64,000 bases of DNA from Burkholderiales bacterium. Its GTDB lineage: Bacteria > Pseudomonadota > Gammaproteobacteria > Burkholderiales > Burkholderiaceae_D. A program made the translations under genes and the position numbers. The stretch covers positions 1 through 64,000 of the forward strand of contig JACPWS010000078.1 of the NCBI GenBank assembly GCA_016196925.1, in the 5' to 3' direction. Within the stretch, counting starts at the first letter, position 1. Each line of letters begins with the position of its first letter. Shown one piece after another: positions 1 to 64,000 of the stretch. The notes under the pieces were generated by a model. That model did not search any database. It was not told where the DNA came from and worked only from the letters and a program-made list of their open reading frames with translations.

Positions 1-139
1 ATCCGCCAGATTCAGCTGGCGCTGCCGCAGATAATTCCTGGCCAGTTCGTGCCGGGTCTGGTCCAGCACTTGCTGAAAACCGGCCCCGGCCTCGTTCAGC
101 TTTCTTTGCAGCGTGCGCTGGCTCAGACCTATGTCACGG
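1..139 (-). pseudogene. AraC-family regulator, C-terminal HTH fragment
   Basis: The minus strand reads through a typical AraC/XylS C-terminal helix-turn-helix, including DIGLSQRTLQRKL followed by an Arg-His-Glu-Leu-Ala-Arg-Asn-Tyr-Leu stretch. The gene runs off the left edge towards its C-terminus. Its N-terminal part is missing, because the homology stops abruptly near position 140 where transposase sequence begins. It is therefore a broken remnant that should not make a working regulator, unless the rest lies elsewhere. The regulated pathway cannot be told from this piece. Confidence 0.7.
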
Positions 140-143
140 GCAG

Positions 144-355
144 GAGTTTTACCAGGCGGCGTTTCGCAGGAAAATTTACGTGGGCATCATCGATGAGTTG
201 ACGGGGGATTTGGCCGAATGGATCGCTTACTACAACAACGACCTTAGCCATTAAGGCAAGCTGTGCTGTGGCCTTAGCGCGGTGGAAACTCTCTCATCGA
301 GGGAAAGGAGGTGTGGCGCGATAAAATCACCACATTGAACAGCTATTTGACCTGA
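144..355 (+). pseudogene. IS481/IS3-like transposase C-terminal remnant
   Basis: The plus strand from 144 encodes EFYQAAFRRKIY and then DLAEWIAYYNND, which resembles the end of the DDE integrase domain of IS481-type transposases. The frame is broken twice. A TAA at 252-254 sits where the family usually has Gln in 'HQGK'. A frameshift near 285-290 is then needed to recover SLIEGKEVWRDKITT up to a TGA at 353-355. An inverted repeat, TGACCTGACA (348-357) and TGTCAGGTCA (382-391), follows and may be what is left of the element end. Only about 70 codons survive, so this is a dead fragment. Its left border coincides with the truncated AraC gene. Confidence 0.7.
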
Positions 356-416
356 CAATCGCCGGCTTCAAACTGGGTAACTGTCAGGTCAGATCGCGTT
401 TACTGCAATTGAAGGC

Positions 417-977
417 TTAACTTCCATCCAAATTGTAGGCACAAGTTTTTTTATTCGTATCGGGATTACAAATTCTTGTCCTGCCTAAAAAATTAACTTT
501 GATTCTCCTGATAGCCTGCCCCAGTTTGAATTCAACTGTGCCGGCTTGAGGCTGTTGACTGCTGCTATTCGTCCGGCTTCTTCCGTTTCCCGTGTAGGAA
601 ATATAGGTTTGACGGATATCAGTGAATTTGCTGGCAGAACTTAAATTTGCTGCGGTTGCATCATGAGTAAAGATGATCCTCTCCCCAGCATCTACTTTCA
701 AGTTGTCATTCGCATCGATGAACACGGTCCAGCCTGAAGTCCAGCTCGTACCGTCCGTCGCAACCATGTCGACCCTGGCGCCTCTCTTAATCGCCTCAGC
801 CCTGGTCATATTAATCGCCGCATAAAATTCACTTGCGGTTGAAACAAGTCGTTGATTGTCCATAAATGTGCGAAAACTGGGTATCGCCAGCGTCATTAAA
901 ATGGTGGCAATAGCAATGGTCACCATTAACTCCACAAGGGAAAAACCTTTGCTGAATATTTGCGCGAGAGTTTTCAT
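417..977 (-). CDS. Type IV pilus minor pilin, GspH/FimT family
   Basis: A pseudopilin-like protein of about 186 residues. It has a short leader ending in Gly, then FSLVELMVTIAIATILM, the prepilin peptidase site with Glu at mature position 5 and a hydrophobic N-terminal helix. The C-terminal part fits the GspH/FimT/FimU domain (RAEAIKRGARV and a predicted beta-rich region). Minor pilins of this type prime assembly of the pilus tip in the inner membrane and periplasm. ATG at 977 is chosen because it lies just after the preceding pilE-like stop; a TTG at 989 would overlap that gene. It is the last gene of the pilV-pilW-pilX-pilY1-pilE run and is followed by the transposase debris. Confidence 0.85.
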   Translation of the reverse strand: MKTLAQIFSKGFSLVELMVTIAIATILMTLAIPSFRTFMDNQRLVSTASEFYAAINMTRAEAIKRGARVDMVATDGTSWTSGWTVFIDANDNLKVDAGERIIFTHDATAANLSSASKFTDIRQTYISYTGNGRSRTNSSSQQPQAGTVEFKLGQAIRRIKVNFLGRTRICNPDTNKKTCAYNLDGS

Positions 978-979
978 GT

Positions 980-1444
980 CTACCAACAAGTTTCTTTAGT
1001 GCCTGTGCCACTGGTCACAATCGCTTTAACGCCGGTGCTTGTGAGCGTCAATTTTCCGCAATCCGGATCGGTAAAGTTGGAATCCACATTAGTGGTTCCA
1101 GGGGTAGCAGTTAATAATACGCAATTTTGTATAGTGTCTCCGGTGCAAGCGGTCGCCACAATTTCGTAAGCACTTTTATTGGCGGCGTCGGTGGAATACC
1201 ATCTAAATTTTTTTTCACTGGCGTCTGTCGATGCCTTGGAAAAAACGATATAGGAATTGTTCTGCGTGTAAAACTTTTCTTCTTGTTGCATCAACATCAG
1301 AAGAGCCGTTTTCCCTTCCGACCTCTTGGCTTTCGTGACGCTGGATCTATAGGATACCATCGCGACGGATCCTAATATGGCTATAACCGCCATGGTTACC
1401 ATCAACTCGATCAAAGTAAATCCATCTGTATTGTTATTACGCAT
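980..1444 (-). CDS. pilE: Type IV minor pilin, PilE-like
   Basis: A 154-residue prepilin. After a short polar leader it carries GFTLIELMVTMAVIAIL, the class III signal (cleavage after Gly, Glu at +5, N-methylated Phe expected at +1) and the hydrophobic alpha-1 helix. The C-terminus has paired cysteines typical of the D-region loop, ending in Thr-Cys-Trp. ATG at 1444 is preferred over the longer frame because AGAGGA lies about 7 bases upstream and the extra 15 residues do not look like a pilin leader. It follows pilY1 closely (start 11 bases from that stop) and is almost contiguous with the fimT-like gene. The name follows the PilE minor pilin that sits after PilY1 in other bacteria; it is not necessarily the major pilin. 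Confidence 0.85.
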   Translation of the reverse strand: MRNNNTDGFTLIELMVTMAVIAILGSVAMVSYRSSVTKAKRSEGKTALLMLMQQEEKFYTQNNSYIVFSKASTDASEKKFRWYSTDAANKSAYEIVATACTGDTIQNCVLLTATPGTTNVDSNFTDPDCGKLTLTSTGVKAIVTSGTGTKETCW

Positions 1445-1455
1445 CTTATCCTCTT

Positions 1456-4400
1456 TTATTTGTTTGCATCTTTGCGCAGTTCCTGCCAATTTTGCAGCTC
1501 GCGCCAGCTGATGCGGCCTGCCCGGTTGACTGCATCTGGCGCCGTGAGATTGCCGCTGGTCTGTACGACGGAGCCGGTTCCAGTTCCCTTACCTCCAGTG
1601 CCGGCAATGCGCACAGAGATTTTGGTGGTGATACGTCGATTTCCCAGCGCATTCCTGTCGCCGGTTGTGGTGTTGATGTTGATGATTACGGGCGAGGTCA
1701 GGAAGCCTATCGTAGATAATCCGCCAGTGACGCCATCGCTTAAGCCGGTCAGGGTATCGACCTGGTAGATACGTCCGCTGCCGCTGGAACAAGGGTCGAC
1801 GTTATTCAGCATCAGAGAATTGAAAAATAGTCTTGAACCTGCGATGGTGCCGTCTGTGACGCTCCTTTCGCCGGTACCGTTTTCGCCGCCGGAATTGTAG
1901 AAGTCAAAATACCAGCCTTTCTTGGTGCCTGCGGTAGTGCCAAATGTGAATTGGTTGCCTGTCAGCGTAAAGCCCGCGTCCGATTCCTTAGCGGTACGAA
2001 GTGCGAGCTGACTTCTTCCTGTCACTGCGTCGGCATCATAGGTGGTATCCAAAATTGCATAATAGGAATTTTGCTCATAATTCGTAGTTTTAGCATCGTC
2101 AGGCTCAAGATATTTTCCCGTGCCGAAAAACACGACATATCCTCCGCCCGGAGCATAAATAATCTGCGGCTTGACTGTGATGGGCTGGGGGACGCCTGCT
2201 GCTGTTTTTGCGATGAACAGTGGCTTAGACGCGACTTTTGCAGTGCTCAAAGAGTCGCCGGTAAAAACAAATCGCCACATGTTTCCCTGTAAGTCGCCAG
2301 CGTATCCATATTTGACTGCGCCATCGCCACCGTATGCAACATTGGGAGCACTCAAACCATTCTTTTTCGCCGCATCTGCGATTGGAGCGATGAATTTGAA
2401 ATAATTGCTGCCCCGAAGCCATGGGTCGCCTGCTTTTTTATCGAGCGATAACAGGAATAAGGCGCCGTCACCGTTCTTGGTCGCGTCGTCGTAATTGTTA
2501 TAGCCGCTGGAAACGACGACAAAATTGCCGTAAGTGGGCTTGCCGTCTTTGGTGCCGGTGCGGAATTTGGCGATCAATGGCGGCGCCAATAGGTAACCGA
2601 TGTCGCTATCATTTTTCTCGGTAAATTCCCAGATGGCGCCTTTTCCGCCGCTAAAGTCGGCGGGGTTGGTCACATCAAGCGCAAAAACCCCTTTGTTGCC
2701 CGAGCCCATGCCCGACACCAATAAGGTTTTCCAGACGCCTTCTATTTGCGTGTCTTTAACTGTAATTTTTCCATCGACATAGGATTGATGCTGATATTGC
2801 GGATCGGTCAGGCGATTTAACTTTGAAATCAAGGCGTTCGGCACGTAGGCAAACAGTTCGGCGCCGGTGCCGGCATCAAACGCGTGCAACATGCCGTCGT
2901 TGGCGCCGACATAGACGGCTTTTTGTCTATTTAAATTATCTGTATAGAATTTGCTATAGCCGCTGCCGGAAACATTCTTGGCAGGCGCGCCGTAATAGAC
3001 CGGGGCGCTGTTGACGATGTCGCCGAGCACGCCGTCGCGGGGGCGAAATATTCCGACGTCATTGCCGTCGACATCTTTTACGATTTCCTTGCTTCTATCC
3101 CCGCGCAGGTAATTGATGCGATCAATTGCCAGATCATCTTTGAGCGCAGGATCGGTATGCGGATTTGAGTTCAGTGCCAGTTGGTCGCTCGCGCCCAAGC
3201 TGGCGAGGTTAGTGACGTTGAATGAAAGCGTGTTCAGAGAACCGTCGAGCTGGACGGCGGCCGTATAGATTTTCCTGTCGTTGGGGGCGGGGTTCGGCGC
3301 AATTTTTTTAACCGGATCGCCGCTGAGCAAGACGCCGGCATCCCATACCGCATCGCTGTTGTTCAGCGCGGATTTTTTTTGCAGGCTACCCGACCAGCGA
3401 TCGGCTTTGAAACCAGGTTCATACACCCAGGGATTGTCGCTGGCGCTGGTGGAACTGATGCCTACGCCAGCCAGGGTACCGCCGGAAGAAACGACAGAAT
3501 CGAAAATCTTAGCGATGGCTGCCATCATTTTTTTCGGATTGCTGGCGAGGAAATAATTGTCCGGATCGCTACCGTTACCACTAGCCCATTCTTTATTATT
3601 GGTGACGACGGTTTTGCCGTCGCTATCAAAGGTCTTGAAAGGGTTGCCATCCTGGTTGTAGTCATTGAAGCCGCCGTATTTGGCGGCCAGATACAGTTGG
3701 GAAAGGCGGGGGGGAGTTTTTGTTCTGCCAAGGTTGTCGATAGAGCCATTGCCATTTTCATCGACGTCAATCGAAAAAGTCTTGACGCGCACATGCTTGT
3801 CTAAGCGTATGTCATTGGTATTGGCCCAATACGCGGTACCCGCCATATAAAAGGTGCCGCCGCTTGAACCGGTGTCGGCGGTATCCATCGTCGACAGTGC
3901 AGGGACGGGAGCGGAATTTCCAGAGCCGTTACCGGACTCCAGAAGCGCTACTTTCTTTGTTTGAGCCATGACGTCAAAGGCCGGCCATTGCGCACTTGCT
4001 TGGTCTGCTGCACGGGTAGTATCACCGGTGCCTGTGCGGATATTACCAGGCACGTATTTATCTTGATGCGTGTTGGAATCGGCGATGCTGACGATGTAAT
4101 TTCTCTGGCAATAGTGTTCTATGGGATCGACCCAATTTGTCTGCACTTGGAAGTTGTCCTTCATAGCGTCCGTCATGCCGGCAGTCGCTCCTGGTGTGGG
4201 CTGCCTTCCTTGTAAATATCGGATACTTTCGTAATATAGTTCGCTGACCGGGTCGTAGCCTTTATAGCTGCCGGTGCGACCAAACTTGTTCAGGTAATTA
4301 ATCACGCCGCTATTGCCGGAGGCATCGTTTTCCGGATTGCTAATGAATACGCCAGTGTTGGGGTTCCATTCCGGTCTGTCGTTGGTTTCCTCGACGAAGG

Positions 4401-5370
4401 AATTCGTCGCTTTATATTGTTTGCTACCGACATATTTCAGCGGGGCGCGCAACACGCCGCCATAGCGGGTATTGACGTTGTCCATCAGGTAACCAAATGC
4501 GCCGTAACGCACGGTATTTTGATTGCGTTGCATTTGTCCTACCGGTTTATAGCTGCCGCTAGGGTATTGCATGCACAGGTCGGTGCGGGTGGTATTTTCC
4601 TTGGCGTCGCAAACTTTTATCCGCGCATAAAATTCCCCGAGTAACTTGTCCGTTTTTGCCAATGTCCCGGAAGAAAATCTGGCTGCCCCACAAGTCAACT
4701 TGTTGCTGACGTCGCTGAACTGGATCTTATTGTCGCAATTGGTGATATATAAAGTGTTTGCATTAAACGGCGTGACTTTGTTGGGGGCGCTGATATTTCC
4801 CCCGGCAGTAATGGATAATTGCGGAAAATAGCCGCCCCGGTAAAAATCAGCTTTGAGGAACGCTCTTTGCAATACCGTCTGAGTAGCGGTATCCAAAGTT
4901 TCTATCCTGTCGCCGCCAGTCAGGGCCAGGCGCAGCATGTCGATGGCCGATGAAGAGGCCCAGTTCATGAAGTTGCCGCTAAAGGCCGCACTGCATTCAT
5001 GACTAGTATCCGCATCGCCAGAAACCGAAAAATATTCCGTTCCAGCAGCGGCTTTTTCCGGCGTCGGTACAGTTCGGGGCGCGTTGTTGTAATCCTGGTA
5101 GGTCGCCGTTCCGCCAGGGTAGGTGTAACATTTTTTAGAATTGAAATAGCCGACATATTCCACCGTTTTATCGTAGACGATACCGCTGTAAGCGTATTTC
5201 ACGGTCGGAAACTCCACCGACAAATCCAGCAACAGATTCGGGTGAATATTGTTGCCCACCGAATACAGAGGTGTGCTGGACAGGGCCACCAGCGGAGGCG
5301 GGGCGGCGAATACGCTCAGATGCGCCAACACCAGGCTGCTACAGACGATTTTTTTCGCTAAATTTTTCAT
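1456..5370 (-). CDS. pilY1: Type IV pilus tip adhesin/assembly protein PilY1
   Basis: A protein of about 1304 residues matching the PilY1/PilC family in length and motifs. It has a signal peptide (KKIVCSSLVLAHLSVFA), the family motif GNFMNWASSSAIDMLR near residue 135, and a C-terminal seven-bladed-propeller region signalled by GDIVNSAPVYYG and VGANDGMLHAFD. A calcium-loop-like stretch, DVDENGNGSID, sits near residue 535, with a second Asp/Asn-rich loop near 570. PilY1 acts at the pilus tip with the minor pilins and controls retraction and adhesion. ATG at 5370 is favoured over an upstream ATG at 5409 because it directly precedes the signal peptide and has GAGAG upstream. It lies in the minor-pilin operon after pilX. 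Confidence 0.93.
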   Translation of the reverse strand: MKNLAKKIVCSSLVLAHLSVFAAPPPLVALSSTPLYSVGNNIHPNLLLDLSVEFPTVKYAYSGIVYDKTVEYVGYFNSKKCYTYPGGTATYQDYNNAPRTVPTPEKAAAGTEYFSVSGDADTSHECSAAFSGNFMNWASSSAIDMLRLALTGGDRIETLDTATQTVLQRAFLKADFYRGGYFPQLSITAGGNISAPNKVTPFNANTLYITNCDNKIQFSDVSNKLTCGAARFSSGTLAKTDKLLGEFYARIKVCDAKENTTRTDLCMQYPSGSYKPVGQMQRNQNTVRYGAFGYLMDNVNTRYGGVLRAPLKYVGSKQYKATNSFVEETNDRPEWNPNTGVFISNPENDASGNSGVINYLNKFGRTGSYKGYDPVSELYYESIRYLQGRQPTPGATAGMTDAMKDNFQVQTNWVDPIEHYCQRNYIVSIADSNTHQDKYVPGNIRTGTGDTTRAADQASAQWPAFDVMAQTKKVALLESGNGSGNSAPVPALSTMDTADTGSSGGTFYMAGTAYWANTNDIRLDKHVRVKTFSIDVDENGNGSIDNLGRTKTPPRLSQLYLAAKYGGFNDYNQDGNPFKTFDSDGKTVVTNNKEWASGNGSDPDNYFLASNPKKMMAAIAKIFDSVVSSGGTLAGVGISSTSASDNPWVYEPGFKADRWSGSLQKKSALNNSDAVWDAGVLLSGDPVKKIAPNPAPNDRKIYTAAVQLDGSLNTLSFNVTNLASLGASDQLALNSNPHTDPALKDDLAIDRINYLRGDRSKEIVKDVDGNDVGIFRPRDGVLGDIVNSAPVYYGAPAKNVSGSGYSKFYTDNLNRQKAVYVGANDGMLHAFDAGTGAELFAYVPNALISKLNRLTDPQYQHQSYVDGKITVKDTQIEGVWKTLLVSGMGSGNKGVFALDVTNPADFSGGKGAIWEFTEKNDSDIGYLLAPPLIAKFRTGTKDGKPTYGNFVVVSSGYNNYDDATKNGDGALFLLSLDKKAGDPWLRGSNYFKFIAPIADAAKKNGLSAPNVAYGGDGAVKYGYAGDLQGNMWRFVFTGDSLSTAKVASKPLFIAKTAAGVPQPITVKPQIIYAPGGGYVVFFGTGKYLEPDDAKTTNYEQNSYYAILDTTYDADAVTGRSQLALRTAKESDAGFTLTGNQFTFGTTAGTKKGWYFDFYNSGGENGTGERSVTDGTIAGSRLFFNSLMLNNVDPCSSGSGRIYQVDTLTGLSDGVTGGLSTIGFLTSPVIININTTTGDRNALGNRRITTKISVRIAGTGGKGTGTGSVVQTSGNLTAPDAVNRAGRISWRELQNWQELRKDANK

Positions 5371-5414
5371 TGCGGCTCTCCGACCGGTATCACAATAGAA
5401 ATTCTTCAATATGA

Positions 5415-6068
5415 CTAGGACTTCATCGCTTTGCGATAGAAGGATTGCAAGACCACTTGCGTGCTTTCGTTGGCGCCAAAACCTATGGCGGTAATCCTGA
5501 AAATATATTTGGTGCTCTCATCGGCGACCTGGCCCGGTTCCACGTCTGCCACCGCTTCGATGATGTAACGCGGTAGTTTTGCCGGGAAGGAGCTCTTGCC
5601 GACCATCATTGTTTGTCCGGTAAAGCGCCCGAAGGCAACCGATTTGGCATCGGACTTGTCGTAAGCGAGATCGACGCTTAGCCAGACCGGCTGCTGGCCT
5701 TCCGGCGTCGGCGCGCACATGCCCTGGTAAATATTGGCGTCGCCGACGGCGCAGCCGTCTTCAAAAAACAGATTGGAGTTAGCGTCAAAATTGTCGCGAC
5801 GGGTGCCGGCCACCACGATTTGCGGGTCGATATCCATTTCTGCATCCTTGAGCGCCGCTTCGGCCGCCTGCAAGGCGATCTGGCGGTCGCGGTCGCTACG
5901 CGATGCTTTTTCGCCTTGCAGGGACATGGTTGCCAGCGAGAGGCTGAGTACGAGTACCACGATCAGCATCAGCAAGGACACGACTAAGGATGCGCCGGCT
6001 TGCCGCCTGAGTCTCAGCGGAGCCTGGCTGAATAAACTGCGTGAGGTCAATTCGTAAAATGATCGCAT
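5415..6068 (-). CDS. pilX: Type IV pilus assembly protein PilX
   Basis: A 217-residue protein with an N-terminal Arg-rich stretch, then QAGASLVVSLLMLIVVLVLSL, the PilX-type atypical prepilin segment, and SRSDRDRQIALQAAEAAL, the conserved PilX_N region. The rest is a beta-rich domain with one cysteine pair. PilX is one of the minor pilins that form the priming complex with PilV, PilW and FimU and carries PilY1 to the tip. It lies 8 bases after pilW and 44 bases before pilY1, consistent with one transcript. Confidence 0.9.
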   Translation of the reverse strand: MRSFYELTSRSLFSQAPLRLRRQAGASLVVSLLMLIVVLVLSLSLATMSLQGEKASRSDRDRQIALQAAEAALKDAEMDIDPQIVVAGTRRDNFDANSNLFFEDGCAVGDANIYQGMCAPTPEGQQPVWLSVDLAYDKSDAKSVAFGRFTGQTMMVGKSSFPAKLPRYIIEAVADVEPGQVADESTKYIFRITAIGFGANESTQVVLQSFYRKAMKS

Positions 6069-6076
6069 GATGGAAT

Positions 6077-7126
6077 TTAATTGGGAGGAAGGCAGATGCC
6101 CCGGTCGGGGTCGACCATGCAGTTGTTACGCAACTGCACGGTGGCGGCATAGACCTTGCGGACCCGGTTTCTGGTGTCGGCAGAAAGATAGGTTTCTTTG
6201 ATCGTGCTGCCTTTATCGGCGGCGGCGTTGACGCTGGCGTAATCGGCGCCGAACAAGTCGTAGCTGGAAGTATTGGCGTCGCTTCTTGAGTTTTCCTTGC
6301 CCCTGACCAGCAAGGCGATTTTGACGAGCAGGATTCTTTTCCAGAACGTCTTTCTATTTTTTTCCTGCGTTTTCTCCGGTTCTGTTGTCGCTTCCAGTAC
6401 CAGATTGTCATCGAGTTTGTTGACGTCGGTGGCGGTCAGGAATCTATTGGCGAGTCCGTCGGTCGGGGTGTTGGTATCGAGGCCGTATAAGACTTGAAAC
6501 GATTCGACCCCTTTCACTATCGACTGCGCGCTCCAGGTGCCTTTGACGCTGTCGTAATATTTGCAGAGTAGCTCCGGCTCGTCATTATCATCATTCGCGA
6601 CGTAGTAAATGCTCCAGCCGCGGTCTTGGTCGGCCGTATTGGACGATGTCGGCTCAGGCACGGAAAAGCCGGCGCAATTCGACATGGTGCCGTCGCCGTT
6701 ACCGGTTTTTCCTGAGCCAAAAAAACGCACCGCCAGCACATCGCTGAAATTCACGGAACTGTTCAGCGGAGTAGAGATGTCCGTCGATGTCGCGGAAACG
6801 CTGTTGGCATCCAGCCCCGCCAGATCGGCGCTGGCGGTGGAGGGGGTGATCTGCGGCGCGCTTGTGAAATCGTAATTGACATAACCGGTCTGCCGCAAGG
6901 AACGGGAAATGTTATCGAGCGCGAAGCGCGCGGTGTCTTGCGTATCGTTGCCGTCGGTCTGCGTTATAAAAAGCGACTTGGTGGACAGCACCAGGCCGGT
7001 TGCAGCCAAGATCACCAATAAGCCGAGCGTGATGGAAATCATCAGCTCGACCAGCGTCAGGCCCTGTTGTCGATCGAGCGGGGCGAGACGGGCGGCGGAC
7101 GGCGAGATGTGAAGGTGCATACTCAT
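6077..7126 (-). CDS. pilW: Type IV pilus assembly protein PilW
   Basis: A 349-residue prepilin-like protein. The leader ends QQG before LTLVELMISITLGLLVIL, a prepilin peptidase site with Glu at +5. The body has the DTARFALDNISRSLRQTGY region shared by PilW proteins and a C-terminal Cys-x6-Cys ending. The ATG at 7126 overlaps the pilV stop (ATGA), so translation is probably coupled to pilV. An insertion-like Lys/Glu-rich segment around residues 245-275 (EKTQEKNRKTFWKRILL) is less usual and may be a lineage-specific loop. Confidence 0.9.
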   Translation of the reverse strand: MSMHLHISPSAARLAPLDRQQGLTLVELMISITLGLLVILAATGLVLSTKSLFITQTDGNDTQDTARFALDNISRSLRQTGYVNYDFTSAPQITPSTASADLAGLDANSVSATSTDISTPLNSSVNFSDVLAVRFFGSGKTGNGDGTMSNCAGFSVPEPTSSNTADQDRGWSIYYVANDDNDEPELLCKYYDSVKGTWSAQSIVKGVESFQVLYGLDTNTPTDGLANRFLTATDVNKLDDNLVLEATTEPEKTQEKNRKTFWKRILLVKIALLVRGKENSRSDANTSSYDLFGADYASVNAAADKGSTIKETYLSADTRNRVRKVYAATVQLRNNCMVDPDRGICLPPN

Positions 7127-7695
7127 TTGACGTAGGATTCCACAGTGATGGCGACGCTAGGCGGGATCACACCGGCAATATCGTTAAACGTGCCATCGGG
7201 ATTTTTGCTTTTCCAGCCCAGCTTGATGGTGAGGCCGGCATTGGGATCGTCGGTGCAAGTCCAGGTCAGCGATTTGCTTAAATTGTCGTACGGTTTGGAG
7301 TCGCGGCAGACTTGTACGCGCCCGCCGGGCAAGGCTTTTTTGACGCGGACCAGCCATTCGTAGATATCGGCATTGGCCATATCTGTGGTGGTGCAATTCG
7401 CGGTGTTGGTATAGCACAGGGCAGGGGCGGTCGGCGCCGGCTCGGTCGCAGAATTGTATTTGATTTTCAGGAACAGGTTGGCGGCATCCGGCAATTTCAT
7501 TTGCGTATCGTTAGAACGCATTTTATCGGCCAGCTCATTGGCCAGTTGCACCGCCACGGTCTGGAAGCTGCTTTGCTGCGAAGTGCGGATCGCGGCCAGC
7601 TGCAGGCCGGCGGCGCCGATGATGCCCAGGCCCAAAACAAAGATGGCGATCAGTACTTCGATCAGGGAAAAGCCGCTGCTGCGGTAGGAAATCAT
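7123..7695 (-). CDS. pilV: Type IV pilus modification protein PilV
   Basis: A 190-residue prepilin with GFSLIEVLIAIFVLGLGIIG near the start, followed by an AAIRTSQQSSFQTVAVQLANE-like segment typical of PilV (helix with Leu-Ala-Asp-Lys-Met-Arg-Ser-Asn). It is the first gene of the minor-pilin operon, with its start 107 bases from the end of nrdR. No sigma-54 promoter of the usual pilin type was seen upstream. A weak stem-loop (GGCGCC/GGCGTC) lies in that gap and could terminate nrdR transcription. Confidence 0.9.
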   Translation of the reverse strand: MISYRSSGFSLIEVLIAIFVLGLGIIGAAGLQLAAIRTSQQSSFQTVAVQLANELADKMRSNDTQMKLPDAANLFLKIKYNSATEPAPTAPALCYTNTANCTTTDMANADIYEWLVRVKKALPGGRVQVCRDSKPYDNLSKSLTWTCTDDPNAGLTIKLGWKSKNPDGTFNDIAGVIPPSVAITVESYVK

Positions 7696-7802
7696 GATGC
7701 CCCATGGTAAGAATTTCTATCTTGACATTTTAGGGGCTGGACGCCTTTTTGAGGCGCCGCTTATCGAAAGTTGCTTACCGGCAGTCGGAAATTGCTAATT
7801 AC

Positions 7803-8273
7803 TCAGCGTTTCCCGGTCTTTCTATCGGTATCGACTTCCTGTATCGCTTCCGCAAACTCCGAGACATCCTCAAAACTCTTATACACCGAGGCGAAGCGGA
7901 TATAGGCGATCTTGTCCAGCCGCTTCAGTTCGCGCATGACCAGCTCGCCCAGGTGGCCGGAGAGAATTTCTTTTTCGCCGCTGGACAGCAGTTTTTCTTC
8001 TATACGCTGGATCGCGGTGTCGACCGCCTCGGCCGAGACCGGGCGTTTGCGCAGGGCCAGCATCAGGCTGGCGCGCAGCTTGCGGCTTTCGTATTCGGAG
8101 CGGCTGCCGTTCTTTTTGACGATCACCGGCATCGCCAATTCTATGCGTTCGTAAGTGGTGAAGCGTTTATCGCAGGCTGCGCAGCGGCGGCGGCGGCGGA
8201 TCACGTCGCCTTCTTCCGAGACGCGGGTGTCGATCACCTGGGTGTCGTTATGGTGGCAGTAAGGGCATTTCAT
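7803..8273 (-). CDS. nrdR: Ribonucleotide reductase repressor NrdR
   Basis: A 156-residue protein of the normal NrdR length. It opens with [17 protein letters not shown], and a second pair CAAC near residue 31 completes the four-cysteine zinc ribbon. [18 protein letters not shown] is the classic family signature. An ATP-cone follows ([10 protein letters not shown] to about residue 140). NrdR senses ATP/dATP and represses ribonucleotide reductase genes. No ribonucleotide reductase gene is in the window. Its position after glyA is common in Burkholderiales. Confidence 0.97.
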
Positions 8274-8291
8274 CTGGCGGGCTTCTAAGTA

Positions 8292-8319
8292 AAAACGCCA
8301 CTCGCGGGAGTGGCGTTTT
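8292..8319 (-). terminator. Intrinsic terminator after glyA
   Basis: A near-perfect hairpin, AAAACGCCACTC-gcgg-GAGTGGCGTTTT, followed on the minus strand by a short run of T. It sits between the glyA stop and the nrdR start, so nrdR is either on its own promoter or expressed by readthrough. Confidence 0.8.
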
Positions 8320-8330
8320 GTAGGGCTTGA

Positions 8331-9581
8331 TTACGCTTGATAGACGGGGAAGGCGTCGGTCAATTGTTTGACCTCGGCTTTCACGCGTTCTATGGTGGCG
8401 GCGTCGGTCGGGTTATCCAGCACGTCGGCGATCAGGTGGCCGACCTTGATCGCTTCGGCTTCCTTGAAACCGCGGGTAGTCATGGCCGGGCTGCCGAGAC
8501 GGATGCCGGAGGTGACCATAGGTTTTTGCGGATCGTTAGGGATGCCGTTCTTATTGCAAGTCATGTGGGCGGAACCGAGGATCGCTTCAGCTTCCTTGCC
8601 GGTCAGGCCTTTCGGACGCAGATCGACCAGCATCACGTGCGACTCGGTGCGGCCGGAAACGATGCGCAAGCCGCGCTCGGTCAGGGTCTGGGCCAGGGCG
8701 GCGGCGTTTTTCACGACTTGCTGCTGGTAAGCCTTGAATTCCGGCGTCAGCGCTTCCTTGAAAGCCACCGCTTTACCGGCGATCACGTGCATCAGCGGGC
8801 CGCCCTGGATGCCGGGGAAAATCGCGGAATTGATCTTCTTGGAAATCGCTTCGTCGTTGCACAGGATGATGCCGCCGCGCGGGCCGCGCAGGCTCTTGTG
8901 CGTGGTCGAAGTGACGACGTCGGCGAACGGCACCGGATTCGGATACACGCCGGCGGCGATCAGGCCGGCGTAGTGCGCCATGTCGACCATGAAATACGCG
9001 CCGACTTCCTTGGCGATCTTGGCGAAGCGCTCGAAGTCGATGCGCAGCGCAAACGCGGAAGCGCCGGCGATGATCAGCTTAGGCTTGCTTTCGCGCGCCA
9101 GTTTTTCCATGGCGTCGTAATCGATGTCTTCCTGTTCGTTCAAACCGTAAGAGACCACGTTGAACCATTTGCCGGACATGTTCAGCGCCATGCCGTGCGT
9201 CAGGTGGCCGCCTTCGGCCAGGCTCATGCCCATGATGGTGTCGCCTGGCTGCAGCAGCGCGAAGAACACGCCCTGGTTCGCTTGCGAGCCGGAATTCGGC
9301 TGCACGTTGGCGAAATTCGCGCCGAACAATTGCTTCAGGCGGTCGATCGCCAGTTGCTCGACCACGTCCACGTGTTCGCAGCCGCCGTAGTAGCGCTTGC
9401 CCGGATAACCTTCGGCGTATTTATTGGTCAGTTGCGAGCCTTGCGCTTCCATCACGGCTGGCGAACAGTAGTTTTCAGACGCGATCAGCTCGATGTGCTC
9501 TTGCTGGCGGACATTTTCCTTCTGAATCGTGGCAAAGATTTCCGGGTCGACGTTGGCGAGGGTATGGTTTTTTGTAAACAT
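8331..9581 (-). CDS. glyA: Serine hydroxymethyltransferase
   Basis: A 416-residue PLP enzyme converting serine and tetrahydrofolate to glycine and 5,10-methylene-THF, the main one-carbon entry step. Visible hallmarks are the early [16 protein letters not shown] and [18 protein letters not shown] motifs, and the PLP-lysine motif [13 protein letters not shown] near residue 225. Length and ends match the family. The start has AGGA about 6 bases upstream and follows a leader carrying a ZTP riboswitch, which fits a folate-linked gene. Confidence 0.98.
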
Positions 9582-9667
9582 GGCGGTTCCTGTTGTTAAC
9601 GTGATTATCTTGAATGAGGTGTCACTCTGAAGTAAACGGAGATAGGCAGCCTCATTAACTTACCATC

Positions 9668-9792
9668 AGGCTACCCAGGCGCACGGCTGGGGTCGCAGCG
9701 ACCCCGTAATCTCACGCTTCCCGATGGATCTCCATCTTGCGCCGGAACCCTGCAGTCGCTGGAATTCACGGCGTTTTCGCCAGTCACGTGAG
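9668..9792 (-). promoter_or_regulatory. ZTP (pfl) riboswitch in the glyA leader
   Basis: On the minus strand the RNA begins CTCACGTGACTGGCG, containing the near-invariant pfl core CGTGACTGGCG. The paired arm CGGGAAGCGTGAG closes P1 (CTCACG with CGTGAG). After a variable hairpin (GGGGTCGCTGCGACCCC) comes GCGCCTGGGTA, the 3' domain whose CGCC can pair with GGCG as the expected pseudoknot. ZTP riboswitches sense AICAR triphosphate and switch on folate and one-carbon genes, so glyA is a fitting target. Downstream, AGGCT (pairing with 9668-9672) and AATGAGG (pairing with 9613-9619) share bases at 9648-9656, giving two mutually exclusive helices before the ribosome binding site. No U-tract follows, so control may be at translation (inference). 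Confidence 0.88.
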
Positions 9793-10038
9793 ACGAAATG
9801 GTGGGCAGATTTTACGTGATGCGCTATGAATCGGCAAGTTGGAGCTAGGCGGAAATCGTTGGTTTAGCCTTATAAATCGGCCTAGGCGGACTAAAAAACA
9901 AGGAAACCGGGCTAAGCCGGTGAAATGCGGTAATTTTATGCTGGAAGCGGCACGCCCGAACTCAAAAAAACATGATTCCACTTTCCGGTAATCGTCAGAT
10001 TCGCGGCATTTGCGCTTACTCCTGACCCGGTGAGCCCA
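9793..10038. other. Intergenic stretch upstream of the riboswitch
   Basis: No convincing gene. It should hold the glyA promoter on the minus strand, but no clear -35/-10 pair could be singled out. Short self-similar bits such as CGGCCTAGGC and CGGGCTAAGCCGG suggest degenerate repeat sequence. Confidence 0.4.
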
Positions 10039-10174
10039 GGGGCAGTTCTAATCCCCCAAACCCCAACAATTCATAAACACCATGCCATTTTGTCGAAATG
10101 TCTAGATCATTACGATTGGAGTGCGGGCGTTTTTAAGGTCATTAAGGGAAATGTAGGAATGTTAGAACTGCCCC
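10039..10174. repeat. Small element with 13-bp inverted ends
   Basis: GGGGCAGTTCTAA at 10039-10051 is exactly inverted as TTAGAACTGCCCC at 10162-10174, bracketing about 136 bp without a gene. The end sequence is a variant of the GAACTGACCCC motif repeated just downstream. The form is that of a miniature inverted-repeat element; no transposase is present. Confidence 0.65.
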
Positions 10175-10272
10175 CGGTTTCGCTGGATTCTGAACTGACC
10201 CCGGTTTCGCGACCCTTGTTTCGCCGGTTTCCTTAGAACTGACCCCGGTTTCGAGAACTGACCCCGGTTTCC
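10165..10272 (+). repeat. Cluster of GAACTG(A/C)CCCCGGTTTC repeats
   Basis: Four copies of an 18-base motif begin at 10165, 10192, 10236 and 10255, with irregular spacing of 19 to 44 bases and GGTTTC-rich filler. Motifs of this type often surround REP-associated (Y1/IS200-like) transposase genes in other bacteria, but none is present here. The uneven spacing excludes a CRISPR array. Confidence 0.7.
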
Positions 10273-10445
10273 GGTTTCTTTCGGTTTCTTTTTCGGTTAT
10301 CGGATGCCCTCGGTTTCGCGGTTTTGCGTGTTTCAAATAAGTAAATTCAACTTGACAACTAAATTTTTGAAAACTAGACTTGATTTTCCGATTAAACAGT
10401 CAAGATCAAGTTGTCGTAACTTATCAGTACTAAGGAAGGCTTGTT

Positions 10446-10847
10446 ATGATAGTAGAGAATAATTTGATTGGAGCTGCATCTCCAGTAAAGCCATCTTCCA
10501 AAAGAATAGATACACAACTATCTGGATTTACAACGGTTGATATGCTGACGTCCGCGGATAAAAAGTTGATTACTGCTGCTACGGGAAATTTGCAAGCTGT
10601 TTCTGCATCTGGATTGCACGAGGTTAATTTACTCGCTACAAGAGTTGCGCTTGATCGTTTCAGCGGGACTTTGACTGGTGAGGTTGATAAGTCTTATATC
10701 AATAACTTGATCAAAGAACAGAAAGACATTCCCTCTAAGGAAAGAGAGAAGTATTCTCTTATTCCATTCAGCGTATTAGACCAAGCTTTGGCATTTCTTG
10801 ATAAAGAATATCCAACTGCTGGTGCAAATATCAATACTCGCGCCTAA
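10446..10847 (+). CDS. Hypothetical protein, unrecognised, AT-rich
   Basis: A 133-residue protein that I do not recognise. It has no signal peptide or membrane segment. It contains a polar N-terminus, a central helical-looking LHEVNLLATRVALDRFSG segment and a Lys/Glu-rich stretch (LIKEQKDIPSKEREKY). AAGGAAGG about 8 bases before ATG is a strong ribosome binding site, so it is probably expressed. Its codons are visibly AT-richer than those of the neighbours, and the upstream 10320-10440 region is AT-rich too. It sits alone between the GAACTGACCCC repeat cluster and a strong hairpin. This looks like an acquired gene or a remnant of a mobile island (inference). Confidence 0.7.
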   Translation: MIVENNLIGAASPVKPSSKRIDTQLSGFTTVDMLTSADKKLITAATGNLQAVSASGLHEVNLLATRVALDRFSGTLTGEVDKSYINNLIKEQKDIPSKEREKYSLIPFSVLDQALAFLDKEYPTAGANINTRA

Positions 10848-10859
10848 GCTTCATTGTTG

Positions 10860-10890
10860 CGGTTCAATGGAGTCTGACTCCATTGAACCG
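10860..10890. terminator. Perfect 14-bp hairpin between convergent genes
   Basis: CGGTTCAATGGAGT-ctg-ACTCCATTGAACCG forms an uninterrupted 14-bp stem with a 3-base loop. It lies between the ends of the hypothetical gene and the RND permease, the right place for a bidirectional terminator. Neither side has a clear T-run, so termination is not certain. Confidence 0.6.
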
Positions 10891-10901
10891 TAGCCTAACG
10901 A

Positions 10902-13900
10902 TCAAAAGGTCGTATCGAATTCATGCGTATACAGCTTGCGCTGCCGTTCGCTGCCCTTGAAGATGCTGCGCACCACCACGAAGAACACCGGCACCAGGAA
11001 GATCGCCAGCACGGTTGCGGCCAGCATGCCGCCGGCCACGCCGGTGCCGATGGCGCGTTGGGCCGAGGAGCCGGCGCCGCTGGCCAGCACCAGCGGCATC
11101 ACGCCGAGGATGAAGGCGAGCGAAGTCATCAGGATAGGGCGCAACCGCATGCGCACCGCGGCCATGGTGGCTTCCAGCAGGCCGTGGCCGGCGGCTTGCA
11201 AGTCCTTGGCGAATTCTATGATCAGGATCGCGTTCTTGGCCGAGAGGCCTATGGTCGCCAGCAAGCCGACCTTGAAATACACGTCGTTCGGCAAGCCGCG
11301 CAGGTTGGCCGCCAGCAGGGCGCCCAGCACGCCGAGCGGCACCACCAGGATCACAGCGAACGGGATAGCCCAGCTTTCATACAGGGCCGCCAGGCACAGG
11401 AACACCACCAGCAGCGAGAGCGCGAACAGCGCCGGCGCTTGCGAACCGGATAATTGTTCTTCGTACGACTGGCCCGAGAATTCATAGCCGAAGCCGGGCG
11501 GCAATTGCGCCATCAATTCCTGCATTGCCTGCATCGCCTCGCCCGAGCTCTTGCCCGCTGCGGCGGCGCCGGCGATCTTCAGCGCCGGCATGCCGTTGTA
11601 GCGCTCCAGCCGCGGCGAACCGACGATCCAGCCGGCGCGGGCAAAGGCCGAGAACGGCACCATCTTGCCGGCATCGTTGCGTACATGCAGCTTGTCCAGG
11701 TCTTGCGGCAGCATGCGGTCCGCCGGCTGGGCTTGCACGATCACGCGCTGCACGCGGGCGCCGTTGACGAAGTCGTTCACGTATTGCGAACCGAAAGCGA
11801 TGCTCATGGTGTTATTGATGTCGGCGATAGCCACCCCGAGCGCGCGCGCCTTGTTGCGGTCGATATCGACCTGATACTGCGGCGTGTCTTGCAAGCCGTC
11901 CGGGCGCACCCCGGCCAGCGCAGGATGCTTGGCAGCCAGCACTAGCAGCAGGTCGCGCGCGGCCACCAGCTTGTCGTGGCCCTGGCCGCTGCGGTCTTGC
12001 AAGCGGAAATCGAAACCGGTGGCGGTGCCGAGTTCCGGTATGGCGGGCGGATTGACCGGGAAGATGAAGGCGTCCTTGATTTGCGCAAAACCACCGAAGG
12101 CGCGCTGGATCACCTTACCGACCGCCTGATCGGCATTGCGCTGGTCCCAGGGCTTGAGGCGGGCGAAGGCGATCGCCGCATTCTGGCCGCGCCCCGAAAA
12201 GCTGAAGCCGGCCACCGTGATCAACTGACTGATGGCTTTCTCCTGGCTCAGGTAATAATTTTCCACCTGGTTCAGGACGCCCAGCGTGCGCTGCTGGGTC
12301 GCGCCCGGCGGCAATTGCACCGCAGTGATGAAATAGCCCTGGTCTTCATCCGGCAGGAAGGAAGTCGGCAAGCGCAGGAACAGCAGCGCGACCGCCACCA
12401 GGATCAAGCCGTAAAGCGCGAGATAGCGCCCGCTGCGGCGCAGGATGCGCGCCACGGCGCTTTCGTAATTGTCCACCGCGCGTTTGAAACTGCGGTTGAA
12501 CCAGCCGAAAAATCCGCGTTTTTTCAGATGATGGCCGGCCACCACCGGCTGCAACATGGTGGCGCACAGCGCCGGCGTCAAGGTCAGCGCCAGCAATACC
12601 GAGAACGACATCGAGGCCACCAGCGACAGCGAGAACTGGCGGTAAATCGCGCCGACCGAACCGCCGAAAAACGCCATCGGGATGAACACCGCGATCAGCA
12701 CCAGGGTGATGCCGATCAGCGCATTGGTGATCTGGCTCATCGCCTTGCGCGTGGCGTCGCGCGGCGACAGGCCTTCTTCGCTCATGATGCGCTCGACGTT
12801 TTCTATCACCACGATGGCGTCGTCCACCAGGATGCCTATCGCCAGCACCATGCCGAACATGGTCAGTACATTGATAGAGAAACCGAGCGCCAGCATGGTG
12901 GCGAAGGTGCCCATCAGCGCCACCGGCACCACGATGGTCGGGATCAGGGTGGCGCGCAGGTTTTGCAGGAACAGCAGCATCACCAGGAACACCAGCGCCA
13001 CCGCTTCCAGCAAGGTTTTCACGACTTCTTCCAGCGAAATCTTGATGAAGGCCGAGGTGTCGTAAGGCACGTCGTACTTGAGTTGGGCCGGAAAGAATTT
13101 CTGCAACTCATCCATCCGGGCGCGCACCAGCTGCGCGGTTTCCAGCGCATTGCCGGAGGGCGAGAGCTTGATCGCGATGGCGGCCGAAGGCTTGCCGTTG
13201 GTGCGCGCCTTGATGGTGTAATTGGCGCCGCCCAGTTCTACCCTGGCCACGTCGCGCAGATACACGGCAGCCCCGTCGCCATTGCTGCGCAACAGGATAT
13301 TGCCGAATTGCTCGGGCGTGGAGAGCCGGCTGTGCGACACCACGCTGGCATTCAGTTGCTGCCGCGGCGCGGCCGGCAAGCCGCCCAGTTCGCCGGCCGT
13401 GACTTGCACGTTTTGTTCCCTGATCGCATTCGTTACATCGAGCGGCGTCAGGTTCAGGCCGGTCAGCCTGGCGCTGTCGAGCCAGATGCGCATCGCGTAT
13501 TCGGAACCGAACAAGTCGGCCTGGCCCACGCCTTTTACGCGGCGCAAGCTGTCCAGCAGGTTGGCCGCCATGTAGTTGCCGAGCGCGAATTCATCGTAGC
13601 TGCCGTCCCTGGAGGTCATGGTGATGAACATCAGGTAATTGCGCGCGGTCTTGTCGACTTGCACGCCGTTCTGGCGCACGATGTCGGGCAGGCGCGACTC
13701 GACCCGCTTCAGGCGGTTTTGCACTTGCACCTGGGCGATATTCGGATCGGTGCCGGGCTGGAAGCTGATGGAGATATCGGCCTGGCCCGAGGATTCGCTG
13801 CTCGAGCTCATATACATCAGGCCGTCCAGGCCGTTCATTTCCTGTTCGATCACGGTGGTGACCGCATCTTCCAGGGTCTTGGCGGACGCGCCGGCATAGG

Positions 13901-14042
13901 TGGCGGAAACCGTGATGGTGGGCGGGGCGATCGATGGATATTGCGCCACCGGCAGCGCGCGTATCGCCAGCAGGCCGCCCAGCATGATGATCAGGGCGAT
14001 CACCCAGGCGAAGACCGGCCGGTCTATGAAAAAACGTGGCAT
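10902..14042 (-). CDS. RND multidrug efflux permease, HAE1 (AcrB/MexB) family
   Basis: A 1046-residue inner-membrane proton antiporter with the standard HAE1 layout. It starts [16 protein letters not shown], with TM1, then two periplasmic porter repeats and twelve TM segments. The proton-relay pair is seen in [14 protein letters not shown] near residue 407, and the second half has the matching [11 protein letters not shown]. Such pumps move hydrophobic drugs, detergents or dyes from periplasm and membrane to an outer-membrane channel. It lies 9 bases after the adaptor gene, so they form one operon. No TolC/OprM-type gene is adjacent, so the pump must borrow a channel. Substrate cannot be inferred. 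Confidence 0.95.
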
Positions 14043-14051
14043 GGGCGCTCC

Positions 14052-15290
14052 TTATTTGCTGGCCGCACTGGCGGCGGCGCTGGCAGATGCCGGTGCACCG
14101 GCGGCGGCCGACGCCTTCTTATATTCGACCGCCTTCACCAGGGTGCCGGGTTTGGCTTTTAGCAAGCCTTCCACGATCACCTTGTCGCCGGCTTGCAAGC
14201 CTTCGCTGATGATCCACTGGTCGCCTTGCGCAGTCTCTGCCTTGACAGTACGCGGCGCGACCTTGCCGTCGGCGCCTATGGTCAGCACCGAGGCGCCTTG
14301 CGCGCTGCGGGTCAGCGCTTGCTGCGGCACCGTGATGCTGTTGCCGCGCACCGCTTGCTCAAGGCGGATACGGACATACATGCCGGGCAGCAGCACGCGT
14401 TCTGGATTCGGGAATTCCGCCCTGAGCGTGACCGCGCCGGTGCCGGGGTCGACGCTGAGATCGGAAAACAGCAGTTTGCCGGGCAGCGGGTATTCGCTGC
14501 CGTCTTCCAGCAGCAGGCGGGCGCTGGCCTTGGACTGGGCAAGCTGGCCGAGTTGGCCGGATGCCAGCGCGCGGCGCAGCTTCAGTATGTCGGCGCTGGA
14601 TTGGGTGAAATTCACGTAGATCGGGTCGATCTGTTGCAGCAGCGCCATAGGCGTGGCGTCGCCCTGGCCGACCAGCGCGCCTTCGCTGACCAGCGCGCGG
14701 CCGATGCGGCCGCCGATAGGCGCGCTGACGGTGGCGTAGGCCAGGTTCAACGTCGCGCTGTCCAGCGCCGCCTTGGCGGCCGCGATCTCGGCGCGGGCCT
14801 GGCGCTCGGTGGCCAGCGCTTCATCGTATTGCTGTTTGCTGACCGCGTTCGCCGCCAGCAGCGGCTGGTAACGCGTCAGTCTGGCCTGGGCCACGATTGC
14901 GCTGGCTTCGGCTTTCGCCAGCCCGGCTTGCGCGCTATTCCGGGCCGCTTGCAAGGGGCCGTTATCGAGACGGTATAAGACTGCGCCGGCCTTGACTTCG
15001 CTGCCTTCGGTAAATACGCGTTGCTGCACGATGCCGGCGGTGCGCGCCCGCACTTCGGCGCTGCGCCAGGCTTGCAGGCGGCCCGGCAATTCGCTGACCA
15101 GCGCGATGCTGGTCGGTTTGATTTCCAGGTAGCCGACTTCCGGCGGCGGCATCGCACCGGCGTTGGCTGGCGGCTGGGCCGGTTTGTCGCCGCAAGCGGT
15201 AAGCGCCAGCGCCAGCGCCAGCCAGCCGGCGATGGCAGTCTTTTTCAACGCGCCGTTCTGGGGGTGTTTCATTGTTTTTATCGCATGCAT
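14052..15290 (-). CDS. RND efflux periplasmic adaptor (AcrA/MexA family), lipoprotein
   Basis: A 412-residue membrane-fusion protein. The N-terminus has a hydrophobic segment ending in LALTACGD, a lipobox that predicts lipid anchoring at Cys. Then come a barrel-sandwich/lipoyl half, an Ala-rich alpha-hairpin (QAGLAKAEASAIVAQARL... ATERQARAEIAAAKAALDS), the second lipoyl half with SAPIGGRIG, and beta-barrel and membrane-proximal domains. The tail is Ala/Ser-rich. It bridges the RND permease and an outer-membrane channel. ATG at 15290 is taken; an in-frame ATG at 15272 is also possible. It is divergent from ydfG. Confidence 0.93.
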   Translation of the reverse strand: MHAIKTMKHPQNGALKKTAIAGWLALALALTACGDKPAQPPANAGAMPPPEVGYLEIKPTSIALVSELPGRLQAWRSAEVRARTAGIVQQRVFTEGSEVKAGAVLYRLDNGPLQAARNSAQAGLAKAEASAIVAQARLTRYQPLLAANAVSKQQYDEALATERQARAEIAAAKAALDSATLNLAYATVSAPIGGRIGRALVSEGALVGQGDATPMALLQQIDPIYVNFTQSSADILKLRRALASGQLGQLAQSKASARLLLEDGSEYPLPGKLLFSDLSVDPGTGAVTLRAEFPNPERVLLPGMYVRIRLEQAVRGNSITVPQQALTRSAQGASVLTIGADGKVAPRTVKAETAQGDQWIISEGLQAGDKVIVEGLLKAKPGTLVKAVEYKKASAAAGAPASASAAASAASK

Positions 15291-15452
15291 GAGGCTTTAC
15301 CTTTAAGCGATTCGATATGGCAATAGATTCAAGAGTATAAACTTGCAAGCGCAAATAGGTAGTCGCATGTGGGGGGCGCATGGATTTTGGCAAAACATCT
15401 TAAAATAGCGTCCATCGGCGCAGCTGCGCTTACCCTAAGCAAAGGATTACAT

Positions 15453-16205
15453 ATGATCGTCTTAATCACAGGAGCAAGTTCCGGCTTTGGCGAAGAGATG
15501 GCGCGCAAGTTCGTACGCCACGGCCACAAGGTGATTGCCGCCGCGCGCCGCAGCGAACGCCTGGATCAGCTGCGCCAGGAGTTGGGCAAGGCCTTGCTGC
15601 CGGTGAGCATGGACGTGACCGACAAGGCATCGATCTCTCAAGCTTTGCATGAATTGCCGTCCGACTGGAAGCAGATCGACGTGCTGATCAATAACGCCGG
15701 CCTGGCGCTCGGTACCGAAGCGGCGCAGCAAGCCGCGCTGGAAGAATGGGAAACCATGATAGACACCAACGCCAAGGGACTGGTGACGGTGACCCGCCTG
15801 GTCTTGCCGGACATGGTGGCGCGCAATAGCGGCATGATTATCAATATCGGTTCTATCGCCGGCTCCACCGCCTATCCGGGCGGCAATGTGTATGGCGCGA
15901 CCAAGGCTTTCGTCGAGCAATTCACGAAAAACCTGCGCGCCGACCTGGCCGGCACCGGCGTGCGCAGCACCAACATCGCTCCCGGCCTGTGCGGCGGCAC
16001 CGAATTCTCGAACGTGCGTTACCGCGGCGACGACGCCGCCGCCGCCAAGGTGTACGAAGGCACCGTGCCGCTGACGGCCGCCGACATCGCCGAATCGGCC
16101 TACTGGATCGCTACCTTGCCGCCGCATGTCAATATCAATTATCTGGAAATGATGCCGACTTGCCAGGGTTTCGGGCCGATGGTGATCAAGCGCAACCTGT
16201 CTTGA
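15453..16205 (+). CDS. ydfG: SDR oxidoreductase, YdfG-like (3-hydroxy acid/malonic semialdehyde reductase)
   Basis: A 250-residue classical short-chain dehydrogenase, close in recalled sequence to E. coli YdfG. It has the NADP-binding MIVLITGASSGFGE start, NNAGLALG, the Ser of NIGSIAGS, and the YGATK catalytic Tyr-x3-Lys. The end, HVNINYLEMMPTCQGFGP, is characteristic of this subfamily. YdfG reduces 3-hydroxy-acid-type substrates such as L-allo-threonine and malonic semialdehyde with NADP(H). The start is set at the ATG before the Rossmann strand, preceded by AAAGGA. Single gene, divergent from the RND operon and followed by repeat copy A. Confidence 0.9.
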   Translation: MIVLITGASSGFGEEMARKFVRHGHKVIAAARRSERLDQLRQELGKALLPVSMDVTDKASISQALHELPSDWKQIDVLINNAGLALGTEAAQQAALEEWETMIDTNAKGLVTVTRLVLPDMVARNSGMIINIGSIAGSTAYPGGNVYGATKAFVEQFTKNLRADLAGTGVRSTNIAPGLCGGTEFSNVRYRGDDAAAAKVYEGTVPLTAADIAESAYWIATLPPHVNINYLEMMPTCQGFGPMVIKRNLS

Positions 16206-16223
16206 AGCGTACTTTCAGTGAAA

Positions 16224-16306
16224 TAATACTAGGGGGGAGTATTTTTAGCGACGCTTTAGATACGCTGACGACAGGCTGAAAAAGTCATATACCCCCCGTA
16301 ATAATT
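16224..16306 (-). repeat. Dispersed ~80-bp inverted-end repeat, copy A
   Basis: First of four related copies in this window. Read on the minus strand it runs GGGGGGTATATGAC, then TTTTTCAGCCTGTCGTCAGC, then AAAAATACTCCCCCC. The ends are inverted (GGGGNGTATA/TATACTCCCC). It fills the gap after ydfG. Confidence 0.7.
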
Positions 16307-16323
16307 AAAAAACCGTAGTTTAG

Positions 16324-16481
16324 CCCCCTCTCCCGCCCGCGGGAGAGGGTTGGGGTGAGGGCAGTTGGCGTGCTTCAGCAGTCAAAAATGTGAAGATAGT
16401 TTGCGATCTGGACATATTTAACTGCCGACGCTTGCGACCCGCCCTCACCCCCAGCCCCTCTCCCGCACGCGGGCGAGGGGA
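16324..16481. repeat. Inverted pair of ~40-bp CCCCTCTCCC repeats
   Basis: The left arm (16324-16362: CCCCCTCTCCCGCCCGCGGG, then GAGAGGGTTGGGGTGAGGGC) is inverted at 16441-16481, with about 80 bases between. Each arm is itself a hairpin. Such arms are widespread intergenic repeats in Proteobacteria. The second arm ends 30 bases before ybgC, so the operon promoter must lie inside or beyond it. Confidence 0.75.
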
Positions 16482-16511
16482 GCTTTCTGAGCGGGACGAA
16501 GATACATAACA

Positions 16512-16910
16512 ATGAGCAAACAATTCACCTGGACCATACGCGTCTATTACGAAGACACCGACGCCGGCGGCATCGTGTTTTACGCCAATTACCTGAAGTT
16601 TTTCGAACGCGCCCGCACCGAATGGCTGCGCGCGGCCGGCATCCACCAGCACAGCATGAAAGAGCAGCAGCAAGCCATGTTTGTCGTCAAAGCGACCGAG
16701 GTCGAGTATCATGCACCCGCCAAGCTCGACGATGAACTGAAACTCACGCTCGTGGTCGAAAAGCTGGGCCGCGCATCGGTGCAATTCCTGCAACAGGCCT
16801 GGTGCGGCGAACGCCTGCTGTGTAGCGGCCGCATCAAGGTCGGCTGCGTAGGCAGCGTCAGTCTGCGTCCGGAAGCGATCCCGGCCGAGGTGCTGGCAAA
16901 AATTTCCTAG
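16512..16910 (+). CDS. ybgC: Tol-Pal-associated acyl-CoA thioesterase YbgC
   Basis: A 132-residue hot-dog-fold thioesterase. The signature RVYYEDTDAGGIVFYANYLKF contains the catalytic Asp of the 4-hydroxybenzoyl-CoA thioesterase type, and FFERARTEWLR follows. YbgC hydrolyses short or acyl-ACP-linked thioesters and is regularly the first gene of the tol-pal operon. It lies 29 bases before tolQ. No strong ribosome binding site was seen. Confidence 0.95.
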   Translation: MSKQFTWTIRVYYEDTDAGGIVFYANYLKFFERARTEWLRAAGIHQHSMKEQQQAMFVVKATEVEYHAPAKLDDELKLTLVVEKLGRASVQFLQQAWCGERLLCSGRIKVGCVGSVSLRPEAIPAEVLAKIS

Positions 16911-16939
16911 TTTCCGTAGAAAAAACAAATCGATTCATT

Positions 16940-17635
16940 ATGACCGTCACCCAAGACCTTTCCTTTCTGAGCCTGATTAGCAACGCATCCTTTCTGGTGC
17001 AACTCGTGATGTTGCTGTTGCTGGGCGTGTCTCTGACCAGCTGGAATTATATTTTTAGCAAGATGTTTGCGATAAAAAAAGCGCGCAAGCAAACCGAAGA
17101 TTTCGAACGCAGTTTCTGGTCGGGTGGTAACCTGATCGAGCTATACCAGGCCGCCACCGGCAAGCGCCGCGCCGACAACGACCAGAGCGGCGCACTCGAA
17201 CGCATCTTCGAAGCCGGCATGAGCGAATACCACAAGGTCAAGAACGCCAACAAGGCGACGCTCGACGCCAGCGCCATGCTGGACGGCGCCCGCCGTGCGA
17301 TGCGCGCGGCTTACCAGCGTGAAATGGATACGCTGGAAGCGCATCTGTCCTTCCTGGCTTCGGTCGGTTCGGTTTCGCCTTACGTCGGTCTGTTCGGCAC
17401 CGTATGGGGCATCATGAATGCGTTTCGCGGCTTGGCGAATGTGCAGCAAGCCACGCTGGCAGCGGTCGCGCCCGGCATCGCCGAAGCGCTGATTGCGACC
17501 GCGATCGGCTTGTTCGCCGCGATCCCGGCGGTGCTGGCCTATAACCGCTATGCGCACGACATCGACCGCCTGGCGATACGCTTCGAAACCTTCATCGAGG
17601 AATTCTCGAATATCCTGCAGCGCCAGTCGCGCTGA
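16940..17635 (+). CDS. tolQ: Tol-Pal system proton-channel subunit TolQ
   Basis: A 231-residue MotA/TolQ/ExbB family protein with three TM segments, one near residues 15-38 and two after residue 130 (SPYVGLFGTVWGIMNAFRG, then ALIATAIGLFAAIPAVLAYN). These are the conserved pore-lining motifs. With TolR it forms the inner-membrane motor that energises TolA to move TolB and Pal at the division site. The gene follows ybgC and precedes tolR by 14 bases. Confidence 0.97.
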   Translation: MTVTQDLSFLSLISNASFLVQLVMLLLLGVSLTSWNYIFSKMFAIKKARKQTEDFERSFWSGGNLIELYQAATGKRRADNDQSGALERIFEAGMSEYHKVKNANKATLDASAMLDGARRAMRAAYQREMDTLEAHLSFLASVGSVSPYVGLFGTVWGIMNAFRGLANVQQATLAAVAPGIAEALIATAIGLFAAIPAVLAYNRYAHDIDRLAIRFETFIEEFSNILQRQSR

Positions 17636-17649
17636 GTCGGGGAGTGAGC

Positions 17650-18093
17650 ATGAGTTCTCTGCGTGGCGAACGTAAACGCAAATTCAAGGCCGAGATCAAC
17701 GTCGTGCCGTATATCGACGTGATGCTGGTGCTGTTGGTGATTTTCATGGTGGCGGCGCCGATGACCAATCCCAGCGTGATTAACTTGCCGACCGCCGGCC
17801 AGTCTACCCAGCCGCCGTCCGATTACATAGAAATCGCGCTGCGTCCCGACGCCAAAGCCAGCATCAGCCTGAACAGCAAGGCCGGCGCCAACGGCGTCAA
17901 CAAGCAGGAAAGCAAGGAAGAGGCGGCCGACCGCAAGCAGCTGATGCAAAAGTTGCGCGAATACCACGACGCCAGGCCCGAGCTGGCTGTGCTACTGTCG
18001 GCCGACAAAGAAATGCGCTACGACGACGTCATCCAGGTGATTTCCGAAGCTAAAAAAATCGGCATCAACCGCGTCGGTCTGGCCACCAAATAA
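17650..18093 (+). CDS. tolR: Tol-Pal system proton-channel subunit TolR
   Basis: A 147-residue ExbD/TolR protein: short cytoplasmic N-terminus, AEINVVPYIDVMLVLLVIFM with the essential TM aspartate, then a periplasmic domain ending in VISEAKKIGINRVGLATK. The ATG at 17650 is chosen over a GTG two codons upstream because GGGGAG is well spaced from it. A Gln/Glu/Lys-rich insert (NKQESKEEAADRKQ) around residues 80-95 lengthens the periplasmic part slightly. The stop is only 9 bases from tamA, where tolA would normally follow. Confidence 0.95.
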   Translation: MSSLRGERKRKFKAEINVVPYIDVMLVLLVIFMVAAPMTNPSVINLPTAGQSTQPPSDYIEIALRPDAKASISLNSKAGANGVNKQESKEEAADRKQLMQKLREYHDARPELAVLLSADKEMRYDDVIQVISEAKKIGINRVGLATK

Positions 18094-18102
18094 GCGCTGC
18101 AA

Positions 18103-19938
18103 ATGCGATTGCGCCTGCTGCCCTCGCTCCTGTGCTGCTTGTGCTGTTTGTGCGGCGGCCAGGCGCTGGCGCAAGCGGGCGCAGCAGCCGCTGCCGGGCA
18201 AGATGGCGTGCAGGATGGCGAGCAGGATGGCGAACAAGAAGCGCGCAGCATCAACGGCCGCTTCCGCCTGCAAGCGGCTAAGGCCGACTGGGCCGCCTTG
18301 CTGCAAAAGCACATACCCGAATTCGCCGCCAGTAGCGATGCCGGCACCGTGACCCCGGCCATGATACGCAAGCTGCGCCAGGATATCGGCAATATCCTGG
18401 CGACCGAAGGCTATTTTTCTCCTCTCATCACATTCAACTATTCCGATAGCGATCAGCCGGGCGCCAAGCTGATCGCGGTCGTGGTCGATGCCGGGCCGCG
18501 CACGGTCGTCGCCAGCGTCGCGCTGAACCTGAGCGGCGCGCTGGCGCAAGCGGCCGGTGGCGGCGATCAGAAAGCGCGGCAAAGGCGGGCCGCCTTGCAA
18601 GCCGACTGGGGTTTGCCGGTCGGCCAGGCGTTCCGCGAAGACGACTGGAACGACGCCAAAAACCGCCTCGGCGAAAGCTTGCGCGCCGACGTGTATGCCG
18701 CCGCCACACTCGCCGGCAGCCAGGCCGCCGTCACCGCCGACAGCCAGCGCGCCGACCTCAGCCTGGAAATCGACAGCGGCCCGCCGTTTGCGCTGGGCGA
18801 GATGCGCGTGACCGGCTTGCAGCGCTATCCGGCCTGGCTGCTGCAACGTTTTCAGCCGCCACAGGCGGGCGAACCGTATGCGCGGGCGCGCCTGCTCGAC
18901 TATCAGCGCAATTTGCAGAATTCGGCTTACTTCGCCAGCGTCGCGGTCGGCATCGACCCCGATCCCGCCAAGGCGGCTGCGGTGCCGCTGGAAGTCGCGC
19001 TGGTCGAGCGCCAGGCGCGCGATCTCGGCTTCGGCGCCGGCTACAGCACCAATACCGGCTGGCGCAGCGAAGTGACTTATCGCGACCGCAATATCGCCGG
19101 CCAGGCCTGGGATTTGCGCAGCGCCGTGCGCATAGAGCAGCGCCGCCAGCTCGCTTATGCCGACATCTACCTGCCGCCGCATGCCAATAATTATCTCGAT
19201 TCGATCGGCGTGCTGAGCGAGCGCTCGGATCTCGCCGGACTCAGGCAAAACCGTAATGCGCTAGGCATCAAACGCAGCAGCACGCGCGGCCATCTGGAAC
19301 AAAGGCTGGGCTTGAATCTGATGCGCGAAACCATCAGGCTGGAGGGCGAGGCGGCCAGCGTCAACCGCGCGCTGGTGGCCAGCATAGGCTGGAGCTGGCG
19401 CGAGGTCGACTCTGCCTTAGCTCCGCGCCGCGGGCAAATCGCCCAGCTCGATCTGGCGCTGTCTGACAAGCTCTTGTTTTCGGACCAGCGCTTCTTGCGC
19501 ACCTACGCCAAATACCAGCGCTGGCTGCCGGCCGGCAAACACGGTAACTTCATCTTGCGGGCGGAAGCCGGGCAAGTGCTGGCGCAAGACGGGCAAGGCA
19601 TACCGGAAGAATATCTGTTTCGCACCGGCGGCAGCACTACCGTGCGCGGTTACGGCTACCAAAGTCTCGGTATCCAGCATGCTTCCGGGGTGAGCGGCGG
19701 CCGCGTGCTGGGCGTGGCCAGCGCCGAATACGACCGCTGGCTGCAAGGCGATTGGGGTGCGGCCGCCTTTCTCGATTGCGGCGACGCCGCCGACAGCTGG
19801 CGCGCGCTCAGCCTGCGCCAGGGCATGGGCCTGGGCGCCCGTTACAAAACCCCGGCCGGCCCGATCGCGCTGGACCTCGCTTACGGCCGCCAGTCAAAAA
19901 AATTCCGCCTCGATTTTTCGATCGCGATCGCGTTCTGA
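18103..19938 (+). CDS. tamA: Translocation and assembly module outer-membrane protein TamA
   Basis: A 611-residue BamA/Omp85-family protein. It has a Leu/Cys-rich signal peptide (to about residue 23), a Gln/Asp/Gly-rich linker (QDGVQDGEQDGEQE), POTRA-like repeats to about residue 280, and a C-terminal 16-strand barrel with GGSTTVRGYGYQSLG, the conserved (V/I)RG(Y/F) lid-lock motif. TamA works with TamB to insert some outer-membrane proteins and to move phospholipid between membranes. It follows tolR by 9 bases and is followed at once by tamB, so all are probably co-transcribed. Confidence 0.93.
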   Translation: MRLRLLPSLLCCLCCLCGGQALAQAGAAAAAGQDGVQDGEQDGEQEARSINGRFRLQAAKADWAALLQKHIPEFAASSDAGTVTPAMIRKLRQDIGNILATEGYFSPLITFNYSDSDQPGAKLIAVVVDAGPRTVVASVALNLSGALAQAAGGGDQKARQRRAALQADWGLPVGQAFREDDWNDAKNRLGESLRADVYAAATLAGSQAAVTADSQRADLSLEIDSGPPFALGEMRVTGLQRYPAWLLQRFQPPQAGEPYARARLLDYQRNLQNSAYFASVAVGIDPDPAKAAAVPLEVALVERQARDLGFGAGYSTNTGWRSEVTYRDRNIAGQAWDLRSAVRIEQRRQLAYADIYLPPHANNYLDSIGVLSERSDLAGLRQNRNALGIKRSSTRGHLEQRLGLNLMRETIRLEGEAASVNRALVASIGWSWREVDSALAPRRGQIAQLDLALSDKLLFSDQRFLRTYAKYQRWLPAGKHGNFILRAEAGQVLAQDGQGIPEEYLFRTGGSTTVRGYGYQSLGIQHASGVSGGRVLGVASAEYDRWLQGDWGAAAFLDCGDAADSWRALSLRQGMGLGARYKTPAGPIALDLAYGRQSKKFRLDFSIAIAF

Positions 19939-19939
19939 C

Positions 19940-22900
19940 ATGAACCAGCCCGCCCCCCAACCTCAGCTCCAGCCTCAGGCCCGGCACGAACGCCTGCCGC
20001 CGGTCGCCGGCAAAACGCGGCCGGCGCGTCTGGCGCTGCGGGTCGCGCTGGCGCTGTCCAGCCTGGTGCTGGCGGGCGGCTTGCTGCTGGTCTGGCTGCT
20101 GGGCAGCGCCGCCGGCAGCCGCGCCCTGTTGCAAGGCCTGGCCGGCGCCAGCGGCGGCGCCTTCACTTGTTCGGGCATAGCCGGCACGCTCGGGCGCGAG
20201 TTAAGGCTGGACCAGTTCGCGCTGCGCGCGCCGGGCTTGCGCATAGACGGCAGCGGCGTGCACCTGCGCTGGCAGCCGGCCGCCTTGCTGCGCGGCCGCT
20301 TGCAAATCGATACGCTGGAAGCGAGTACGCTGCGCATCGCCAGTGCGCAAAGCGGCGCGGCGGCGCGCTTGCCGGCCGGGCTGGCGCTGCCGCTGACGAT
20401 AGAGTTGCCGCAACTGGCGCTGGGCCGTTTGCAGATCGCCGGCCTGGACGCCGATAACAAGCCGGCCGGGTGGCTGACGCTGAGCGCGATCAGCGCCAGC
20501 CTGCGCTATGCGCAACAGCGTTACCAGGGGCAGGCCGCGCTCGATTCGCTCTGGGGCCGTCTGCAGCTGGAAGCGCGGCTGGCCGATGCGCGCCCGTTTG
20601 TGCTGAACGGCAAGCTGAACTGGCAAGGACAGGCCTATCCCGCGCTGCCGCGCCTGAACTTGCAAGGCCAGCTGGACGGCTCGCTGGAAACCGTGCGACT
20701 GGCGCTGCAGGCGCCCGCCAGCCCCTTGCCAGCCGTGTCGGCCGTGCCAGCCTTGCAAGGCCAGGCCAGCGCTACCTTCACCCCGTTTGCCGCGCCGTTC
20801 TTGCGCAGCCTGCAAGCCGACTTGCTGCACGCTAATCCGGCCGCATGGCAGGCCGCGGCGCCGCAAGCCGATTTGCGCATCCGCGCGGCACTGGCGGCGA
20901 GCGCAACAGAGACCGGCATCCTGAGCGGCGAACTCGAGCTCGGCAACGCCCGCCCCGGCAGCCTCGACCATAACGCGCTGCCGCTGCTAGCCTTGAAAAC
21001 CCGGCTGAGCTGGGCGGCGGACCGCATAGACTTGTCGCGCCTGCAGCTGCAACTGCCAGGCCAGGGCGCGGTCAGCGGCCATGCGCTGTGGCAATGGGGC
21101 GCCGGCCCCAGAGGCGAGGCGCAACTGACGCTGGCTGGCGTCGACCTCAGGCAAATCGACAGTCGCCTGCACGCCAGCAAGATCAGGGGCAGCTTGCAAG
21201 CGCACAGTGCTGCGGCGCACGCCGTCGCGCTGCAAGCCCACCTCAGCGACGGCGTCGCCAGCCTGCAAGCCGAAGGCGTTTATCAAGCTGCGCCGGCCTT
21301 GCTGACATTCAGCAAGCTCGATCTGCGGGCGGACGATTCGCATCTGCAAGGGCAGGGCGACATCGCCTTCGGCGGCGCCCAGGCCTTTCATTTCAAGGGC
21401 AGCCTGCTGAATTTCGATCCGGCGCGCTGGCTGGCGGCGCCGGCCGGACGCCTGCAAGCGCAATTCAGCGGCCAGGGCCAATTGCAGCCGCGCCTGCAAT
21501 TGCAGGCGAGCCTGCCGCAACTGCAGGGCCACTATGCGGGACAAGCGCTGCAAGCGAAACTCGATCTGCGCTGGCTGGCCGGCCAGCAACTACAGTTGAA
21601 TCACTTCGACCTGCATTGGGGCAAGAATGCGCTGACGGCGCACGGCGCCTGGGGCGCGGACTACGATAGCCTGCAATTCAGCCTGGACGCGCCCGAGCTG
21701 AGCGCGTTCAACCCGCTGACCGCGCCGCTGCAATTGACGCTGGGCGGCAGCCTGCAAGCGCAAGCGCGCCTGCAAGGGCGTTTCAACGAACCGGCCGGCA
21801 CGCTCGCCACCGAAGCCAGGCAGCTGCAAATTGTTTACCGCCAACGCCGCATCAGCATCGCCGGCCTGAACGGAAAACTGGCGCTGGGCGGCGGCAGCCG
21901 CGGCCAATTCGAGGGCGAGATCAGCGCGCAACATGTAGGCGGCGATTGGCCCGGCCTGAGCTTCGCTTCCGGCGCCGCTGCGCCGGGCGAGTCCGATAAG
22001 CTGGCAGGGCTGAGCCTGCAACTGACGGGCCGGCGCGACGCCCACAGCCTGACGCTGGACGCCGCCTTCCCCGGCCGACAAAAGCTGAATCTGCAAGCGA
22101 GCGGCGGCTTGCAATCCGCAACAAAAAACAGCGCCTGGAGCTGGAACGGACTATTGCAAGCCTTCACGCTGAGCGGCAAGCCGGACTTGCGGCTGCAAAG
22201 CGCGGCCACGCTGCAAGTGTCGCCGCAGACGATGCGCCTGGGCGGCCTGCAACTGCACAGCGAGCTCGGTTCGCTGGCGCTGGCCAGTCTGGAATGGACG
22301 CCGGAGTCGCTCAGCAGCGCGGGCAGCATCAGCGCGGCGCGCGTGCTGGCCATCGCCGGCTTGCTCAAGCCGCAATACGCGCTGGACGGCAATTTGCAAG
22401 TCGATGGGCAATGGCAATTGCAATTCAAAGACAATGTGCGCGGTGAAATCCACCTGCAACGCCGTAGCGGCGACTTGCGCATCGTCGACACCGACGGCGC
22501 CGGCATCCCGGTCGCGCTCGGCATGCGCGCGCTGGAGGTCGATGTGCAACTGGGCGGACTGATCGCCGGCAGCGCGCATGAGCGCCTGGCGCTGCAACTG
22601 AAGGCGGACGGCAGCCGGCTGGGGCAATGGCAATTGCAGGCGAACTCGGCGCTCAGCCGGCTCGACGGCCAGTGGCGAGTGGCGCCCGATGCCGCGCTGG
22701 ACGGCAGTCTCAACGCCGCCATCCCCGACTTGCAATGGCTGGGGCCATCGATCAATCCGGGGCTGGTGCTGAAGGGCAAATTGAATGTCGACGCCAGGCT
22801 GGCCGGCAGCATAGCCCAGCCGCATTACCTGGCGAACCTGAGCGGGCGCGAACTGGAGCTGGCGTTCGCTTCCGAGGGTTTGCTGCTGCCGAACGGCAGC

Positions 22901-24088
22901 CTGGAAGCGCAACTGGAAGACCGCCATCTGAAGCTCAACCAGCTGCAATTTTTCAATACCGTCACCAGCATGCCGCGCCACGCCCAATTCCAGGGCGTGG
23001 AGTGGCTGGGGGAAAAAGGCGAATTCCATGCCAGCGGCGAGATCGACATCGGCCAGGAAACCGGCAGCATCCGGGCGCAGTGGCAACGATTCCCGCTGTT
23101 GCAGCGCAAAGACCGCTGGCTGCTGGTGTCGGGCCAGGCCAGCATCGTCGAGGCGAATAATATCTGGAGCCTGACGGGCAAACTCGATGCCGACGGCGCC
23201 TATTTCAAATTGCCGAAAGCGCCGCCGCCCAGCCTGTCCAGCGATGTGATAGTCAGCCGCGCCGGCAAGGAACGCAAGACGAATGGCGGCGAAAACGGCA
23301 AAAAAGGCGTGAAGACGCGCGTCGACGTCAGCCTGGACATGGGGCCGCATTTCGTGTTCGTCGGACGCGGGCTCGATACCGGCCTGGCCGGCAGCATACG
23401 GTTGCGCGCTAATGACGGCGCACCGCTGCAAGCCAGCGGCAGCATACGCACGGTAGGCGGCGTGTACGAGGGCTACGGCCAGCAACTCGCGATCGAGCGC
23501 GGCATCCTGAATTTCCAGGGCTCGCCGGCCAATCCCGGCCTCAACATACGCGCGCTGCGCCAGGGTCTGGCGGTGGAAGCCGGGGTCGAAGTGGTCGGCA
23601 GCGTGGCCGCGCCGCAAGTCCGGCTGGTGTCGGAGCCTGCCGTGCCGGACGCCGAAAAACTGAGCTGGCTGGTGCTGGGGCGCGGCTCCGACCAATTGGC
23701 CGGCAGCGACGCCAGCCTGCTGATGTCGGCCGCCTCCGCCATCTTCGGCGGCGACGGCAGCCGCAACGTGCCGCGCGACATCGTGCAGGGCCTGGGCTTC
23801 GACGAATTTGCGATAGGCGCGGCCGGCAACGGCAGCAGCTCGCGCCTGCCCGGCCAGACCATCGCCGGCAGCACCGGCCTCGCCAACGGCGCCACCACGT
23901 CCGGCGAGCAGGTGCTCAGCATAGGCAAGCGCCTGATGCCCGGCCTGGTGCTGTCAGTCGAGCGCGGCCTGTCGGACGCCAGCGGCGCAGTCAAGCTCAG
24001 CTGGCAACTGACGCGGCGTATCAGCGTTACGGGGCGCACGGGGAGTGAGTCGGCGGTGGATGCGTATTACACGTTTTCGTTTCATTGA
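19940..24088 (+). CDS. tamB: Translocation and assembly module inner-membrane protein TamB
   Basis: A protein of 1382 residues, typical of TamB/YtfN (DUF490). A basic Pro/Gln-rich cytoplasmic tail is followed by one TM segment (ALRVALALSSLVLAGGLLLV) and then a very long series of beta-strand repeats forming the periplasm-spanning hydrophobic taco. The C-terminal DUF490 domain starts near residue 1050 and ends in the barrel-like VDAYYTFSFH. The ATG is one base after the tamA stop, so translation is probably coupled. The long frame running upstream of this start is only the shadow of tamA. Confidence 0.93.
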   Translation: MNQPAPQPQLQPQARHERLPPVAGKTRPARLALRVALALSSLVLAGGLLLVWLLGSAAGSRALLQGLAGASGGAFTCSGIAGTLGRELRLDQFALRAPGLRIDGSGVHLRWQPAALLRGRLQIDTLEASTLRIASAQSGAAARLPAGLALPLTIELPQLALGRLQIAGLDADNKPAGWLTLSAISASLRYAQQRYQGQAALDSLWGRLQLEARLADARPFVLNGKLNWQGQAYPALPRLNLQGQLDGSLETVRLALQAPASPLPAVSAVPALQGQASATFTPFAAPFLRSLQADLLHANPAAWQAAAPQADLRIRAALAASATETGILSGELELGNARPGSLDHNALPLLALKTRLSWAADRIDLSRLQLQLPGQGAVSGHALWQWGAGPRGEAQLTLAGVDLRQIDSRLHASKIRGSLQAHSAAAHAVALQAHLSDGVASLQAEGVYQAAPALLTFSKLDLRADDSHLQGQGDIAFGGAQAFHFKGSLLNFDPARWLAAPAGRLQAQFSGQGQLQPRLQLQASLPQLQGHYAGQALQAKLDLRWLAGQQLQLNHFDLHWGKNALTAHGAWGADYDSLQFSLDAPELSAFNPLTAPLQLTLGGSLQAQARLQGRFNEPAGTLATEARQLQIVYRQRRISIAGLNGKLALGGGSRGQFEGEISAQHVGGDWPGLSFASGAAAPGESDKLAGLSLQLTGRRDAHSLTLDAAFPGRQKLNLQASGGLQSATKNSAWSWNGLLQAFTLSGKPDLRLQSAATLQVSPQTMRLGGLQLHSELGSLALASLEWTPESLSSAGSISAARVLAIAGLLKPQYALDGNLQVDGQWQLQFKDNVRGEIHLQRRSGDLRIVDTDGAGIPVALGMRALEVDVQLGGLIAGSAHERLALQLKADGSRLGQWQLQANSALSRLDGQWRVAPDAALDGSLNAAIPDLQWLGPSINPGLVLKGKLNVDARLAGSIAQPHYLANLSGRELELAFASEGLLLPNGSLEAQLEDRHLKLNQLQFFNTVTSMPRHAQFQGVEWLGEKGEFHASGEIDIGQETGSIRAQWQRFPLLQRKDRWLLVSGQASIVEANNIWSLTGKLDADGAYFKLPKAPPPSLSSDVIVSRAGKERKTNGGENGKKGVKTRVDVSLDMGPHFVFVGRGLDTGLAGSIRLRANDGAPLQASGSIRTVGGVYEGYGQQLAIERGILNFQGSPANPGLNIRALRQGLAVEAGVEVVGSVAAPQVRLVSEPAVPDAEKLSWLVLGRGSDQLAGSDASLLMSAASAIFGGDGSRNVPRDIVQGLGFDEFAIGAAGNGSSSRLPGQTIAGSTGLANGATTSGEQVLSIGKRLMPGLVLSVERGLSDASGAVKLSWQLTRRISVTGRTGSESAVDAYYTFSFH

Positions 24089-24111
24089 GGGGGCGACTAT
24101 ATGCTGCGGTC

Positions 24112-24615
24112 GTAGGGCGGATCAGGCGCAGCCGTCATCCGCCGTATGCATTGGCGGCCTTGCATGGTGATTTACCGTGTCGTCAATAAACACCTGCGTC
24201 AGGTTTTTTGGATCGCCGGCCGGGGGTAGCCCGGCGGCTACTAACCTTTTTTGCTTCGCCAAAAAAGGTGAGCCAAAAAAGGCGACCGCAGACTTGCCCT
24301 TCGGGTGCTTACGCTACGCTTCAGCACAATTTGTGCGTCACAAAAAATGGGAAATGAACGAAACTCGGTGACGGAACAATCGCTTGCAAGCGATTGCCGT
24401 TCCGCAGGCGAGGTGCATGCACCTCGAAACCCCTGCTCCACCTCAGACAGCGGACACTTCTTTTTCCATTTTCTGTGAAGCACAAATTGCTGCGTCCCCA
24501 GCGGATGAAGGTCAAAGGCAACGTCAAAAACAACGATACGCAGCCGCTTCTCAGATAAATTTTGTCGCCAATTACGCCGTAAGTAGGGCGGATCAGGCGC
24601 AGCCGTCATCCGCCG
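24112..24615. repeat. ~500-bp non-coding element bounded by 33-bp direct repeats
   Basis: A 33-bp sequence containing GGCGGAT...ATCCGCC occurs identically at 24112-24144 and 24583-24615. The interior has no credible gene. It holds the 16-bp palindrome GAGGTGCATGCACCTC-like core near 24411, a palindrome around CGCTTGCAAGCG near 24384, and long imperfect inverted arms (about 24325-24355 with 24455-24495, sharing CACAAATT and CACAAAAAATGG-like sequence). The right copy supplies the stop codon of the SDR gene on the minus strand. Confidence 0.7.
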
Positions 24616-25460
24616 CAGGTGGCCGGCAGGCGCGCGCCGTTCAGGCTGAGGATGCTGTCGCCGTTCGGGTCGACGTATTTTCTGGAAATCAGGCCGCGCA
24701 TCACTTCGGAACTTGGATAGCGCAGATGCATGCCGGCTGTGGTCGCGGCGTCGACGATCAGCTGCGCGATCTGGTCCGGGCTTTGGCCTATGCTGGCGAA
24801 GGCCTGGGCCGCGCCTTCCAGATACGCGGCGCGCATCGCGGCATAGGCTTCCAGCTGGTTTGCTTGGCTATGCACTTTTTCCTGTACGCTGGCCACGAAT
24901 TCGCTGTGGACCGGGCCAGGCTCTATCAGTGCAATCTTGATGCCGAAACGCTGGGCGACCGGGGCCAGGCTTTCCATGAAACCTTCGACCGCAAATTTCG
25001 CCGCGCAATACGCATCATTAAACGGCTGCCCGATCAAGCCGCCTACGCTCGACACGCTGAGGATGCGCCCGGCGCCGGCGGCGCGCATGTGGGGGAACAC
25101 GGCTTGCGTGACGCGCCAGACGCCGTAGAAATTCACGTCCATCACTTGCTGCAGGTCGCCGATGCCGGTTTCTTCCATCGCACCGAGAAAACCGCTGCCG
25201 GCATTGTTGACCAGTACATCGATTTGTCCGTGCGTCTGGATTACCCGCTGCACGCAAGCGCTGACGGAAGCCTGATCCTGCACATCCATCTGTTGCAGTT
25301 CCAGCGCAAGGCCCTGCGCTTGCGCAGCCTGTTGCAGCGCGCCGGCCTTGTCCAGGTTGCGCATGGTGGCGACTACGGTAAAACCGGCCTTGGCCAGTGC
25401 GAGCGCGGTGCTGAGACCGATGCCGGACGAGGTGCCGGTGACGAGGGCAATTTTTTTCAT
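24606..25460 (-). CDS. SDR-family oxidoreductase
   Basis: A 284-residue short-chain dehydrogenase with KKIALVTGTSSGIGLSTA (nucleotide-binding), NNAGSGFLG, SVSSVGGLIG and the active-site DAYCAAK (Tyr-x3-Lys). Length and C-terminal part resemble the group often annotated as ketoreductase or 17-beta-HSD-like. The substrate is unknown. The ATG at 25460 is preferred because AGGAATC precedes it and eight extra upstream residues do not fit. The last codons (Cys-Gly-Gly-stop) come from the 33-bp repeat, so the original C-terminus has probably been replaced. It lies 28 bases after the metallo-hydrolase gene and shares its promoter region with the divergent TetR gene. Confidence 0.88.
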   Translation of the reverse strand: MKKIALVTGTSSGIGLSTALALAKAGFTVVATMRNLDKAGALQQAAQAQGLALELQQMDVQDQASVSACVQRVIQTHGQIDVLVNNAGSGFLGAMEETGIGDLQQVMDVNFYGVWRVTQAVFPHMRAAGAGRILSVSSVGGLIGQPFNDAYCAAKFAVEGFMESLAPVAQRFGIKIALIEPGPVHSEFVASVQEKVHSQANQLEAYAAMRAAYLEGAAQAFASIGQSPDQIAQLIVDAATTAGMHLRYPSSEVMRGLISRKYVDPNGDSILSLNGARLPATCGG

Positions 25461-25488
25461 AATGATTCCTATGGAAATGTTCAATTGT

Positions 25489-26532
25489 TTATTCAGCGAC
25501 CAGCAAGTACAGATTAGGCTGGGCGGCAGGCGCGGTCAACCACCAGCGTTTGCCGCTTGGCGGCTCGGCGATATCGACCGCTTCGCCCATCTGCGGCGTG
25601 CTGAGCTTGACGCCGCCTTGCGCCGCCAGTGCGACGATGCGCTCGAACGGCTCGTACCAGGCGTGCAGCGCCAGGTCGAAGGTGCCGTTGTGGATAGGCA
25701 GTAAATATTTGCCGTGCAAGTCGAGGTGCGCTTGCAGCGTTTGTTCCGGCTGCATGTGCACGTCCGGCCATTGCGCATCGTAGGCGCCGGTTTCTATCAG
25801 GGTCAGGTCGAACGGGCCGTATTGCTCGCCTATCTGTTTAAAGCCGGGGAAGTAGCCGGAATCGCCGCTGAAGAAAATGCGTAAGTCGTCATCCAGGATG
25901 ACCCAGGACGCCCATAGCGTTTTATCGCGGTCGCTCAGGCCGCGTCCGGAAAAATGCTGGGCCGGGGTGGCGACCAAGCGTATGCCATGCACAACCGTGC
26001 TTTGCCACCAAGCCAGTTGCTGCACCTTGGCCGGGTCTATGCCCCAAGCGATCAGCGTAGCGCCGACGCCGAGTGGCGTCAGGAAGTGTTCTACCTTATC
26101 CGCCAGCTGCAAAATCGCCGCTTTATCCAGGTGGTCGTAATGGTCGTGCGACAGGATCACGCCCTTGATAGGCGGCAGCTGGTCTAGGCTTATCGGCGGT
26201 TGATGAAAGCGTTTCGGCCCCAGCCATGACAGCGGCGAGGCGCGCTCGGAAAACACCGGGTCGGTCAGCCAGAATTCGCCGCGCAGCTTCAGCAAGACGG
26301 TCGAATGGCCGAGGCGGAACAGGCTAGAGTCCGGCGCCGCCAGCAATTGCGCCCGGCTCAGCTCAAACACCGGGATGCTGTCGCTGGGCACGGTGTCGGC
26401 CGGTTTGCGGAACAAGAAGCGCCAGGCGATGCCCAGCGTTTTCAAGAAGCCAGGCTCGCGCAAGCGTTTCTGGTTCAGGAATTTGCCGCTGTGCTGTTGC
26501 GATGATGGGGTGCTATCGGTGCTTGCAATCAT
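25489..26532 (-). CDS. MBL-fold metallo-hydrolase, NAPE-PLD/UlaG-like
   Basis: A 347-residue metallo-beta-lactamase-fold protein. The zinc motif is SHDHYDHLD, with later ligands in TPAQHFSGRG, FSGDSGYF and PIHNGTFDLA. The order and sequence match the N-acyl-phosphatidylethanolamine phospholipase D-like group (LGHSTVLLKL, WLTDPVFSERASP). Such enzymes cleave phosphodiester or related bonds; the substrate here is not known. A basic N-terminus with a short hydrophobic stretch could associate with the membrane. It is the first gene of a two-gene operon with the SDR, divergent from the TetR gene. Confidence 0.88.
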   Translation of the reverse strand: MIASTDSTPSSQQHSGKFLNQKRLREPGFLKTLGIAWRFLFRKPADTVPSDSIPVFELSRAQLLAAPDSSLFRLGHSTVLLKLRGEFWLTDPVFSERASPLSWLGPKRFHQPPISLDQLPPIKGVILSHDHYDHLDKAAILQLADKVEHFLTPLGVGATLIAWGIDPAKVQQLAWWQSTVVHGIRLVATPAQHFSGRGLSDRDKTLWASWVILDDDLRIFFSGDSGYFPGFKQIGEQYGPFDLTLIETGAYDAQWPDVHMQPEQTLQAHLDLHGKYLLPIHNGTFDLALHAWYEPFERIVALAAQGGVKLSTPQMGEAVDIAEPPSGKRWWLTAPAAQPNLYLLVAE

Positions 26533-26593
26533 GGTATTGGATTCCTGTCTGGGCGAATTCGTAAGCAGGTTCGGGGAAATGCTCTTAAATAAT

Positions 26594-26609
26594 TACACTG
26601 CACAGTGTA
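26594..26609. promoter_or_regulatory. Probable TetR operator
   Basis: TACACTG-CA-CAGTGTA is a perfect 7-bp inverted repeat in the 155-base divergent gap between the metallo-hydrolase and TetR genes. A degenerate second copy, ACTGCCTAGTGTA, lies at 26632-26644, followed by an AT-rich stretch. The position fits autoregulation and control of the divergent operon (inference). Confidence 0.7.
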
Positions 26610-26687
26610 GTTTCCATTTTGAAGAAAGTAAACTGCCTAGTGTAAAATTCTCGATATATTTTCACTTTCCACTCTCAGAACGCCGCC

Positions 26688-27296
26688 ATGTCCCTGCCGC
26701 AACGCCAGACCGACCGCAAACGCCTCGCCATTTTGCAAGCGGCGATACAGGAATTCCGCAGCAATGGCTACGAGGCGACCAGCATGGATAAAATCGCCGC
26801 CACTGCCGAAGTATCCAAGCGCACGGTGTACAACCATTTCCCCAGCAAAGAAGACTTGTTTGCCGCGATCTTGCTGCAACTGTGGGAAAGCTCGGCCGCG
26901 CAAGGCGAATTCAACTACCAGGCAGATATTCCTGTTAAACAACAATTGCTGGCTTTTTTGCAGCGCAAGATGCGCATGTTGTGCGACCCGAATTTCATCG
27001 CCCTGGCGCGGGTCGCGGTCGCCGCCACCATCCACACGCCGCAACGCGCGCGCGACATGGTGGAGAAGCTCAGCCGGCGCGAAGAGGGTATCGCGGCCTG
27101 GATCAGGGCGGCCCAGGCCGACGGTAAATTAAAAAACGGCGATGCGGCCCTGATGGGGGATATGCTGCAAGGCCAGCTCAAATCGATGGCGTTCTGGCCG
27201 CAAGTCGCGATGGGGCAGCCCTGCCTGAATGAAGAACAGCTGCGCCAAGTGCTGCAACTCACGGCCGGGATGTTTTTGCAGTATTACCAGTGCTGA
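26688..27296 (+). CDS. TetR/AcrR-family transcriptional regulator (AefR-like)
   Basis: A 202-residue repressor. The HTH spans about residues 10-55 and includes AAIQEFRSNGYEATSMDKIAA and VSKRTVYNHFPSKEDLF. The C-terminal ligand domain resembles the AefR-type TetR_C group (FIALARVAVAATIHTP). It is transcribed away from the metallo-hydrolase-SDR operon across a gap with a clean palindrome, so those are its likely targets. A GC-rich stem-loop and repeat copy B follow. Confidence 0.93.
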   Translation: MSLPQRQTDRKRLAILQAAIQEFRSNGYEATSMDKIAATAEVSKRTVYNHFPSKEDLFAAILLQLWESSAAQGEFNYQADIPVKQQLLAFLQRKMRMLCDPNFIALARVAVAATIHTPQRARDMVEKLSRREEGIAAWIRAAQADGKLKNGDAALMGDMLQGQLKSMAFWPQVAMGQPCLNEEQLRQVLQLTAGMFLQYYQC

Positions 27297-27355
27297 CGGC
27301 GCATGCTCAGGCGGAGAGGTTTTACCCGGCGCCATCCTTCTATTTTAGTGTTTTT

Positions 27356-27430
27356 CAGGGAGTATATGGTTTTTTCAAGCTGTCGACCGTATAAACAAAG
27401 GCGATATAAATATACTCCCCTCCAGTAATA
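27356..27430 (+). repeat. Dispersed ~80-bp inverted-end repeat, copy B
   Basis: Starts CAGGGAGTATATGG, carries TTTTTTCAAGCTGTCGACCG in the middle and ends ATATACTCCCC. It is homologous to the copies at 16224, 34591 and 52417, but the most diverged in its core. Confidence 0.65.
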
Positions 27431-27454
27431 TTTTCGTCGCATCCCGTGTTTAAG

Positions 27455-27485
27455 GGGCGCAGCCGGGCGCCTGACGGCTGCGCCC
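27455..27485 (+). terminator. GC-rich stem-loop downstream of the TetR gene
   Basis: GGGCGCAGCCG pairs perfectly with CGGCTGCGCCC around a 9-base loop. No T-run follows, so it may be a Rho-independent terminator of reduced strength or a repeat. The rest of 27486-27710 holds no gene; a TATAAT at 27610-27615 is a possible -10 for tolA, without a good -35. Confidence 0.4.
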
Positions 27486-27710
27486 GGCCCGTTTCGCTGC
27501 TGGCGCTTGAGCTGAAAAAAGGCGGATAAGCTGCGCCCGGCTGCCATGCTCATGGCCGGCTAGCTGCTAATAATCCGAGGAAGTCTGCGGGCGAGACAGT
27601 GTTGCGGTTTATAATTTCGGCTGTCATAACAACCATGCATATCTATTTCGCCAGGGTAGCCCGGGGCTAGAGGCCGGACCCAAGTCGATCTGGGCGAATC
27701 ATACCGAGTC

Positions 27711-28592
27711 ATGAAAGCAGTTTCTTCACCACCATTTTCCAGTTTTTCCAGACGGGAACCGGGGCAAGGTCGCGCCCTCGCGCTGGCCGCTCTGGTGCAT
27801 GTGTTGTTGCTGAGTTTTTTGTGGGTAGGCATACGCTGGCAAAATAAGCCAAGCAGCGCGGTCGAGGCCGAGGTGTGGGACATGACGACGCGCGAAGCGG
27901 CGCCCTTGCCGGCTCCGATAGAGGCGCCGCCGGAACCGGCCAGGGAAGCCCCGTCGCCGCCCCAAGTGGAAGAGCTGAAGGAAGACCCGGAAATCGCGCT
28001 GGCGCAAGAAAAAAAGCGCAAGCTGGCGATACAGAAAAAAGAAGAGGAACAGCGGCTGACCGAGCAAAAACGCAAGCTTGAGCTGGAACAGGCGGCGCGC
28101 AAGGAAAAACTGGCCGAGCAAAAGCGCAAGGACGATAAGCAGGCGGCGGAAGACGCGCGCAAAAAGCAGGCCGAGCAAAAGAATGCGCTCGCTAAGGAGC
28201 AGCAGGCGCGCGACAAGATCTTCCAGGAAAACATGCGCCGCCTGACCGGGCAGGCGACCGCCGGCAGCGGCGGCAGCGGTACGGCCGCGAAATCGACCGG
28301 CAATAATCGCGGCGATGCTAGTTATGTCGCCCGCATCGCGGCCAAAGTGCGCTCGAATACCATTTTCAACGTGGTCGATACCGGCGGCAACAACCCCAGC
28401 GTCGAATACCGTATCGACCTATTGCCAGACGGCTCGCTGCGCGGTGCAATACGCAAGCTGAAATCGTCGGGGGTGCCCGGCTTCGATGAAGCGGTGGCGA
28501 AAGGCATAGAAAAATCCGCGCCTTTCCCGCGCGATAAATCCGGCGAAGTGCCGCCCAGCCTGGAGCTGATCTACAAAATGAAGGAAGAGTAA
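27711..28592 (+). CDS. tolA: Cell envelope integrity protein TolA
   Basis: A 293-residue TolA. A short cytoplasmic tail and one TM segment (ALALAALVHVLLLSFLWVG) come first. A Pro/Glu-rich link and a long Lys/Glu/Ala/Gln coiled-coil helix follow (about residues 90-180, e.g. EKKRKLAIQKKEEEQRLTEQ), then a Gly/Ser hinge and a TonB/TolA-like C-terminal domain ending in LELIYKMKEE. TolA spans the periplasm and links the TolQR motor to TolB/Pal. Here it starts a second block, about 9.6 kb downstream of tolR. Confidence 0.95.
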   Translation: MKAVSSPPFSSFSRREPGQGRALALAALVHVLLLSFLWVGIRWQNKPSSAVEAEVWDMTTREAAPLPAPIEAPPEPAREAPSPPQVEELKEDPEIALAQEKKRKLAIQKKEEEQRLTEQKRKLELEQAARKEKLAEQKRKDDKQAAEDARKKQAEQKNALAKEQQARDKIFQENMRRLTGQATAGSGGSGTAAKSTGNNRGDASYVARIAAKVRSNTIFNVVDTGGNNPSVEYRIDLLPDGSLRGAIRKLKSSGVPGFDEAVAKGIEKSAPFPRDKSGEVPPSLELIYKMKEE

Positions 28593-28597
28593 AAACG

Positions 28598-29884
28598 ATG
28601 ATGTCATTCTTAAAGAAAATCGCACTGGGCGCGGTCGCCAGCGCGACGCTGGCCGCAATCATGTCGGCGCCGGCGCAGGCGCAATTGCGGGTCGAAGTGT
28701 CCGGCGTGGGTTCGAACCAGTTGCCGATTGCGATCGCCGCCTTCGCCGATGAAAACCTGGCGCCGCAACAGATCAGCGCCATCATCAAGGACGATCTGGC
28801 GCGCAGCGGCTATTTCAAGATCATCGATACCGGCAGCGTGATGACGGAAACGGCGCCGGTCAACTTTAGCGACTGGAAGTCGCGCGGCGCCGAGGCGCTG
28901 GTGGTCGGCAGCGTGCAAAGGCTGAGCGACGGCCGTTTCGATGTCCGCTATAAATTGCTGGACACGCTGAAATCATCGACTTTATCCGGTTTTGCGCTGG
29001 CCACGCCGCCAACCAACACGCGCCTGACCGCGCACCGCATCGCCGACGATATCTACGAAAAACTGATAGGCGTGCGCGGCGCCTTCGCTACCCGCGTCGC
29101 TTATGTGACCAAGGCCGGCGCCGAATACCGGCTGGAAGTGGCCGACGCCGACGGCGAGGGTACGCAAGTCGCCTTGCGCTCGAACGAACCTATCATTTCG
29201 CCGGCCTGGTCGCCGGACGGCACCAAGGTCGCCTATGTTTCTTTCGAAGCGAAAAAGCCGGTGGTCTATGTGCAAAACCTGGTCACGCGCGAGCGCACCG
29301 TGATCGCGAATTACAAGGGCAGCAACTCGGCGCCGGCCTGGTCGCCGGACGGCGGCAAATTGGCGATCGCCTTGTCGCGCGACGGCCTGACCCAGATTTA
29401 CATAGTGAATGCAAACGGCACCGGTTTGCAAAAGCTGACCAGCAGCAGCGGCATCGATACCGAGCCGCAATTTTCGGCCGACGGTCAGAGCATTTATTTC
29501 CTCAGCGACCGCAGCGGCGGCCCGCAAATCTATCGCATGAGCGCGGCCGGCGGCGAAGCCAAACGCGTCACTTTCAGCGGCAGTTACAATATCACGCCGC
29601 GCATTTCGCCGGACGGCAAGACGCTGGCTTACATCTCGCGCCGCGACAATAAGTTCCAGCTGTATGTGCTGGATCTGGCCAGCGGCCAGGAGCAAAGACT
29701 GTCCGATACCACCAAGGACGAGTCGCCGAGTTTTTCACCGAACGGGCGTTACATCATGTACGCCACCGAATCCGGCCGGCGCGGTTCGCTGGCGGTGGTG
29801 TCGATAGACGGCAAGGTGAAGCAGAAATTGACGGTTCAGGCCGGAGATATACGGGAGCCCACCTGGGGTCCCTTCATGAAATAA
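28598..29884 (+). CDS. tolB: Tol-Pal system periplasmic protein TolB
   Basis: A 428-residue protein: signal peptide ending in APAQAQ, an N-terminal domain (residues about 25-160), and a six-bladed propeller with repeated SPAWSPDGTKVAYVS, SAPAWSPDGGKLA, ISPDGKTLAYISRRD motifs. TolB binds Pal and the TolA C-terminus and moves Pal along the envelope at constriction sites. It is 5 bases from the tolA stop. The start could also be the next codon, since two ATGs are adjacent. Confidence 0.97.
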   Translation: MMSFLKKIALGAVASATLAAIMSAPAQAQLRVEVSGVGSNQLPIAIAAFADENLAPQQISAIIKDDLARSGYFKIIDTGSVMTETAPVNFSDWKSRGAEALVVGSVQRLSDGRFDVRYKLLDTLKSSTLSGFALATPPTNTRLTAHRIADDIYEKLIGVRGAFATRVAYVTKAGAEYRLEVADADGEGTQVALRSNEPIISPAWSPDGTKVAYVSFEAKKPVVYVQNLVTRERTVIANYKGSNSAPAWSPDGGKLAIALSRDGLTQIYIVNANGTGLQKLTSSSGIDTEPQFSADGQSIYFLSDRSGGPQIYRMSAAGGEAKRVTFSGSYNITPRISPDGKTLAYISRRDNKFQLYVLDLASGQEQRLSDTTKDESPSFSPNGRYIMYATESGRRGSLAVVSIDGKVKQKLTVQAGDIREPTWGPFMK

Positions 29885-29927
29885 GCAGTATTTAATAAGC
29901 AGTATTTAACAACCACTAGGAGAAATA

Positions 29928-30461
29928 ATGCGCTTCACATCCCAATCCAAAACCCTGGCCTTGCTGATCTCCAGCGTCGCCCTGATGACCGCTTGCAGCT
30001 CGGTCAAACTCGAAGAAAAAGCTCAGGTCGAAGATAAATCGCCGGTAAAAACCGCCGCGCCGGTCGATACCCGCGCCGTCAATACCGTGGACACCGGTTC
30101 GGTCGACCCGCTGAACGATCCTAAAGGCGTGCTGGCCAAGCGCAGCGTGTATTTCGACTTTGATAGCTACATCGTCAAGGATGAATTCAAGCCGCTGGTG
30201 GAAGCGCACGCTAAATACCTGGTCGTCAACAAGGGTCGCAAGATCCTGATCCAGGGCAATACCGACGAACGCGGCGGCCGCGAATACAACCTGGCGCTGG
30301 GCCAGAAACGTGCAGAAGCCGTGCGTAAAGCCATGGCCTTACTGGGCGTATCCGAAGCGCAGGTCGAAGCGGTTTCCCTGGGCAAGGAAAAGCCAAAAGC
30401 CACCGGCAGCGACGAAGCTTCCTGGGCTGAAAACCGTCGTTCCGACATCGTTTATCAGTAA
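29928..30461 (+). CDS. pal: Peptidoglycan-associated lipoprotein Pal
   Basis: A 177-residue outer-membrane lipoprotein. The signal ends in a lipobox (ALMTACSS). A flexible link precedes an OmpA-like peptidoglycan-binding domain with RSVYFDFDSYIV, GNTDERGGREYNLALGQKRA and NRRSDIVYQ. It anchors the outer membrane to the cell wall and is the endpoint of the TolQRAB system. AGGAG lies 7 bases upstream of the ATG. Confidence 0.97.
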   Translation: MRFTSQSKTLALLISSVALMTACSSVKLEEKAQVEDKSPVKTAAPVDTRAVNTVDTGSVDPLNDPKGVLAKRSVYFDFDSYIVKDEFKPLVEAHAKYLVVNKGRKILIQGNTDERGGREYNLALGQKRAEAVRKAMALLGVSEAQVEAVSLGKEKPKATGSDEASWAENRRSDIVYQ

Positions 30462-30520
30462 TCCCTATGGCGTCGCACTGACGCTTTCTGCACTTGGAAA
30501 GCACGGACTTATTCCGATTC

Positions 30521-30593
30521 CGTCATCCCCGCGAAAGCGGGGATCCACCTCAGTGTTTGATTTACATGGATTCCCGCTTTCGCGGGAATGACG
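30521..30593. repeat. Inverted pair of 27-bp GTCATTCCCGCG-type repeats
   Basis: CGTCATCCCCGCGAAAGCGG and following bases at 30521-30547 are inverted at 30567-30593 with a few mismatches. They form a hairpin between pal and cpoB. It belongs to the same broad repeat class as 43556-43703. It could act as an attenuator within the operon. Confidence 0.75.
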
Positions 30594-30676
30594 TCTTTTG
30601 ATTTAATCTGCGTTTCCCTGGTTATCGGATCGCTTGCGCAGTCCGGTTTTCCGATTTCTTTCCTACTCTGAGCGCC

Positions 30677-31438
30677 ATGAAATTTCCTTCCTTCCGCACT
30701 TCCGTCCTTGCCGCCGCGCTGTTAGTCGCGCTGGCGCCATCCATCGCCAGCGCCGGCTTGTTTGATGATGACGAGGCGCGCAAGGCCATCCTCGATCTGC
30801 GCGCCAAGGTCGATGCGGTCAATGCGCGTCTCGACACCAGGCTCGACACCAAGGCCGACAAGAGCAGCGCACTCGATCTGGCGAACCAGAATGAATTGCT
30901 GCGCGCCGAAATCGCCAAGCTGCGCGGACAGTTGGAAGTGCTGACCAATGACCTGGCCAACACCCAGCGCCGCCAGCAGGATTTTTACGTCGACCTCGAC
31001 AACCGCCTGCGCAAGATGGAGCCCAAGCGCATGACGGTGGACGGCAAGGAAGCGACGGTGGATGTCAACGAGCAGCGCGCCTACGATGCGGCGCTGGCCT
31101 TATTCAAGGCGGCCGATTACAAGAATGCGGCTACAGCATTTTCGAGTTTTATGGCGAACTATCCGCAATCGGCCTTTGCCGGCTCGGCCCAATACTGGCT
31201 GGGCAACTCTTATTACGCGCAGCGCGATTGCCGCGCCACCATTCCGGCCATGCAGCAACTGGTCAAGGCTTATCCCGATCATCCGAAAGCGCCGGACGCG
31301 CTGTTGAACGTCGCCGCCTGCCATACCGAACTGAAGGAAAAAGCGGCCGCCAAAAAAGTGCTGGAAAGTCTGATCACGCAATACCCGGGCACCGAAGCGG
31401 CCGATGCAGCCAAGCACAGGCTGGCGAATCTGAAATAA
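30677..31438 (+). CDS. cpoB: Cell division coordinator CpoB (YbgF)
   Basis: A 253-residue periplasmic protein. It has a signal peptide ending in PSIASA, a coiled-coil trimerisation region (residues about 30-115, LRAKVDAVNARLDTRLDTK and LRAEIAKLRGQLEVL), and C-terminal TPR repeats (YDAALALFKAADYKNAATAF, AQYWLGNSYYAQRD). CpoB couples outer-membrane constriction by Tol-Pal to PBP1B activity. It is the usual last gene of the tol-pal locus; here it is separated from pal by an inverted repeat. Confidence 0.94.
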   Translation: MKFPSFRTSVLAAALLVALAPSIASAGLFDDDEARKAILDLRAKVDAVNARLDTRLDTKADKSSALDLANQNELLRAEIAKLRGQLEVLTNDLANTQRRQQDFYVDLDNRLRKMEPKRMTVDGKEATVDVNEQRAYDAALALFKAADYKNAATAFSSFMANYPQSAFAGSAQYWLGNSYYAQRDCRATIPAMQQLVKAYPDHPKAPDALLNVAACHTELKEKAAAKKVLESLITQYPGTEAADAAKHRLANLK

Positions 31439-31466
31439 GCGGCAAGGAGATTATTCCGCACCGGGA

Positions 31467-31495
31467 TTGACAGAGGGGCTGAAACCCCCTATAAT
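31467..31495 (+). promoter_or_regulatory. Consensus sigma-70 promoter for tRNA-Lys
   Basis: TTGACA (31467-31472) and TATAAT (31490-31495) are both perfect consensus hexamers with the optimal 17-base spacer, 11 bases before the tRNA. The spacer itself contains GGGG-ctgaaa-CCCC. Confidence 0.9.
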
Positions 31496-31506
31496 TTCGG
31501 TCTTTC

Positions 31507-31582
31507 GGGTCGTTAGCTCAGCTGGTAGAGCAGCGGACTTTTAATCCGTTGGTCGCAGGTTCGAATCCCGCACGGCCTACCA
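31507..31582 (+). tRNA. tRNA-Lys (TTT), copy 1
   Basis: A 76-nt cloverleaf. The acceptor arms GGGTCGT and ACGGCCT pair with two G-U wobbles. The D-arm is AGCTCAGCTGGTAGAGC and the anticodon TTT is at 31540-31542 in the loop CTTTTAA. The T-arm has GGTTCGAATCC, and a CCA end is encoded. It sits directly behind a consensus promoter. Confidence 0.98.
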
Positions 31583-31591
31583 CGAATTACG

Positions 31592-31628
31592 AAAGACTTG
31601 GATGCGAGTCCGGGTCTTTTAATTTTTT
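31592..31628 (+). terminator. Intrinsic terminator between the two tRNA-Lys genes
   Basis: AAAGACTTGGA pairs with TCCGGGTCTTT (two G-U pairs) around a 6-base loop, followed by TTTTAATTTTTT. It would cut transcription between the two tRNA copies. Confidence 0.7.
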
Positions 31629-31646
31629 AGCAGTTTCAGCAGTTTT

Positions 31647-31722
31647 GGGTCGTTAGCTCAGCTGGTAGAGCAGCGGACTTTTAATCCGTTGGTCGCAGGT
31701 TCGAATCCCGCACGGCCTACCA
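31647..31722 (+). tRNA. tRNA-Lys (TTT), copy 2
   Basis: Identical in sequence to the first copy across all 76 nt, including the encoded CCA. The 64-base spacer has no convincing promoter, so expression may depend on readthrough of the intervening terminator or on processing of a joint transcript. Confidence 0.98.
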
Positions 31723-31727
31723 AGACA

Positions 31728-31759
31728 AAGGACTCAGGTGAAAGCCTGAGTCCTTTTTT
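31728..31759 (+). terminator. Intrinsic terminator after the second tRNA-Lys
   Basis: AAGGACTCAGG-tgaaag-CCTGAGTCCTT, a perfect 11-bp stem, followed by a run of six T. A strong terminator. Confidence 0.9.
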
Positions 31760-31870
31760 GCATTCGGCTTTTGCAAAACTGAATAAGCTACTGCGCGGCC
31801 CGCTGCCGCTCCTGCACTTGTTCAGCCTTGCGTTATCATCTCCCAATCCCTTCGACTTTTTCCAACGCTT

Positions 31871-32728
31871 ATGAAACAGAAACCGGCCACCAACGACAAG
31901 CACGAAATCCGCCCCGGCCAGTCGGAGGAATTGCTGAAAGAGCTGCACATCCTGACGCGTGACGGCAAGCTGAATCAGGACAGCCGGCGCAAACTGAAGC
32001 AGGTGTATCACCTCTACCAGTTCATCGAGCCGCTGCTGCAAAGCCTGCAGCAGGATCATGACTATGTCACTCTGGTCGATCACGGCGCCGGCAAGTCCTA
32101 TCTCGGCTTCATCCTGTACGACTTGTTTTTCAAGGCGCAGCAGGCGCACAGCAAGTCGCATATCTACGGCATAGAAACGCGCGACGAGCTGGTGCAAAAG
32201 TCGCGCGAACTGGCGCAGCGACTGGGCTTCGCCGGCATGTCTTTCCTGAATCTGTCGGTGGCCGACTCTATCGGCTCGGCGGAATTGCCGGAGCAGATCG
32301 ACATCGTCACCGCCCTGCATGCCTGCGATACCGCGACCGACGATGCCATCCAGTTCGCTTTGAAAAAGAAAGCGAAATTCATGGTGCTGGTGCCGTGTTG
32401 TCAGGCCGAGGTGGCGGCCGAGCTGCGCAAGGCCAAGGGCGAGGCGGTCAGGAATAATCCGCTGTCGGAAATGTGGCGCCATCCCATCCATACGCGCGAA
32501 TTCGGCAGCCAGATCACCAATGTGCTGCGTTGCCTGCAACTGGAAGCGCACGGCTACCAGGTGCGCGTGACCGAGCTGGTCGGCTGGGAGCATTCGATGA
32601 AGAATGAACTGATCATCGCCGAATACAAAAACCTGCCAGCCAAGCGCGCCGCCGAACGCCTGGCCGAAGTGCTGAAGACCACCGGCCTGGATAGCATGCA
32701 GCGGCGTTTCTTTTCTTCCGCCGAGTAA
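31871..32728 (+). CDS. Class I SAM-dependent methyltransferase (METTL25/Methyltransf_32-like)
   Basis: A 285-residue protein. A helical N-terminal part (KLKQVYHLYQFIEPLLQSLQ) precedes a Rossmann-type methyltransferase core: LVDHGAGKSYLGFILYD as motif I, IYGIETRDELVQKSREL as the acidic-loop region, and DIVTALHACDTATDDAI followed by LVPCCQAEVA. The DHGAGKS and PCCQ motifs match the Methyltransf_32 family related to METTL25, for which I know no firm bacterial substrate. Monocistronic, between the tRNA-Lys pair and a repeat pair. Confidence 0.82.
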   Translation: MKQKPATNDKHEIRPGQSEELLKELHILTRDGKLNQDSRRKLKQVYHLYQFIEPLLQSLQQDHDYVTLVDHGAGKSYLGFILYDLFFKAQQAHSKSHIYGIETRDELVQKSRELAQRLGFAGMSFLNLSVADSIGSAELPEQIDIVTALHACDTATDDAIQFALKKKAKFMVLVPCCQAEVAAELRKAKGEAVRNNPLSEMWRHPIHTREFGSQITNVLRCLQLEAHGYQVRVTELVGWEHSMKNELIIAEYKNLPAKRAAERLAEVLKTTGLDSMQRRFFSSAE

Positions 32729-32822
32729 ATGAAAGTCACCAGTGCGTCACAAAAAATGATTAATATCATTTACTCTTTTAATTATTCAGTTCGCTATATG
32801 GCGGATGTCCAAATACTCAGGA

Positions 32823-32920
32823 TATCCCCTCCCTTTCAAGGGGAGGGTTAGGGTGGGGATGGGTTGCCGTAGCAAAGGAAACCCATCCCCCACCCGGCCT
32901 CCCCCTTGAAAGGGGAGGTG
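32823..32920. repeat. Inverted pair of TCCCCTCCC-type hairpin repeats
   Basis: The left arm at 32823-32864 (two sub-hairpins around CCCTTTCAAGGG) is inverted at 32881-32920 with a 16-base gap. It is another copy of the broad intergenic class seen at 16324-16481. The rest of the 257-base gap shows no gene. Confidence 0.7.
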
Positions 32921-32985
32921 AAAACCGCCGTTGCCTGCGGCACGAATAGGCACCCCGCAAACGCCTTTCAGAAAGGATAAAAAAC

Positions 32986-34452
32986 ATGCTGGCCGCCGTC
33001 GATCTCGGTTCCAATAGCTTCCGTTTGCATATAGGCCGTCACGAAGGCGATGCGATCCGCGTCGTCAAAAGCGCGCGCGACCCGATCCGGCTGGCGGCCG
33101 GACTCGACAGCCAGGGCGCGCTGACGCCGGAAGCGATGCAGAAGGCGGTCGCCAGCCTGCGCCGTTTCCGCGAAATTCTGAATGCCTATCCGATCGCCGG
33201 TTTGCGCGCGGTGGCCACCAATACCATACGCATCGCCAGCAATGCGGCCGCCTTGCTGCCGCTGGCCGAAGCCGCGCTGGGCTGCCCCATCGAAGTGATT
33301 TCCGGTGAAGAAGAGGGGCGCCTGATTTACATGGGCGCGGCGAACACCATCGCCGTTCCCGGCGAACGCCGGCTGGTGCTCGATATCGGCGGCGGCTCGA
33401 CCGAAGTGATACTGGGGCGCGGCCAGGAAGTCGTCAAGGTCGAATCGTTCAGCATAGGCACCGTCAGGCACAGCGCCAGTTTTTTTCCCGACGGCAAAAT
33501 CACCGAAGCGGCGTTTGCGGCGGCCATCCTGTCGGCGCGCTCGCAATTCGAAGACGCCGCGCCGCCGTATCAGCCCCGGCACTGGCGCAAGGCCTACGGC
33601 TCTTCCGGTACCATGCGCGCGCTTTCGGAAGCGATAGGCAAAGGCGGCCTGGGCGATGGCCGCCTGACTTTAAAGAGCCTGTACGCGCTCAAGCAATATT
33701 GCCTGCAATGTGCAGACATGCGGCAGCTGGCACTGAACGGCGTCAAGCCGGAGCGGGTCGCGATGGTGGTCGGCGGCCTGGCGATCCTGATCGGGCTGAT
33801 GACGGAATTTCATATCGACGTCTTGCTGACTGTCGACGCCGGCTTGCGCATGGGCGTGATGTGGGACTTGCATGGGCGCGCCACCCAGCGCGACCGGCGC
33901 GAACTGGCGGTGCAGAATCTGGCGACCATGTTTCACGCCGACCTGTCGCGCGCGAACCGCGTGGCCGACATGGTGCGCTCTTTGTACCTGCAACTGAAAC
34001 CGGCGTCGGACGCCTACGTGCGCTTGCTGCACTGGAGCGCCATGCTGCACGAAGTCGGCATGGTGGTGTCGCACACCGGCTACCACAAGCACGGCGCCTA
34101 CCTGATCGAGCACGCCGACCTGGCCGGTTTCACCAGCCGCGAACAAAAAGCGATGAGCCGGCTGATCCTGAGCCAGAAAGGCAATTTGCGCAAAGTCGGC
34201 GACGCCCTGGCCGACCTGGATTTCGCCAAGGCCGTGCTGGCGCTGCGGCTGGCGGTGACCCTGATGCACACGCGCACCGAGCTCGATTTCGGCGATTTCC
34301 GTCTGAAGATGAAAAACCGCATCGAACTGGAAATCCAGCAAGACTGGGCGACGCAGCATCCTACCCTGGCGTTCTGGCTGCAGAAAGAAATCGAAAGCTG
34401 GCGCGAGGTCGGGATCGATTTTTCCGTGAGTAGCAAGACGGCGGTGGCGTAA
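32986..34452 (+). CDS. ppx: Ppx/GppA-family exopolyphosphatase
   Basis: A 488-residue ASKHA-fold phosphatase. LAAVDLGSNSFRLHIGR is the first phosphate-binding motif, ATNTIRIA and ISGEEEGRLIYMG are the family signatures, and LVLDIGGGSTEVILG is the second phosphate loop. The C-terminal half (from about residue 310) has an HD-like helical domain with LLHWSAMLHEVGMVVSHTGYHKH. Enzymes of this family release phosphate from polyphosphate or hydrolyse pppGpp; sequence alone does not separate Ppx from GppA. AGAAAGGA precedes the ATG. No ppk or pstS gene is adjacent. Confidence 0.93.
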   Translation: MLAAVDLGSNSFRLHIGRHEGDAIRVVKSARDPIRLAAGLDSQGALTPEAMQKAVASLRRFREILNAYPIAGLRAVATNTIRIASNAAALLPLAEAALGCPIEVISGEEEGRLIYMGAANTIAVPGERRLVLDIGGGSTEVILGRGQEVVKVESFSIGTVRHSASFFPDGKITEAAFAAAILSARSQFEDAAPPYQPRHWRKAYGSSGTMRALSEAIGKGGLGDGRLTLKSLYALKQYCLQCADMRQLALNGVKPERVAMVVGGLAILIGLMTEFHIDVLLTVDAGLRMGVMWDLHGRATQRDRRELAVQNLATMFHADLSRANRVADMVRSLYLQLKPASDAYVRLLHWSAMLHEVGMVVSHTGYHKHGAYLIEHADLAGFTSREQKAMSRLILSQKGNLRKVGDALADLDFAKAVLALRLAVTLMHTRTELDFGDFRLKMKNRIELEIQQDWATQHPTLAFWLQKEIESWREVGIDFSVSSKTAVA

Positions 34453-34590
34453 GTGGTCGTGCTGAAGTTTTGATGTGGGCAAGCTGACGCGACGTGACCG
34501 GCGCTAATTTGCTTATTTCATAGTATCTACCGCGACCGCGCCGTTCAAACGCAGCGAGCCGCCGCTCAAACCGCCTTTGAAGCAGGAAAA
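34453..34590. other. Intergenic stretch after ppx
   Basis: No gene or clear signal is seen. The whole gap between ppx and the histidine kinase is about 400 bases and is mainly notable for repeat copy C at 34591-34680. A kinase promoter was not identifiable. Confidence 0.4.
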
Positions 34591-34680
34591 CAATATACTC
34601 CCCCCTGATTTTCATTTTTTCAGCCTGTCGTCCGCGTATTTAAAGGCCTTGAAAATATACTAAGGGGGGGTATTTTTTTG
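34591..34680 (+). repeat. Dispersed ~80-bp inverted-end repeat, copy C
   Basis: Begins AATATACTCCCCCC, has TTTTTTCAGCCTGTCGTCCG in the centre and ends AATATACTAAGGGGGGG-TATTTTTTT. It shares the core and right end with copy A. Its left end is inverted relative to the others (TATACTCCCCCC instead of GGGAGTATA). Confidence 0.7.
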
Positions 34681-34857
34681 CCTATGTGGCCGGTTTTTGC
34701 GTCGGCAACTAATTTAAGGCAGACGCCGCGCTTCGTCGCTGTGCCCGGGACTCGCCGGCGGCTGCGGCTGGCCCGCACAAAAATCTGGCATATACTGAAA
34801 CGGCAAGTCCCCCGTTTCTATCGACCTGCCTGAGAATTTCTCGCCCTTGTGATAGCC

Positions 34858-36465
34858 ATGCCACCAATCCGGCTCGATAGCGTTACCCGCAAGATGTTGC
34901 TGCCGCTGGCGTTGGCGAGTATCGCCATGCTGTTGGTGGTGCTGGCCATCCTGTTGCGCCTGCGCGAACACGTCGTGGAAGCGGCGGGCATCGCGACCGC
35001 CAGGGTGGTCGCCAGCCAGATTGTCAACTTGCGTCAGTTCTACACCACCGAAATCGGCGCGCGCGCGCTGCAGTCCGGGATGCAATTGAATTTCGATTTC
35101 GAGAACGACCGGCACACCCTGCCTTTGCCGGCCACCCTGGTCAAGGCCCTGGGGAAAAGCATAGAACGCGACCACCCCGGCATGTCGATCCGCCTGTATA
35201 GCCAATATCCGTTTCCCAACCGCGCCGCCAGCGAACGCTATGATGATTTCGAAATCCGCGCGCTGCAAGCGCTGACGCGTGCTCCCGCCCAAGAGCAATT
35301 CGTCATAGAAAGGCGGAACGGCCGGCGTCTGGTGCGCCTGGCGGTGGCCGACCAGATGCAGGCCGGCTGCGTCGCTTGCCATAATGCGCGCAGCGATTCG
35401 CCCAAGCGCGACTGGAAAATCGGCGATGTGCGCGGCGCGATCGAGATTACCGTGCCGGTCGACCAGATGGAAAGCGAAATCGGCCGCGGTATCTGGAGCG
35501 TGGGGCTGGTGCTGCTGGCCGGCATTTTCGCCCTGGGCAGCGTCGCAACCTTCGCCACCCGGCGCGCCGCGCTCGCCTTGCAAGACTTGAACAGCGAACT
35601 GGAAGACCGCGTCTTGGAACGCACCAGCGATCTGTCGCAAGCGAATGCCAACTTGCATGAGGCGCTGCATCAGATAGAGCGCGCCGAACCGCTGGCGGCG
35701 CTCGGTTCCATGATCGCCGGGGTGGCGCATGAATTGAATACGCCTATGGGCAATACCGCGCTGATGGTCAGCACGCTCAAGGAAAGAGTGGATCAGTTGA
35801 GCGTCGCCCTGGCCGGCAATCAATTGCGCAAGAGCCAGCTGGAAGCCTTCGTCAGCGAGGCCTGCCAGGCCTGCGTGCTATTGCAACGCAACGCCGACCG
35901 CGCCAGCGAGCTGGTGGCCGATTTCAAGCAGGTGGCGGCCGATCAGGTCAGCCTGCGGCGGCGCGAATTCATGCTCGATCAGCTGACCGAGGAGACGCTG
36001 CGCACGATAGCGCCCGGCTACAAACACCGGCCGGTCAGGGTAGTCGCGGCTATTCCCGCCGGCATACGGCTAGACTCTTATCCGGGGCCGCTGGAGCAGG
36101 TGCTCACCAATCTGGTCAATAACGCCGTGCTGCACGGCCTGGATCCGTCGCGTACGCTGACCGTGAACATCGCCGCCACGCTGGCGCCGGATGCGCAGAG
36201 CGTGACATTGACGGTGCGTGACGATGGCCTCGGCATGAGCCAGGAAGTGGCGGCGCAGGTGTTTCAGCCTTTCTTCACCACGCGCCTGGGCCAGGGCGGA
36301 ACCGGGCTGGGCTTGCATCTGGTGCGCAAGCTGGTGCGCGAGACGCTGGGGGGCAGCGTCGCGTTTGAGTCTGCGCCGGGGCAAGGCGCGCGCTTCGAGA
36401 TCGTCTTGCCGCTGGTGGCGCCGCCGCCGGGAGCGAAACTCCCCCCCGCCGCCGGCGAAATTTAA
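34858..36465 (+). CDS. Orphan sensor histidine kinase with DUF3365 haem-type sensor
   Basis: A membrane kinase of about 535 residues. One TM (KMLLPLALASIAMLLVVLAI) leads into a periplasmic DUF3365/Tll0287-like domain that holds GCVACH near residue 170, a CxxCH c-haem site. A second TM (near 215-235), a coiled coil (NSELEDRVLERTSDL), the H-box AGVAHELNTPMGNT (His near 291), an N-box (LTNLVNNAVLHGLD) and a GTGLGLHLV G-box follow. The fold predicts redox or gas sensing (inference from the haem site). No response regulator is adjacent. ATG at 34858 is used; a GTG nine bases upstream is also possible, and neither has a good ribosome binding site. Confidence 0.88.
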   Translation: MPPIRLDSVTRKMLLPLALASIAMLLVVLAILLRLREHVVEAAGIATARVVASQIVNLRQFYTTEIGARALQSGMQLNFDFENDRHTLPLPATLVKALGKSIERDHPGMSIRLYSQYPFPNRAASERYDDFEIRALQALTRAPAQEQFVIERRNGRRLVRLAVADQMQAGCVACHNARSDSPKRDWKIGDVRGAIEITVPVDQMESEIGRGIWSVGLVLLAGIFALGSVATFATRRAALALQDLNSELEDRVLERTSDLSQANANLHEALHQIERAEPLAALGSMIAGVAHELNTPMGNTALMVSTLKERVDQLSVALAGNQLRKSQLEAFVSEACQACVLLQRNADRASELVADFKQVAADQVSLRRREFMLDQLTEETLRTIAPGYKHRPVRVVAAIPAGIRLDSYPGPLEQVLTNLVNNAVLHGLDPSRTLTVNIAATLAPDAQSVTLTVRDDGLGMSQEVAAQVFQPFFTTRLGQGGTGLGLHLVRKLVRETLGGSVAFESAPGQGARFEIVLPLVAPPPGAKLPPAAGEI

Positions 36466-36492
36466 GCCGCTATAGTTACGCCGCTTTTTCCC

Positions 36493-39114
36493 TTACTGGC
36501 TTTCCAGCAAACTCTTCAAATGCTCGGCGCGGGAAGGGTGGCGCAGTTTTTTCATGGCCTTGGCTTCGATCTGGCGTATCCGTTCGCGCGTCACTTCGAA
36601 CTGTTTGCCGACTTCTTCCAGTGTGTATTCGCTGGCGGTTTCCAGGCCGAAGCGCATGCGCAAGACCTTGGCTTCGCGCGGGCTGAGTGTATCGAGCGCT
36701 TCCTTCAATTTTTCTTGCACCGAGGCTTGCATCGCGGCCGCCATCGGCGACAGAGTCATGCTGTCCTCGATGAAGTCGCCGAGTTGCGAGTCGCCGTCGT
36801 CGCCGATAGGCACATCGAGCGATACCGGTTCTTTGGCGATCTTCAGGATTTCGCGGATTTTGCTTTCCGGCATATCCATTTTTTTGGCGATTTCCGCCGG
36901 CTCCGGCTCCACGCCGCTTGCTTGCAGCAACTGGCGCTTGACGCGGTTCATCTTGTTGATGGTTTCTATCATATGCACCGGCACCCGTATCGTGCGGGCC
37001 TGATCGGCGATCGCGCGCGCGATCGCCTGCCTGATCCACCAGGTGGCATAGGTAGAGAATTTATAGCCGCGCCGGTATTCGAATTTATCGACCGCTTTCA
37101 GCAAGCCGATATTGCCTTCCTGGATCAGGTCGAGGAATTGCAGGCCGCGGTTGACGTATTTCTTGGCGATGGAAATCACCAGCCGCAGGTTGGCTTCGGT
37201 CATCGCGCGTTTGGCTTCGGCCGAGCGTTTCTCGCCGGCCACCATTTGCTTGTTGACGTCGCGCAGGTCGGCCAGAGGCAGGGCGACTTGCTGTTCCAGA
37301 GCGATCAGTTTTTGCTGATATTCGCGCGCCGCATGGATATTGCGCTTCAATAGCACGGCATACGCCTGGGCGCTGTCCGCTTCGGCTTCCAGCCAGGCGG
37401 CGTTGGTCGCATTGGCGCGGAAATGTTCGACAAAATACGCACGCGGCATGCCGCATTTATTGACTAGCAATTCCAGCATCTGCTTCTCGATCTGGCGCAA
37501 GTCTTTCATTTGCTTGCGCAGGCCGTCGCACAGTTTTTCCGAAATTTTTGCCGTGAAGCGTATGCCCTGCAATTCGCGCGAGATCGCTTGCTGCGCGGCG
37601 TTGTAGGCGGCCGACTGATAGCCGTCGCGCTCGCGCGCCTCGGTCATTTGCCCGAAGCGCAGCGCCACCACCGCAAACTTTTGCAACGCCGCCGCCTTCA
37701 GTTGCTGCAACTGTTCGTCGCTGATGCCGCTGGCGTTTTCCGAGACTGCAACATCGTCCTCATCGTCATCGTCGAGTTCGTCGGCGTCGTTGCCGTCGTC
37801 CGCCAGGGCGATCGCCGCAGCATCGTTGGCGTCGGCGGTGATCAGGCCGTCGACGATATCGTCCACGCGTACTTCGTCTTTGGCGATCTTGTCGGCGATA
37901 GCCAGGATTTCCTTGACCGTACCGGGGCAGGCCGAGATCGCCTGCAGCATGTCTTTCAAGCCGTCTTCTATGCGTTTGGCGATCTCGATTTCGCCGCTAC
38001 GCGTCAGCAATTCGACGCCGCCCATTTCGCGCATATACATGCGCACCGGGTCGGTGGTGCGGCCGAAATCGGAATCGACGGTGGCCAGCGCGTTGGCCGC
38101 GGCGGCTTCCGCCTCGTCGTCGCTGACGGCGGTGGTGACGTTATCGGTCAGCAGCATCATGGCCGCATCGGGCGCCTGATCGTAGATCGCGATGCCCATG
38201 TCGTTGAGCGTGCTGATGACGTTTTGTATCATCTCGGGATCGGCCACGTCTTCCGGCAGATGATCGTTGATTTCCGCGTGCGTCAGATAATTGCGGTCCT
38301 TGCCGAGGCGGATCAGCTTGGTCAGTTGCTTGCGATACTGTTCCAACTGTTCTTCGCTGATGCCTTCGCTGGCGGCCAGGACGGCGCCGCTCTTTTTCGC
38401 TTTGGCGCGGGCGGCGCGCTTCATTTCGGCCGATTCGGCCGCATTCAGCGCTTGAATTTCGTCGTTTTCAAACTGAAATTCGCTAGGCTTGCGTCCGCGC
38501 TTGGCCGGTTCCTTGATTGCCGGCAGCGCGTAGGCCGAGGTGTCCAGCGCTTTCAGGGTGACGACCGGCGCCGGTGCTGCCGGCTTGCCCTGAGCGATGC
38601 GCGCCTCGCGCTTGACGAGTGGAGTCTTGTCGACGGCCGCTTGCTGATCGGACAGCAGTAATTTCTTCGCCATTTTCGGCGCGGTCTTTCTGATGACGAC
38701 CACGCGCGACTTGGCTGTTTCCGCTTCCGGCTCCGCTGCAGGGCTGGCGACCGGGGCCGCCGGCGTCGCCTGCGCGTCGGTCGCCACTTCCGCGCCCGCC
38801 GTTTCTGCGGCGCCAGAGTCAGGCGAGGCGGCGGCTTCCGCCTCGACTTCCGGCGCGGCGCTGCCGGTCGTCAGCAAGCGGCGGCGCTTGGTCATCACCG
38901 TGACCGGTGTCGAAATCACGGCGATTTCCGGTACGGCTTCCGCCGTATCGTCCGCCACCGCGACCGCGACTGCCGGCGCCAATACCTGCACCGTGCTGAC
39001 GGCGGGCGCCGTCGCAGCGGGCCGTTTCAACTGCAGGGTTTTCTTTCCTAGGGTGAGGGTAGAACCGTTTTTTTGCGCGGGAAGAGGGCTGGAATCAGTT
39101 AAGCTGTTTTTCAT
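36493..39114 (-). CDS. rpoD: Primary sigma factor RpoD (sigma-70)
   Basis: An 873-residue housekeeping sigma factor with every canonical region. Region 1.1-like sequence is around residues 245-310, 1.2 has [16 protein letters not shown], and a non-conserved acidic insert ([16 protein letters not shown]) follows. Region 2 has [34 protein letters not shown] and [15 protein letters not shown], region 3 is [12 protein letters not shown]-like, and region 4 has [21 protein letters not shown]. The first 240 residues are an Ala/Pro/Val-rich, low-complexity extension; E. coli RpoD is 613 residues. It stands alone: no dnaG or rpsU lies upstream. Confidence 0.98.
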
Positions 39115-39315
39115 GTAACGAAATCAAGTATGACAACATACGCTTGTCAATACGTATGGCAATAACAATGGTGAAAGCCTGTCAAAACGCATAGCGCCGG
39201 GCCGTATCATGGGCAGGCAGCCGCAAAACGCGCAGGTACGGATGGGTACGCGCCGGTTTGGGGTTGCCGTGTTCTCGTTGATACTTGCCTGCGGAACAAA
39301 TACGTATTCGCAGAA
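39115..39315. other. rpoD upstream region
   Basis: No gene. On the minus strand TTGACA lies about 35 bases before the rpoD start, followed by CATACT/TACTTG-like hexamers at roughly the right distance. This is a plausible but weak promoter. The stretch is otherwise unremarkable. Confidence 0.35.
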
Positions 39316-39348
39316 TAGAAAGCCCGCTGATGAAAGCGGGCCGATTTC
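39316..39348 (-). terminator. Probable terminator after the histidine kinase gene
   Basis: GCCCGCT pairs with AGCGGGC around a short loop, extended by AGAAA/TTTCT on the flanks, which gives the T-tract on the minus strand. It lies between the kinase stop and the rpoD promoter region, so it would insulate rpoD. Confidence 0.55.
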
Positions 39349-39446
39349 TGATTAAAACAGGTTCTCGAAAAAATGCGAGGTGCGAATTATCTCCGGTTTA
39401 GCGTTTCTCTACAAGTTCGGCATGTTTGCTTGCCAATTAAACTAGC

Positions 39447-40682
39447 TTAAAACGTCACGACAAAACGCCCGCCACTCTGGACTGCCTTAGCGTAGCGCAC
39501 CGTGCCGCCGTTCGCATGTATCAGTTGCCTGACCATGGCCAGGCCTATGCCGCTGCCTTTTTCCTTGGTGGTAAAAAACGGCGTAAAAATATGCGCCAGC
39601 AATTCGTCCGGCACGCCGGGGCCGTTGTCGCTGATTTCCAGTCGCAGGCGGCCGCCGCGCGCCAGGCGGGCGCTGACGCCGACTTGCGGCGCGGCCAGGT
39701 GGGCGGTGGCTTCGGCCGCATTGCTGAGCAGATTCAGCAAGGCTTGCTCGAGCTGGCCGGCGTCTGTCATCAGTTCCAGCGATTCCGGCGCTACCGAAAA
39801 CGCCGCTTTGCCGCCGCGCGCCTGCCAATCGGGGCCGACCAGGGCGGACAGGCGCGCAAACAGCGCGCTCAGCAGGGTGGCGTTAGGCGCGGGTTGCGCT
39901 TGCCGGGTCAGACTGCGGTAGCTGGCGACGAATTCGGCCAGGCTGCGCGCGCGCCGGCTGATCGCGTCCAGCGCCGTATCGAGATCGGCCCCCAGCGCGG
40001 GCGGCAGGTGCGGGCGGGCTTCCGCCAGCAAATCCTGGGCGGTGGCCGATAAGGACGCGACCGGCGTCAGCGAATTCATGATCTCGTGGGTCAGCACATG
40101 CACCAGTTGCTGCCAGGCGTGCATGGCTTCGGCTTCCAGTTCGCTTTCCACCGGCATCAGGGCCAGCAGGCGCTGGCTTTGCCCCTGTAACGTGATCTGG
40201 CTGGAAGCGAGCAGCGCGCGTTCCAGCCCGCGTTCGGTATCGAAGCCGATCAGGCTGCGCTGGCCCGGCGTTTGCGCCGCCAGCGTGCGGCATAAGGCGG
40301 CGCTGTCGCTGGCGCGTCCCGGCGCCAGCAAGCGGCGCGCATTGTTGTTCATGGGTTGCAGTTGCTGCGCTTGCTGATCCAGGCTGAACAAGGCGATAGG
40401 CGCATGTTCCAGCCGCATTTCCAGCTCCAGCATCTGTTGCATGCGGGCCTGCTGCTCGGGCGCCAGAGCGGACGGGACTTCCTGCACGGCAGCGGCCCGG
40501 CGCGGCGCCAGCGCCTGCAGGCTATGTCCCAGCACCAGAATAAAAGGCAGGCCAAGCAAGCCGCACAGACTCAGCAAACGGGCGGAAGGATAGGCTTGCC
40601 CGGCCGCCAGGCTCAGCGCCATCAGGGCCAGCACGCAGCACAGCAGCCTGAGCTTGAGCCCGCGTTCAGACGCCATGCTCAT
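39447..40682 (-). CDS. Sensor histidine kinase of an NtrC-type two-component pair
   Basis: A 411-residue kinase. Two close TM segments (LRLLCCVLALMALSLAAG and LLSLCGLLGLPFILVLG) leave almost no periplasmic loop, so it probably senses within the membrane. A PAS-like segment (LEHAPIALFSLDQQ) follows, then the H-box LVHVLTHEIMNSLTPVASL with His near 199, N-box LLNLLSNAAEA, and ISDNGPGVP and GSGIGLAMVRQLI as the ATP lid motifs. Its ATG overlaps the stop of the regulator gene (ATGA), so the pair is translationally coupled. The longer frame upstream is the shadow of that gene. It most likely phosphorylates the adjacent regulator. Confidence 0.92.
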   Translation of the reverse strand: MSMASERGLKLRLLCCVLALMALSLAAGQAYPSARLLSLCGLLGLPFILVLGHSLQALAPRRAAAVQEVPSALAPEQQARMQQMLELEMRLEHAPIALFSLDQQAQQLQPMNNNARRLLAPGRASDSAALCRTLAAQTPGQRSLIGFDTERGLERALLASSQITLQGQSQRLLALMPVESELEAEAMHAWQQLVHVLTHEIMNSLTPVASLSATAQDLLAEARPHLPPALGADLDTALDAISRRARSLAEFVASYRSLTRQAQPAPNATLLSALFARLSALVGPDWQARGGKAAFSVAPESLELMTDAGQLEQALLNLLSNAAEATAHLAAPQVGVSARLARGGRLRLEISDNGPGVPDELLAHIFTPFFTTKEKGSGIGLAMVRQLIHANGGTVRYAKAVQSGGRFVVTF

Positions 40683-42022
40683 ATGCCGTGTTTCTCCAGT
40701 TTGCGGTACAGAGCGGCGCGACTGACGCCCAGCAGCTTGGCGGCCTGGCTGATATTGCCATTGCTTTGCCCCAGCGCCGCCGCCACCGTTTCGCGCTCCA
40801 GCGCTTGCAACTGATAAGTATCCGCAGCCAACGTAACGGCCGCTGCTGAAATTGCGGCAGCGGCAGGCGTCGCCAGGCCGAAGTCTTCCGGCTGGTAGGC
40901 GTCGCTCAGGCTCAGGATCACGGCGCGTTCGCAGGCATGGCGCAGGGCGCGGATATTTCCCGGCCAGCGGTGGCTGCACAGCGCTTGCAGCGCGCCCGGC
41001 GCCAGATCGCGTGGCGGTTTTTGATATTGCTGTTGATAGTGCGCCAGATAATGCGCCAGCAAGGCCGGAATGTCCTCGCGCCGTTCGCGCAGCGGCGGCA
41101 CCCGCAGCACGATGGTGTTCAGACGGAATAAGAGATCGGGCCGGAACAGCGCGGGATCGAACAAACGCGCCTCTTCCAGATTGGTGGCGCTGATGATGCG
41201 CACGTCGATGGCTTCCGGCCGGTCGGCGCCGACTGCGGTGACTTCGCGCCGCTCCAGCACTGTCAACAACTTGGCTTGCGCACCGAGCGGCATATTGCCG
41301 ATTTCATCGAGGAACAGGCTGCCGCCGCTGGCCGCCTGGAAGCGCCCGGCGCGGTCTGTGCGGGCGTCGGTGAACGCGCCCTTGCGGTGGCCGAACAACT
41401 CGCTCTCGAAAGTCGATTCCGGCAGTGCGCCCATGTCGACCGCCAGCATTTGCCCGGCGGCGCGGCGCGAAGCCTGGTGGATCGCGCGCGCCACCAGTTC
41501 TTTGCCGACGCCGTTTTCGCCGAGGATCATCACATTCGCTTCGGTCGGCGCCACGCTGGCGATCATGGATTTCAGCGCGCGCAACGCAGGTGAAGCGCCG
41601 ATCAGGCTATCGAGGCCGTGCGCGGGCGCGGGCGAACGCTGCGCCAGCGTCTGTTGTATGGCCGCCAGCAGGCGCGCATTGTCCCAGGGCTTGGTGATGA
41701 AATCGGCGGCGCCGCGTTTCAGGGCTTGCACCGCCAGCGCGACATCGGCATACGCCGTCATGACGATGATGGCGGGCGGGCGCGCCAGGCTGCGCAATTT
41801 ATCCAGCAGCGCCAGGCCCTCGGCGCCGTCGATGCGCCCCGGCGCAAAATTCAAGTCCAGCAAGACCAGATCCGGCACCCCCTGCGCCAGCAGCGTATCC
41901 AGCTGCGTCGGCTGGCCCACGGTGCTGACGCGCGCATAACGCCGCTTCAGCAAGAGCTCGGCGGCACAGGCGACGTCGGCATCGTCTTCCAGTATCAGGA
42001 CATGGGCGGAGGATTCAGGCAT
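40679..42022 (-). CDS. NtrC-family sigma-54-dependent response regulator
   Basis: A 447-residue enhancer-binding protein. The receiver domain has LILEDDADV and phospho-acceptor Asp56 (LVLLDLNF). The AAA+ domain has Walker A GENGVGKE (168-175), the loop GAFTDA (215-220) and Walker B SLFLDEIGNM (about 235-244), followed by an R-finger region and a Fis-type HTH at about 405-447 (GNISQAAKLLGVSRAALYRKL). The sigma-54-contact loop reads GAFTDA instead of GAFTGA, a variant that I believe occurs in a subgroup next to FtsX-type ABC operons. It is divergent from such an operon, which has a perfect sigma-54 promoter, so sigma-54 activation is expected. Confidence 0.95.
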   Translation of the reverse strand: MPESSAHVLILEDDADVACAAELLLKRRYARVSTVGQPTQLDTLLAQGVPDLVLLDLNFAPGRIDGAEGLALLDKLRSLARPPAIIVMTAYADVALAVQALKRGAADFITKPWDNARLLAAIQQTLAQRSPAPAHGLDSLIGASPALRALKSMIASVAPTEANVMILGENGVGKELVARAIHQASRRAAGQMLAVDMGALPESTFESELFGHRKGAFTDARTDRAGRFQAASGGSLFLDEIGNMPLGAQAKLLTVLERREVTAVGADRPEAIDVRIISATNLEEARLFDPALFRPDLLFRLNTIVLRVPPLRERREDIPALLAHYLAHYQQQYQKPPRDLAPGALQALCSHRWPGNIRALRHACERAVILSLSDAYQPEDFGLATPAAAAISAAAVTLAADTYQLQALERETVAAALGQSNGNISQAAKLLGVSRAALYRKLEKHGI

Positions 42023-42132
42023 GGTGTTCCAGTGAGAGGGGGCGCCGGGCGCAGCGGGCAGGGCTTATCCGACCGCATTCTAGCCTGACGTGCCGCCCCG
42101 CTGGCAAGAAGTTTTTTTGTGCTCGCGCCGGG

Positions 42133-42148
42133 TGTCCGTTTCCGGACA
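42133..42148. promoter_or_regulatory. Candidate enhancer (UAS) for the NtrC-type regulator
   Basis: TGTCCG-TTTC-CGGACA is a perfect 6-bp inverted repeat about 100 bases upstream of the sigma-54 promoter and in the promoter region of the regulator itself. A second imperfect palindrome, CGCTA-N8-TAGCG, lies at 42151-42168. Distance and symmetry suit a dimeric enhancer-binding protein (inference). Confidence 0.65.
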
Positions 42149-42234
42149 GTCGCTACTGTGCGTTAGCGAACACCGCGTCGGCAGCGATGCGAGCAGCGCA
42201 CGCTAAGTCTTTGATTTTTCATGTTCAGGCAAGC

Positions 42235-42249
42235 TGGCACGGGGTTTGC
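42235..42249 (+). promoter_or_regulatory. Sigma-54 (-24/-12) promoter
   Basis: TGGCAC-N5-TTGC matches the sigma-54 consensus exactly, with GG and GC ten bases apart. It predicts a transcription start near 42261 for the HlyD-ABC operon. That start lies only two bases before the ATG at 42263, which bears on start choice. Confidence 0.88.
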
Positions 42250-42304
42250 TGTAGCCTGCTGCATGAACGCCAACAAACCCCATTTAGCCGTGACCGGCGC
42301 CGCC

Positions 42305-43546
42305 ATGGACAGCCACGTGCCGCAGCGCCACGGCAAAAAAATCGCCTACGCCTGCGCCGCGCTGCTGGCCGTGCTGCTGGCCGGCTACGGCGGTTTGCGC
42401 CTGCTGCCCAAGGGTTTGCAAGTGGCGGCCGGCGAAGTCCGCATCGCCAGCGTGGAGCGCGGCATGTTTCTCGACAATATCAGCGTGCGCGCCACGGCGG
42501 TGGCCCTGAATTCCGTGCTGCTCGATTCCATGGAAAGCGGGCGGGTGGAAGAAGTGATCGCCAGGGATGGCGCAGTCGTCAGGCAAGGCGACTTGCTGTT
42601 TCGTTTGTCGAACACCCAGCGCCATCTGGAATTGCTGCAGCGGCAGTCGGAATACGCGCAGCAAATCACCAATCTCTCCAATTTGCGCGTTTCGTATGAA
42701 GCCAGCCGCACCGATGCCGCACGCCGCTTTGCCGACCTGGAATTCAATCTGGCGCAGGCGCACAAGCTGCACGACAGAAATAGCCGCCTGCAGCAGCAAG
42801 CCTATATCTCGGCCCAGGCGCTGGAAGAATCGGCCGACAAGCTGGCGTTGCAACAGCAATTGCTGAAGGATTTACAGGCCAGCAGCGCCACCGAACTCGC
42901 GATCAAGCACGACGCCGTGACCCAGATGGAAGGCGCGCTCACCCGCCTGCAAAGCGGCCTGCGGCTGGTGACGGCGACCGTCGATGCACTGGCGGTGCGC
43001 GCGCCGGTGGCAGGGCGCCTGACCGATTTCCGCCTGCAAGTCGGCGAGATCGTGCGCCCCGATCAGCATCTGGGGCGCATCGACGACCCGCTGCATTTCA
43101 AACTGGCGGCCCAGGTCGACGAGTATTATCTGAACCGGGTCGCAGTCGGCCATCGCGCCGTGGCGCAGTTGAAAGAGCAAAGCTATGCCGCCCGGCTGAG
43201 CCGCATCTATCCGCAGATTAAGGATGGCCGTTTCGCGGTGGAACTGGAATTCGAGCAACAGCCGGAAGCGCTCAGTCCCGGCCGCTCGCTCGATGTGAAT
43301 ATCACCCTGGGCGAACCGGCCCCGGCCTTGCTGTTGCCGAACGGCGCTTACCTGAATGACAGCGGCGGCGCCTGGGTCTTGGTGCAGGGGCCGGATGCGG
43401 ATACCTACCAGCGCCGCAACATCAGGCTGGGACGGCGCAGCAATCAGCAGGCAGAAGTACTGTCCGGCCTGGCGCTGGGCGAAAAAGTCATCGTGTCCGG
43501 CTATGCGCAGTATGGCAAGGCGGAGCGGGTGCAGTTGAGGAGGTAG
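42305..43546 (+). CDS. HlyD/MacA-type periplasmic adaptor of an ABC exporter
   Basis: A membrane-fusion protein of about 413 residues. An N-terminal TM (KKIAYACAALLAVLLAGYGGLRLL) anchors it. It then has a lipoyl half (SGRVEEVIARDGAVVRQGDLL), a long helical hairpin (residues about 110-230), the second half VRAPVAGRLTDFRLQVGEIV, and a beta-barrel ending GEKVIVSGYAQYGKAERV. Such proteins connect MacB-like ABC permeases to TolC. The frame is open from 42221 with ATGs at 42221, 42263 and 42305. The first precedes the sigma-54 promoter and the second would be nearly leaderless, so 42305 is preferred, though no clear ribosome binding site is seen. First gene of a four-gene operon. Confidence 0.85.
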   Translation: MDSHVPQRHGKKIAYACAALLAVLLAGYGGLRLLPKGLQVAAGEVRIASVERGMFLDNISVRATAVALNSVLLDSMESGRVEEVIARDGAVVRQGDLLFRLSNTQRHLELLQRQSEYAQQITNLSNLRVSYEASRTDAARRFADLEFNLAQAHKLHDRNSRLQQQAYISAQALEESADKLALQQQLLKDLQASSATELAIKHDAVTQMEGALTRLQSGLRLVTATVDALAVRAPVAGRLTDFRLQVGEIVRPDQHLGRIDDPLHFKLAAQVDEYYLNRVAVGHRAVAQLKEQSYAARLSRIYPQIKDGRFAVELEFEQQPEALSPGRSLDVNITLGEPAPALLLPNGAYLNDSGGAWVLVQGPDADTYQRRNIRLGRRSNQQAEVLSGLALGEKVIVSGYAQYGKAERVQLRR

Positions 43547-43555
43547 GGTATTGCC

Positions 43556-43703
43556 GTCATTCCTGCGCAGGCAGGAATCCAGCGGCGTTCGTAAAACACG
43601 AGTAAAGCATCGTTGCGTTCCGAACGTTGATTGAAATGCCGGCGAAGAGTTACAAAGCGGTATGCAAGGGAAGTCACTGGATTCCTGCCTGCGCAGGAAT
43701 GAC
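43556..43703. repeat. Inverted pair of 27-bp GTCATTCCTGCG-type repeats
   Basis: GTCATTCCTGCGCAGGCAGG plus AATCCAG at 43556-43582 is exactly inverted at 43677-43703, with about 94 bases between. It lies inside the ABC operon between the adaptor and ATPase genes and could form a long stem-loop that uncouples them. Same broad repeat class as 30521-30593. Confidence 0.8.
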
Positions 43704-43761
43704 AAAAGCTAGGGAATAATAAATTGTACAGTTGAACGCGCTAACACCAACAAGGAAAATC

Positions 43762-44442
43762 ATGATCAAACTAAACAAACTCAGCAAGATCCATCTGGCC
43801 GGCGAAGTCCAGACCACGGCCCTGAACCAGATCGACCTGGAAATCGACGCCGGCGAATATGTCGCCATTACCGGGCCTTCCGGCTGCGGCAAATCGACCC
43901 TGCTCAGCATGCTCGGTTTGCTGGATAGTCCCAGTTCCGGCGACTACTGGTTCGAAGGCCAGAACATCGCCGGCTGGAGCGAGAGCCAGCTGAACCAGCT
44001 GCGCCGCGGCCGCATCGGTTTTATTTTCCAGAGCTTCAATCTGATAGAAGAGTTGAGCGTGTTTGAAAACGTCGAACTGGCGCTGGAATATACCGACGTG
44101 CCGGTCAGGGAGCGCAAACAAAAAGTCAACGCCTTGCTGGAAAAACTCGGCGTCGCCCATCGCAGCAAACACCGCCCTTCGCAATTGTCCGGCGGGCAGC
44201 AGCAGCGGGTCGCCATCGCGCGCGCGCTGGTGGCCGGCCCCGCCATCCTGTTGGCCGATGAACCGACCGGCAACCTGGACACCGCACACGGCGACGAAGT
44301 CATGCGCATCCTGCGCAGCATCAATGCCGAAGGCACCACCGTGGTGATGGTCACCCATTCGCCTTCGCATGCGGCGCAAGCCTCGCGCACCCTGCATCTG
44401 CTGGACGGCAAGATCATGGTCGATGCTTTGCAGGCGGCTTGA
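43762..44442 (+). CDS. ABC transporter ATP-binding protein (MacB/LolD type)
   Basis: A 226-residue ATPase with Walker A GPSGCGKST, Q-loop FIFQSFNLIEELSV, signature LSGGQQQRVAIARAL, Walker B ILLADEPTGNLD and switch His in VTHSPSHA. The 'DEPTGNLD' and FNLI motifs place it in the MacB/LolD/FtsE branch that works with FtsX-like permeases by mechanotransmission. ATG at 43762 has AAGGAAAA upstream. It precedes the two permease genes. Confidence 0.95.
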   Translation: MIKLNKLSKIHLAGEVQTTALNQIDLEIDAGEYVAITGPSGCGKSTLLSMLGLLDSPSSGDYWFEGQNIAGWSESQLNQLRRGRIGFIFQSFNLIEELSVFENVELALEYTDVPVRERKQKVNALLEKLGVAHRSKHRPSQLSGGQQQRVAIARALVAGPAILLADEPTGNLDTAHGDEVMRILRSINAEGTTVVMVTHSPSHAAQASRTLHLLDGKIMVDALQAA

Positions 44443-44470
44443 ACACCTAAGCGAACGCACACTCAGACAC

Positions 44471-46903
44471 ATGAAACTACGCGACTTTAAAATCGGCTGG
44501 CGCATGCTGCTCCAGGAACCGGCTTACTCGGCGGTGGCGATACTCGGCCTCAGCATAGGCTTTGCCGCTTGCATCCTGCTGCTGGGCTTCGTGCGTTATT
44601 CGCTGAGCTACGACGGCACGGTGCCCGACATCAGGCAGGTGTATCTGGTGAAGCAGCGCTACAACGTTGATCCGGTGGCGCCGTGGTTCGAGCAGGCGCC
44701 GTATGTATTGCGCGCAGCCGGTCTGAAGACGCCCGGGGTCGCCAGCGTCAGCGGCTACGCGCCGCGCGAGCCGTTTCCGGTGCGGGTCGGCGCGCGTATG
44801 CTGAAGTTGCACCGCGTGCCGGTGTTGCCCGGTTTTGCGCAAATGCTGGGTTTGCAAGCCGTCGAGGGCGATCTGCAGGCGGCTTTGGAGCGGCCGGAAA
44901 ATTTCGCCATCACCGAACAGGCGGCGCTGCGTCTGTTCGGCAGCGCGCATGCCCTCGGTCGCAGCCTTACGGTCGATGGCAAGCTGCTGAAGGTGGCGGC
45001 GATTCTGCGCAATCCGCCCGCGAATAGCACCATGCCTTTCGAGGCCCTGATGGGCGTCAATTCGGTATTGCTATCGGAGGACACGCGCAAGGACATGCTG
45101 AACGGCAGCGGCTACGCTTGGGGTAAATTGCTGATCCGTGTGCAGCCGGGCGCTTCCTTGTCCGCCATCACGCAGGCCTTGCAGCAGGCGCTGGATCGTT
45201 CGCCGGCGCCACCGTATGTCACGCCGGAGATCAGGCAGCGCCTCGGTCAACGCAAGCTGATGGACATCAAACTCTCGCCCCTGCAGGATGCTTACTTCGA
45301 CCGGGAAATCGCCGACAATCCTATCGCCCGGCCGGGCGAGCGCGGCGATGCGGCCATGGTCGGCGGGCTGGGCGCGATCGCCGTTCTGATACTGGCGCTG
45401 GCGGCGATGAATTACGTGAACCTGAGCACGGTACGCGTGTTGCGGCGCCAGCGCGAGATCGCCATGCGCAAGGTGCTGGGCGCGGGAGTCGGCCGTATCG
45501 TGCTGCAGTTCTTGGCCGAATCGCTGCTGGTGGCGCTGCTGGCGACCGGCCTCGGCTTGCTGCTGGCATGGCTGGCGCTGCCGCTGTTTTCCGATCTGAT
45601 GAACCGCCGGCTCGATAGCCTATTTTCTCTGGTCAATCTGGCCGCCGCACTACTGATCGGTATCGCGCTCGGCCTGCTGTGTGCCGCGTATCCGGCCTGG
45701 ATTGCGATCCACGTGCGCCCCGGTCAGGTGCTGGCCGGACGCCCCGATAGCGAAACCCTGCGTGGCCGGCGCTTGCGCCGCAGCATGACGGTGTTGCAAG
45801 TGGCGGCCGCCATGGGCCTGGCCAGCATCACGCTCGCCATCGCGTGGCAGACCAGTTTTGCCATGCATGCCTCGCCCGGCTTCGATCCGGCGCCGCTGCT
45901 GATCGTCGATTTGCCGGAGCAGGTGAAGAATAGCGAGAAAGCGCGCGCTCTGATTGCGGCCTTGCTCAGTCAGCGCAAGGTCGCCGGCGTCGCGGTCGCG
46001 GCCGATGCGGTCGGACGCTACAAAAGTCCATGGGGACTGGACGTCAAGCGCGAGGGCGGTGCCAGCGTGTTTGTGGAGATGGCATCGGTCAGCGCGAATT
46101 TCTTTGAGCTGTATGGCATAAAAGCGCTGGCGGGGCGCTTGTTCGATGCGCGTATCGATCAGGAAGACGATGCGCTGCCTATCGTCCTGAATGGCGTCGC
46201 CGTGCGCAAGCTGGGTTACGCCAGCCCGGAAGCGGCGCTAGGGCAGACTTTGCTGTATACCGATTTCGAAGGCAAGACCCGGAACAAGCGCATCGTCGGC
46301 ATCGCGCCCGAGCTGCGTTTCCATACGCTGCATGAGGCGCCGCGCGCCACCGCCTGGGAACTCTGGACCCAGGGCGGCACGCTCTCCGTGCGCGCCACAG
46401 CGCCACTGGCCGAAGTCGAACGCACGCTGCTGGCTCTTTGGCCCAGCTATTTTCCGGATGCGCTGCCGGAAATCCATCGCGCCGCGGATATTCTGGCCGC
46501 CAACTACGAGGAAGACGCGCGGATCGCGCAGCTGCTGGCGATCGCCACCGGCATCGCGCTGGCGCTGGCGGCCTTCGGTACCTATGTGCTGTCGGCCTAC
46601 AGCGTGCAAAAGCGTGCCAGGGAAATCGTGCTGCGCAAACTGTATGGCGCGAATCGCTCTGCGATTGCGCGTTTGCTGGGCATGGAATTCGGCGGCCTGC
46701 TAGGTCTCGCCGCCTTACTCGCCTTGCCCTTGGCGGCCTGGGCCATCGAGCGTTATCTGGCCGGCTTCGTGGGACGCGCGCCTGTCGGTGCCTGGACTCT
46801 GCTGGCAGCCTTGGTCCTGGCCGGCAGCGTGGCCGCGCTGGCGACGCTGCGCCACATCCTGGCCGCGCTGCGCATCGCTCCGGCGCAAGCTTTGCGCAAT
46901 TAA
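44471..46903 (+). CDS. FtsX-like ABC permease, first of a tandem pair
   Basis: An 810-residue membrane protein. It has TM1 (YSAVAILGLSIGFAACILLLGF), a large MacB-type periplasmic domain (to about residue 285), three TMs around 290-430 with a KVLGAGVGRIVLQFLAESLL FtsX motif, a TM near 480, then a second periplasmic domain and a second TM triplet (from about 700) with the matching KLYGANRSAIARLLGMEF. This duplicated, eight-TM form is usual for larger MacB_PCD/FtsX permeases. The start is set by the conserved MKLRDFKIGWR that also begins the next gene. It shares clear sequence similarity with that gene along its length. Confidence 0.93.
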   Translation: MKLRDFKIGWRMLLQEPAYSAVAILGLSIGFAACILLLGFVRYSLSYDGTVPDIRQVYLVKQRYNVDPVAPWFEQAPYVLRAAGLKTPGVASVSGYAPREPFPVRVGARMLKLHRVPVLPGFAQMLGLQAVEGDLQAALERPENFAITEQAALRLFGSAHALGRSLTVDGKLLKVAAILRNPPANSTMPFEALMGVNSVLLSEDTRKDMLNGSGYAWGKLLIRVQPGASLSAITQALQQALDRSPAPPYVTPEIRQRLGQRKLMDIKLSPLQDAYFDREIADNPIARPGERGDAAMVGGLGAIAVLILALAAMNYVNLSTVRVLRRQREIAMRKVLGAGVGRIVLQFLAESLLVALLATGLGLLLAWLALPLFSDLMNRRLDSLFSLVNLAAALLIGIALGLLCAAYPAWIAIHVRPGQVLAGRPDSETLRGRRLRRSMTVLQVAAAMGLASITLAIAWQTSFAMHASPGFDPAPLLIVDLPEQVKNSEKARALIAALLSQRKVAGVAVAADAVGRYKSPWGLDVKREGGASVFVEMASVSANFFELYGIKALAGRLFDARIDQEDDALPIVLNGVAVRKLGYASPEAALGQTLLYTDFEGKTRNKRIVGIAPELRFHTLHEAPRATAWELWTQGGTLSVRATAPLAEVERTLLALWPSYFPDALPEIHRAADILAANYEEDARIAQLLAIATGIALALAAFGTYVLSAYSVQKRAREIVLRKLYGANRSAIARLLGMEFGGLLGLAALLALPLAAWAIERYLAGFVGRAPVGAWTLLAALVLAGSVAALATLRHILAALRIAPAQALRN

Positions 46904-46929
46904 TTTCTACTTGAAACCACTATACGAAT

Positions 46930-49338
46930 ATGAAACTACGCGACTTTAAAATCGGTTGGCGCTTGCTGATCCAGGAACCGGCTTACTCGGCGGTGGTGGT
47001 GTTGGGTCTCTGCGTGGGCTTTGCCGCCTGCATACTATTGTTGGGTTTTGTACGTTTTTCGCTGAGCTACGATGCTTCCGTGCCTGACCTAGAGCGGGTG
47101 GTTGTCGTCAAGCAGAAGTTCAATGTGGTGGGGCGACCGGAATGGATGCAGATCGTGCCATTGCCGTTCCGCGACCTGGCTCTGCAGAGCGGCATGGTAG
47201 AGGCGGCATCGGGCTTCCTGCATCGCAACAGCATGCTGAAAACCGGCGCACGCAGCAGCCAGATAGAAATAACTGCGGTGGATGTCAGCTTTCCGCAAAT
47301 GTGGGGGATACAGGCTTTGCAAGGCGATTTGGCGGCCGCCTTGAGCCGGCCCGATGCCCTGGCCTTGACCGTGGATGCCGCCGAAAAGGTCTTCGGCCAC
47401 ACGCAGGTGGTCGGCCAGACTGTGCAAATCGACGGCAAGTCTTACCTGGTCGCGGCCTTGCTGCCTGATCCGCCCGGCAACACCACGGCGCCTTATGCGG
47501 CCCTGACCGGGGTGAACACCGCGCTGTGGCCGCCGGAGGAACGCGAAGAAATCGTGCAAGGTCTCAACTGGGTCGGCGGAGTGCTGTTGAAACTGAAACC
47601 TGGCGTCACGGCTACCGCGCTGACACAGGCCTTGCAAGCCAAGGCGGATAGCCTGCCGCTGCGCACGAGCCTGCCGCCGGAAGCCTTGCAGCGTATCGGC
47701 GATAAGCGCTGGATGGAAGTCGGTCTGGTTTCCTTAGCGGATGCGTATTTCGATGCAGACCTGAGCAATAGCCACGGCAGCGGCGAGCGCGGCAATAAGC
47801 GCATGGTGCTGGGCTTGGGCGCGGTGGCGCTGCTGATCCTGCTACTGGCCAGCGCCAACTACATCAATCTGGCCACGGTGCGTAGCCTGCGCCGTCAGCG
47901 CGAGATCGCCATGCGTCAGGTGCTGGGCGCCGGAAAATACCGCATCGTCGGCCAATTCATGGCGGAATCCGCACTGGCGGCGCTGCTGGCATGCGCGCTG
48001 GGGCTGGTGTTGGCCTGGCTGGCCTTGCCGCTGTTCTCCGAACTGATGGGACGCAAGCTAGCTGCGCTGCTGTCGCCCGCCAGCATCGCAGTCAGCCTGT
48101 TGCTCGCTTGCGGCATAGGCTTGCTGGCCGGGATCTACCCAGCCTGGCAGGCGCTGGGCACGAGCACTGCGGCTGCCCTCAGCGGCCGCGAAAATAGCGA
48201 AGGCCGCAGCGGTCTGTGGCTGCGGCGCGCGATGACGGTGCTGCAATTCGCCACCGCTATCTGCCTGGCAGCCGTGACGCTGACCATAGTCTGGCAGACT
48301 TACTTCGCCAGCCGTATTGATCCTGGCTTCGATCCCCGGCCTTTGCTGGTGCTGGATGTGCCGGGTGACCCGAATAGTGCCGCCGCGCAGTCCTTTCGCG
48401 CAGCATTGCGCCGGCTGCCCGGCGTCTCGGGCGTGGCGGGCGCAGACGACGCGGTGGGGCGCAGGAGTAACTTTTTCTACGGCGACGTCAAGCGCGCCGG
48501 CGGTGAATTCATCAATGCACGCAGAAAATCGGTGGATGCCGATTTTTTTCAGGTGTATGGCATAGCGGCCAATGCCGGGCGCCTGTTCGATGCCAGCCTG
48601 GATCAGACGGACAAATCCGAGTTGATCGTGATTAACCTGGCATTGGCGCGCAAGCTGGGCTATGCCACGCCGCAGGCGGCGGTGGGCCAGGCGCTGACCG
48701 GCAACGAAAACGAAGCCTTGCGCGTCATCGGTGTGGCGCCGGATATCCGTTACCAGAGTCTGCGTCAGTCTGCGGAACCTATGCTGTATCGCCTGAACCG
48801 CAGCCGGGCCGGCATCCTCACGCTGCGCAGCACCGGCGATATGGCGGCGGTGCGCAGTGCAGCGGAAGCGCTCGCCAAAAAACACTTCAGCGTAGCGCTG
48901 CCGCAGATGCACGGCGCCCAGGAATTTCTGGCTACAAATTATGCCGATGATCTGCGTCTGGCCAAACTGCTGGCCGGCGCCAGCCTGGTGGCCGTCGCGC
49001 TGGCCGCTTTCGGCATCTACGTGCTGTCGGCTTACAACGTGCGGCGGCGCGAGCGCGAGATCGTGCTGCGCAAACTGTATGGCGCAAACAGACCGGCGAT
49101 TGCACGTCTGCTGGGCCTGGAGTTCCTCAGCGTGCTGGGAGTCGCCGCGCTGCTCGGCTTGCCGCCGGCAGCGGTGGCGACCGAGCATTATCTGGCCGGC
49201 TTCGTTGAGCGCGCGGCGATAGGCGCCTGGACCCTGATCGCCGCCATGCTGCTGGCCTGCAGCGTGGTCTTGCTGGCCACCGTGCGCCATACGCGGGAGG
49301 CGCTGCGCCTGCGGCCGGCGCTGGCTCTGAGAAGTTAG
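46930..49338 (+). CDS. FtsX-like ABC permease, second of a tandem pair
   Basis: An 802-residue paralogue of the preceding permease with the same eight-TM, two-periplasmic-domain layout. It begins MKLRDFKIGWRLLIQEPAYS, nearly identical to its partner, and has QVLGAGKYRIVGQFMAESAL and KLYGANRPAIARLLGLEF at the same places. The two may form a heterodimer around the single ATPase (inference). The stop codon TAG at 49336-49338 overlaps the end of a 160-bp inverted-repeat element, so the last codons may have been altered by that insertion. Confidence 0.93.
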   Translation: MKLRDFKIGWRLLIQEPAYSAVVVLGLCVGFAACILLLGFVRFSLSYDASVPDLERVVVVKQKFNVVGRPEWMQIVPLPFRDLALQSGMVEAASGFLHRNSMLKTGARSSQIEITAVDVSFPQMWGIQALQGDLAAALSRPDALALTVDAAEKVFGHTQVVGQTVQIDGKSYLVAALLPDPPGNTTAPYAALTGVNTALWPPEEREEIVQGLNWVGGVLLKLKPGVTATALTQALQAKADSLPLRTSLPPEALQRIGDKRWMEVGLVSLADAYFDADLSNSHGSGERGNKRMVLGLGAVALLILLLASANYINLATVRSLRRQREIAMRQVLGAGKYRIVGQFMAESALAALLACALGLVLAWLALPLFSELMGRKLAALLSPASIAVSLLLACGIGLLAGIYPAWQALGTSTAAALSGRENSEGRSGLWLRRAMTVLQFATAICLAAVTLTIVWQTYFASRIDPGFDPRPLLVLDVPGDPNSAAAQSFRAALRRLPGVSGVAGADDAVGRRSNFFYGDVKRAGGEFINARRKSVDADFFQVYGIAANAGRLFDASLDQTDKSELIVINLALARKLGYATPQAAVGQALTGNENEALRVIGVAPDIRYQSLRQSAEPMLYRLNRSRAGILTLRSTGDMAAVRSAAEALAKKHFSVALPQMHGAQEFLATNYADDLRLAKLLAGASLVAVALAAFGIYVLSAYNVRRREREIVLRKLYGANRPAIARLLGLEFLSVLGVAALLGLPPAAVATEHYLAGFVERAAIGAWTLIAAMLLACSVVLLATVRHTREALRLRPALALRS

Positions 49339-49496
49339 TGGTCTGCTTGGCAAATGATCGAACCGATAAAGCTTGTCTTCGAGCCCCTGGCGGCGTTGCT
49401 CATCCTCGCAATAGCTCGCTATTGCTGCGGTTCGCGCCTTGCCAGGAACTCGAATCCCGCGCTTTCTCGTATCCGCTATTTACGAAGCAGACCACT
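49337..49496. repeat. 160-bp element with 12-bp perfect inverted ends
   Basis: AGTGGTCTGCTT (49337-49348) is inverted exactly as AAGCAGACCACT (49485-49496). The inside contains a hairpin GCAATAG-ctcg-CTATTGC. The left end shares the last two bases of the permease stop codon. A GTAGGGTGCGC..GCGCACC-type repeat follows directly at about 49502-49555. Confidence 0.75.
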
Positions 49497-50073
49497 AGCG
49501 GGTAGGGTGCGCCGTGCGCACCACGCGTCATCGACCACTCGGTGCGCATGGCGCGCCGGCGGCTTGTATGCGAACCGCTTTACGCTGAATAACTGGTATC
49601 TGATCGGCCCGTTCGAAGGGCGCAGCGCACAGAGTCTGCAAACCGTATATCCGCCGGAAATGCTGGTCGATCTGGATGCCGTGTATTTCGGCAAGGAGCA
49701 GCGGGTCTTGAAGTGGGAATATCTGCACGATACCAGCTATCCGCTGGTGCCGCCGCTACGTGACCAGAATGCCGTGTATTACGGTTATGCTGAAGTCTAT
49801 ATGGAGCAGGAGCGCGACTTGTGGGTGGCGATAGGCGGCGATGACGACAGCAAGCTGTGGTTCAATCAAAAGCTGATCTGGACCAGCGGTAACGAAGACA
49901 AACCCTGGTACCACACCCATGTGCGCAATCTGCACAGCAGCATCGCCCAGCTAAACCTGACGGAAGGCCAACGCAAGCTGCATTTCAACAAGGGCCGCAA
50001 CACGTTTTTGTTCAAGTTGTATAACGGCATCGACGTGATGTTTTTTTCGCTGGCCTTGTTTGCCGGTGCTTGA
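49354..50073 (+). CDS. Truncated C-terminal fragment of an unrecognised beta-rich protein
   Basis: The open frame is 239 codons, but only about residues 74-239 (from 49573) look like real protein: NNWYLIGPFEG, YGYAEVYMEQERDLWVAIGG, DDDSKLWFNQKLIWTSG and LHFNKGRNTFLFKLYNGIDV. These recall a PA14-like or lectin-like ligand-binding sandwich, as at the C-terminus of larger extracellular proteins. The first 70 codons come from the 160-bp inverted element and a GTAGGGTGCGC repeat. There is no proper start or ribosome binding site. I read this as the tail of a gene, once the fifth of the ABC operon, that lost its front part. The function is unknown. Confidence 0.55.
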   Translation: MIEPIKLVFEPLAALLILAIARYCCGSRLARNSNPALSRIRYLRSRPLAGRVRRAHHASSTTRCAWRAGGLYANRFTLNNWYLIGPFEGRSAQSLQTVYPPEMLVDLDAVYFGKEQRVLKWEYLHDTSYPLVPPLRDQNAVYYGYAEVYMEQERDLWVAIGGDDDSKLWFNQKLIWTSGNEDKPWYHTHVRNLHSSIAQLNLTEGQRKLHFNKGRNTFLFKLYNGIDVMFFSLALFAGA

Positions 50074-50249
50074 TGGCGGCGGGGTTGTGCTTACGAAAAA
50101 CACGAAAGGCAAAATCCAATTTGACACGGCTTACACGGCGGAACGGCTTAGGCTTGAATCAGGCTTTCGCTGCGTGCGCCGTGTTCGTTGTGTTCGGACA
50201 GGTTCAAGTTTTTTCGTGCTTTTGATGTTTTTCGTGGACAAAAAAGATT

Positions 50250-52358
50250 TTAAAAATCAAACTGCGCCGATAGCTTGTAAGTGCGCGATGCGCCGGGGAA
50301 CAGGTAGCCGCCCAGCGATTGCGTGACATCGCGCCAGTAGAACTTGTCCAGCGCATTGTCGACGTTGAAGCGCAACGTGGTCGCCGTGCCGCCCAGGCTG
50401 GTGGCGTAGCGCGCACCGAGGTTCAGCACAGCGTAGCCGGGTACCGTCACGCTATTGTCGGGGCTGAAAGCCTTGCTGCCTGCATATTGCCAGCTGCCGT
50501 TCAGGTGCAGGCCGCGCACTTGCGCCAGCGCGTAATCCAGATAGATGGTCGATTTCAAGTCGGGTACATTGGTGACGCGCTTGTCATCCAGCGCGGCCAG
50601 GCCGGTGTTGTGCTGGCGCGCGTGCAGCGCCGTCAGGCTGGCGCCCATACTCAGTTGCGAGCTCAGCTTGCCGTGCGCCGCCAGTTCCAGACCGGTATGG
50701 ACGGCGTCGCCGTTGCTGACATAGCTATTGTTGCTGTCGGTGTATTCCAGCGGCTTCTCGATGCGGAAGGCGGCGGCCGAGATGCTCAGCTCGCGGCTCA
50801 GCTCGGCTTTCACGCCGACTTCGATCTGGCGCGACTTAGCCGGATCGAGTACCTGGTTTTGGTTGGCAGTGCCGAAAGGCGCGCTGCCGCCGTGTTCCAC
50901 TCCCTGGCTGTAGGCGCCGTACAGCGACCAGTTTTGCAGCGGTTTGAGCACCAGCGCCAGGCTGGGCAAGAGATAGCTGTGTGTATAGCCGGGGCCGTCA
51001 AACCGGCTGCGCTGTATCTGCAACTGGCGCAAGCCCAGATGTAGTTTCAGGCGGTCGCTGAGGGCGACGATGTCTTGCGCGAAGGCCGCACTTTCCTTGT
51101 CGCTGCGCCGCCATATCGCCGCTCCGGTGTTGTTGGCCGAGTGGCCGGTCAGGCGCGGGTGGAACAGATTGCTGCTGCCGACCAGCTCGTACACATAGTC
51201 GCCGTAATAATCGCGCCGTTCGGCGCTGCTGAGGCCGGCGGCGAATTCATGGCGCAGGCCGGCGGCGCTAAAACTTCCGTTCAGCAAGGCTTGCAGGCCG
51301 CGCAGCGATTTCGCTTCGCCCGCGCTCTGGTAATCGTAGACGTCGTAATCGCCATTCGCGCAATAGCCGGGATACAGGGCGCCGCAACCGGCTGGGAAGG
51401 CGGTGTAATCGTCGCGCCTGAATTCATGCCGGTTGGCGGACAGCGTCGCGCGCCAGGCGGCGCTCAGCTGGTATGCGAAGCGCAGGCCGAGATTGCCGTT
51501 GCGCGTATCCACCGGCCTGGCCCAGGGCTGGTCGTTCAGCATCAGGTCGGCGCCGACGCCGCGCGGCAAATCGCTGCCATTCGTCAGCTGGAAGCCGGGC
51601 GCCGACAGTTGCGACTTGTGCTGATAATCGAGATCGAGCTGCAGCAGCGCTTGCGGCGTCAGCTGCCAGTCGAACGCGCCGGAAACGAACTGGCGCTCGC
51701 CGTCCGCGCCCTTGATGTAAGAGCGCAGACGCTCGCCGGCGACATTGATGCGGTAGCCGAATTGCCGGTCGCCCGTCATCCCGCCCAGATCGGCTGCGCC
51801 GTACAGGGTGCCGCGTTCGCTCAGTTCGACCACGGCGGAACGCAAGGGCGCGGCGGTCGGGCGCTTGCTGACGTAGTTGACGATGCCGCCCGGCGCGGCG
51901 AAGCCGGCCTGGAAGCCGGCCACGCCTTTCAGGATTTCTATGCGCTCCTTGTTTTCCAGCGGGATGGAGGCGTCGCCGGGAATCGCGAAGCCATCCTTGC
52001 GGTAGCCGGAGGCGTTATCGAGCGCGAAACCGCGTATCGAAAATTGTTCGGCATAGCCGACCGCGTTATACGCCTCGTTGACGCTGGCGTCGAATTTCAT
52101 GGCGTCGCTGCTTTGACGCAGGCGCAGATCCTGGATCATGGCCTGGCTCAGGACATGCACCGAGAACGGCGTGTCCAGCAGCGGCGCCGCGATATAGCCG
52201 CCGGCCCTGGTGCTTTGCAACTGGCCGTCGGACGTGCGGTAACCGGTCACGATCACTTCCGGCAGCGCGCCGTCGGCGCTTTGCGCCAGCGCCGGCGAGG
52301 CGCAGGCCAGTGCGATGGAAGAAGCCAGGATGGAATATGAATAATTAGGGTGGAGCAT
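50250..52358 (-). CDS. TonB-dependent siderophore receptor
   Basis: A 702-residue outer-membrane receptor. It has a signal peptide ending ASPALAQ, a TonB box-like LPEVIVTGYR, and a plug domain with PFSVHVLSQAMIQD, YAEQFSIRGFALDN and RIEILKGVAGFQAGFAAPGGIVNYVSKRP. A 22-strand barrel ends in SRTYKLSAQFDF. The plug motifs are those of the ferric-siderophore (FpvA/FhuE-like) group; the ligand is unknown. No adjacent siderophore ABC, FecR or biosynthesis genes were found, and I saw no clear Fur box upstream. Confidence 0.93.
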   Translation of the reverse strand: MLHPNYSYSILASSIALACASPALAQSADGALPEVIVTGYRTSDGQLQSTRAGGYIAAPLLDTPFSVHVLSQAMIQDLRLRQSSDAMKFDASVNEAYNAVGYAEQFSIRGFALDNASGYRKDGFAIPGDASIPLENKERIEILKGVAGFQAGFAAPGGIVNYVSKRPTAAPLRSAVVELSERGTLYGAADLGGMTGDRQFGYRINVAGERLRSYIKGADGERQFVSGAFDWQLTPQALLQLDLDYQHKSQLSAPGFQLTNGSDLPRGVGADLMLNDQPWARPVDTRNGNLGLRFAYQLSAAWRATLSANRHEFRRDDYTAFPAGCGALYPGYCANGDYDVYDYQSAGEAKSLRGLQALLNGSFSAAGLRHEFAAGLSSAERRDYYGDYVYELVGSSNLFHPRLTGHSANNTGAAIWRRSDKESAAFAQDIVALSDRLKLHLGLRQLQIQRSRFDGPGYTHSYLLPSLALVLKPLQNWSLYGAYSQGVEHGGSAPFGTANQNQVLDPAKSRQIEVGVKAELSRELSISAAAFRIEKPLEYTDSNNSYVSNGDAVHTGLELAAHGKLSSQLSMGASLTALHARQHNTGLAALDDKRVTNVPDLKSTIYLDYALAQVRGLHLNGSWQYAGSKAFSPDNSVTVPGYAVLNLGARYATSLGGTATTLRFNVDNALDKFYWRDVTQSLGGYLFPGASRTYKLSAQFDF

Positions 52359-52416
52359 GATTGATAGTGAGGATGAGTGCTTGGAAGCGGTTCGCGCGGG
52401 GGGTGTTTTCAGTCTG

Positions 52417-52497
52417 AATATACTAGGGGGTAGTATATTTTAAAGTCGTTTGAATTCGCTGACGACAGCTGATAATTTACCTATACTCCCTGTTTTT
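52417..52497 (-). repeat. Dispersed ~80-bp inverted-end repeat, copy D
   Basis: On the minus strand it runs CAGGGAGTATAGG, ATCAGCTGTCGTCAGCG, then AATATACTACCCCCTAGTATA. Its start overlaps the 3' end of rarD: the Gln-Gly-Val-stop codons (CAGGGAGTATAG) are repeat sequence, so the insertion set the end of that protein. Confidence 0.7.
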
Positions 52498-53359
52498 CTT
52501 TCATAAAGCCAGTCCACAGACTCTCGGCCGAATACACGATCAGGGCGGCCCAGATGGCGATGAAGCCGGCCAGCTTGTGGCTGTCGAAGGCTTCGCGGAA
52601 CAGCCATACGCCCAGCAGCAATTGCATGAAGGGCGCGATGTATTGCAACACACCCAGCGTCGTCATCGGTATCCGGCGCGCGCCGGCCGCGAACAACAGC
52701 AAGGGAATCGCGGTGATAGGGCCGCTGGCGACGATCCACAGCTTAACCGGGGTCGTCTGCGTCAGCAGCGCATTTTGCCCGTTCAGCGTCAGCCAGCCCA
52801 GATAAGCCAGTGCGAACGGGAACAGCAGGGCGGTTTCCAGCGAGAGGCCTTCCAGCGCGCCCAGCGGCGAAGTCTTGCGCAGCAAGCCGTAAGTGCCGAA
52901 AGTCAGCGCCAGGATCAAGCCTATCCACGGCAGATGGCCGGTTTGCCAGGTCAGCCAGGCTACCCCGAGCGTCGCCAGCGCCACCGCCAGCCATTGGCCG
53001 GGGCGCAGGCGTTCGCGCAACAGTACGAAGCCGAGCAGGATATTCACCAGCGGGGTGATGAAATAACCGAGGCTGGCGTCGATCACATGTTCGTGGTTGA
53101 TGGCCCAGATATACACGAACCAGTTGGCCGACAACAGCAGGGCGCTGGCGGCAAAGCCGGCCACCACTTTGCGCTGCAGATTGGCCAGCCACTTCCATTG
53201 GCGGCGCCAGCTGAGCACGCCGAACAGGAAAACCAGCGACCACAACATGCGGTTCAGCAAGATTTCCAGTGCAGGCACTTCGTGCAAGAGTTTGAAGTAA
53301 AGTGGAAACAAGCCCCAGATCAGGTAGGCGGAGCCTGCCAACAACACACCTTGGTTCAT
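52481..53359 (-). CDS. rarD: EamA-family transporter RarD
   Basis: A 292-residue inner-membrane protein with ten predicted TM segments, matching RarD in length and in early sequence (GVLLAGSAYLIWGLFPLYFKLL, then LEILLNRMLWSLVF and NWFVYIWAINHEHVIDASLGYFI). RarD proteins are drug/metabolite-superfamily exporters, named for chloramphenicol sensitivity; the substrate is not established. ATG at 53359 is preferred over an upstream TTG. The C-terminal last codons are provided by repeat copy D. Confidence 0.92.
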   Translation of the reverse strand: MNQGVLLAGSAYLIWGLFPLYFKLLHEVPALEILLNRMLWSLVFLFGVLSWRRQWKWLANLQRKVVAGFAASALLLSANWFVYIWAINHEHVIDASLGYFITPLVNILLGFVLLRERLRPGQWLAVALATLGVAWLTWQTGHLPWIGLILALTFGTYGLLRKTSPLGALEGLSLETALLFPFALAYLGWLTLNGQNALLTQTTPVKLWIVASGPITAIPLLLFAAGARRIPMTTLGVLQYIAPFMQLLLGVWLFREAFDSHKLAGFIAIWAALIVYSAESLWTGFMKEKQGV

Positions 53360-53511
53360 GCGTAACAATCGTAAAAATTAAGAGGGCTATTATCTCAGGA
53401 TTGGGCCGAATGCGTCTTGCCGCGCCTGGCGTCATTGTTTTTCTGGCTGGGCAACCCAATTAATGGGTATCGCCGGCGGGTACGCCGATGTACTTACCAG
53501 AGGAGCCGGGC

Positions 53512-53595
53512 ATGAAACGTAATGTTTTTATCGCAATCGGGATGTTGAGTCGCCGCGCCGCGCCGTGCGCAAGAGTTACAGGAGTCGCGGCATGA
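53512..53595 (+). CDS. 27-residue leader ORF coupled to mtfA
   Basis: ATG at 53512 has AGAGGAG about 7 bases upstream, the best ribosome binding site in the area. It opens a frame of 27 codons (MKRNVFIAIGMLSRRAAPCA, then RVTGVAA) ending in TGA at 53593-53595. That stop overlaps the ATG of mtfA (ATGA). Translation of mtfA is likely to depend on this ORF. The Lys-Arg start and short hydrophobic run hint at a membrane-inserted peptide or a decayed gene front. Function unknown. Confidence 0.5.
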   Translation: MKRNVFIAIGMLSRRAAPCARVTGVAA

Positions 53596-54407
53596 TGCCG
53601 CTGCTGATCTTGCTGAGCCTGGTCGCGCTGGCGACGGCGGCTTTGCTATGCTGGCCGGGGTACAGCCTGAAGCGGGCGCTGGTGCGTCCTTTTCCCGCCG
53701 CGTATTCGCGCATCTTGCGGAAAAACCTGCCAGTCTATGCGCGCCTGCCGGCCGACCTGCAAGCGCAGCTGAAGCGCCTGATCAAACAATTTCTGCATCA
53801 GAAAGAATTTATCGGTTGTAACGGTTTCCAGATCACCGATGAAGTGCGGGTGACGATCGCCGCCAAGGCTGGCCTGCTGTTATTGAATCGCCCGACCGGA
53901 GTCTATCCGGCATTGAAAAAAGTGCTGGTGTACCCGACCGTCTTTATCGCGCCGCGCACCGAGATGCGGCCGGGCGGCGTGCTGAGCCACGGGCATCAAA
54001 GCTTGTCGGGCGAATCCTGGAACGATGACAGGGTGATACTGGCCTGGGACCATGCCTTGCCCACGCGCGAGAATTTCGTGCCGGGCCATGACGTGGTCTT
54101 GCATGAATTCGCGCACCAGCTCGACAGCGAATCGGGCGTCACCAACGGCGCGCCGCTGTTGGCTGGCAAGGCGCAGTATAGGCGCTGGTCGGCAGTCTTG
54201 TCGCAAGAATTCGAGGCGCTGCAAGACGCGGTCGATGCAGGGCAAGAAACCTTGATCGACCCCTATGGCGCCAGCGATCCGGCCGAATTTTTTGCGGTGG
54301 CGACTGAAACTTTTTTTGAAAATTCCAGCGCCATGGCGTATTACCATCCGGCTCTGTATGCGCAATTGCAGGCGTATTACCGGGTCGACCCGCGCGACTG
54401 GAACTGA
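53592..54407 (+). CDS. mtfA: M90-family zinc metallopeptidase MtfA
   Basis: A 271-residue protein with an N-terminal TM (PLLILLSLVALATAALLCW), then the MtfA core. That core holds FIGCNGFQITDEVRVTIAAKA and the zinc motif HEFAHQLD near residue 171 (HExxH), with the downstream Glu likely in DPAEFFAVATETFFE. MtfA is a peptidase that in E. coli binds the repressor Mlc and affects glucose-PTS expression. E. coli MtfA is cytosolic; the TM anchor here is different but common in Proteobacteria. ATG at 53592 overlaps the leader ORF stop; a GTG nine codons upstream is less likely. Convergent with btuF, 23 bases apart. Confidence 0.92.
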   Translation: MMPLLILLSLVALATAALLCWPGYSLKRALVRPFPAAYSRILRKNLPVYARLPADLQAQLKRLIKQFLHQKEFIGCNGFQITDEVRVTIAAKAGLLLLNRPTGVYPALKKVLVYPTVFIAPRTEMRPGGVLSHGHQSLSGESWNDDRVILAWDHALPTRENFVPGHDVVLHEFAHQLDSESGVTNGAPLLAGKAQYRRWSAVLSQEFEALQDAVDAGQETLIDPYGASDPAEFFAVATETFFENSSAMAYYHPALYAQLQAYYRVDPRDWN

Positions 54408-54430
54408 CACTGAAGCTGACGCGCGCCGGC

Positions 54431-55293
54431 TTACTTGTTCCTGGCGTCGGCCAGATGTTTGCAGAGCGCTTCGGTGCCGTCCAGGATGCGCGGACCGGCG
54501 CGGTTCAGCCAGTCGCTTTTGACGGCGTACAGATGGTTTTGCTTGACGGCGCTCAGACTGGCATATTGGCGCCAGCCCGCAAGCGCCCCGGTATCTTCGC
54601 CACCGGTGATGATGGCGTCCGGATTGGCCGCCAGCACCGCTTCGGCAGTCACGCTAGGGCTGATTTCCTTGAGCTTGCCGAAGATGTTCTTGCCGCCGCA
54701 CAGGCGGATCGCGGCCGACACCATGTGTTCGTCGTTGAGCGTCATCAGCGGCTTGTTCCAGACTTGATAAAACACGCTGACCGGCGCGGATTTTGTTCGG
54801 TAGGCGCTGCGCAGCGTTTCCAGCCGCGCGCGGAAACGGGCGGCGGCGGCCTGGCCGGCCGTCTCCGTTCCGGCCAGCGTCGCCAGGCGTGTGATGGAGC
54901 TGGCGACCATTTCGTAATTGCGCGGCTCGCTCTCAAACACCGTCACGTGATTGCTGCGCAATTTTTCCACCAGCTGTCTGGCGTTGCCGGTGCCCCAGAC
55001 CACCACCAGATCGGGTTTCAGGGCGAGCAGGCGTTCCAGGTCGAGCGCGAAGATATTCCCGACCGAGGCGATTTTTTTTGCGGCTGCAGGATAGTCGCTG
55101 TATTCGCTGACGCCGACGATGGCGGCTCCGGCGCCGGCTTCAAACAAGAGTTCGGTCGCATGCGGCGCCAGGCTGACGATGCGCCGCGCCGGCTGCGCCA
55201 GCGCGACCGTGCGCCCGCCGTCGTCTTGCACGCTGATCTCGGCGCTGGCCGCGCCGGACAATAACGCCAGCGCCAGCGCCGCAAGCAGCCGCA

Positions 55294-55294
<1 letters not shown>
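54431..55294 (-). CDS. btuF: Periplasmic cobalamin/Fe-chelate-binding protein (BtuF-like)
   Basis: A 287-residue class III periplasmic binding protein with signal peptide (to GAASA), RIVSLAPHATELLFEAGAG, GVSEYSDYPAAAKKIASVG and LKPDLVVVWGTGNARQLVEKL. These match BtuF, the vitamin B12 ABC binding protein; close relatives bind iron chelates. The ATG overlaps the panC stop (TGATG), so the two are co-translated. No btuC or btuD is present in the window. Confidence 0.85.
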
Positions 55295-56142
<848 letters not shown>

Positions 56143-56167
56143 TCAGGAAAGATGTGGGATTTTTGGT

Positions 56168-57025
56168 TCAGGCCGGCGAGTACGCCAGCCGCACATAAAT
56201 CGGGGCGAACGCTTCGGCCTGGGTGATTTCTATCAGGGTTTCTTTGGCCAGTTCCAGCAGCGCGACAAAATTGACGACCAGCACCGGCGCGCCGCGCGCC
56301 GGATCGAACAGCTCGGAAAATTCGACGAATCTCGCCGATTGCAGCTTGCGCAAGATGCCCGACATGTGTTCGCGCACCGACAATTCTTCGCGGCTGATCT
56401 TATGATGCGCGACCAGGGTGGCGCGTTTCAGCACATCGGCCCAGGCCGCCTGCAGGTCGGCGATCTCGACTTGCGGCCAGTGCAGCACGGTGTTTTGTTC
56501 GATGTAGACTTGCGCATGCAGGAAATCGCGGCCCAGTTGCGGCAGCGCATTGAGGTCATAGGCGGCCAGCTTCATCTGCTCGTATTCGAGCAGGCGGCGC
56601 ACCAGCTCGGCGCGCGGGTCTTCCGCTTCGTCGCTGCTCTCGGCCTTGCTGGACGGCAGCAGCATGCGCGATTTGATTTCTATCAGCATGGCCGCCATCA
56701 ACAGATATTCCGCCGCCAGTTCCAGGTTTTGCTTGCGGATCTGCTCGACGTACTCGAGATATTGCAAGGTGACTTGCGCCATCGGGATGTCGAGGATGTT
56801 GAAATTCTGCTTGCGTATCAGGTACAGCAAGAGGTCGAGCGGGCCTTCGAACGCTTCGAGAAATATCTCCAGCGCATCGGGCGGGATATACAAATCGTTC
56901 GGCAGTTTGAACAGCGGTTCGCCGTACAGTTTGGCGTAGGCCAGACCATCGACTACGTCCGGCGTGCTGTCGCTGCTGCCGACCAGCGGCAATTCGGTGG
57001 CGGCTAAGGGGGTAGTCGCAGTCAC
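56168..57025 (-). CDS. scpA: Segregation and condensation protein A
   Basis: A 285-residue kleisin. The core begins near residue 50 with LEIFLEAFEGPLDLLLYLIRKQNFNILDIPM and continues with YLEYVEQIRKQNLELAAEYLLMAAMLIEIKSRMLLP, the ScpA signature, and a winged-helix C-terminus (FVALLELAKETLIEI). ScpA bridges Smc heads in chromosome condensation. scpB is not adjacent. The first 45 residues are a lineage-specific extension. Confidence 0.96.
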   Translation of the reverse strand: MTATTPLAATELPLVGSSDSTPDVVDGLAYAKLYGEPLFKLPNDLYIPPDALEIFLEAFEGPLDLLLYLIRKQNFNILDIPMAQVTLQYLEYVEQIRKQNLELAAEYLLMAAMLIEIKSRMLLPSSKAESSDEAEDPRAELVRRLLEYEQMKLAAYDLNALPQLGRDFLHAQVYIEQNTVLHWPQVEIADLQAAWADVLKRATLVAHHKISREELSVREHMSGILRKLQSARFVEFSELFDPARGAPVLVVNFVALLELAKETLIEITQAEAFAPIYVRLAYSPA

Positions 57026-57047
57026 AAGCGTCGCGCCCGGTTGTGCG

Positions 57048-57257
57048 TCAGCCCTTGGTCAGGTAGACGTAGGCTTGCTGCTTGACGCGCGATTCTTGCG
57101 CGCGTTGCGTGGCTTCGAGGTCGATCGGGGCCTTATCCCACAACAGGGCGCGGCCATCGCGCTGGCCTTGTTCCATTTTCGGATTGGCTAGTTTCAAGCC
57201 GTTGATAAATTGCGTCGCTTCGGATTCGTACAAAGAGAATTGCTTAGAGAATTTCAT
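57048..57257 (-). CDS. DUF3460 family protein
   Basis: A 69-residue protein, starting MKFSKQFSLYESEATQFING and containing LKLANPKMEQGQRDGRALLWDK. It matches DUF3460, a small family of unknown function largely confined to Betaproteobacteria and typically encoded just before scpA and panC, as here. The ATG at 57257 is chosen because the family begins there; the longer frame upstream is basic and not conserved. No membrane segment. Confidence 0.88.
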   Translation of the reverse strand: MKFSKQFSLYESEATQFINGLKLANPKMEQGQRDGRALLWDKAPIDLEATQRAQESRVKQQAYVYLTKG

Positions 57258-57380
57258 GATGTTGAAATAAACACGTAAGGATCGAATGAAGCGGCATTTT
57301 ACTCTGTATTTGGCGCCGGAACGGTTTTTCCGGCGGGCGCCGGGAGGCAAAGCGCGCTTTCTTGATGAGCGTCACGACGC

Positions 57381-57962
57381 TTAAAGATCTTGCGTTTCCA
57401 ACCATTTCTTTACGTGGACGGGGGTGAAACCCTGGAATTTTTGCAGCAGGATGGCCGGGTCGGATTCCTTGAACAGGATGTCCAGATGCGCCGGACGCAG
57501 GAAGCCCTGGCTTACCGTATGTTCCAGAAACTCCATCAAGCCATCGTAAAAGCCGTTGATATTCAGCAAGCCCAGCGGTTTTTCATGGAAACCTAGTTGC
57601 GACCAGGTAAACATTTCAAACAATTCTTCCAGCGTGCCTATCCCGCCCGGCATCGCGATAAAGCCGTCAGACAATTCCGCCATCATGGCCTTGCGCTGAT
57701 GCATGTTGGCGACGATATGCAATTGGCTCAGTCCGCTGTGGCCGACTTCCTTATCCATCAGCGCTTGCGGTATCACGCCGGTAACGTGGCCGCCGAGGCG
57801 CATGACTTCATCGGCGAGTATGCCCATCAGTCCGACATTGCCGCCGCCATATACCAGCCTCAGGCCGTCGCCGGCCAGTTGCGCCGCCAGCCGGCGCGCG
57901 CCGTCGGCGTAGCTGACCAGGCTGCCGGCCGAAGAGCCGCAATAGACGCAGATCGCTTTCAT
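57381..57962 (-). CDS. LOG-family nucleoside 5'-monophosphate phosphoribohydrolase (TIGR00730)
   Basis: A 193-residue Rossmann-like protein with VYCGSSAGSL, VYGGGNVGLMG and MPGGIGTLEELFEMFTW, the PGGxGT(x)2E signature of the LOG (lonely guy) family. Members cleave N-glycosidic bonds of (cytokinin-type) nucleoside monophosphates; in many bacteria the role is housekeeping nucleotide salvage. Its ATG overlaps the stop of the TetR-type gene (4 bases), so they are coupled. Confidence 0.92.
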   Translation of the reverse strand: MKAICVYCGSSAGSLVSYADGARRLAAQLAGDGLRLVYGGGNVGLMGILADEVMRLGGHVTGVIPQALMDKEVGHSGLSQLHIVANMHQRKAMMAELSDGFIAMPGGIGTLEELFEMFTWSQLGFHEKPLGLLNINGFYDGLMEFLEHTVSQGFLRPAHLDILFKESDPAILLQKFQGFTPVHVKKWLETQDL

Positions 57963-58630
57963 ATATTGTTCATCTTGCGCAGGTATTCCTGCGACAGTTT
58001 TTCAAAGACGACCTTGGCTTCGCCTCGCAGGTAAGGGCTGATCAGCACGATGACTTGATAGCAGCCGCGCGCCAGCGATTCGGACATCGTTTGCAATTCG
58101 GTATATTTGCGCGGATTGCGCACGTATTCGTAAGAGAGCCAGTAAGTCGCGACCACCACCATATTGGTCGCCAGCGCTTCGATATCCATGTCGGTTGCTT
58201 CGAATTCGCCGTCTGCCCGCAAACCGGTGCAGAGTTCGGTGGCGACCTTGATCTTGTGCGTCAGGATTTCTTTGAAATTCAGCTCTAGGATGCGGTTCCT
58301 GGATAGCAAGTCGTTCAGGTCGCGGTAAAAGAAACGGTAACGCCAGACCAGTTCGAAGGTCAGGTGCAGATAAGTCCAGACATCCTGGATGTTCGCCTTG
58401 CGGCCCTGCGGGAAGGCCAGCTTCTTGTTGATCTCCGCTTCGAACTGCAGAAAAATCGAGTTGACGATATCGTCTTTGTTGCGGAAGTGGTAATACAGGT
58501 TGCCGGGGGAAATATTCATTTCCTCGGCGATCACCGTCGTCGTGATATTCGGTTCACCGAACTCATTGAACAGGCGTAGGGACAATTCCAGGATGCGTTC
58601 TCTGGTGCGACGAGGAGCTTTGTGTTGCAT
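57959..58630 (-). CDS. TetR-family transcriptional regulator
   Basis: A 223-residue regulator. The HTH lies at about residues 8-55 (ERILELSLRLFNEFGEPNIT and ISPGNLYYHFRNKDDIV). The long C-terminal domain (TYLHLTFELVWRYRFFYRDLNDLLSRN) fits the PF13972-type TetR ligand domain. It is translationally linked to the LOG-family gene; its targets and ligand are unknown. No clear palindromic operator was seen in the short gap to the RDD gene. Confidence 0.9.
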   Translation of the reverse strand: MQHKAPRRTRERILELSLRLFNEFGEPNITTTVIAEEMNISPGNLYYHFRNKDDIVNSIFLQFEAEINKKLAFPQGRKANIQDVWTYLHLTFELVWRYRFFYRDLNDLLSRNRILELNFKEILTHKIKVATELCTGLRADGEFEATDMDIEALATNMVVVATYWLSYEYVRNPRKYTELQTMSESLARGCYQVIVLISPYLRGEAKVVFEKLSQEYLRKMNNI

Positions 58631-58693
58631 GCCATTCTTCTCGATAAATTATTTCATAAGAATAACATTGAACCACCCAACATCGAAAGCAGA

Positions 58694-59212
58694 TCAGGGG
58701 CGGGGTGATGAATTACTGTCGGTCGCCGGCGTTACATCGATCAGGCGCGTCTTCGCCAGACGGTCGTGCAGGAATTGCCCATTCTTGTCAAAATGTGCGG
58801 TAAGCGCCCAGCCGATTAGGCCTGCCACGATCGCCAACACCATTTGCCATTGCTTCAAGCCGAGTTGATAGACCAGGGCGGTCGCCGGCAAAAACCACAT
58901 CCAGGCCAGGCAATAGCGCACGATGGCTTTGATCAGTGGAAGTTTGCCGCCGTCGAGGTCGACCACACGTATGCGCCAGGTTTGCATGGCCAGGGTCTGG
59001 CCGCTGCGACTCCAGCAAAAGACAAAATACATGCCTATCACCAGGAATAGCCAGAATTGGCGCGCGTGGCGCAGGGCCAGCGCATGTCTGCTCTGGGTCA
59101 GGACATCGAATATCCAGTCGGAAGCGAACACGATGCCAAACAGCAGCATTGCCTCATACACCATGCAGATCAGGCGGCGACGTAGTTGGGGTGCGTGTAA
59201 ATCTGTACTCAC
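58694..59212 (-). CDS. RDD-family membrane protein
   Basis: A 172-residue protein with the RDD layout: RRRLICMVYEAMLLFGIVFAS as first TM with the Arg, a second TM (FWLFLVIGMYFVFCW), the conserved SGQTLAMQTWRIRVVD, and a third TM region. The function of RDD proteins is unclear; some have been linked to ion transport. It is the last gene of the sigma factor-DUF3619-DUF3106-RDD block, 4 bases after DUF3106. Confidence 0.9.
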   Translation of the reverse strand: MSTDLHAPQLRRRLICMVYEAMLLFGIVFASDWIFDVLTQSRHALALRHARQFWLFLVIGMYFVFCWSRSGQTLAMQTWRIRVVDLDGGKLPLIKAIVRYCLAWMWFLPATALVYQLGLKQWQMVLAIVAGLIGWALTAHFDKNGQFLHDRLAKTRLIDVTPATDSNSSPRP

Positions 59213-59216
59213 AAAG

Positions 59217-59909
59217 TCATTTCGTTGCTGCTGAGGATGCGGGGCTTGCGGCCGGCACTGGCTCCGGCGCGGCTACGGTTGAAGCCGGTGCGGCCGGTAC
59301 CACGAGTGCCGGCGTTGCGGCCGGCTTGACGACCGGAGGCTTGAGGGCCGCCGGTTTGGGACCGACCTTGATCGGCGCCAGCGGCATCGGGTTTTTCAGC
59401 GCGTTGGTCGGCAGATTCGTCAGGCTTTTCTTGCGATTGGCATCGTCGGCCAGGCGTTTCTTTTCTTCGTCGCTCAGTTGTTGATACTGTTGCCACTGGG
59501 CGGATTTGTGCTCGGGTTTCAGTTGCGTCGTCTTGGCAAAGTTCTCGCGCGCTGCCATACGCTGTTCCGGCGTCAGTTTTACCCAGTCGCGCATGCGTTC
59601 CTGCACGCGCGCTTGCTCGTCTGGCTTCATGGCAGCGTAGCGGTTGGCGATTTCCAGCCATTTTTTCTTGCGCAATTCGTCCATCTTGTCCCACTCGGCA
59701 AGCAGCGGCGTCAGCGCTTGCTTCTGGGCGGGCGTCAGCTCGGACCATAAAGGCCGGGCCGCTTTGACGGCTACCGTATGGGCGGGCAGAGCTTTGGCCG
59801 GTGGCGTTGATGCCGGCGCCTGGACGAGATTGCCGTTGGCAAATGCCAGAGAGAAAAAGCTGATGCTTACGACGAAGCAAACCGCATTGCGCAAGATGTG
59901 AAACGACAC
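59217..59909 (-). CDS. DUF3106 domain protein
   Basis: A 230-residue protein with a signal peptide (to about residue 26, FFSLAFANG). The central DUF3106 region (residues about 50-150) is built of helical repeats: LWSELTPAQKQALTPLLAEW, MKPDEQARVQERMRDWVKLT, PEQRMAARENF. A Pro/Ala/Val-rich, probably disordered C-terminal tail follows. It resembles periplasmic stress-sensing proteins with LTxxQ motifs in style, but the function is unknown. Encoded between DUF3619 and RDD in the conserved block. Confidence 0.88.
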   Translation of the reverse strand: MSFHILRNAVCFVVSISFFSLAFANGNLVQAPASTPPAKALPAHTVAVKAARPLWSELTPAQKQALTPLLAEWDKMDELRKKKWLEIANRYAAMKPDEQARVQERMRDWVKLTPEQRMAARENFAKTTQLKPEHKSAQWQQYQQLSDEEKKRLADDANRKKSLTNLPTNALKNPMPLAPIKVGPKPAALKPPVVKPAATPALVVPAAPASTVAAPEPVPAASPASSAATK

Positions 59910-59911
59910 GC

Positions 59912-60328
59912 CTATTCCTCCGCTTGATTCAGGTAGGCAGTGAAGCCGGTATCGACGTAGGCGGCAGGCGGCAATTCATCGACCAGTACTGCAGCATCGA
60001 TATCGGCCAACTCATTGATGTTTTGCTGTTGTTCGTATTCGTAAATGCCGATCAGGCCGGCGACCAGCACCAGCAGCGGCAGGGCGATGCCCAATTTGCC
60101 GATCCAGGAGTCGGGCCCTTGAAACGAAAAGCCGGAATTGCCGGCCAATATGCCGCGAACTGCCATGACGGCGACCGGCGCTTCTTTTTTCTTGCACGCC
60201 AGCGCCATCTTGCGCGCTTGCGCCAGGCGATCCAGGGACGGTGCCGGTATATTTTCAGCGGATTCGTTCAGCGCCCGTCTTATCTTGTAGGCGAAATCGA
60301 GATCTTTTGCTTCTTTAGAGTAATTCAT
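59912..60328 (-). CDS. DUF3619 family protein, putative anti-sigma factor
   Basis: A 138-residue protein with a polar N-terminal cytoplasmic part (about 70 residues, KIRRALNESAENIPAPSLDR), a single TM segment (IALPLLVLVAGLIGIYEY) and a short acidic periplasmic tail. It overlaps the sigma factor gene by 4 bases (ATGA). Family DUF3619 has no proven function; the topology and coupling to a sigma factor suggest an anti-sigma role (inference). Confidence 0.85.
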   Translation of the reverse strand: MNYSKEAKDLDFAYKIRRALNESAENIPAPSLDRLAQARKMALACKKKEAPVAVMAVRGILAGNSGFSFQGPDSWIGKLGIALPLLVLVAGLIGIYEYEQQQNINELADIDAAVLVDELPPAAYVDTGFTAYLNQAEE

Positions 60329-60897
60329 AGCTGTATTCCTTTAGCCTTGAGCGATGCGGCTAACGCATGGGTTGCGCGCGAACAGTGCGTTTTAACACTT
60401 CCTTCCGAACATCCCATCGCAGCGGCTGTTTCCGCCACATCCATGTCTTCCCAGTAACGCATGAGGAAGGCTTCCCGTTGACGTGTGGGAAGCTTTTTTA
60501 TTTCCTCATCAATAATGTTAAGTACTTGTTCGCGTTCTATTTTATCGGCGCTGGATTCTGCTGCTTCCGTGCCTTCTTCGGCCGCATAACTTTCCAGTAA
60601 GTCAAAATTGTCATCGTCGTGATTATTGGCCGGTGTGATGCTGGAAAACAAGCTTACCCAGGTATTGCGTACTTTTTCCCGGCGGAAAAAATCGAGTATG
60701 GTGTTTTGCAAGATACGCTGAAACAGCATGGGCAGTTCGGCCGCCGGTTTGTCGCCATATTTTTCCGATAGCTTAATCATGGCGTCCTGGACTATGTCCA
60801 GCGCCGATTCTTCATTGCGGACAGCGTAAACGGCATGTTTGAAAGCGCGGCGTTCTACGTTTTCCAGAAAATTGGATAATTCTTTATCTGTAGCCAT
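60325..60897 (-). CDS. ECF-type RNA polymerase sigma factor
   Basis: A 190-residue sigma factor. Region 2 is at about residues 12-75 (KHAVYAVRNEESALDIVQDAMIKL), then an acidic linker (NHDDDNFDLLESYAAEEGTE), and region 4 is at about 110-170 (IDEEIKKLPTRQREAFLMRYWEDMDVAETAAAMGCSEGSVKTHCSRA). It heads the DUF3619-DUF3106-RDD block. The linker is longer and more acidic than usual for ECF factors. Its inducing signal is unknown. Confidence 0.92.
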   Translation of the reverse strand: MATDKELSNFLENVERRAFKHAVYAVRNEESALDIVQDAMIKLSEKYGDKPAAELPMLFQRILQNTILDFFRREKVRNTWVSLFSSITPANNHDDDNFDLLESYAAEEGTEAAESSADKIEREQVLNIIDEEIKKLPTRQREAFLMRYWEDMDVAETAAAMGCSEGSVKTHCSRATHALAASLKAKGIQL

Positions 60898-61183
60898 CGT
60901 TGGCGTTATTCATGAGTTTGCTTGCATGTTCTTCCTGGCGGCGGGGCGCTACCGGGAATGCATCCATTTTAAAATTTGCGCACATGCTAGCAAAAATACC
61001 CCTTGATGTCTTAATTTTTGTTAGCAAGCGCCGTTTGCAAAGCTATTTATTTGCCGCCAGCCGAGAATTTTTTCTTGACCAAAATGCTGCGACGCAGTAC
61101 CGTACCAATTCGTCCCAAAATCTAGGGGCACCAAATGCCTGTCTGGTACGGCCCACAATGCTGACATCAACAGGTGCGCTTTA
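60898..61183. other. Intergenic stretch before the ilv leader
   Basis: Holds no convincing gene. A possible promoter TTGACC-N17-TACCGT lies near 61075-61103. CCGTACCA (61100-61107) is inverted as TGGTACGG (61144-61151), which may form a long-loop hairpin at the start of the ilv transcript. Confidence 0.4.
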
Positions 61184-61320
61184 ATGAAGCTGTTTGTTCT
61201 GACCCATGCCACAAGCGTGAGAAGTCTGCCCTTACTTAGCCTTACCACTGATTGAACGAGTGCACTAAGCCTCGCCTGGCACCACATCCAACGGATGTGT
61301 AAAGGGCAATGTGACTGCAC
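61184..61320 (+). promoter_or_regulatory. Candidate leader peptide and attenuator-like stem-loops of ilvB-ilvH-ilvC
   Basis: An ATG at 61184 with AGGTG about 8 bases upstream opens a 23-codon ORF, MKLFVLTHATSVRSLPLLSL plus TTD, ending at TGA 61253-61255. Six of its 23 residues are Leu and two are Val. Just behind it, CACATCC-AAC-GGATGTG (61283-61299) is a perfect hairpin nested in GTGCA (61260-61264)/TGCAC (61316-61320). Branched-chain amino-acid operons are often controlled through such leader peptides. No U-tract was seen, so classic attenuation is not established. Confidence 0.45.
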
Positions 61321-61412
61321 AAAAAGGGATTTCAGCTCACCGGTTGCGTAAGTCGATTTCGCCAGGAAAGAACATCCGATCAATTTCCTATGGACCTTGA
61401 AAGGACAACATA

Positions 61413-63128
61413 ATGAGTTCAGAAATCACAGGCGCAGAGATACTGGTGAAGTGTCTGGCCGAAGAGGGTGTTGAGCACGTTTTCGGATATCCGGGCGGCG
61501 CAGTACTCTACATCTACGATGCAATTTTCAAGCAAGACAAGTTTCAGCACGTGCTGGTGCGCCATGAACAGGCCGCCGTGCATGCCGCCGATGCCTATTC
61601 CCGTTCCTCCAATAAAGTCGGCGTGGCGCTGGTCACTTCCGGCCCCGGCGTGACTAATGCGGTGACCGGTCTGGCGACGGCGTATATGGATTCGATACCC
61701 ATGGTGGTGATTTCCGGCCAGGTGCCGAGCGCCGTGATCGGCCAGGACGCCTTCCAGGAATGCGACACCGTCGGCATTACCCGTCCCTGCGTTAAGCATA
61801 ACTTCCTGGTGAAAGACGTGCGGGATCTGGCCGAGACGGTCAAGAAAGCATTTTTCATTGCCACTACCGGCCGTCCCGGTCCGGTGCTGGTCGATATCCC
61901 CAAAGATATCAGCATGCACAAAACGACTTACAGCTATCCTAAGACCGTCGAGATGCGCTCTTACAAGCCGGTCGACAAGGGCCATGCCGGGCAAATCCGC
62001 AAGGCCGTGCAGTTATTGCTGCAAGCCGAAAGGCCGATGATTTACACCGGCGGCGGCGTGATACTGGCGAACGCGGCGCCCGAGTTGAATAAACTGGTCG
62101 ATACGCTGGGTTTCCCCTGCACCAATACTCTGATGGGCCTCGGCGCCTATCGTGCCAGCGATGAAAAATTCGTCGGCATGCCGGGCATGCACGGCACTTA
62201 CGAAGCCAATATGGCGATGCAGCACTGCGACGTGCTGATTGCGATCGGCGCGCGTTTCGACGACCGCGTGATCGGCAATCCCAAGCATTTCGCTTCGCAT
62301 CCGCGCAAGATCATTCATATCGACATCGATCCTTCCTCGATTTCCAAGCGCGTCAAGGTCGATATCCCTATCGTCGGCAACGTCAAAGACGTGCTGCAGG
62401 AAATGCTGTCGCAACTGAGCGCGCTGGAAACCCGGCCCGACCGGAAAGCGCTGGCGGACTGGTGGCAGCAAATTAACGAATGGCGCGGCCGCGAATGCCT
62501 GAAGTATCCGACTTCCAACGAAGTGATCAAGCCGCAATCGGTGGTCGAGAAGGTCTGGGAAGTCACTCAGGGCGACGCCTTTGTGACGTCTGACGTAGGC
62601 CAGCACCAGATGTGGGCGGCGCAGTACTACCGCTTCGACAAGCCGCGGCGCTGGATCAATTCCGGCGGCCTGGGCACCATGGGCGTCGGTTTGCCGTATG
62701 CGATGGGCGTGCAAATGGCGAACCCGGGCGCGACCGTGGCCTGCATTACCGGCGAAGCCTCGATCCAGATGTGCATCCAGGAACTGGCGACCTGCAAGCA
62801 ATATCATTTGACGCCGAAAATCATCTTGCTGAACAACCGTTTCCTTGGCATGGTCAGGCAATGGCAGCAGATCGATTACGGTTCGCGTTACTCCGAGTCT
62901 TACATGGATTCCCTGCCCGACTTCACTAAGCTGGCCGAAGCCTACGGCCACGTCGGCATGAAGATAGAAAACCCGGCCGACGTCGATGGCGCGGTGCGCG
63001 AGGCATTCAGCATGAAAGATCGCCTGGTGTTCATGAATTTCATCACCGACCAGACTGAAAATGTCTGGCCCATGGTGAAAGCCGGCAAAGGCTTGACTGA
63101 AATGCTGCTCGGCTCGGAGGATCTGTAA
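61413..63128 (+). CDS. ilvB: Acetolactate synthase, large subunit (biosynthetic)
   Basis: A 571-residue ThDP enzyme, first common step of valine, leucine and isoleucine synthesis. Motifs are EITGAEILVKCLAEEGVEHV with GYPGGAVLYIYDAIF, the catalytic Glu in LVRHEQAA, the FAD-like/regulatory core with RFDDRVIGN, and the ThDP region. The ThDP motif reads CITGEASIQMCIQEL followed by LLNN, i.e. Glu-Ala instead of the more common Asp-Gly. The AAGGAC ribosome binding site precedes the ATG. Its stop overlaps the ilvH start (TAATG). Also called ilvI in some annotations. Confidence 0.97.
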   Translation: MSSEITGAEILVKCLAEEGVEHVFGYPGGAVLYIYDAIFKQDKFQHVLVRHEQAAVHAADAYSRSSNKVGVALVTSGPGVTNAVTGLATAYMDSIPMVVISGQVPSAVIGQDAFQECDTVGITRPCVKHNFLVKDVRDLAETVKKAFFIATTGRPGPVLVDIPKDISMHKTTYSYPKTVEMRSYKPVDKGHAGQIRKAVQLLLQAERPMIYTGGGVILANAAPELNKLVDTLGFPCTNTLMGLGAYRASDEKFVGMPGMHGTYEANMAMQHCDVLIAIGARFDDRVIGNPKHFASHPRKIIHIDIDPSSISKRVKVDIPIVGNVKDVLQEMLSQLSALETRPDRKALADWWQQINEWRGRECLKYPTSNEVIKPQSVVEKVWEVTQGDAFVTSDVGQHQMWAAQYYRFDKPRRWINSGGLGTMGVGLPYAMGVQMANPGATVACITGEASIQMCIQELATCKQYHLTPKIILLNNRFLGMVRQWQQIDYGSRYSESYMDSLPDFTKLAEAYGHVGMKIENPADVDGAVREAFSMKDRLVFMNFITDQTENVWPMVKAGKGLTEMLLGSEDL

Positions 63129-63619
63129 TGAGGCATATCATCTCCATCCTGCTGGAAAATGAAGCCGGCGCCTTGTCGCGCGTGGTCGGGTTGTTTTCTG
63201 CACGCGGCTACAACATCGAAACCCTGACGGTAGCGCCGACCGAAGACGCCACCTTGTCGCGCATGACCATCGTCACCACCGGTTCGGACGACATCATAGA
63301 GCAGATCACCAAGCACCTGAACCGCCTGATCGAAGTGGTGAAGGTGGTCGATCTGACCGAAGGCGCGCATATAGAGCGCGAGCTGATGTTGATCAAGGTG
63401 CGCGCGGTCGGCAAGGAGCGCGAGGAAATGAAGCGCACCGCCGATATCTTCCGCGGCCGCATCATCGATGTCACGGAAAAAACCTACACCATAGAATTGA
63501 CCGGTAACAAAGGCAAGCTGGACGCCTTTATCGACTCGATAGACCGTACTTCGATACTGGAAACAGTACGCACCGGCGGTTCAGGCATAGGGCGCGGCGA
63601 GCGCATCCTCAAGGTATAA
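63128..63619 (+). CDS. ilvH: Acetolactate synthase, small (regulatory) subunit
   Basis: A 163-residue ACT-domain protein: MRHIISILLENEAGALSRVVGLFSARGYNIETLTVAPTED is the N-terminal ACT domain (valine binding), and the second half (RELMLIKVRAVGKEREEMKR, then FRGRIIDV) is the usual C-terminal domain. It activates the large subunit and confers valine feedback inhibition. Overlaps ilvB by one base in the TAATG junction. Confidence 0.98.
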   Translation: MRHIISILLENEAGALSRVVGLFSARGYNIETLTVAPTEDATLSRMTIVTTGSDDIIEQITKHLNRLIEVVKVVDLTEGAHIERELMLIKVRAVGKEREEMKRTADIFRGRIIDVTEKTYTIELTGNKGKLDAFIDSIDRTSILETVRTGGSGIGRGERILKV

Positions 63620-63673
63620 GAAACGACAAGCAGCTTTGGCAGCATCCAAACCATATATTTATTAGGAATAAAA

Positions 63674-64000
63674 ATGAAAGTTTTCTACGATAAAGATTGC
63701 GATCTCTCCCTGATCAAAAACAAAAACGTCACCATCATCGGCTACGGTTCGCAAGGTCACGCCCATGCGCAAAACCTGAACGACTCCGGCTGCAAAGTCA
63801 CGGTCGCTCTGCGCAAGGGTGGCGCCTCCTGGGACAAGGCCAAGAATGCCGGCCTGAACGTAGCGGAAGTCAATGAAGCGGTCAAAGCGGCCGATATCAT
63901 CATGATCTTGCTGCCGGACGAAAATATCGCCCAGGTGTATCACGAAAACGTCGCACCACACGCCAAGCAAGGCGCGGTGCTGGCGTTTGCGCACGGCTTC
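63674..64000 (+). CDS. ilvC: Ketol-acid reductoisomerase, N-terminal part (cut by window end)
   Basis: The first 109 residues of Ilv[20 protein letters not shown], then the NADPH-binding [19 protein letters not shown] and [13 protein letters not shown]. The enzyme isomerises and reduces 2-acetolactate in branched-chain amino-acid synthesis. TAGGAATA lies before the ATG, which is 54 bases after ilvH, so it is probably in the same operon. The rest lies beyond the window. Confidence 0.97.

Follow-up and report, generated by a model that had tools for sequence, protein, structure and literature searches.

Short sites repeated along a chromosome are known in several bacterial systems. In enterobacteria, BIME-1 elements (RIB/RIP) have a central site for a protein, flanked by two outer boxes in inverted orientation, and lie in gaps after genes, while in MatP/matS and Noc/NBS one protein is associated with many dispersed chromosomal sites. 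To our knowledge, proteins of the CsoR family act only as local sensors of metals, formaldehyde or sulfur species. A study of their operators gives that of RcnR as TACT-G6-N-AGTA (type 1), mentions tandem sites for RcnR, and describes CsoR-family tetramers that read the shape of the G-tract between TAC/GTA repeats and wrap the site (PMC3902906). The Undibacterium element described here has something of each. Like BIME-1, it displays outer boxes and a central site and is dispersed in gaps after genes; unlike BIME-1, it is linked to a protein of the CsoR fold, CL2, at one and the same site its core can differ from species to species, and no REP consensus was noticed in it. Like the sites of MatP and Noc, its copies are proposed to serve one protein at many places, but each is a three-part site of ~70-95 bp and the protein fold differs. 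Its inverted TACT/AGTA around a G-tract, and the presence of a box at the CL2 gene itself, recall the operators of RcnR, CsoR and FrmR (PMC3902906). In contrast to those operators, the dispersed copies mostly do not lie at promoters, the CL2 gene being the exception; in each, a second box stands at a set distance of 63 or 73 bp, with a third site in the centre, and the protein linked to them lacks the usual metal-site His.

The window, by which we mean the whole stretch of 64,000 nucleotides that was analysed, belongs to a 3.54-Mb, 94% complete Undibacterium genome (G000), the nearest 16 TolB relatives being Undibacterium records. The original prediction had placed four copies there, two per strand, and all four are present as described. 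Copy A (16226..16297, plus strand) has box 1 at 16226-16242 (ATACTAGGGGGGAGTAT), a core at ~16251-16274 and box 2 at 16289-16297 (ATACCCCCC). In copy B (27358..27428, minus strand), box 1 occupies 27412-27428 (TTACTGGAGGGGAGTAT on the minus strand), the core ~27380-27403 and box 2 27358-27365. Copy C (34595..34673, minus strand; box 1 34657-34673, core ~34625-34648, box 2 34595-34605) is a variant, of type II, with GGGGGGAGTAT as its right box, where the half-site stands on the far side of the tract, a correction to the earlier description; it lies downstream of a gene that we take to be ppx, where the isolates L096 and L099 also have a same-strand copy. Copy D (52420..52490, plus strand) has box 1 at 52420-52436 (ATACTAGGGGGTAGTAT), a core at ~52445-52468 and box 2 at 52483-52490. 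This last box overlaps, as had been noticed, the final codons of the gene first named rarD in the original prediction (52481..53359, minus strand; stop at 52481-52483), and on the other side of the copy is a gene, presumably ppk (50250..52358, minus strand).

The box pattern TATACTNGGGGGNAGTATA, with up to 3 mismatches, has exactly four matches in the window and none in 100 shuffles. The shared core that had been proposed, CTGACGACAGSCTGA (up to 3 mismatches), is enriched, with 9 matches against 2.46 expected and none of 100 shuffles as high, but only 3 of the 9 fall inside copies, and the end motif alone, ATATACTCCCC (2 mismatches), is weak, with 11 matches in the window for 5.18 expected. 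The copies align over ~85 bp, that is, beyond their ends. As for the inverted ends, the left one has to be redescribed as a full pseudo-palindrome, ATACT-N7-AGTAT, and not as a plain inverted end; the TACT/AGTA inverted repeat around the G/C tract is exact in copies A and D and has one mismatch in B and C. At gathering score, the Rfam families in the window were two tRNAs and a ZTP riboswitch only, with none at the copies.

Read in the orientation of copy A, the element begins with box 1 (ATACT, 6-7 mostly G/C bases, AGTAT), continues with an interior that holds a lineage-specific core, and ends with box 2, which combines a G/C tract with a single half-site of this kind and is either of type I (ATACTCCC) or of type II (GGGGAGTAT). 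Among the scan hits of G000 (three IS fusions set aside, and two hits being opposite-strand readings), the distance from one tract centre to the other is 62.5-63.5 bp for all 11 hits of type II and for 40 of 41 of type I, the remaining one having 73.5 bp. A larger set, of 141 unique type I interiors, was delimited by an exact ATACT-N5..8-AGTAT and a downstream ATACTCC over a scan of 0-88 bp, at loci found with R1, a sequence-only model built from 29 copies, or with patterns allowing 32-60 bp. It comprises 86 interiors of 46-48 bp, 49 of 56-57 bp and 6 of other lengths, about 16 of the 141 being CL2 operators (9 with 57 bp, 2 with 56 bp, and all but one of the 6 with other lengths). A single turn of the helix separates the two box spacings. 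The core of the 57-bp class, a palindrome or dyad, sits exactly midway between the boxes (31 copies; 45 interiors), and the half-sites of the core vary by species, by reading GCGCA in G016, GTCCA in G015 and GCCCT in G033. In 451 kb of G000, every core match scoring above 17 was near a box (14/14), as were 19 of the 33 scoring above 12; the strongest candidates for a free-standing core all being near boxes, they gave no pointer to a second factor in that sequence, and no core-binding protein was found.

The high abundance that had been foreseen is borne out. R1 has at least 150 matches in G000 at E<=4e-4, some being the two strands of one copy, and BLAST with copy A returns 42. In 451 kb of that genome (387 kb plus the window), 27 hits, a few of them the two strands of a single copy, correspond to ~24 distinct copies or one per 19 kb, and an even spread at this rate would give ~190 copies in the whole genome. 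In G015, R1 has 125 matches (E up to 0.5). Such numbers in two genomes are unlike those of CsoR/RcnR operators, and the spread of the G015 matches over the whole chromosome is unlike MatP/matS and Noc/NBS. Along the single large contig of G015, nothing strong in the pattern of strands was seen by eye among the matches listed; a KOPS-like polar site was set aside on this ground, and, judged by eye, a replication-linked function has no support. Multi-copy sets occur in 15 of 43 Undibacterium genomes, with the proviso that pattern counts are lower bounds and that R1 counts favour copies like those of G000. The lack of an Rfam match in the window and these sets across the genus agree with the view that the family is undescribed, and among the open-licence PMC papers that our searches listed, none describes this element, judging by title or the opening of the abstract.

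The paired boxes bring to mind a structured RNA or a bidirectional terminator, in which the copies would be transcribed and the outer boxes and core would form a hairpin. The location after stop codons would suit this, and pairing between the two outer boxes is open to many copies of type I and to almost every one of type II, the less common type, where 20 of 23 have a C-rich left tract that could pair. With ATACTCC as the right box, however, the left tract is C-rich in 22 and mixed in 42 of 139 unique sites, that is, 64 sites that share the same right box. In several copies of the 57-bp class, long and nearly perfect inverted repeats surround the core, arm pairing over the copies is somewhat above permutation, and single-strand folds of four copies have z between -2.8 and -3.4 in the + orientation (two complements: -2.0 and -1.2). 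Yet RNAalifold applied to 29 copies finds 4 pairs at -0.04 kcal/mol, which is no usable consensus fold, and the arms contain similar numbers of G-T and A-C mismatch cells (82 versus 71), with no clear strand preference. With copies present in divergent gaps too, and with no Rfam family at those of the window, an RNA nature appears very unlikely.

We placed 52 of the 60 scan hits of G000, dropping 8 that were type II with spacing above 60 (a rule that removes the IS fusions) or opposite-strand duplicates; with a few weak hits staying among the 52, 3 are at contig edges, 2 inside predicted genes and 47 in gaps. The gap copies divide into 28 tandem, 10 convergent and 9 divergent, the sample's gaps that are 85 bp or longer being 126 tandem, 23 convergent and 40 divergent. 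By hand measurement, the tandem-gap copies (n = 28) have medians of ~34 bp past the upstream stop and ~162 bp ahead of the next start. This bears on the idea of a very large regulon, where CL2 would repress transcription globally, with the elements as its operators at genuine promoters. Box 1 is operator-like, an element-shaped site stands at the start of the CL2 gene and 9 of the 47 gap copies are between divergent genes, all in keeping with a regulon; the tandem copies, placed just behind one gene and far ahead of the next, and the 10 convergent ones do not conform, and we regard it as quite unlikely. With their location after genes and on both strands, the copies would fit an insulator or nucleoid role better than promoter control.

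The copies also keep their positions between two species. A comparison of 200 kb in G033 and G027, whose aligned blocks are 91.4% identical, found all the elements (10 of 10) common to both and syntenic, which suggests that they have not been recently mobile. Within the 10 orthologous gaps, the elements are identical at 698 of 741 positions (94%) with 0 gap columns, against 1349 of 1718 (79%) with 96 gap columns for the rest of the gaps (p 1e-24, columns taken as independent). Between rarD and ppk, in a comparison leaving out G014 and G016, same-orientation copies with different cores are clear in G000, G018, G013, G029, G027, G033 and G022, the interior being one turn longer in G018; the copy is degenerate in G020 and perhaps in G006, and none was seen there in the element-rich G011, G015, G025 and G035. 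A second gap (g10-g11) has the same pattern in L088, L089, L090 and L092, and no element in L100 (U. terreum). These two gaps indicate that an element can keep its place and its boxes through a change of core, sites also being gained or lost over longer times. Sites that are filled in one species and empty in another are too diverged for target duplications to be read.

These comparisons weigh on a further possibility, a REP/BIME-like or MITE-like repeat that transposition once scattered and that has since become mostly fixed; its boxes would be signals for a transposase or for a structure, and the CsoR-like protein would be incidental. Such a repeat would account for the many dispersed copies, their likeness inside a lineage and their place in gaps close to where genes end, as well as for sites that are filled in one species but not in another. 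Mobile DNA does use the element: an IS30-type sequence (a family that we presume from its C-terminal sequence) took the core as target: 8 contig ends carry half-copies broken at an identical position, one matching right half was found, and a ninth IS end (contig C45) is outside the core, ~30 bp from an intact copy. It is harder to reconcile a repeat of this kind with 10 of 10 copies being common to two species and better conserved than the flanking sequence, with the same place and orientation but a different core in several species, with boxes spaced in helical steps, or with the ties to CL2, whose gene start is element-shaped, and we deem it unlikely. The three natures put forward in the original prediction, hairpin, terminator and miniature transposable element, thus find weak support at best: pairing is not required in type I, the copies hold their positions between two species, and they occupy divergent gaps as well.

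A candidate protein came from the boxes. Because box 1 resembles the RcnR operator, we searched PF02583 in 42 Undibacterium genomes and found two main classes, canonical and CL2, with a third kind in G018 and G021. CL2 is a stand-alone protein of the CsoR/RcnR fold, 104 aa long; that of G000 passes PF02583 with 58.7 bits for a cut-off of 22.8, and no other PF02583 match was found in this 94% complete genome. It aligns with FrmR-like proteins, keeping Cys50 and RLxR (8 aligned), while the FrmR-type metal-site His is replaced by Ala or Ser in 8 of 8 aligned; we assume here that these Cys and His are ligands of the sensor site. CL2 scores far below the cut-offs for RicR, FrmR and RcnR, and a reading of 7 loci showed no efflux gene beside it. 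In most loci read, ATACT-N6/7-AGTAT lies upstream of its gene. The canonical FrmR-like PF02583 proteins were rejected as partner: G000, G006, G014, G016, G020, G022 and G025 show CL2 as their sole PF02583 match, and the motif upstream of canonical genes differs, being, by reading, of the GTATACCCCCCTATAC kind.

The start of the CL2 gene itself is shaped like an element. In all 15 Undibacterium genomes rich in elements, taken as those where the pattern matches 4 times or more, box 1 (allowing 2 mismatches) is followed after 56-57 bp by ATACT or ATACC in codons 3-5, G014 and G020 having been read by hand; the interval is 57 bp in 13 genomes and 56 bp in 2, and the second half-site is ATACT in 13 and ATACC in 2. 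Nine CL2 genes were examined from Undibacterium genomes where no multi-copy elements accompany them. In 8 of these the intervals are 28, 42, 42, 44, 54, 54, 66 and 100 bp, never 56-57 (G004 and G064 by hand, their CL2 codons not reading ATACT), and G021 has the box with no clear second site; G003 and G066 were left out of the comparison. The 8 genes with other intervals are mostly from one clade. In most genomes the CL2 operator is without the long G-tract of the elements (ATACTCAGTAGAGTAT). As judged from sequence, this links CL2 to the geometry of the elements, shared ancestry explaining part of the agreement.

CL2, defined as E<=1e-14 to the G000 protein, is found in 125 of 392 genomes sampled in the family. 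Every genome positive for the element pattern has CL2 (26/26) and none of those lacking CL2 is positive (0/267), the control pattern having one match (G197) in that scan; the lone matches that G034, G026, G063 and G031 have correspond to the operator of CL2 itself. Among CL2-bearing Undibacterium, 5 of 26 have no pattern match and 6 more a single one, although G003, with CL2 and no pattern match, has 8 R1 matches. Most CL2-bearing genomes of other genera have no pattern match. With so many CL2 genomes devoid of pattern matches, CL2 does not suffice. The skeleton GGAGTAT-N46..58-ATACTCC is present in 41 of 392 genomes, 35 with CL2 and 6 without (G244, G283, G299, G339, G367 and G387, one match each), and all 15 genomes with at least 5 matches have CL2; its control matches in 3 of 392 (G004, G020, G365), one per strand each. 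The skeleton is multi-copy in genus g37 (13, 13, 11, 6) and in one of three genomes of g65 (7, 1, 0). On a ppk tree of 30 genomes (those with loci, out of 38 with a ppk match), CL2 requires 3 changes and elements 6, and 9 of 9 CL2-less rows are without elements. The co-distribution is phylogenetically correlated, with 2-3 independent pairs at most and a sign test that is not significant. In a clade that keeps CL2 (G004, G019, G026, G031, G034, G065), elements were lost or never spread.

On balance, we find it rather probable that the elements are docking sites for CL2 and a second, putative factor, with a chromosome-organising or insulating role. They would be composite sites lying between genes, approximately one per 20 kb; helical-turn spacing and the link to a CsoR-fold protein both point to double-stranded DNA bound by protein. 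CL2 would bind the two outer boxes and the putative second factor the central dyad, the half-site specificity of the latter drifting between lineages. Three sites in helical register may produce a wrapped or bent symmetric complex, and two boxes of the kind that CsoR-family tetramers wrap, set in register around the dyad, would give a compact and stable knot. Since it lacks the metal-site His, CL2 probably stays on its sites for most of the time and may repress its own gene through the element-shaped operator. Fixed nucleoprotein knots past gene ends would organise the nucleoid, block transcription running through, or both. A bolder version is put forward tentatively, at somewhat less than an even chance: a CsoR-fold repressor without its metal site turned chromosome organiser, forming symmetric and helically phased complexes with a fast-evolving partner at 100 or more intergenic sites laid out like its own operator, the specificity of that partner shifting between species at all sites together. 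If this were true, a nucleoid-organising or insulating system built from the CsoR family would be a new job for that family. It would also be a natural experiment in which more than 100 binding sites change specificity jointly, many of them staying in place. Named isolates, U. griseum L096 and U. oligocarboniphilum L099, carry elements in their records, which makes the proposal testable.

The core of the dispersed element has been hit, at one fixed point, by a multi-copy IS30-type element (family assigned by its C-terminal sequence), as seen in eight half-copies (contig ends of G000, the Undibacterium genome of the window; loci L238-L246). At these contig ends, a GGGGGAGTAT motif is located in the IS30-type element's own end, 77.5-78.5 bp from box 1. 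In some copies of the 57-bp class, where 56-57 bp separate box 1 from the right box, the core is flanked by long near-perfect inverted repeats (loci L407, L410, L417 and L432), with arms that are specific to each copy. Box 2 is also met outside of the repeats: in Undibacterium genes for CL2, the stand-alone 104-aa CsoR/RcnR-fold protein proposed to bind both outer boxes, codons 3-6 (Asp-Thr-Pro-Pro) often spell GATACTCCCCC, and the coding region therefore contains a box 2 sequence.

Several genomes with no copy in the rarD-ppk gap have there, downstream of rarD, a sequence that we take to be TPP riboswitch-like. The ppk match in one of the genomes compared (G014:C1:861802-863172) is partial, with an in-frame TGA.

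In the window, Rfam searches place a ZMP/ZTP riboswitch at 9666-9797 on the reverse strand (RF01750, 49.4 bits) and two tandem tRNA genes at 31507-31579 and 31647-31719 on the forward strand, contained in 83-nt repeat units that are 98% alike. Further palindromic repeats, with arms of the GTCATNCC type, occupy 30496-30618 and 43556-43703, the 27-nt arms at 43556 and 43677 being 100% complementary. Large ORFs of 844 and 802 aa lie side by side at 44369-49338; their common DNA stretches, 71-79% alike, suggest that they are probably a duplicated gene.
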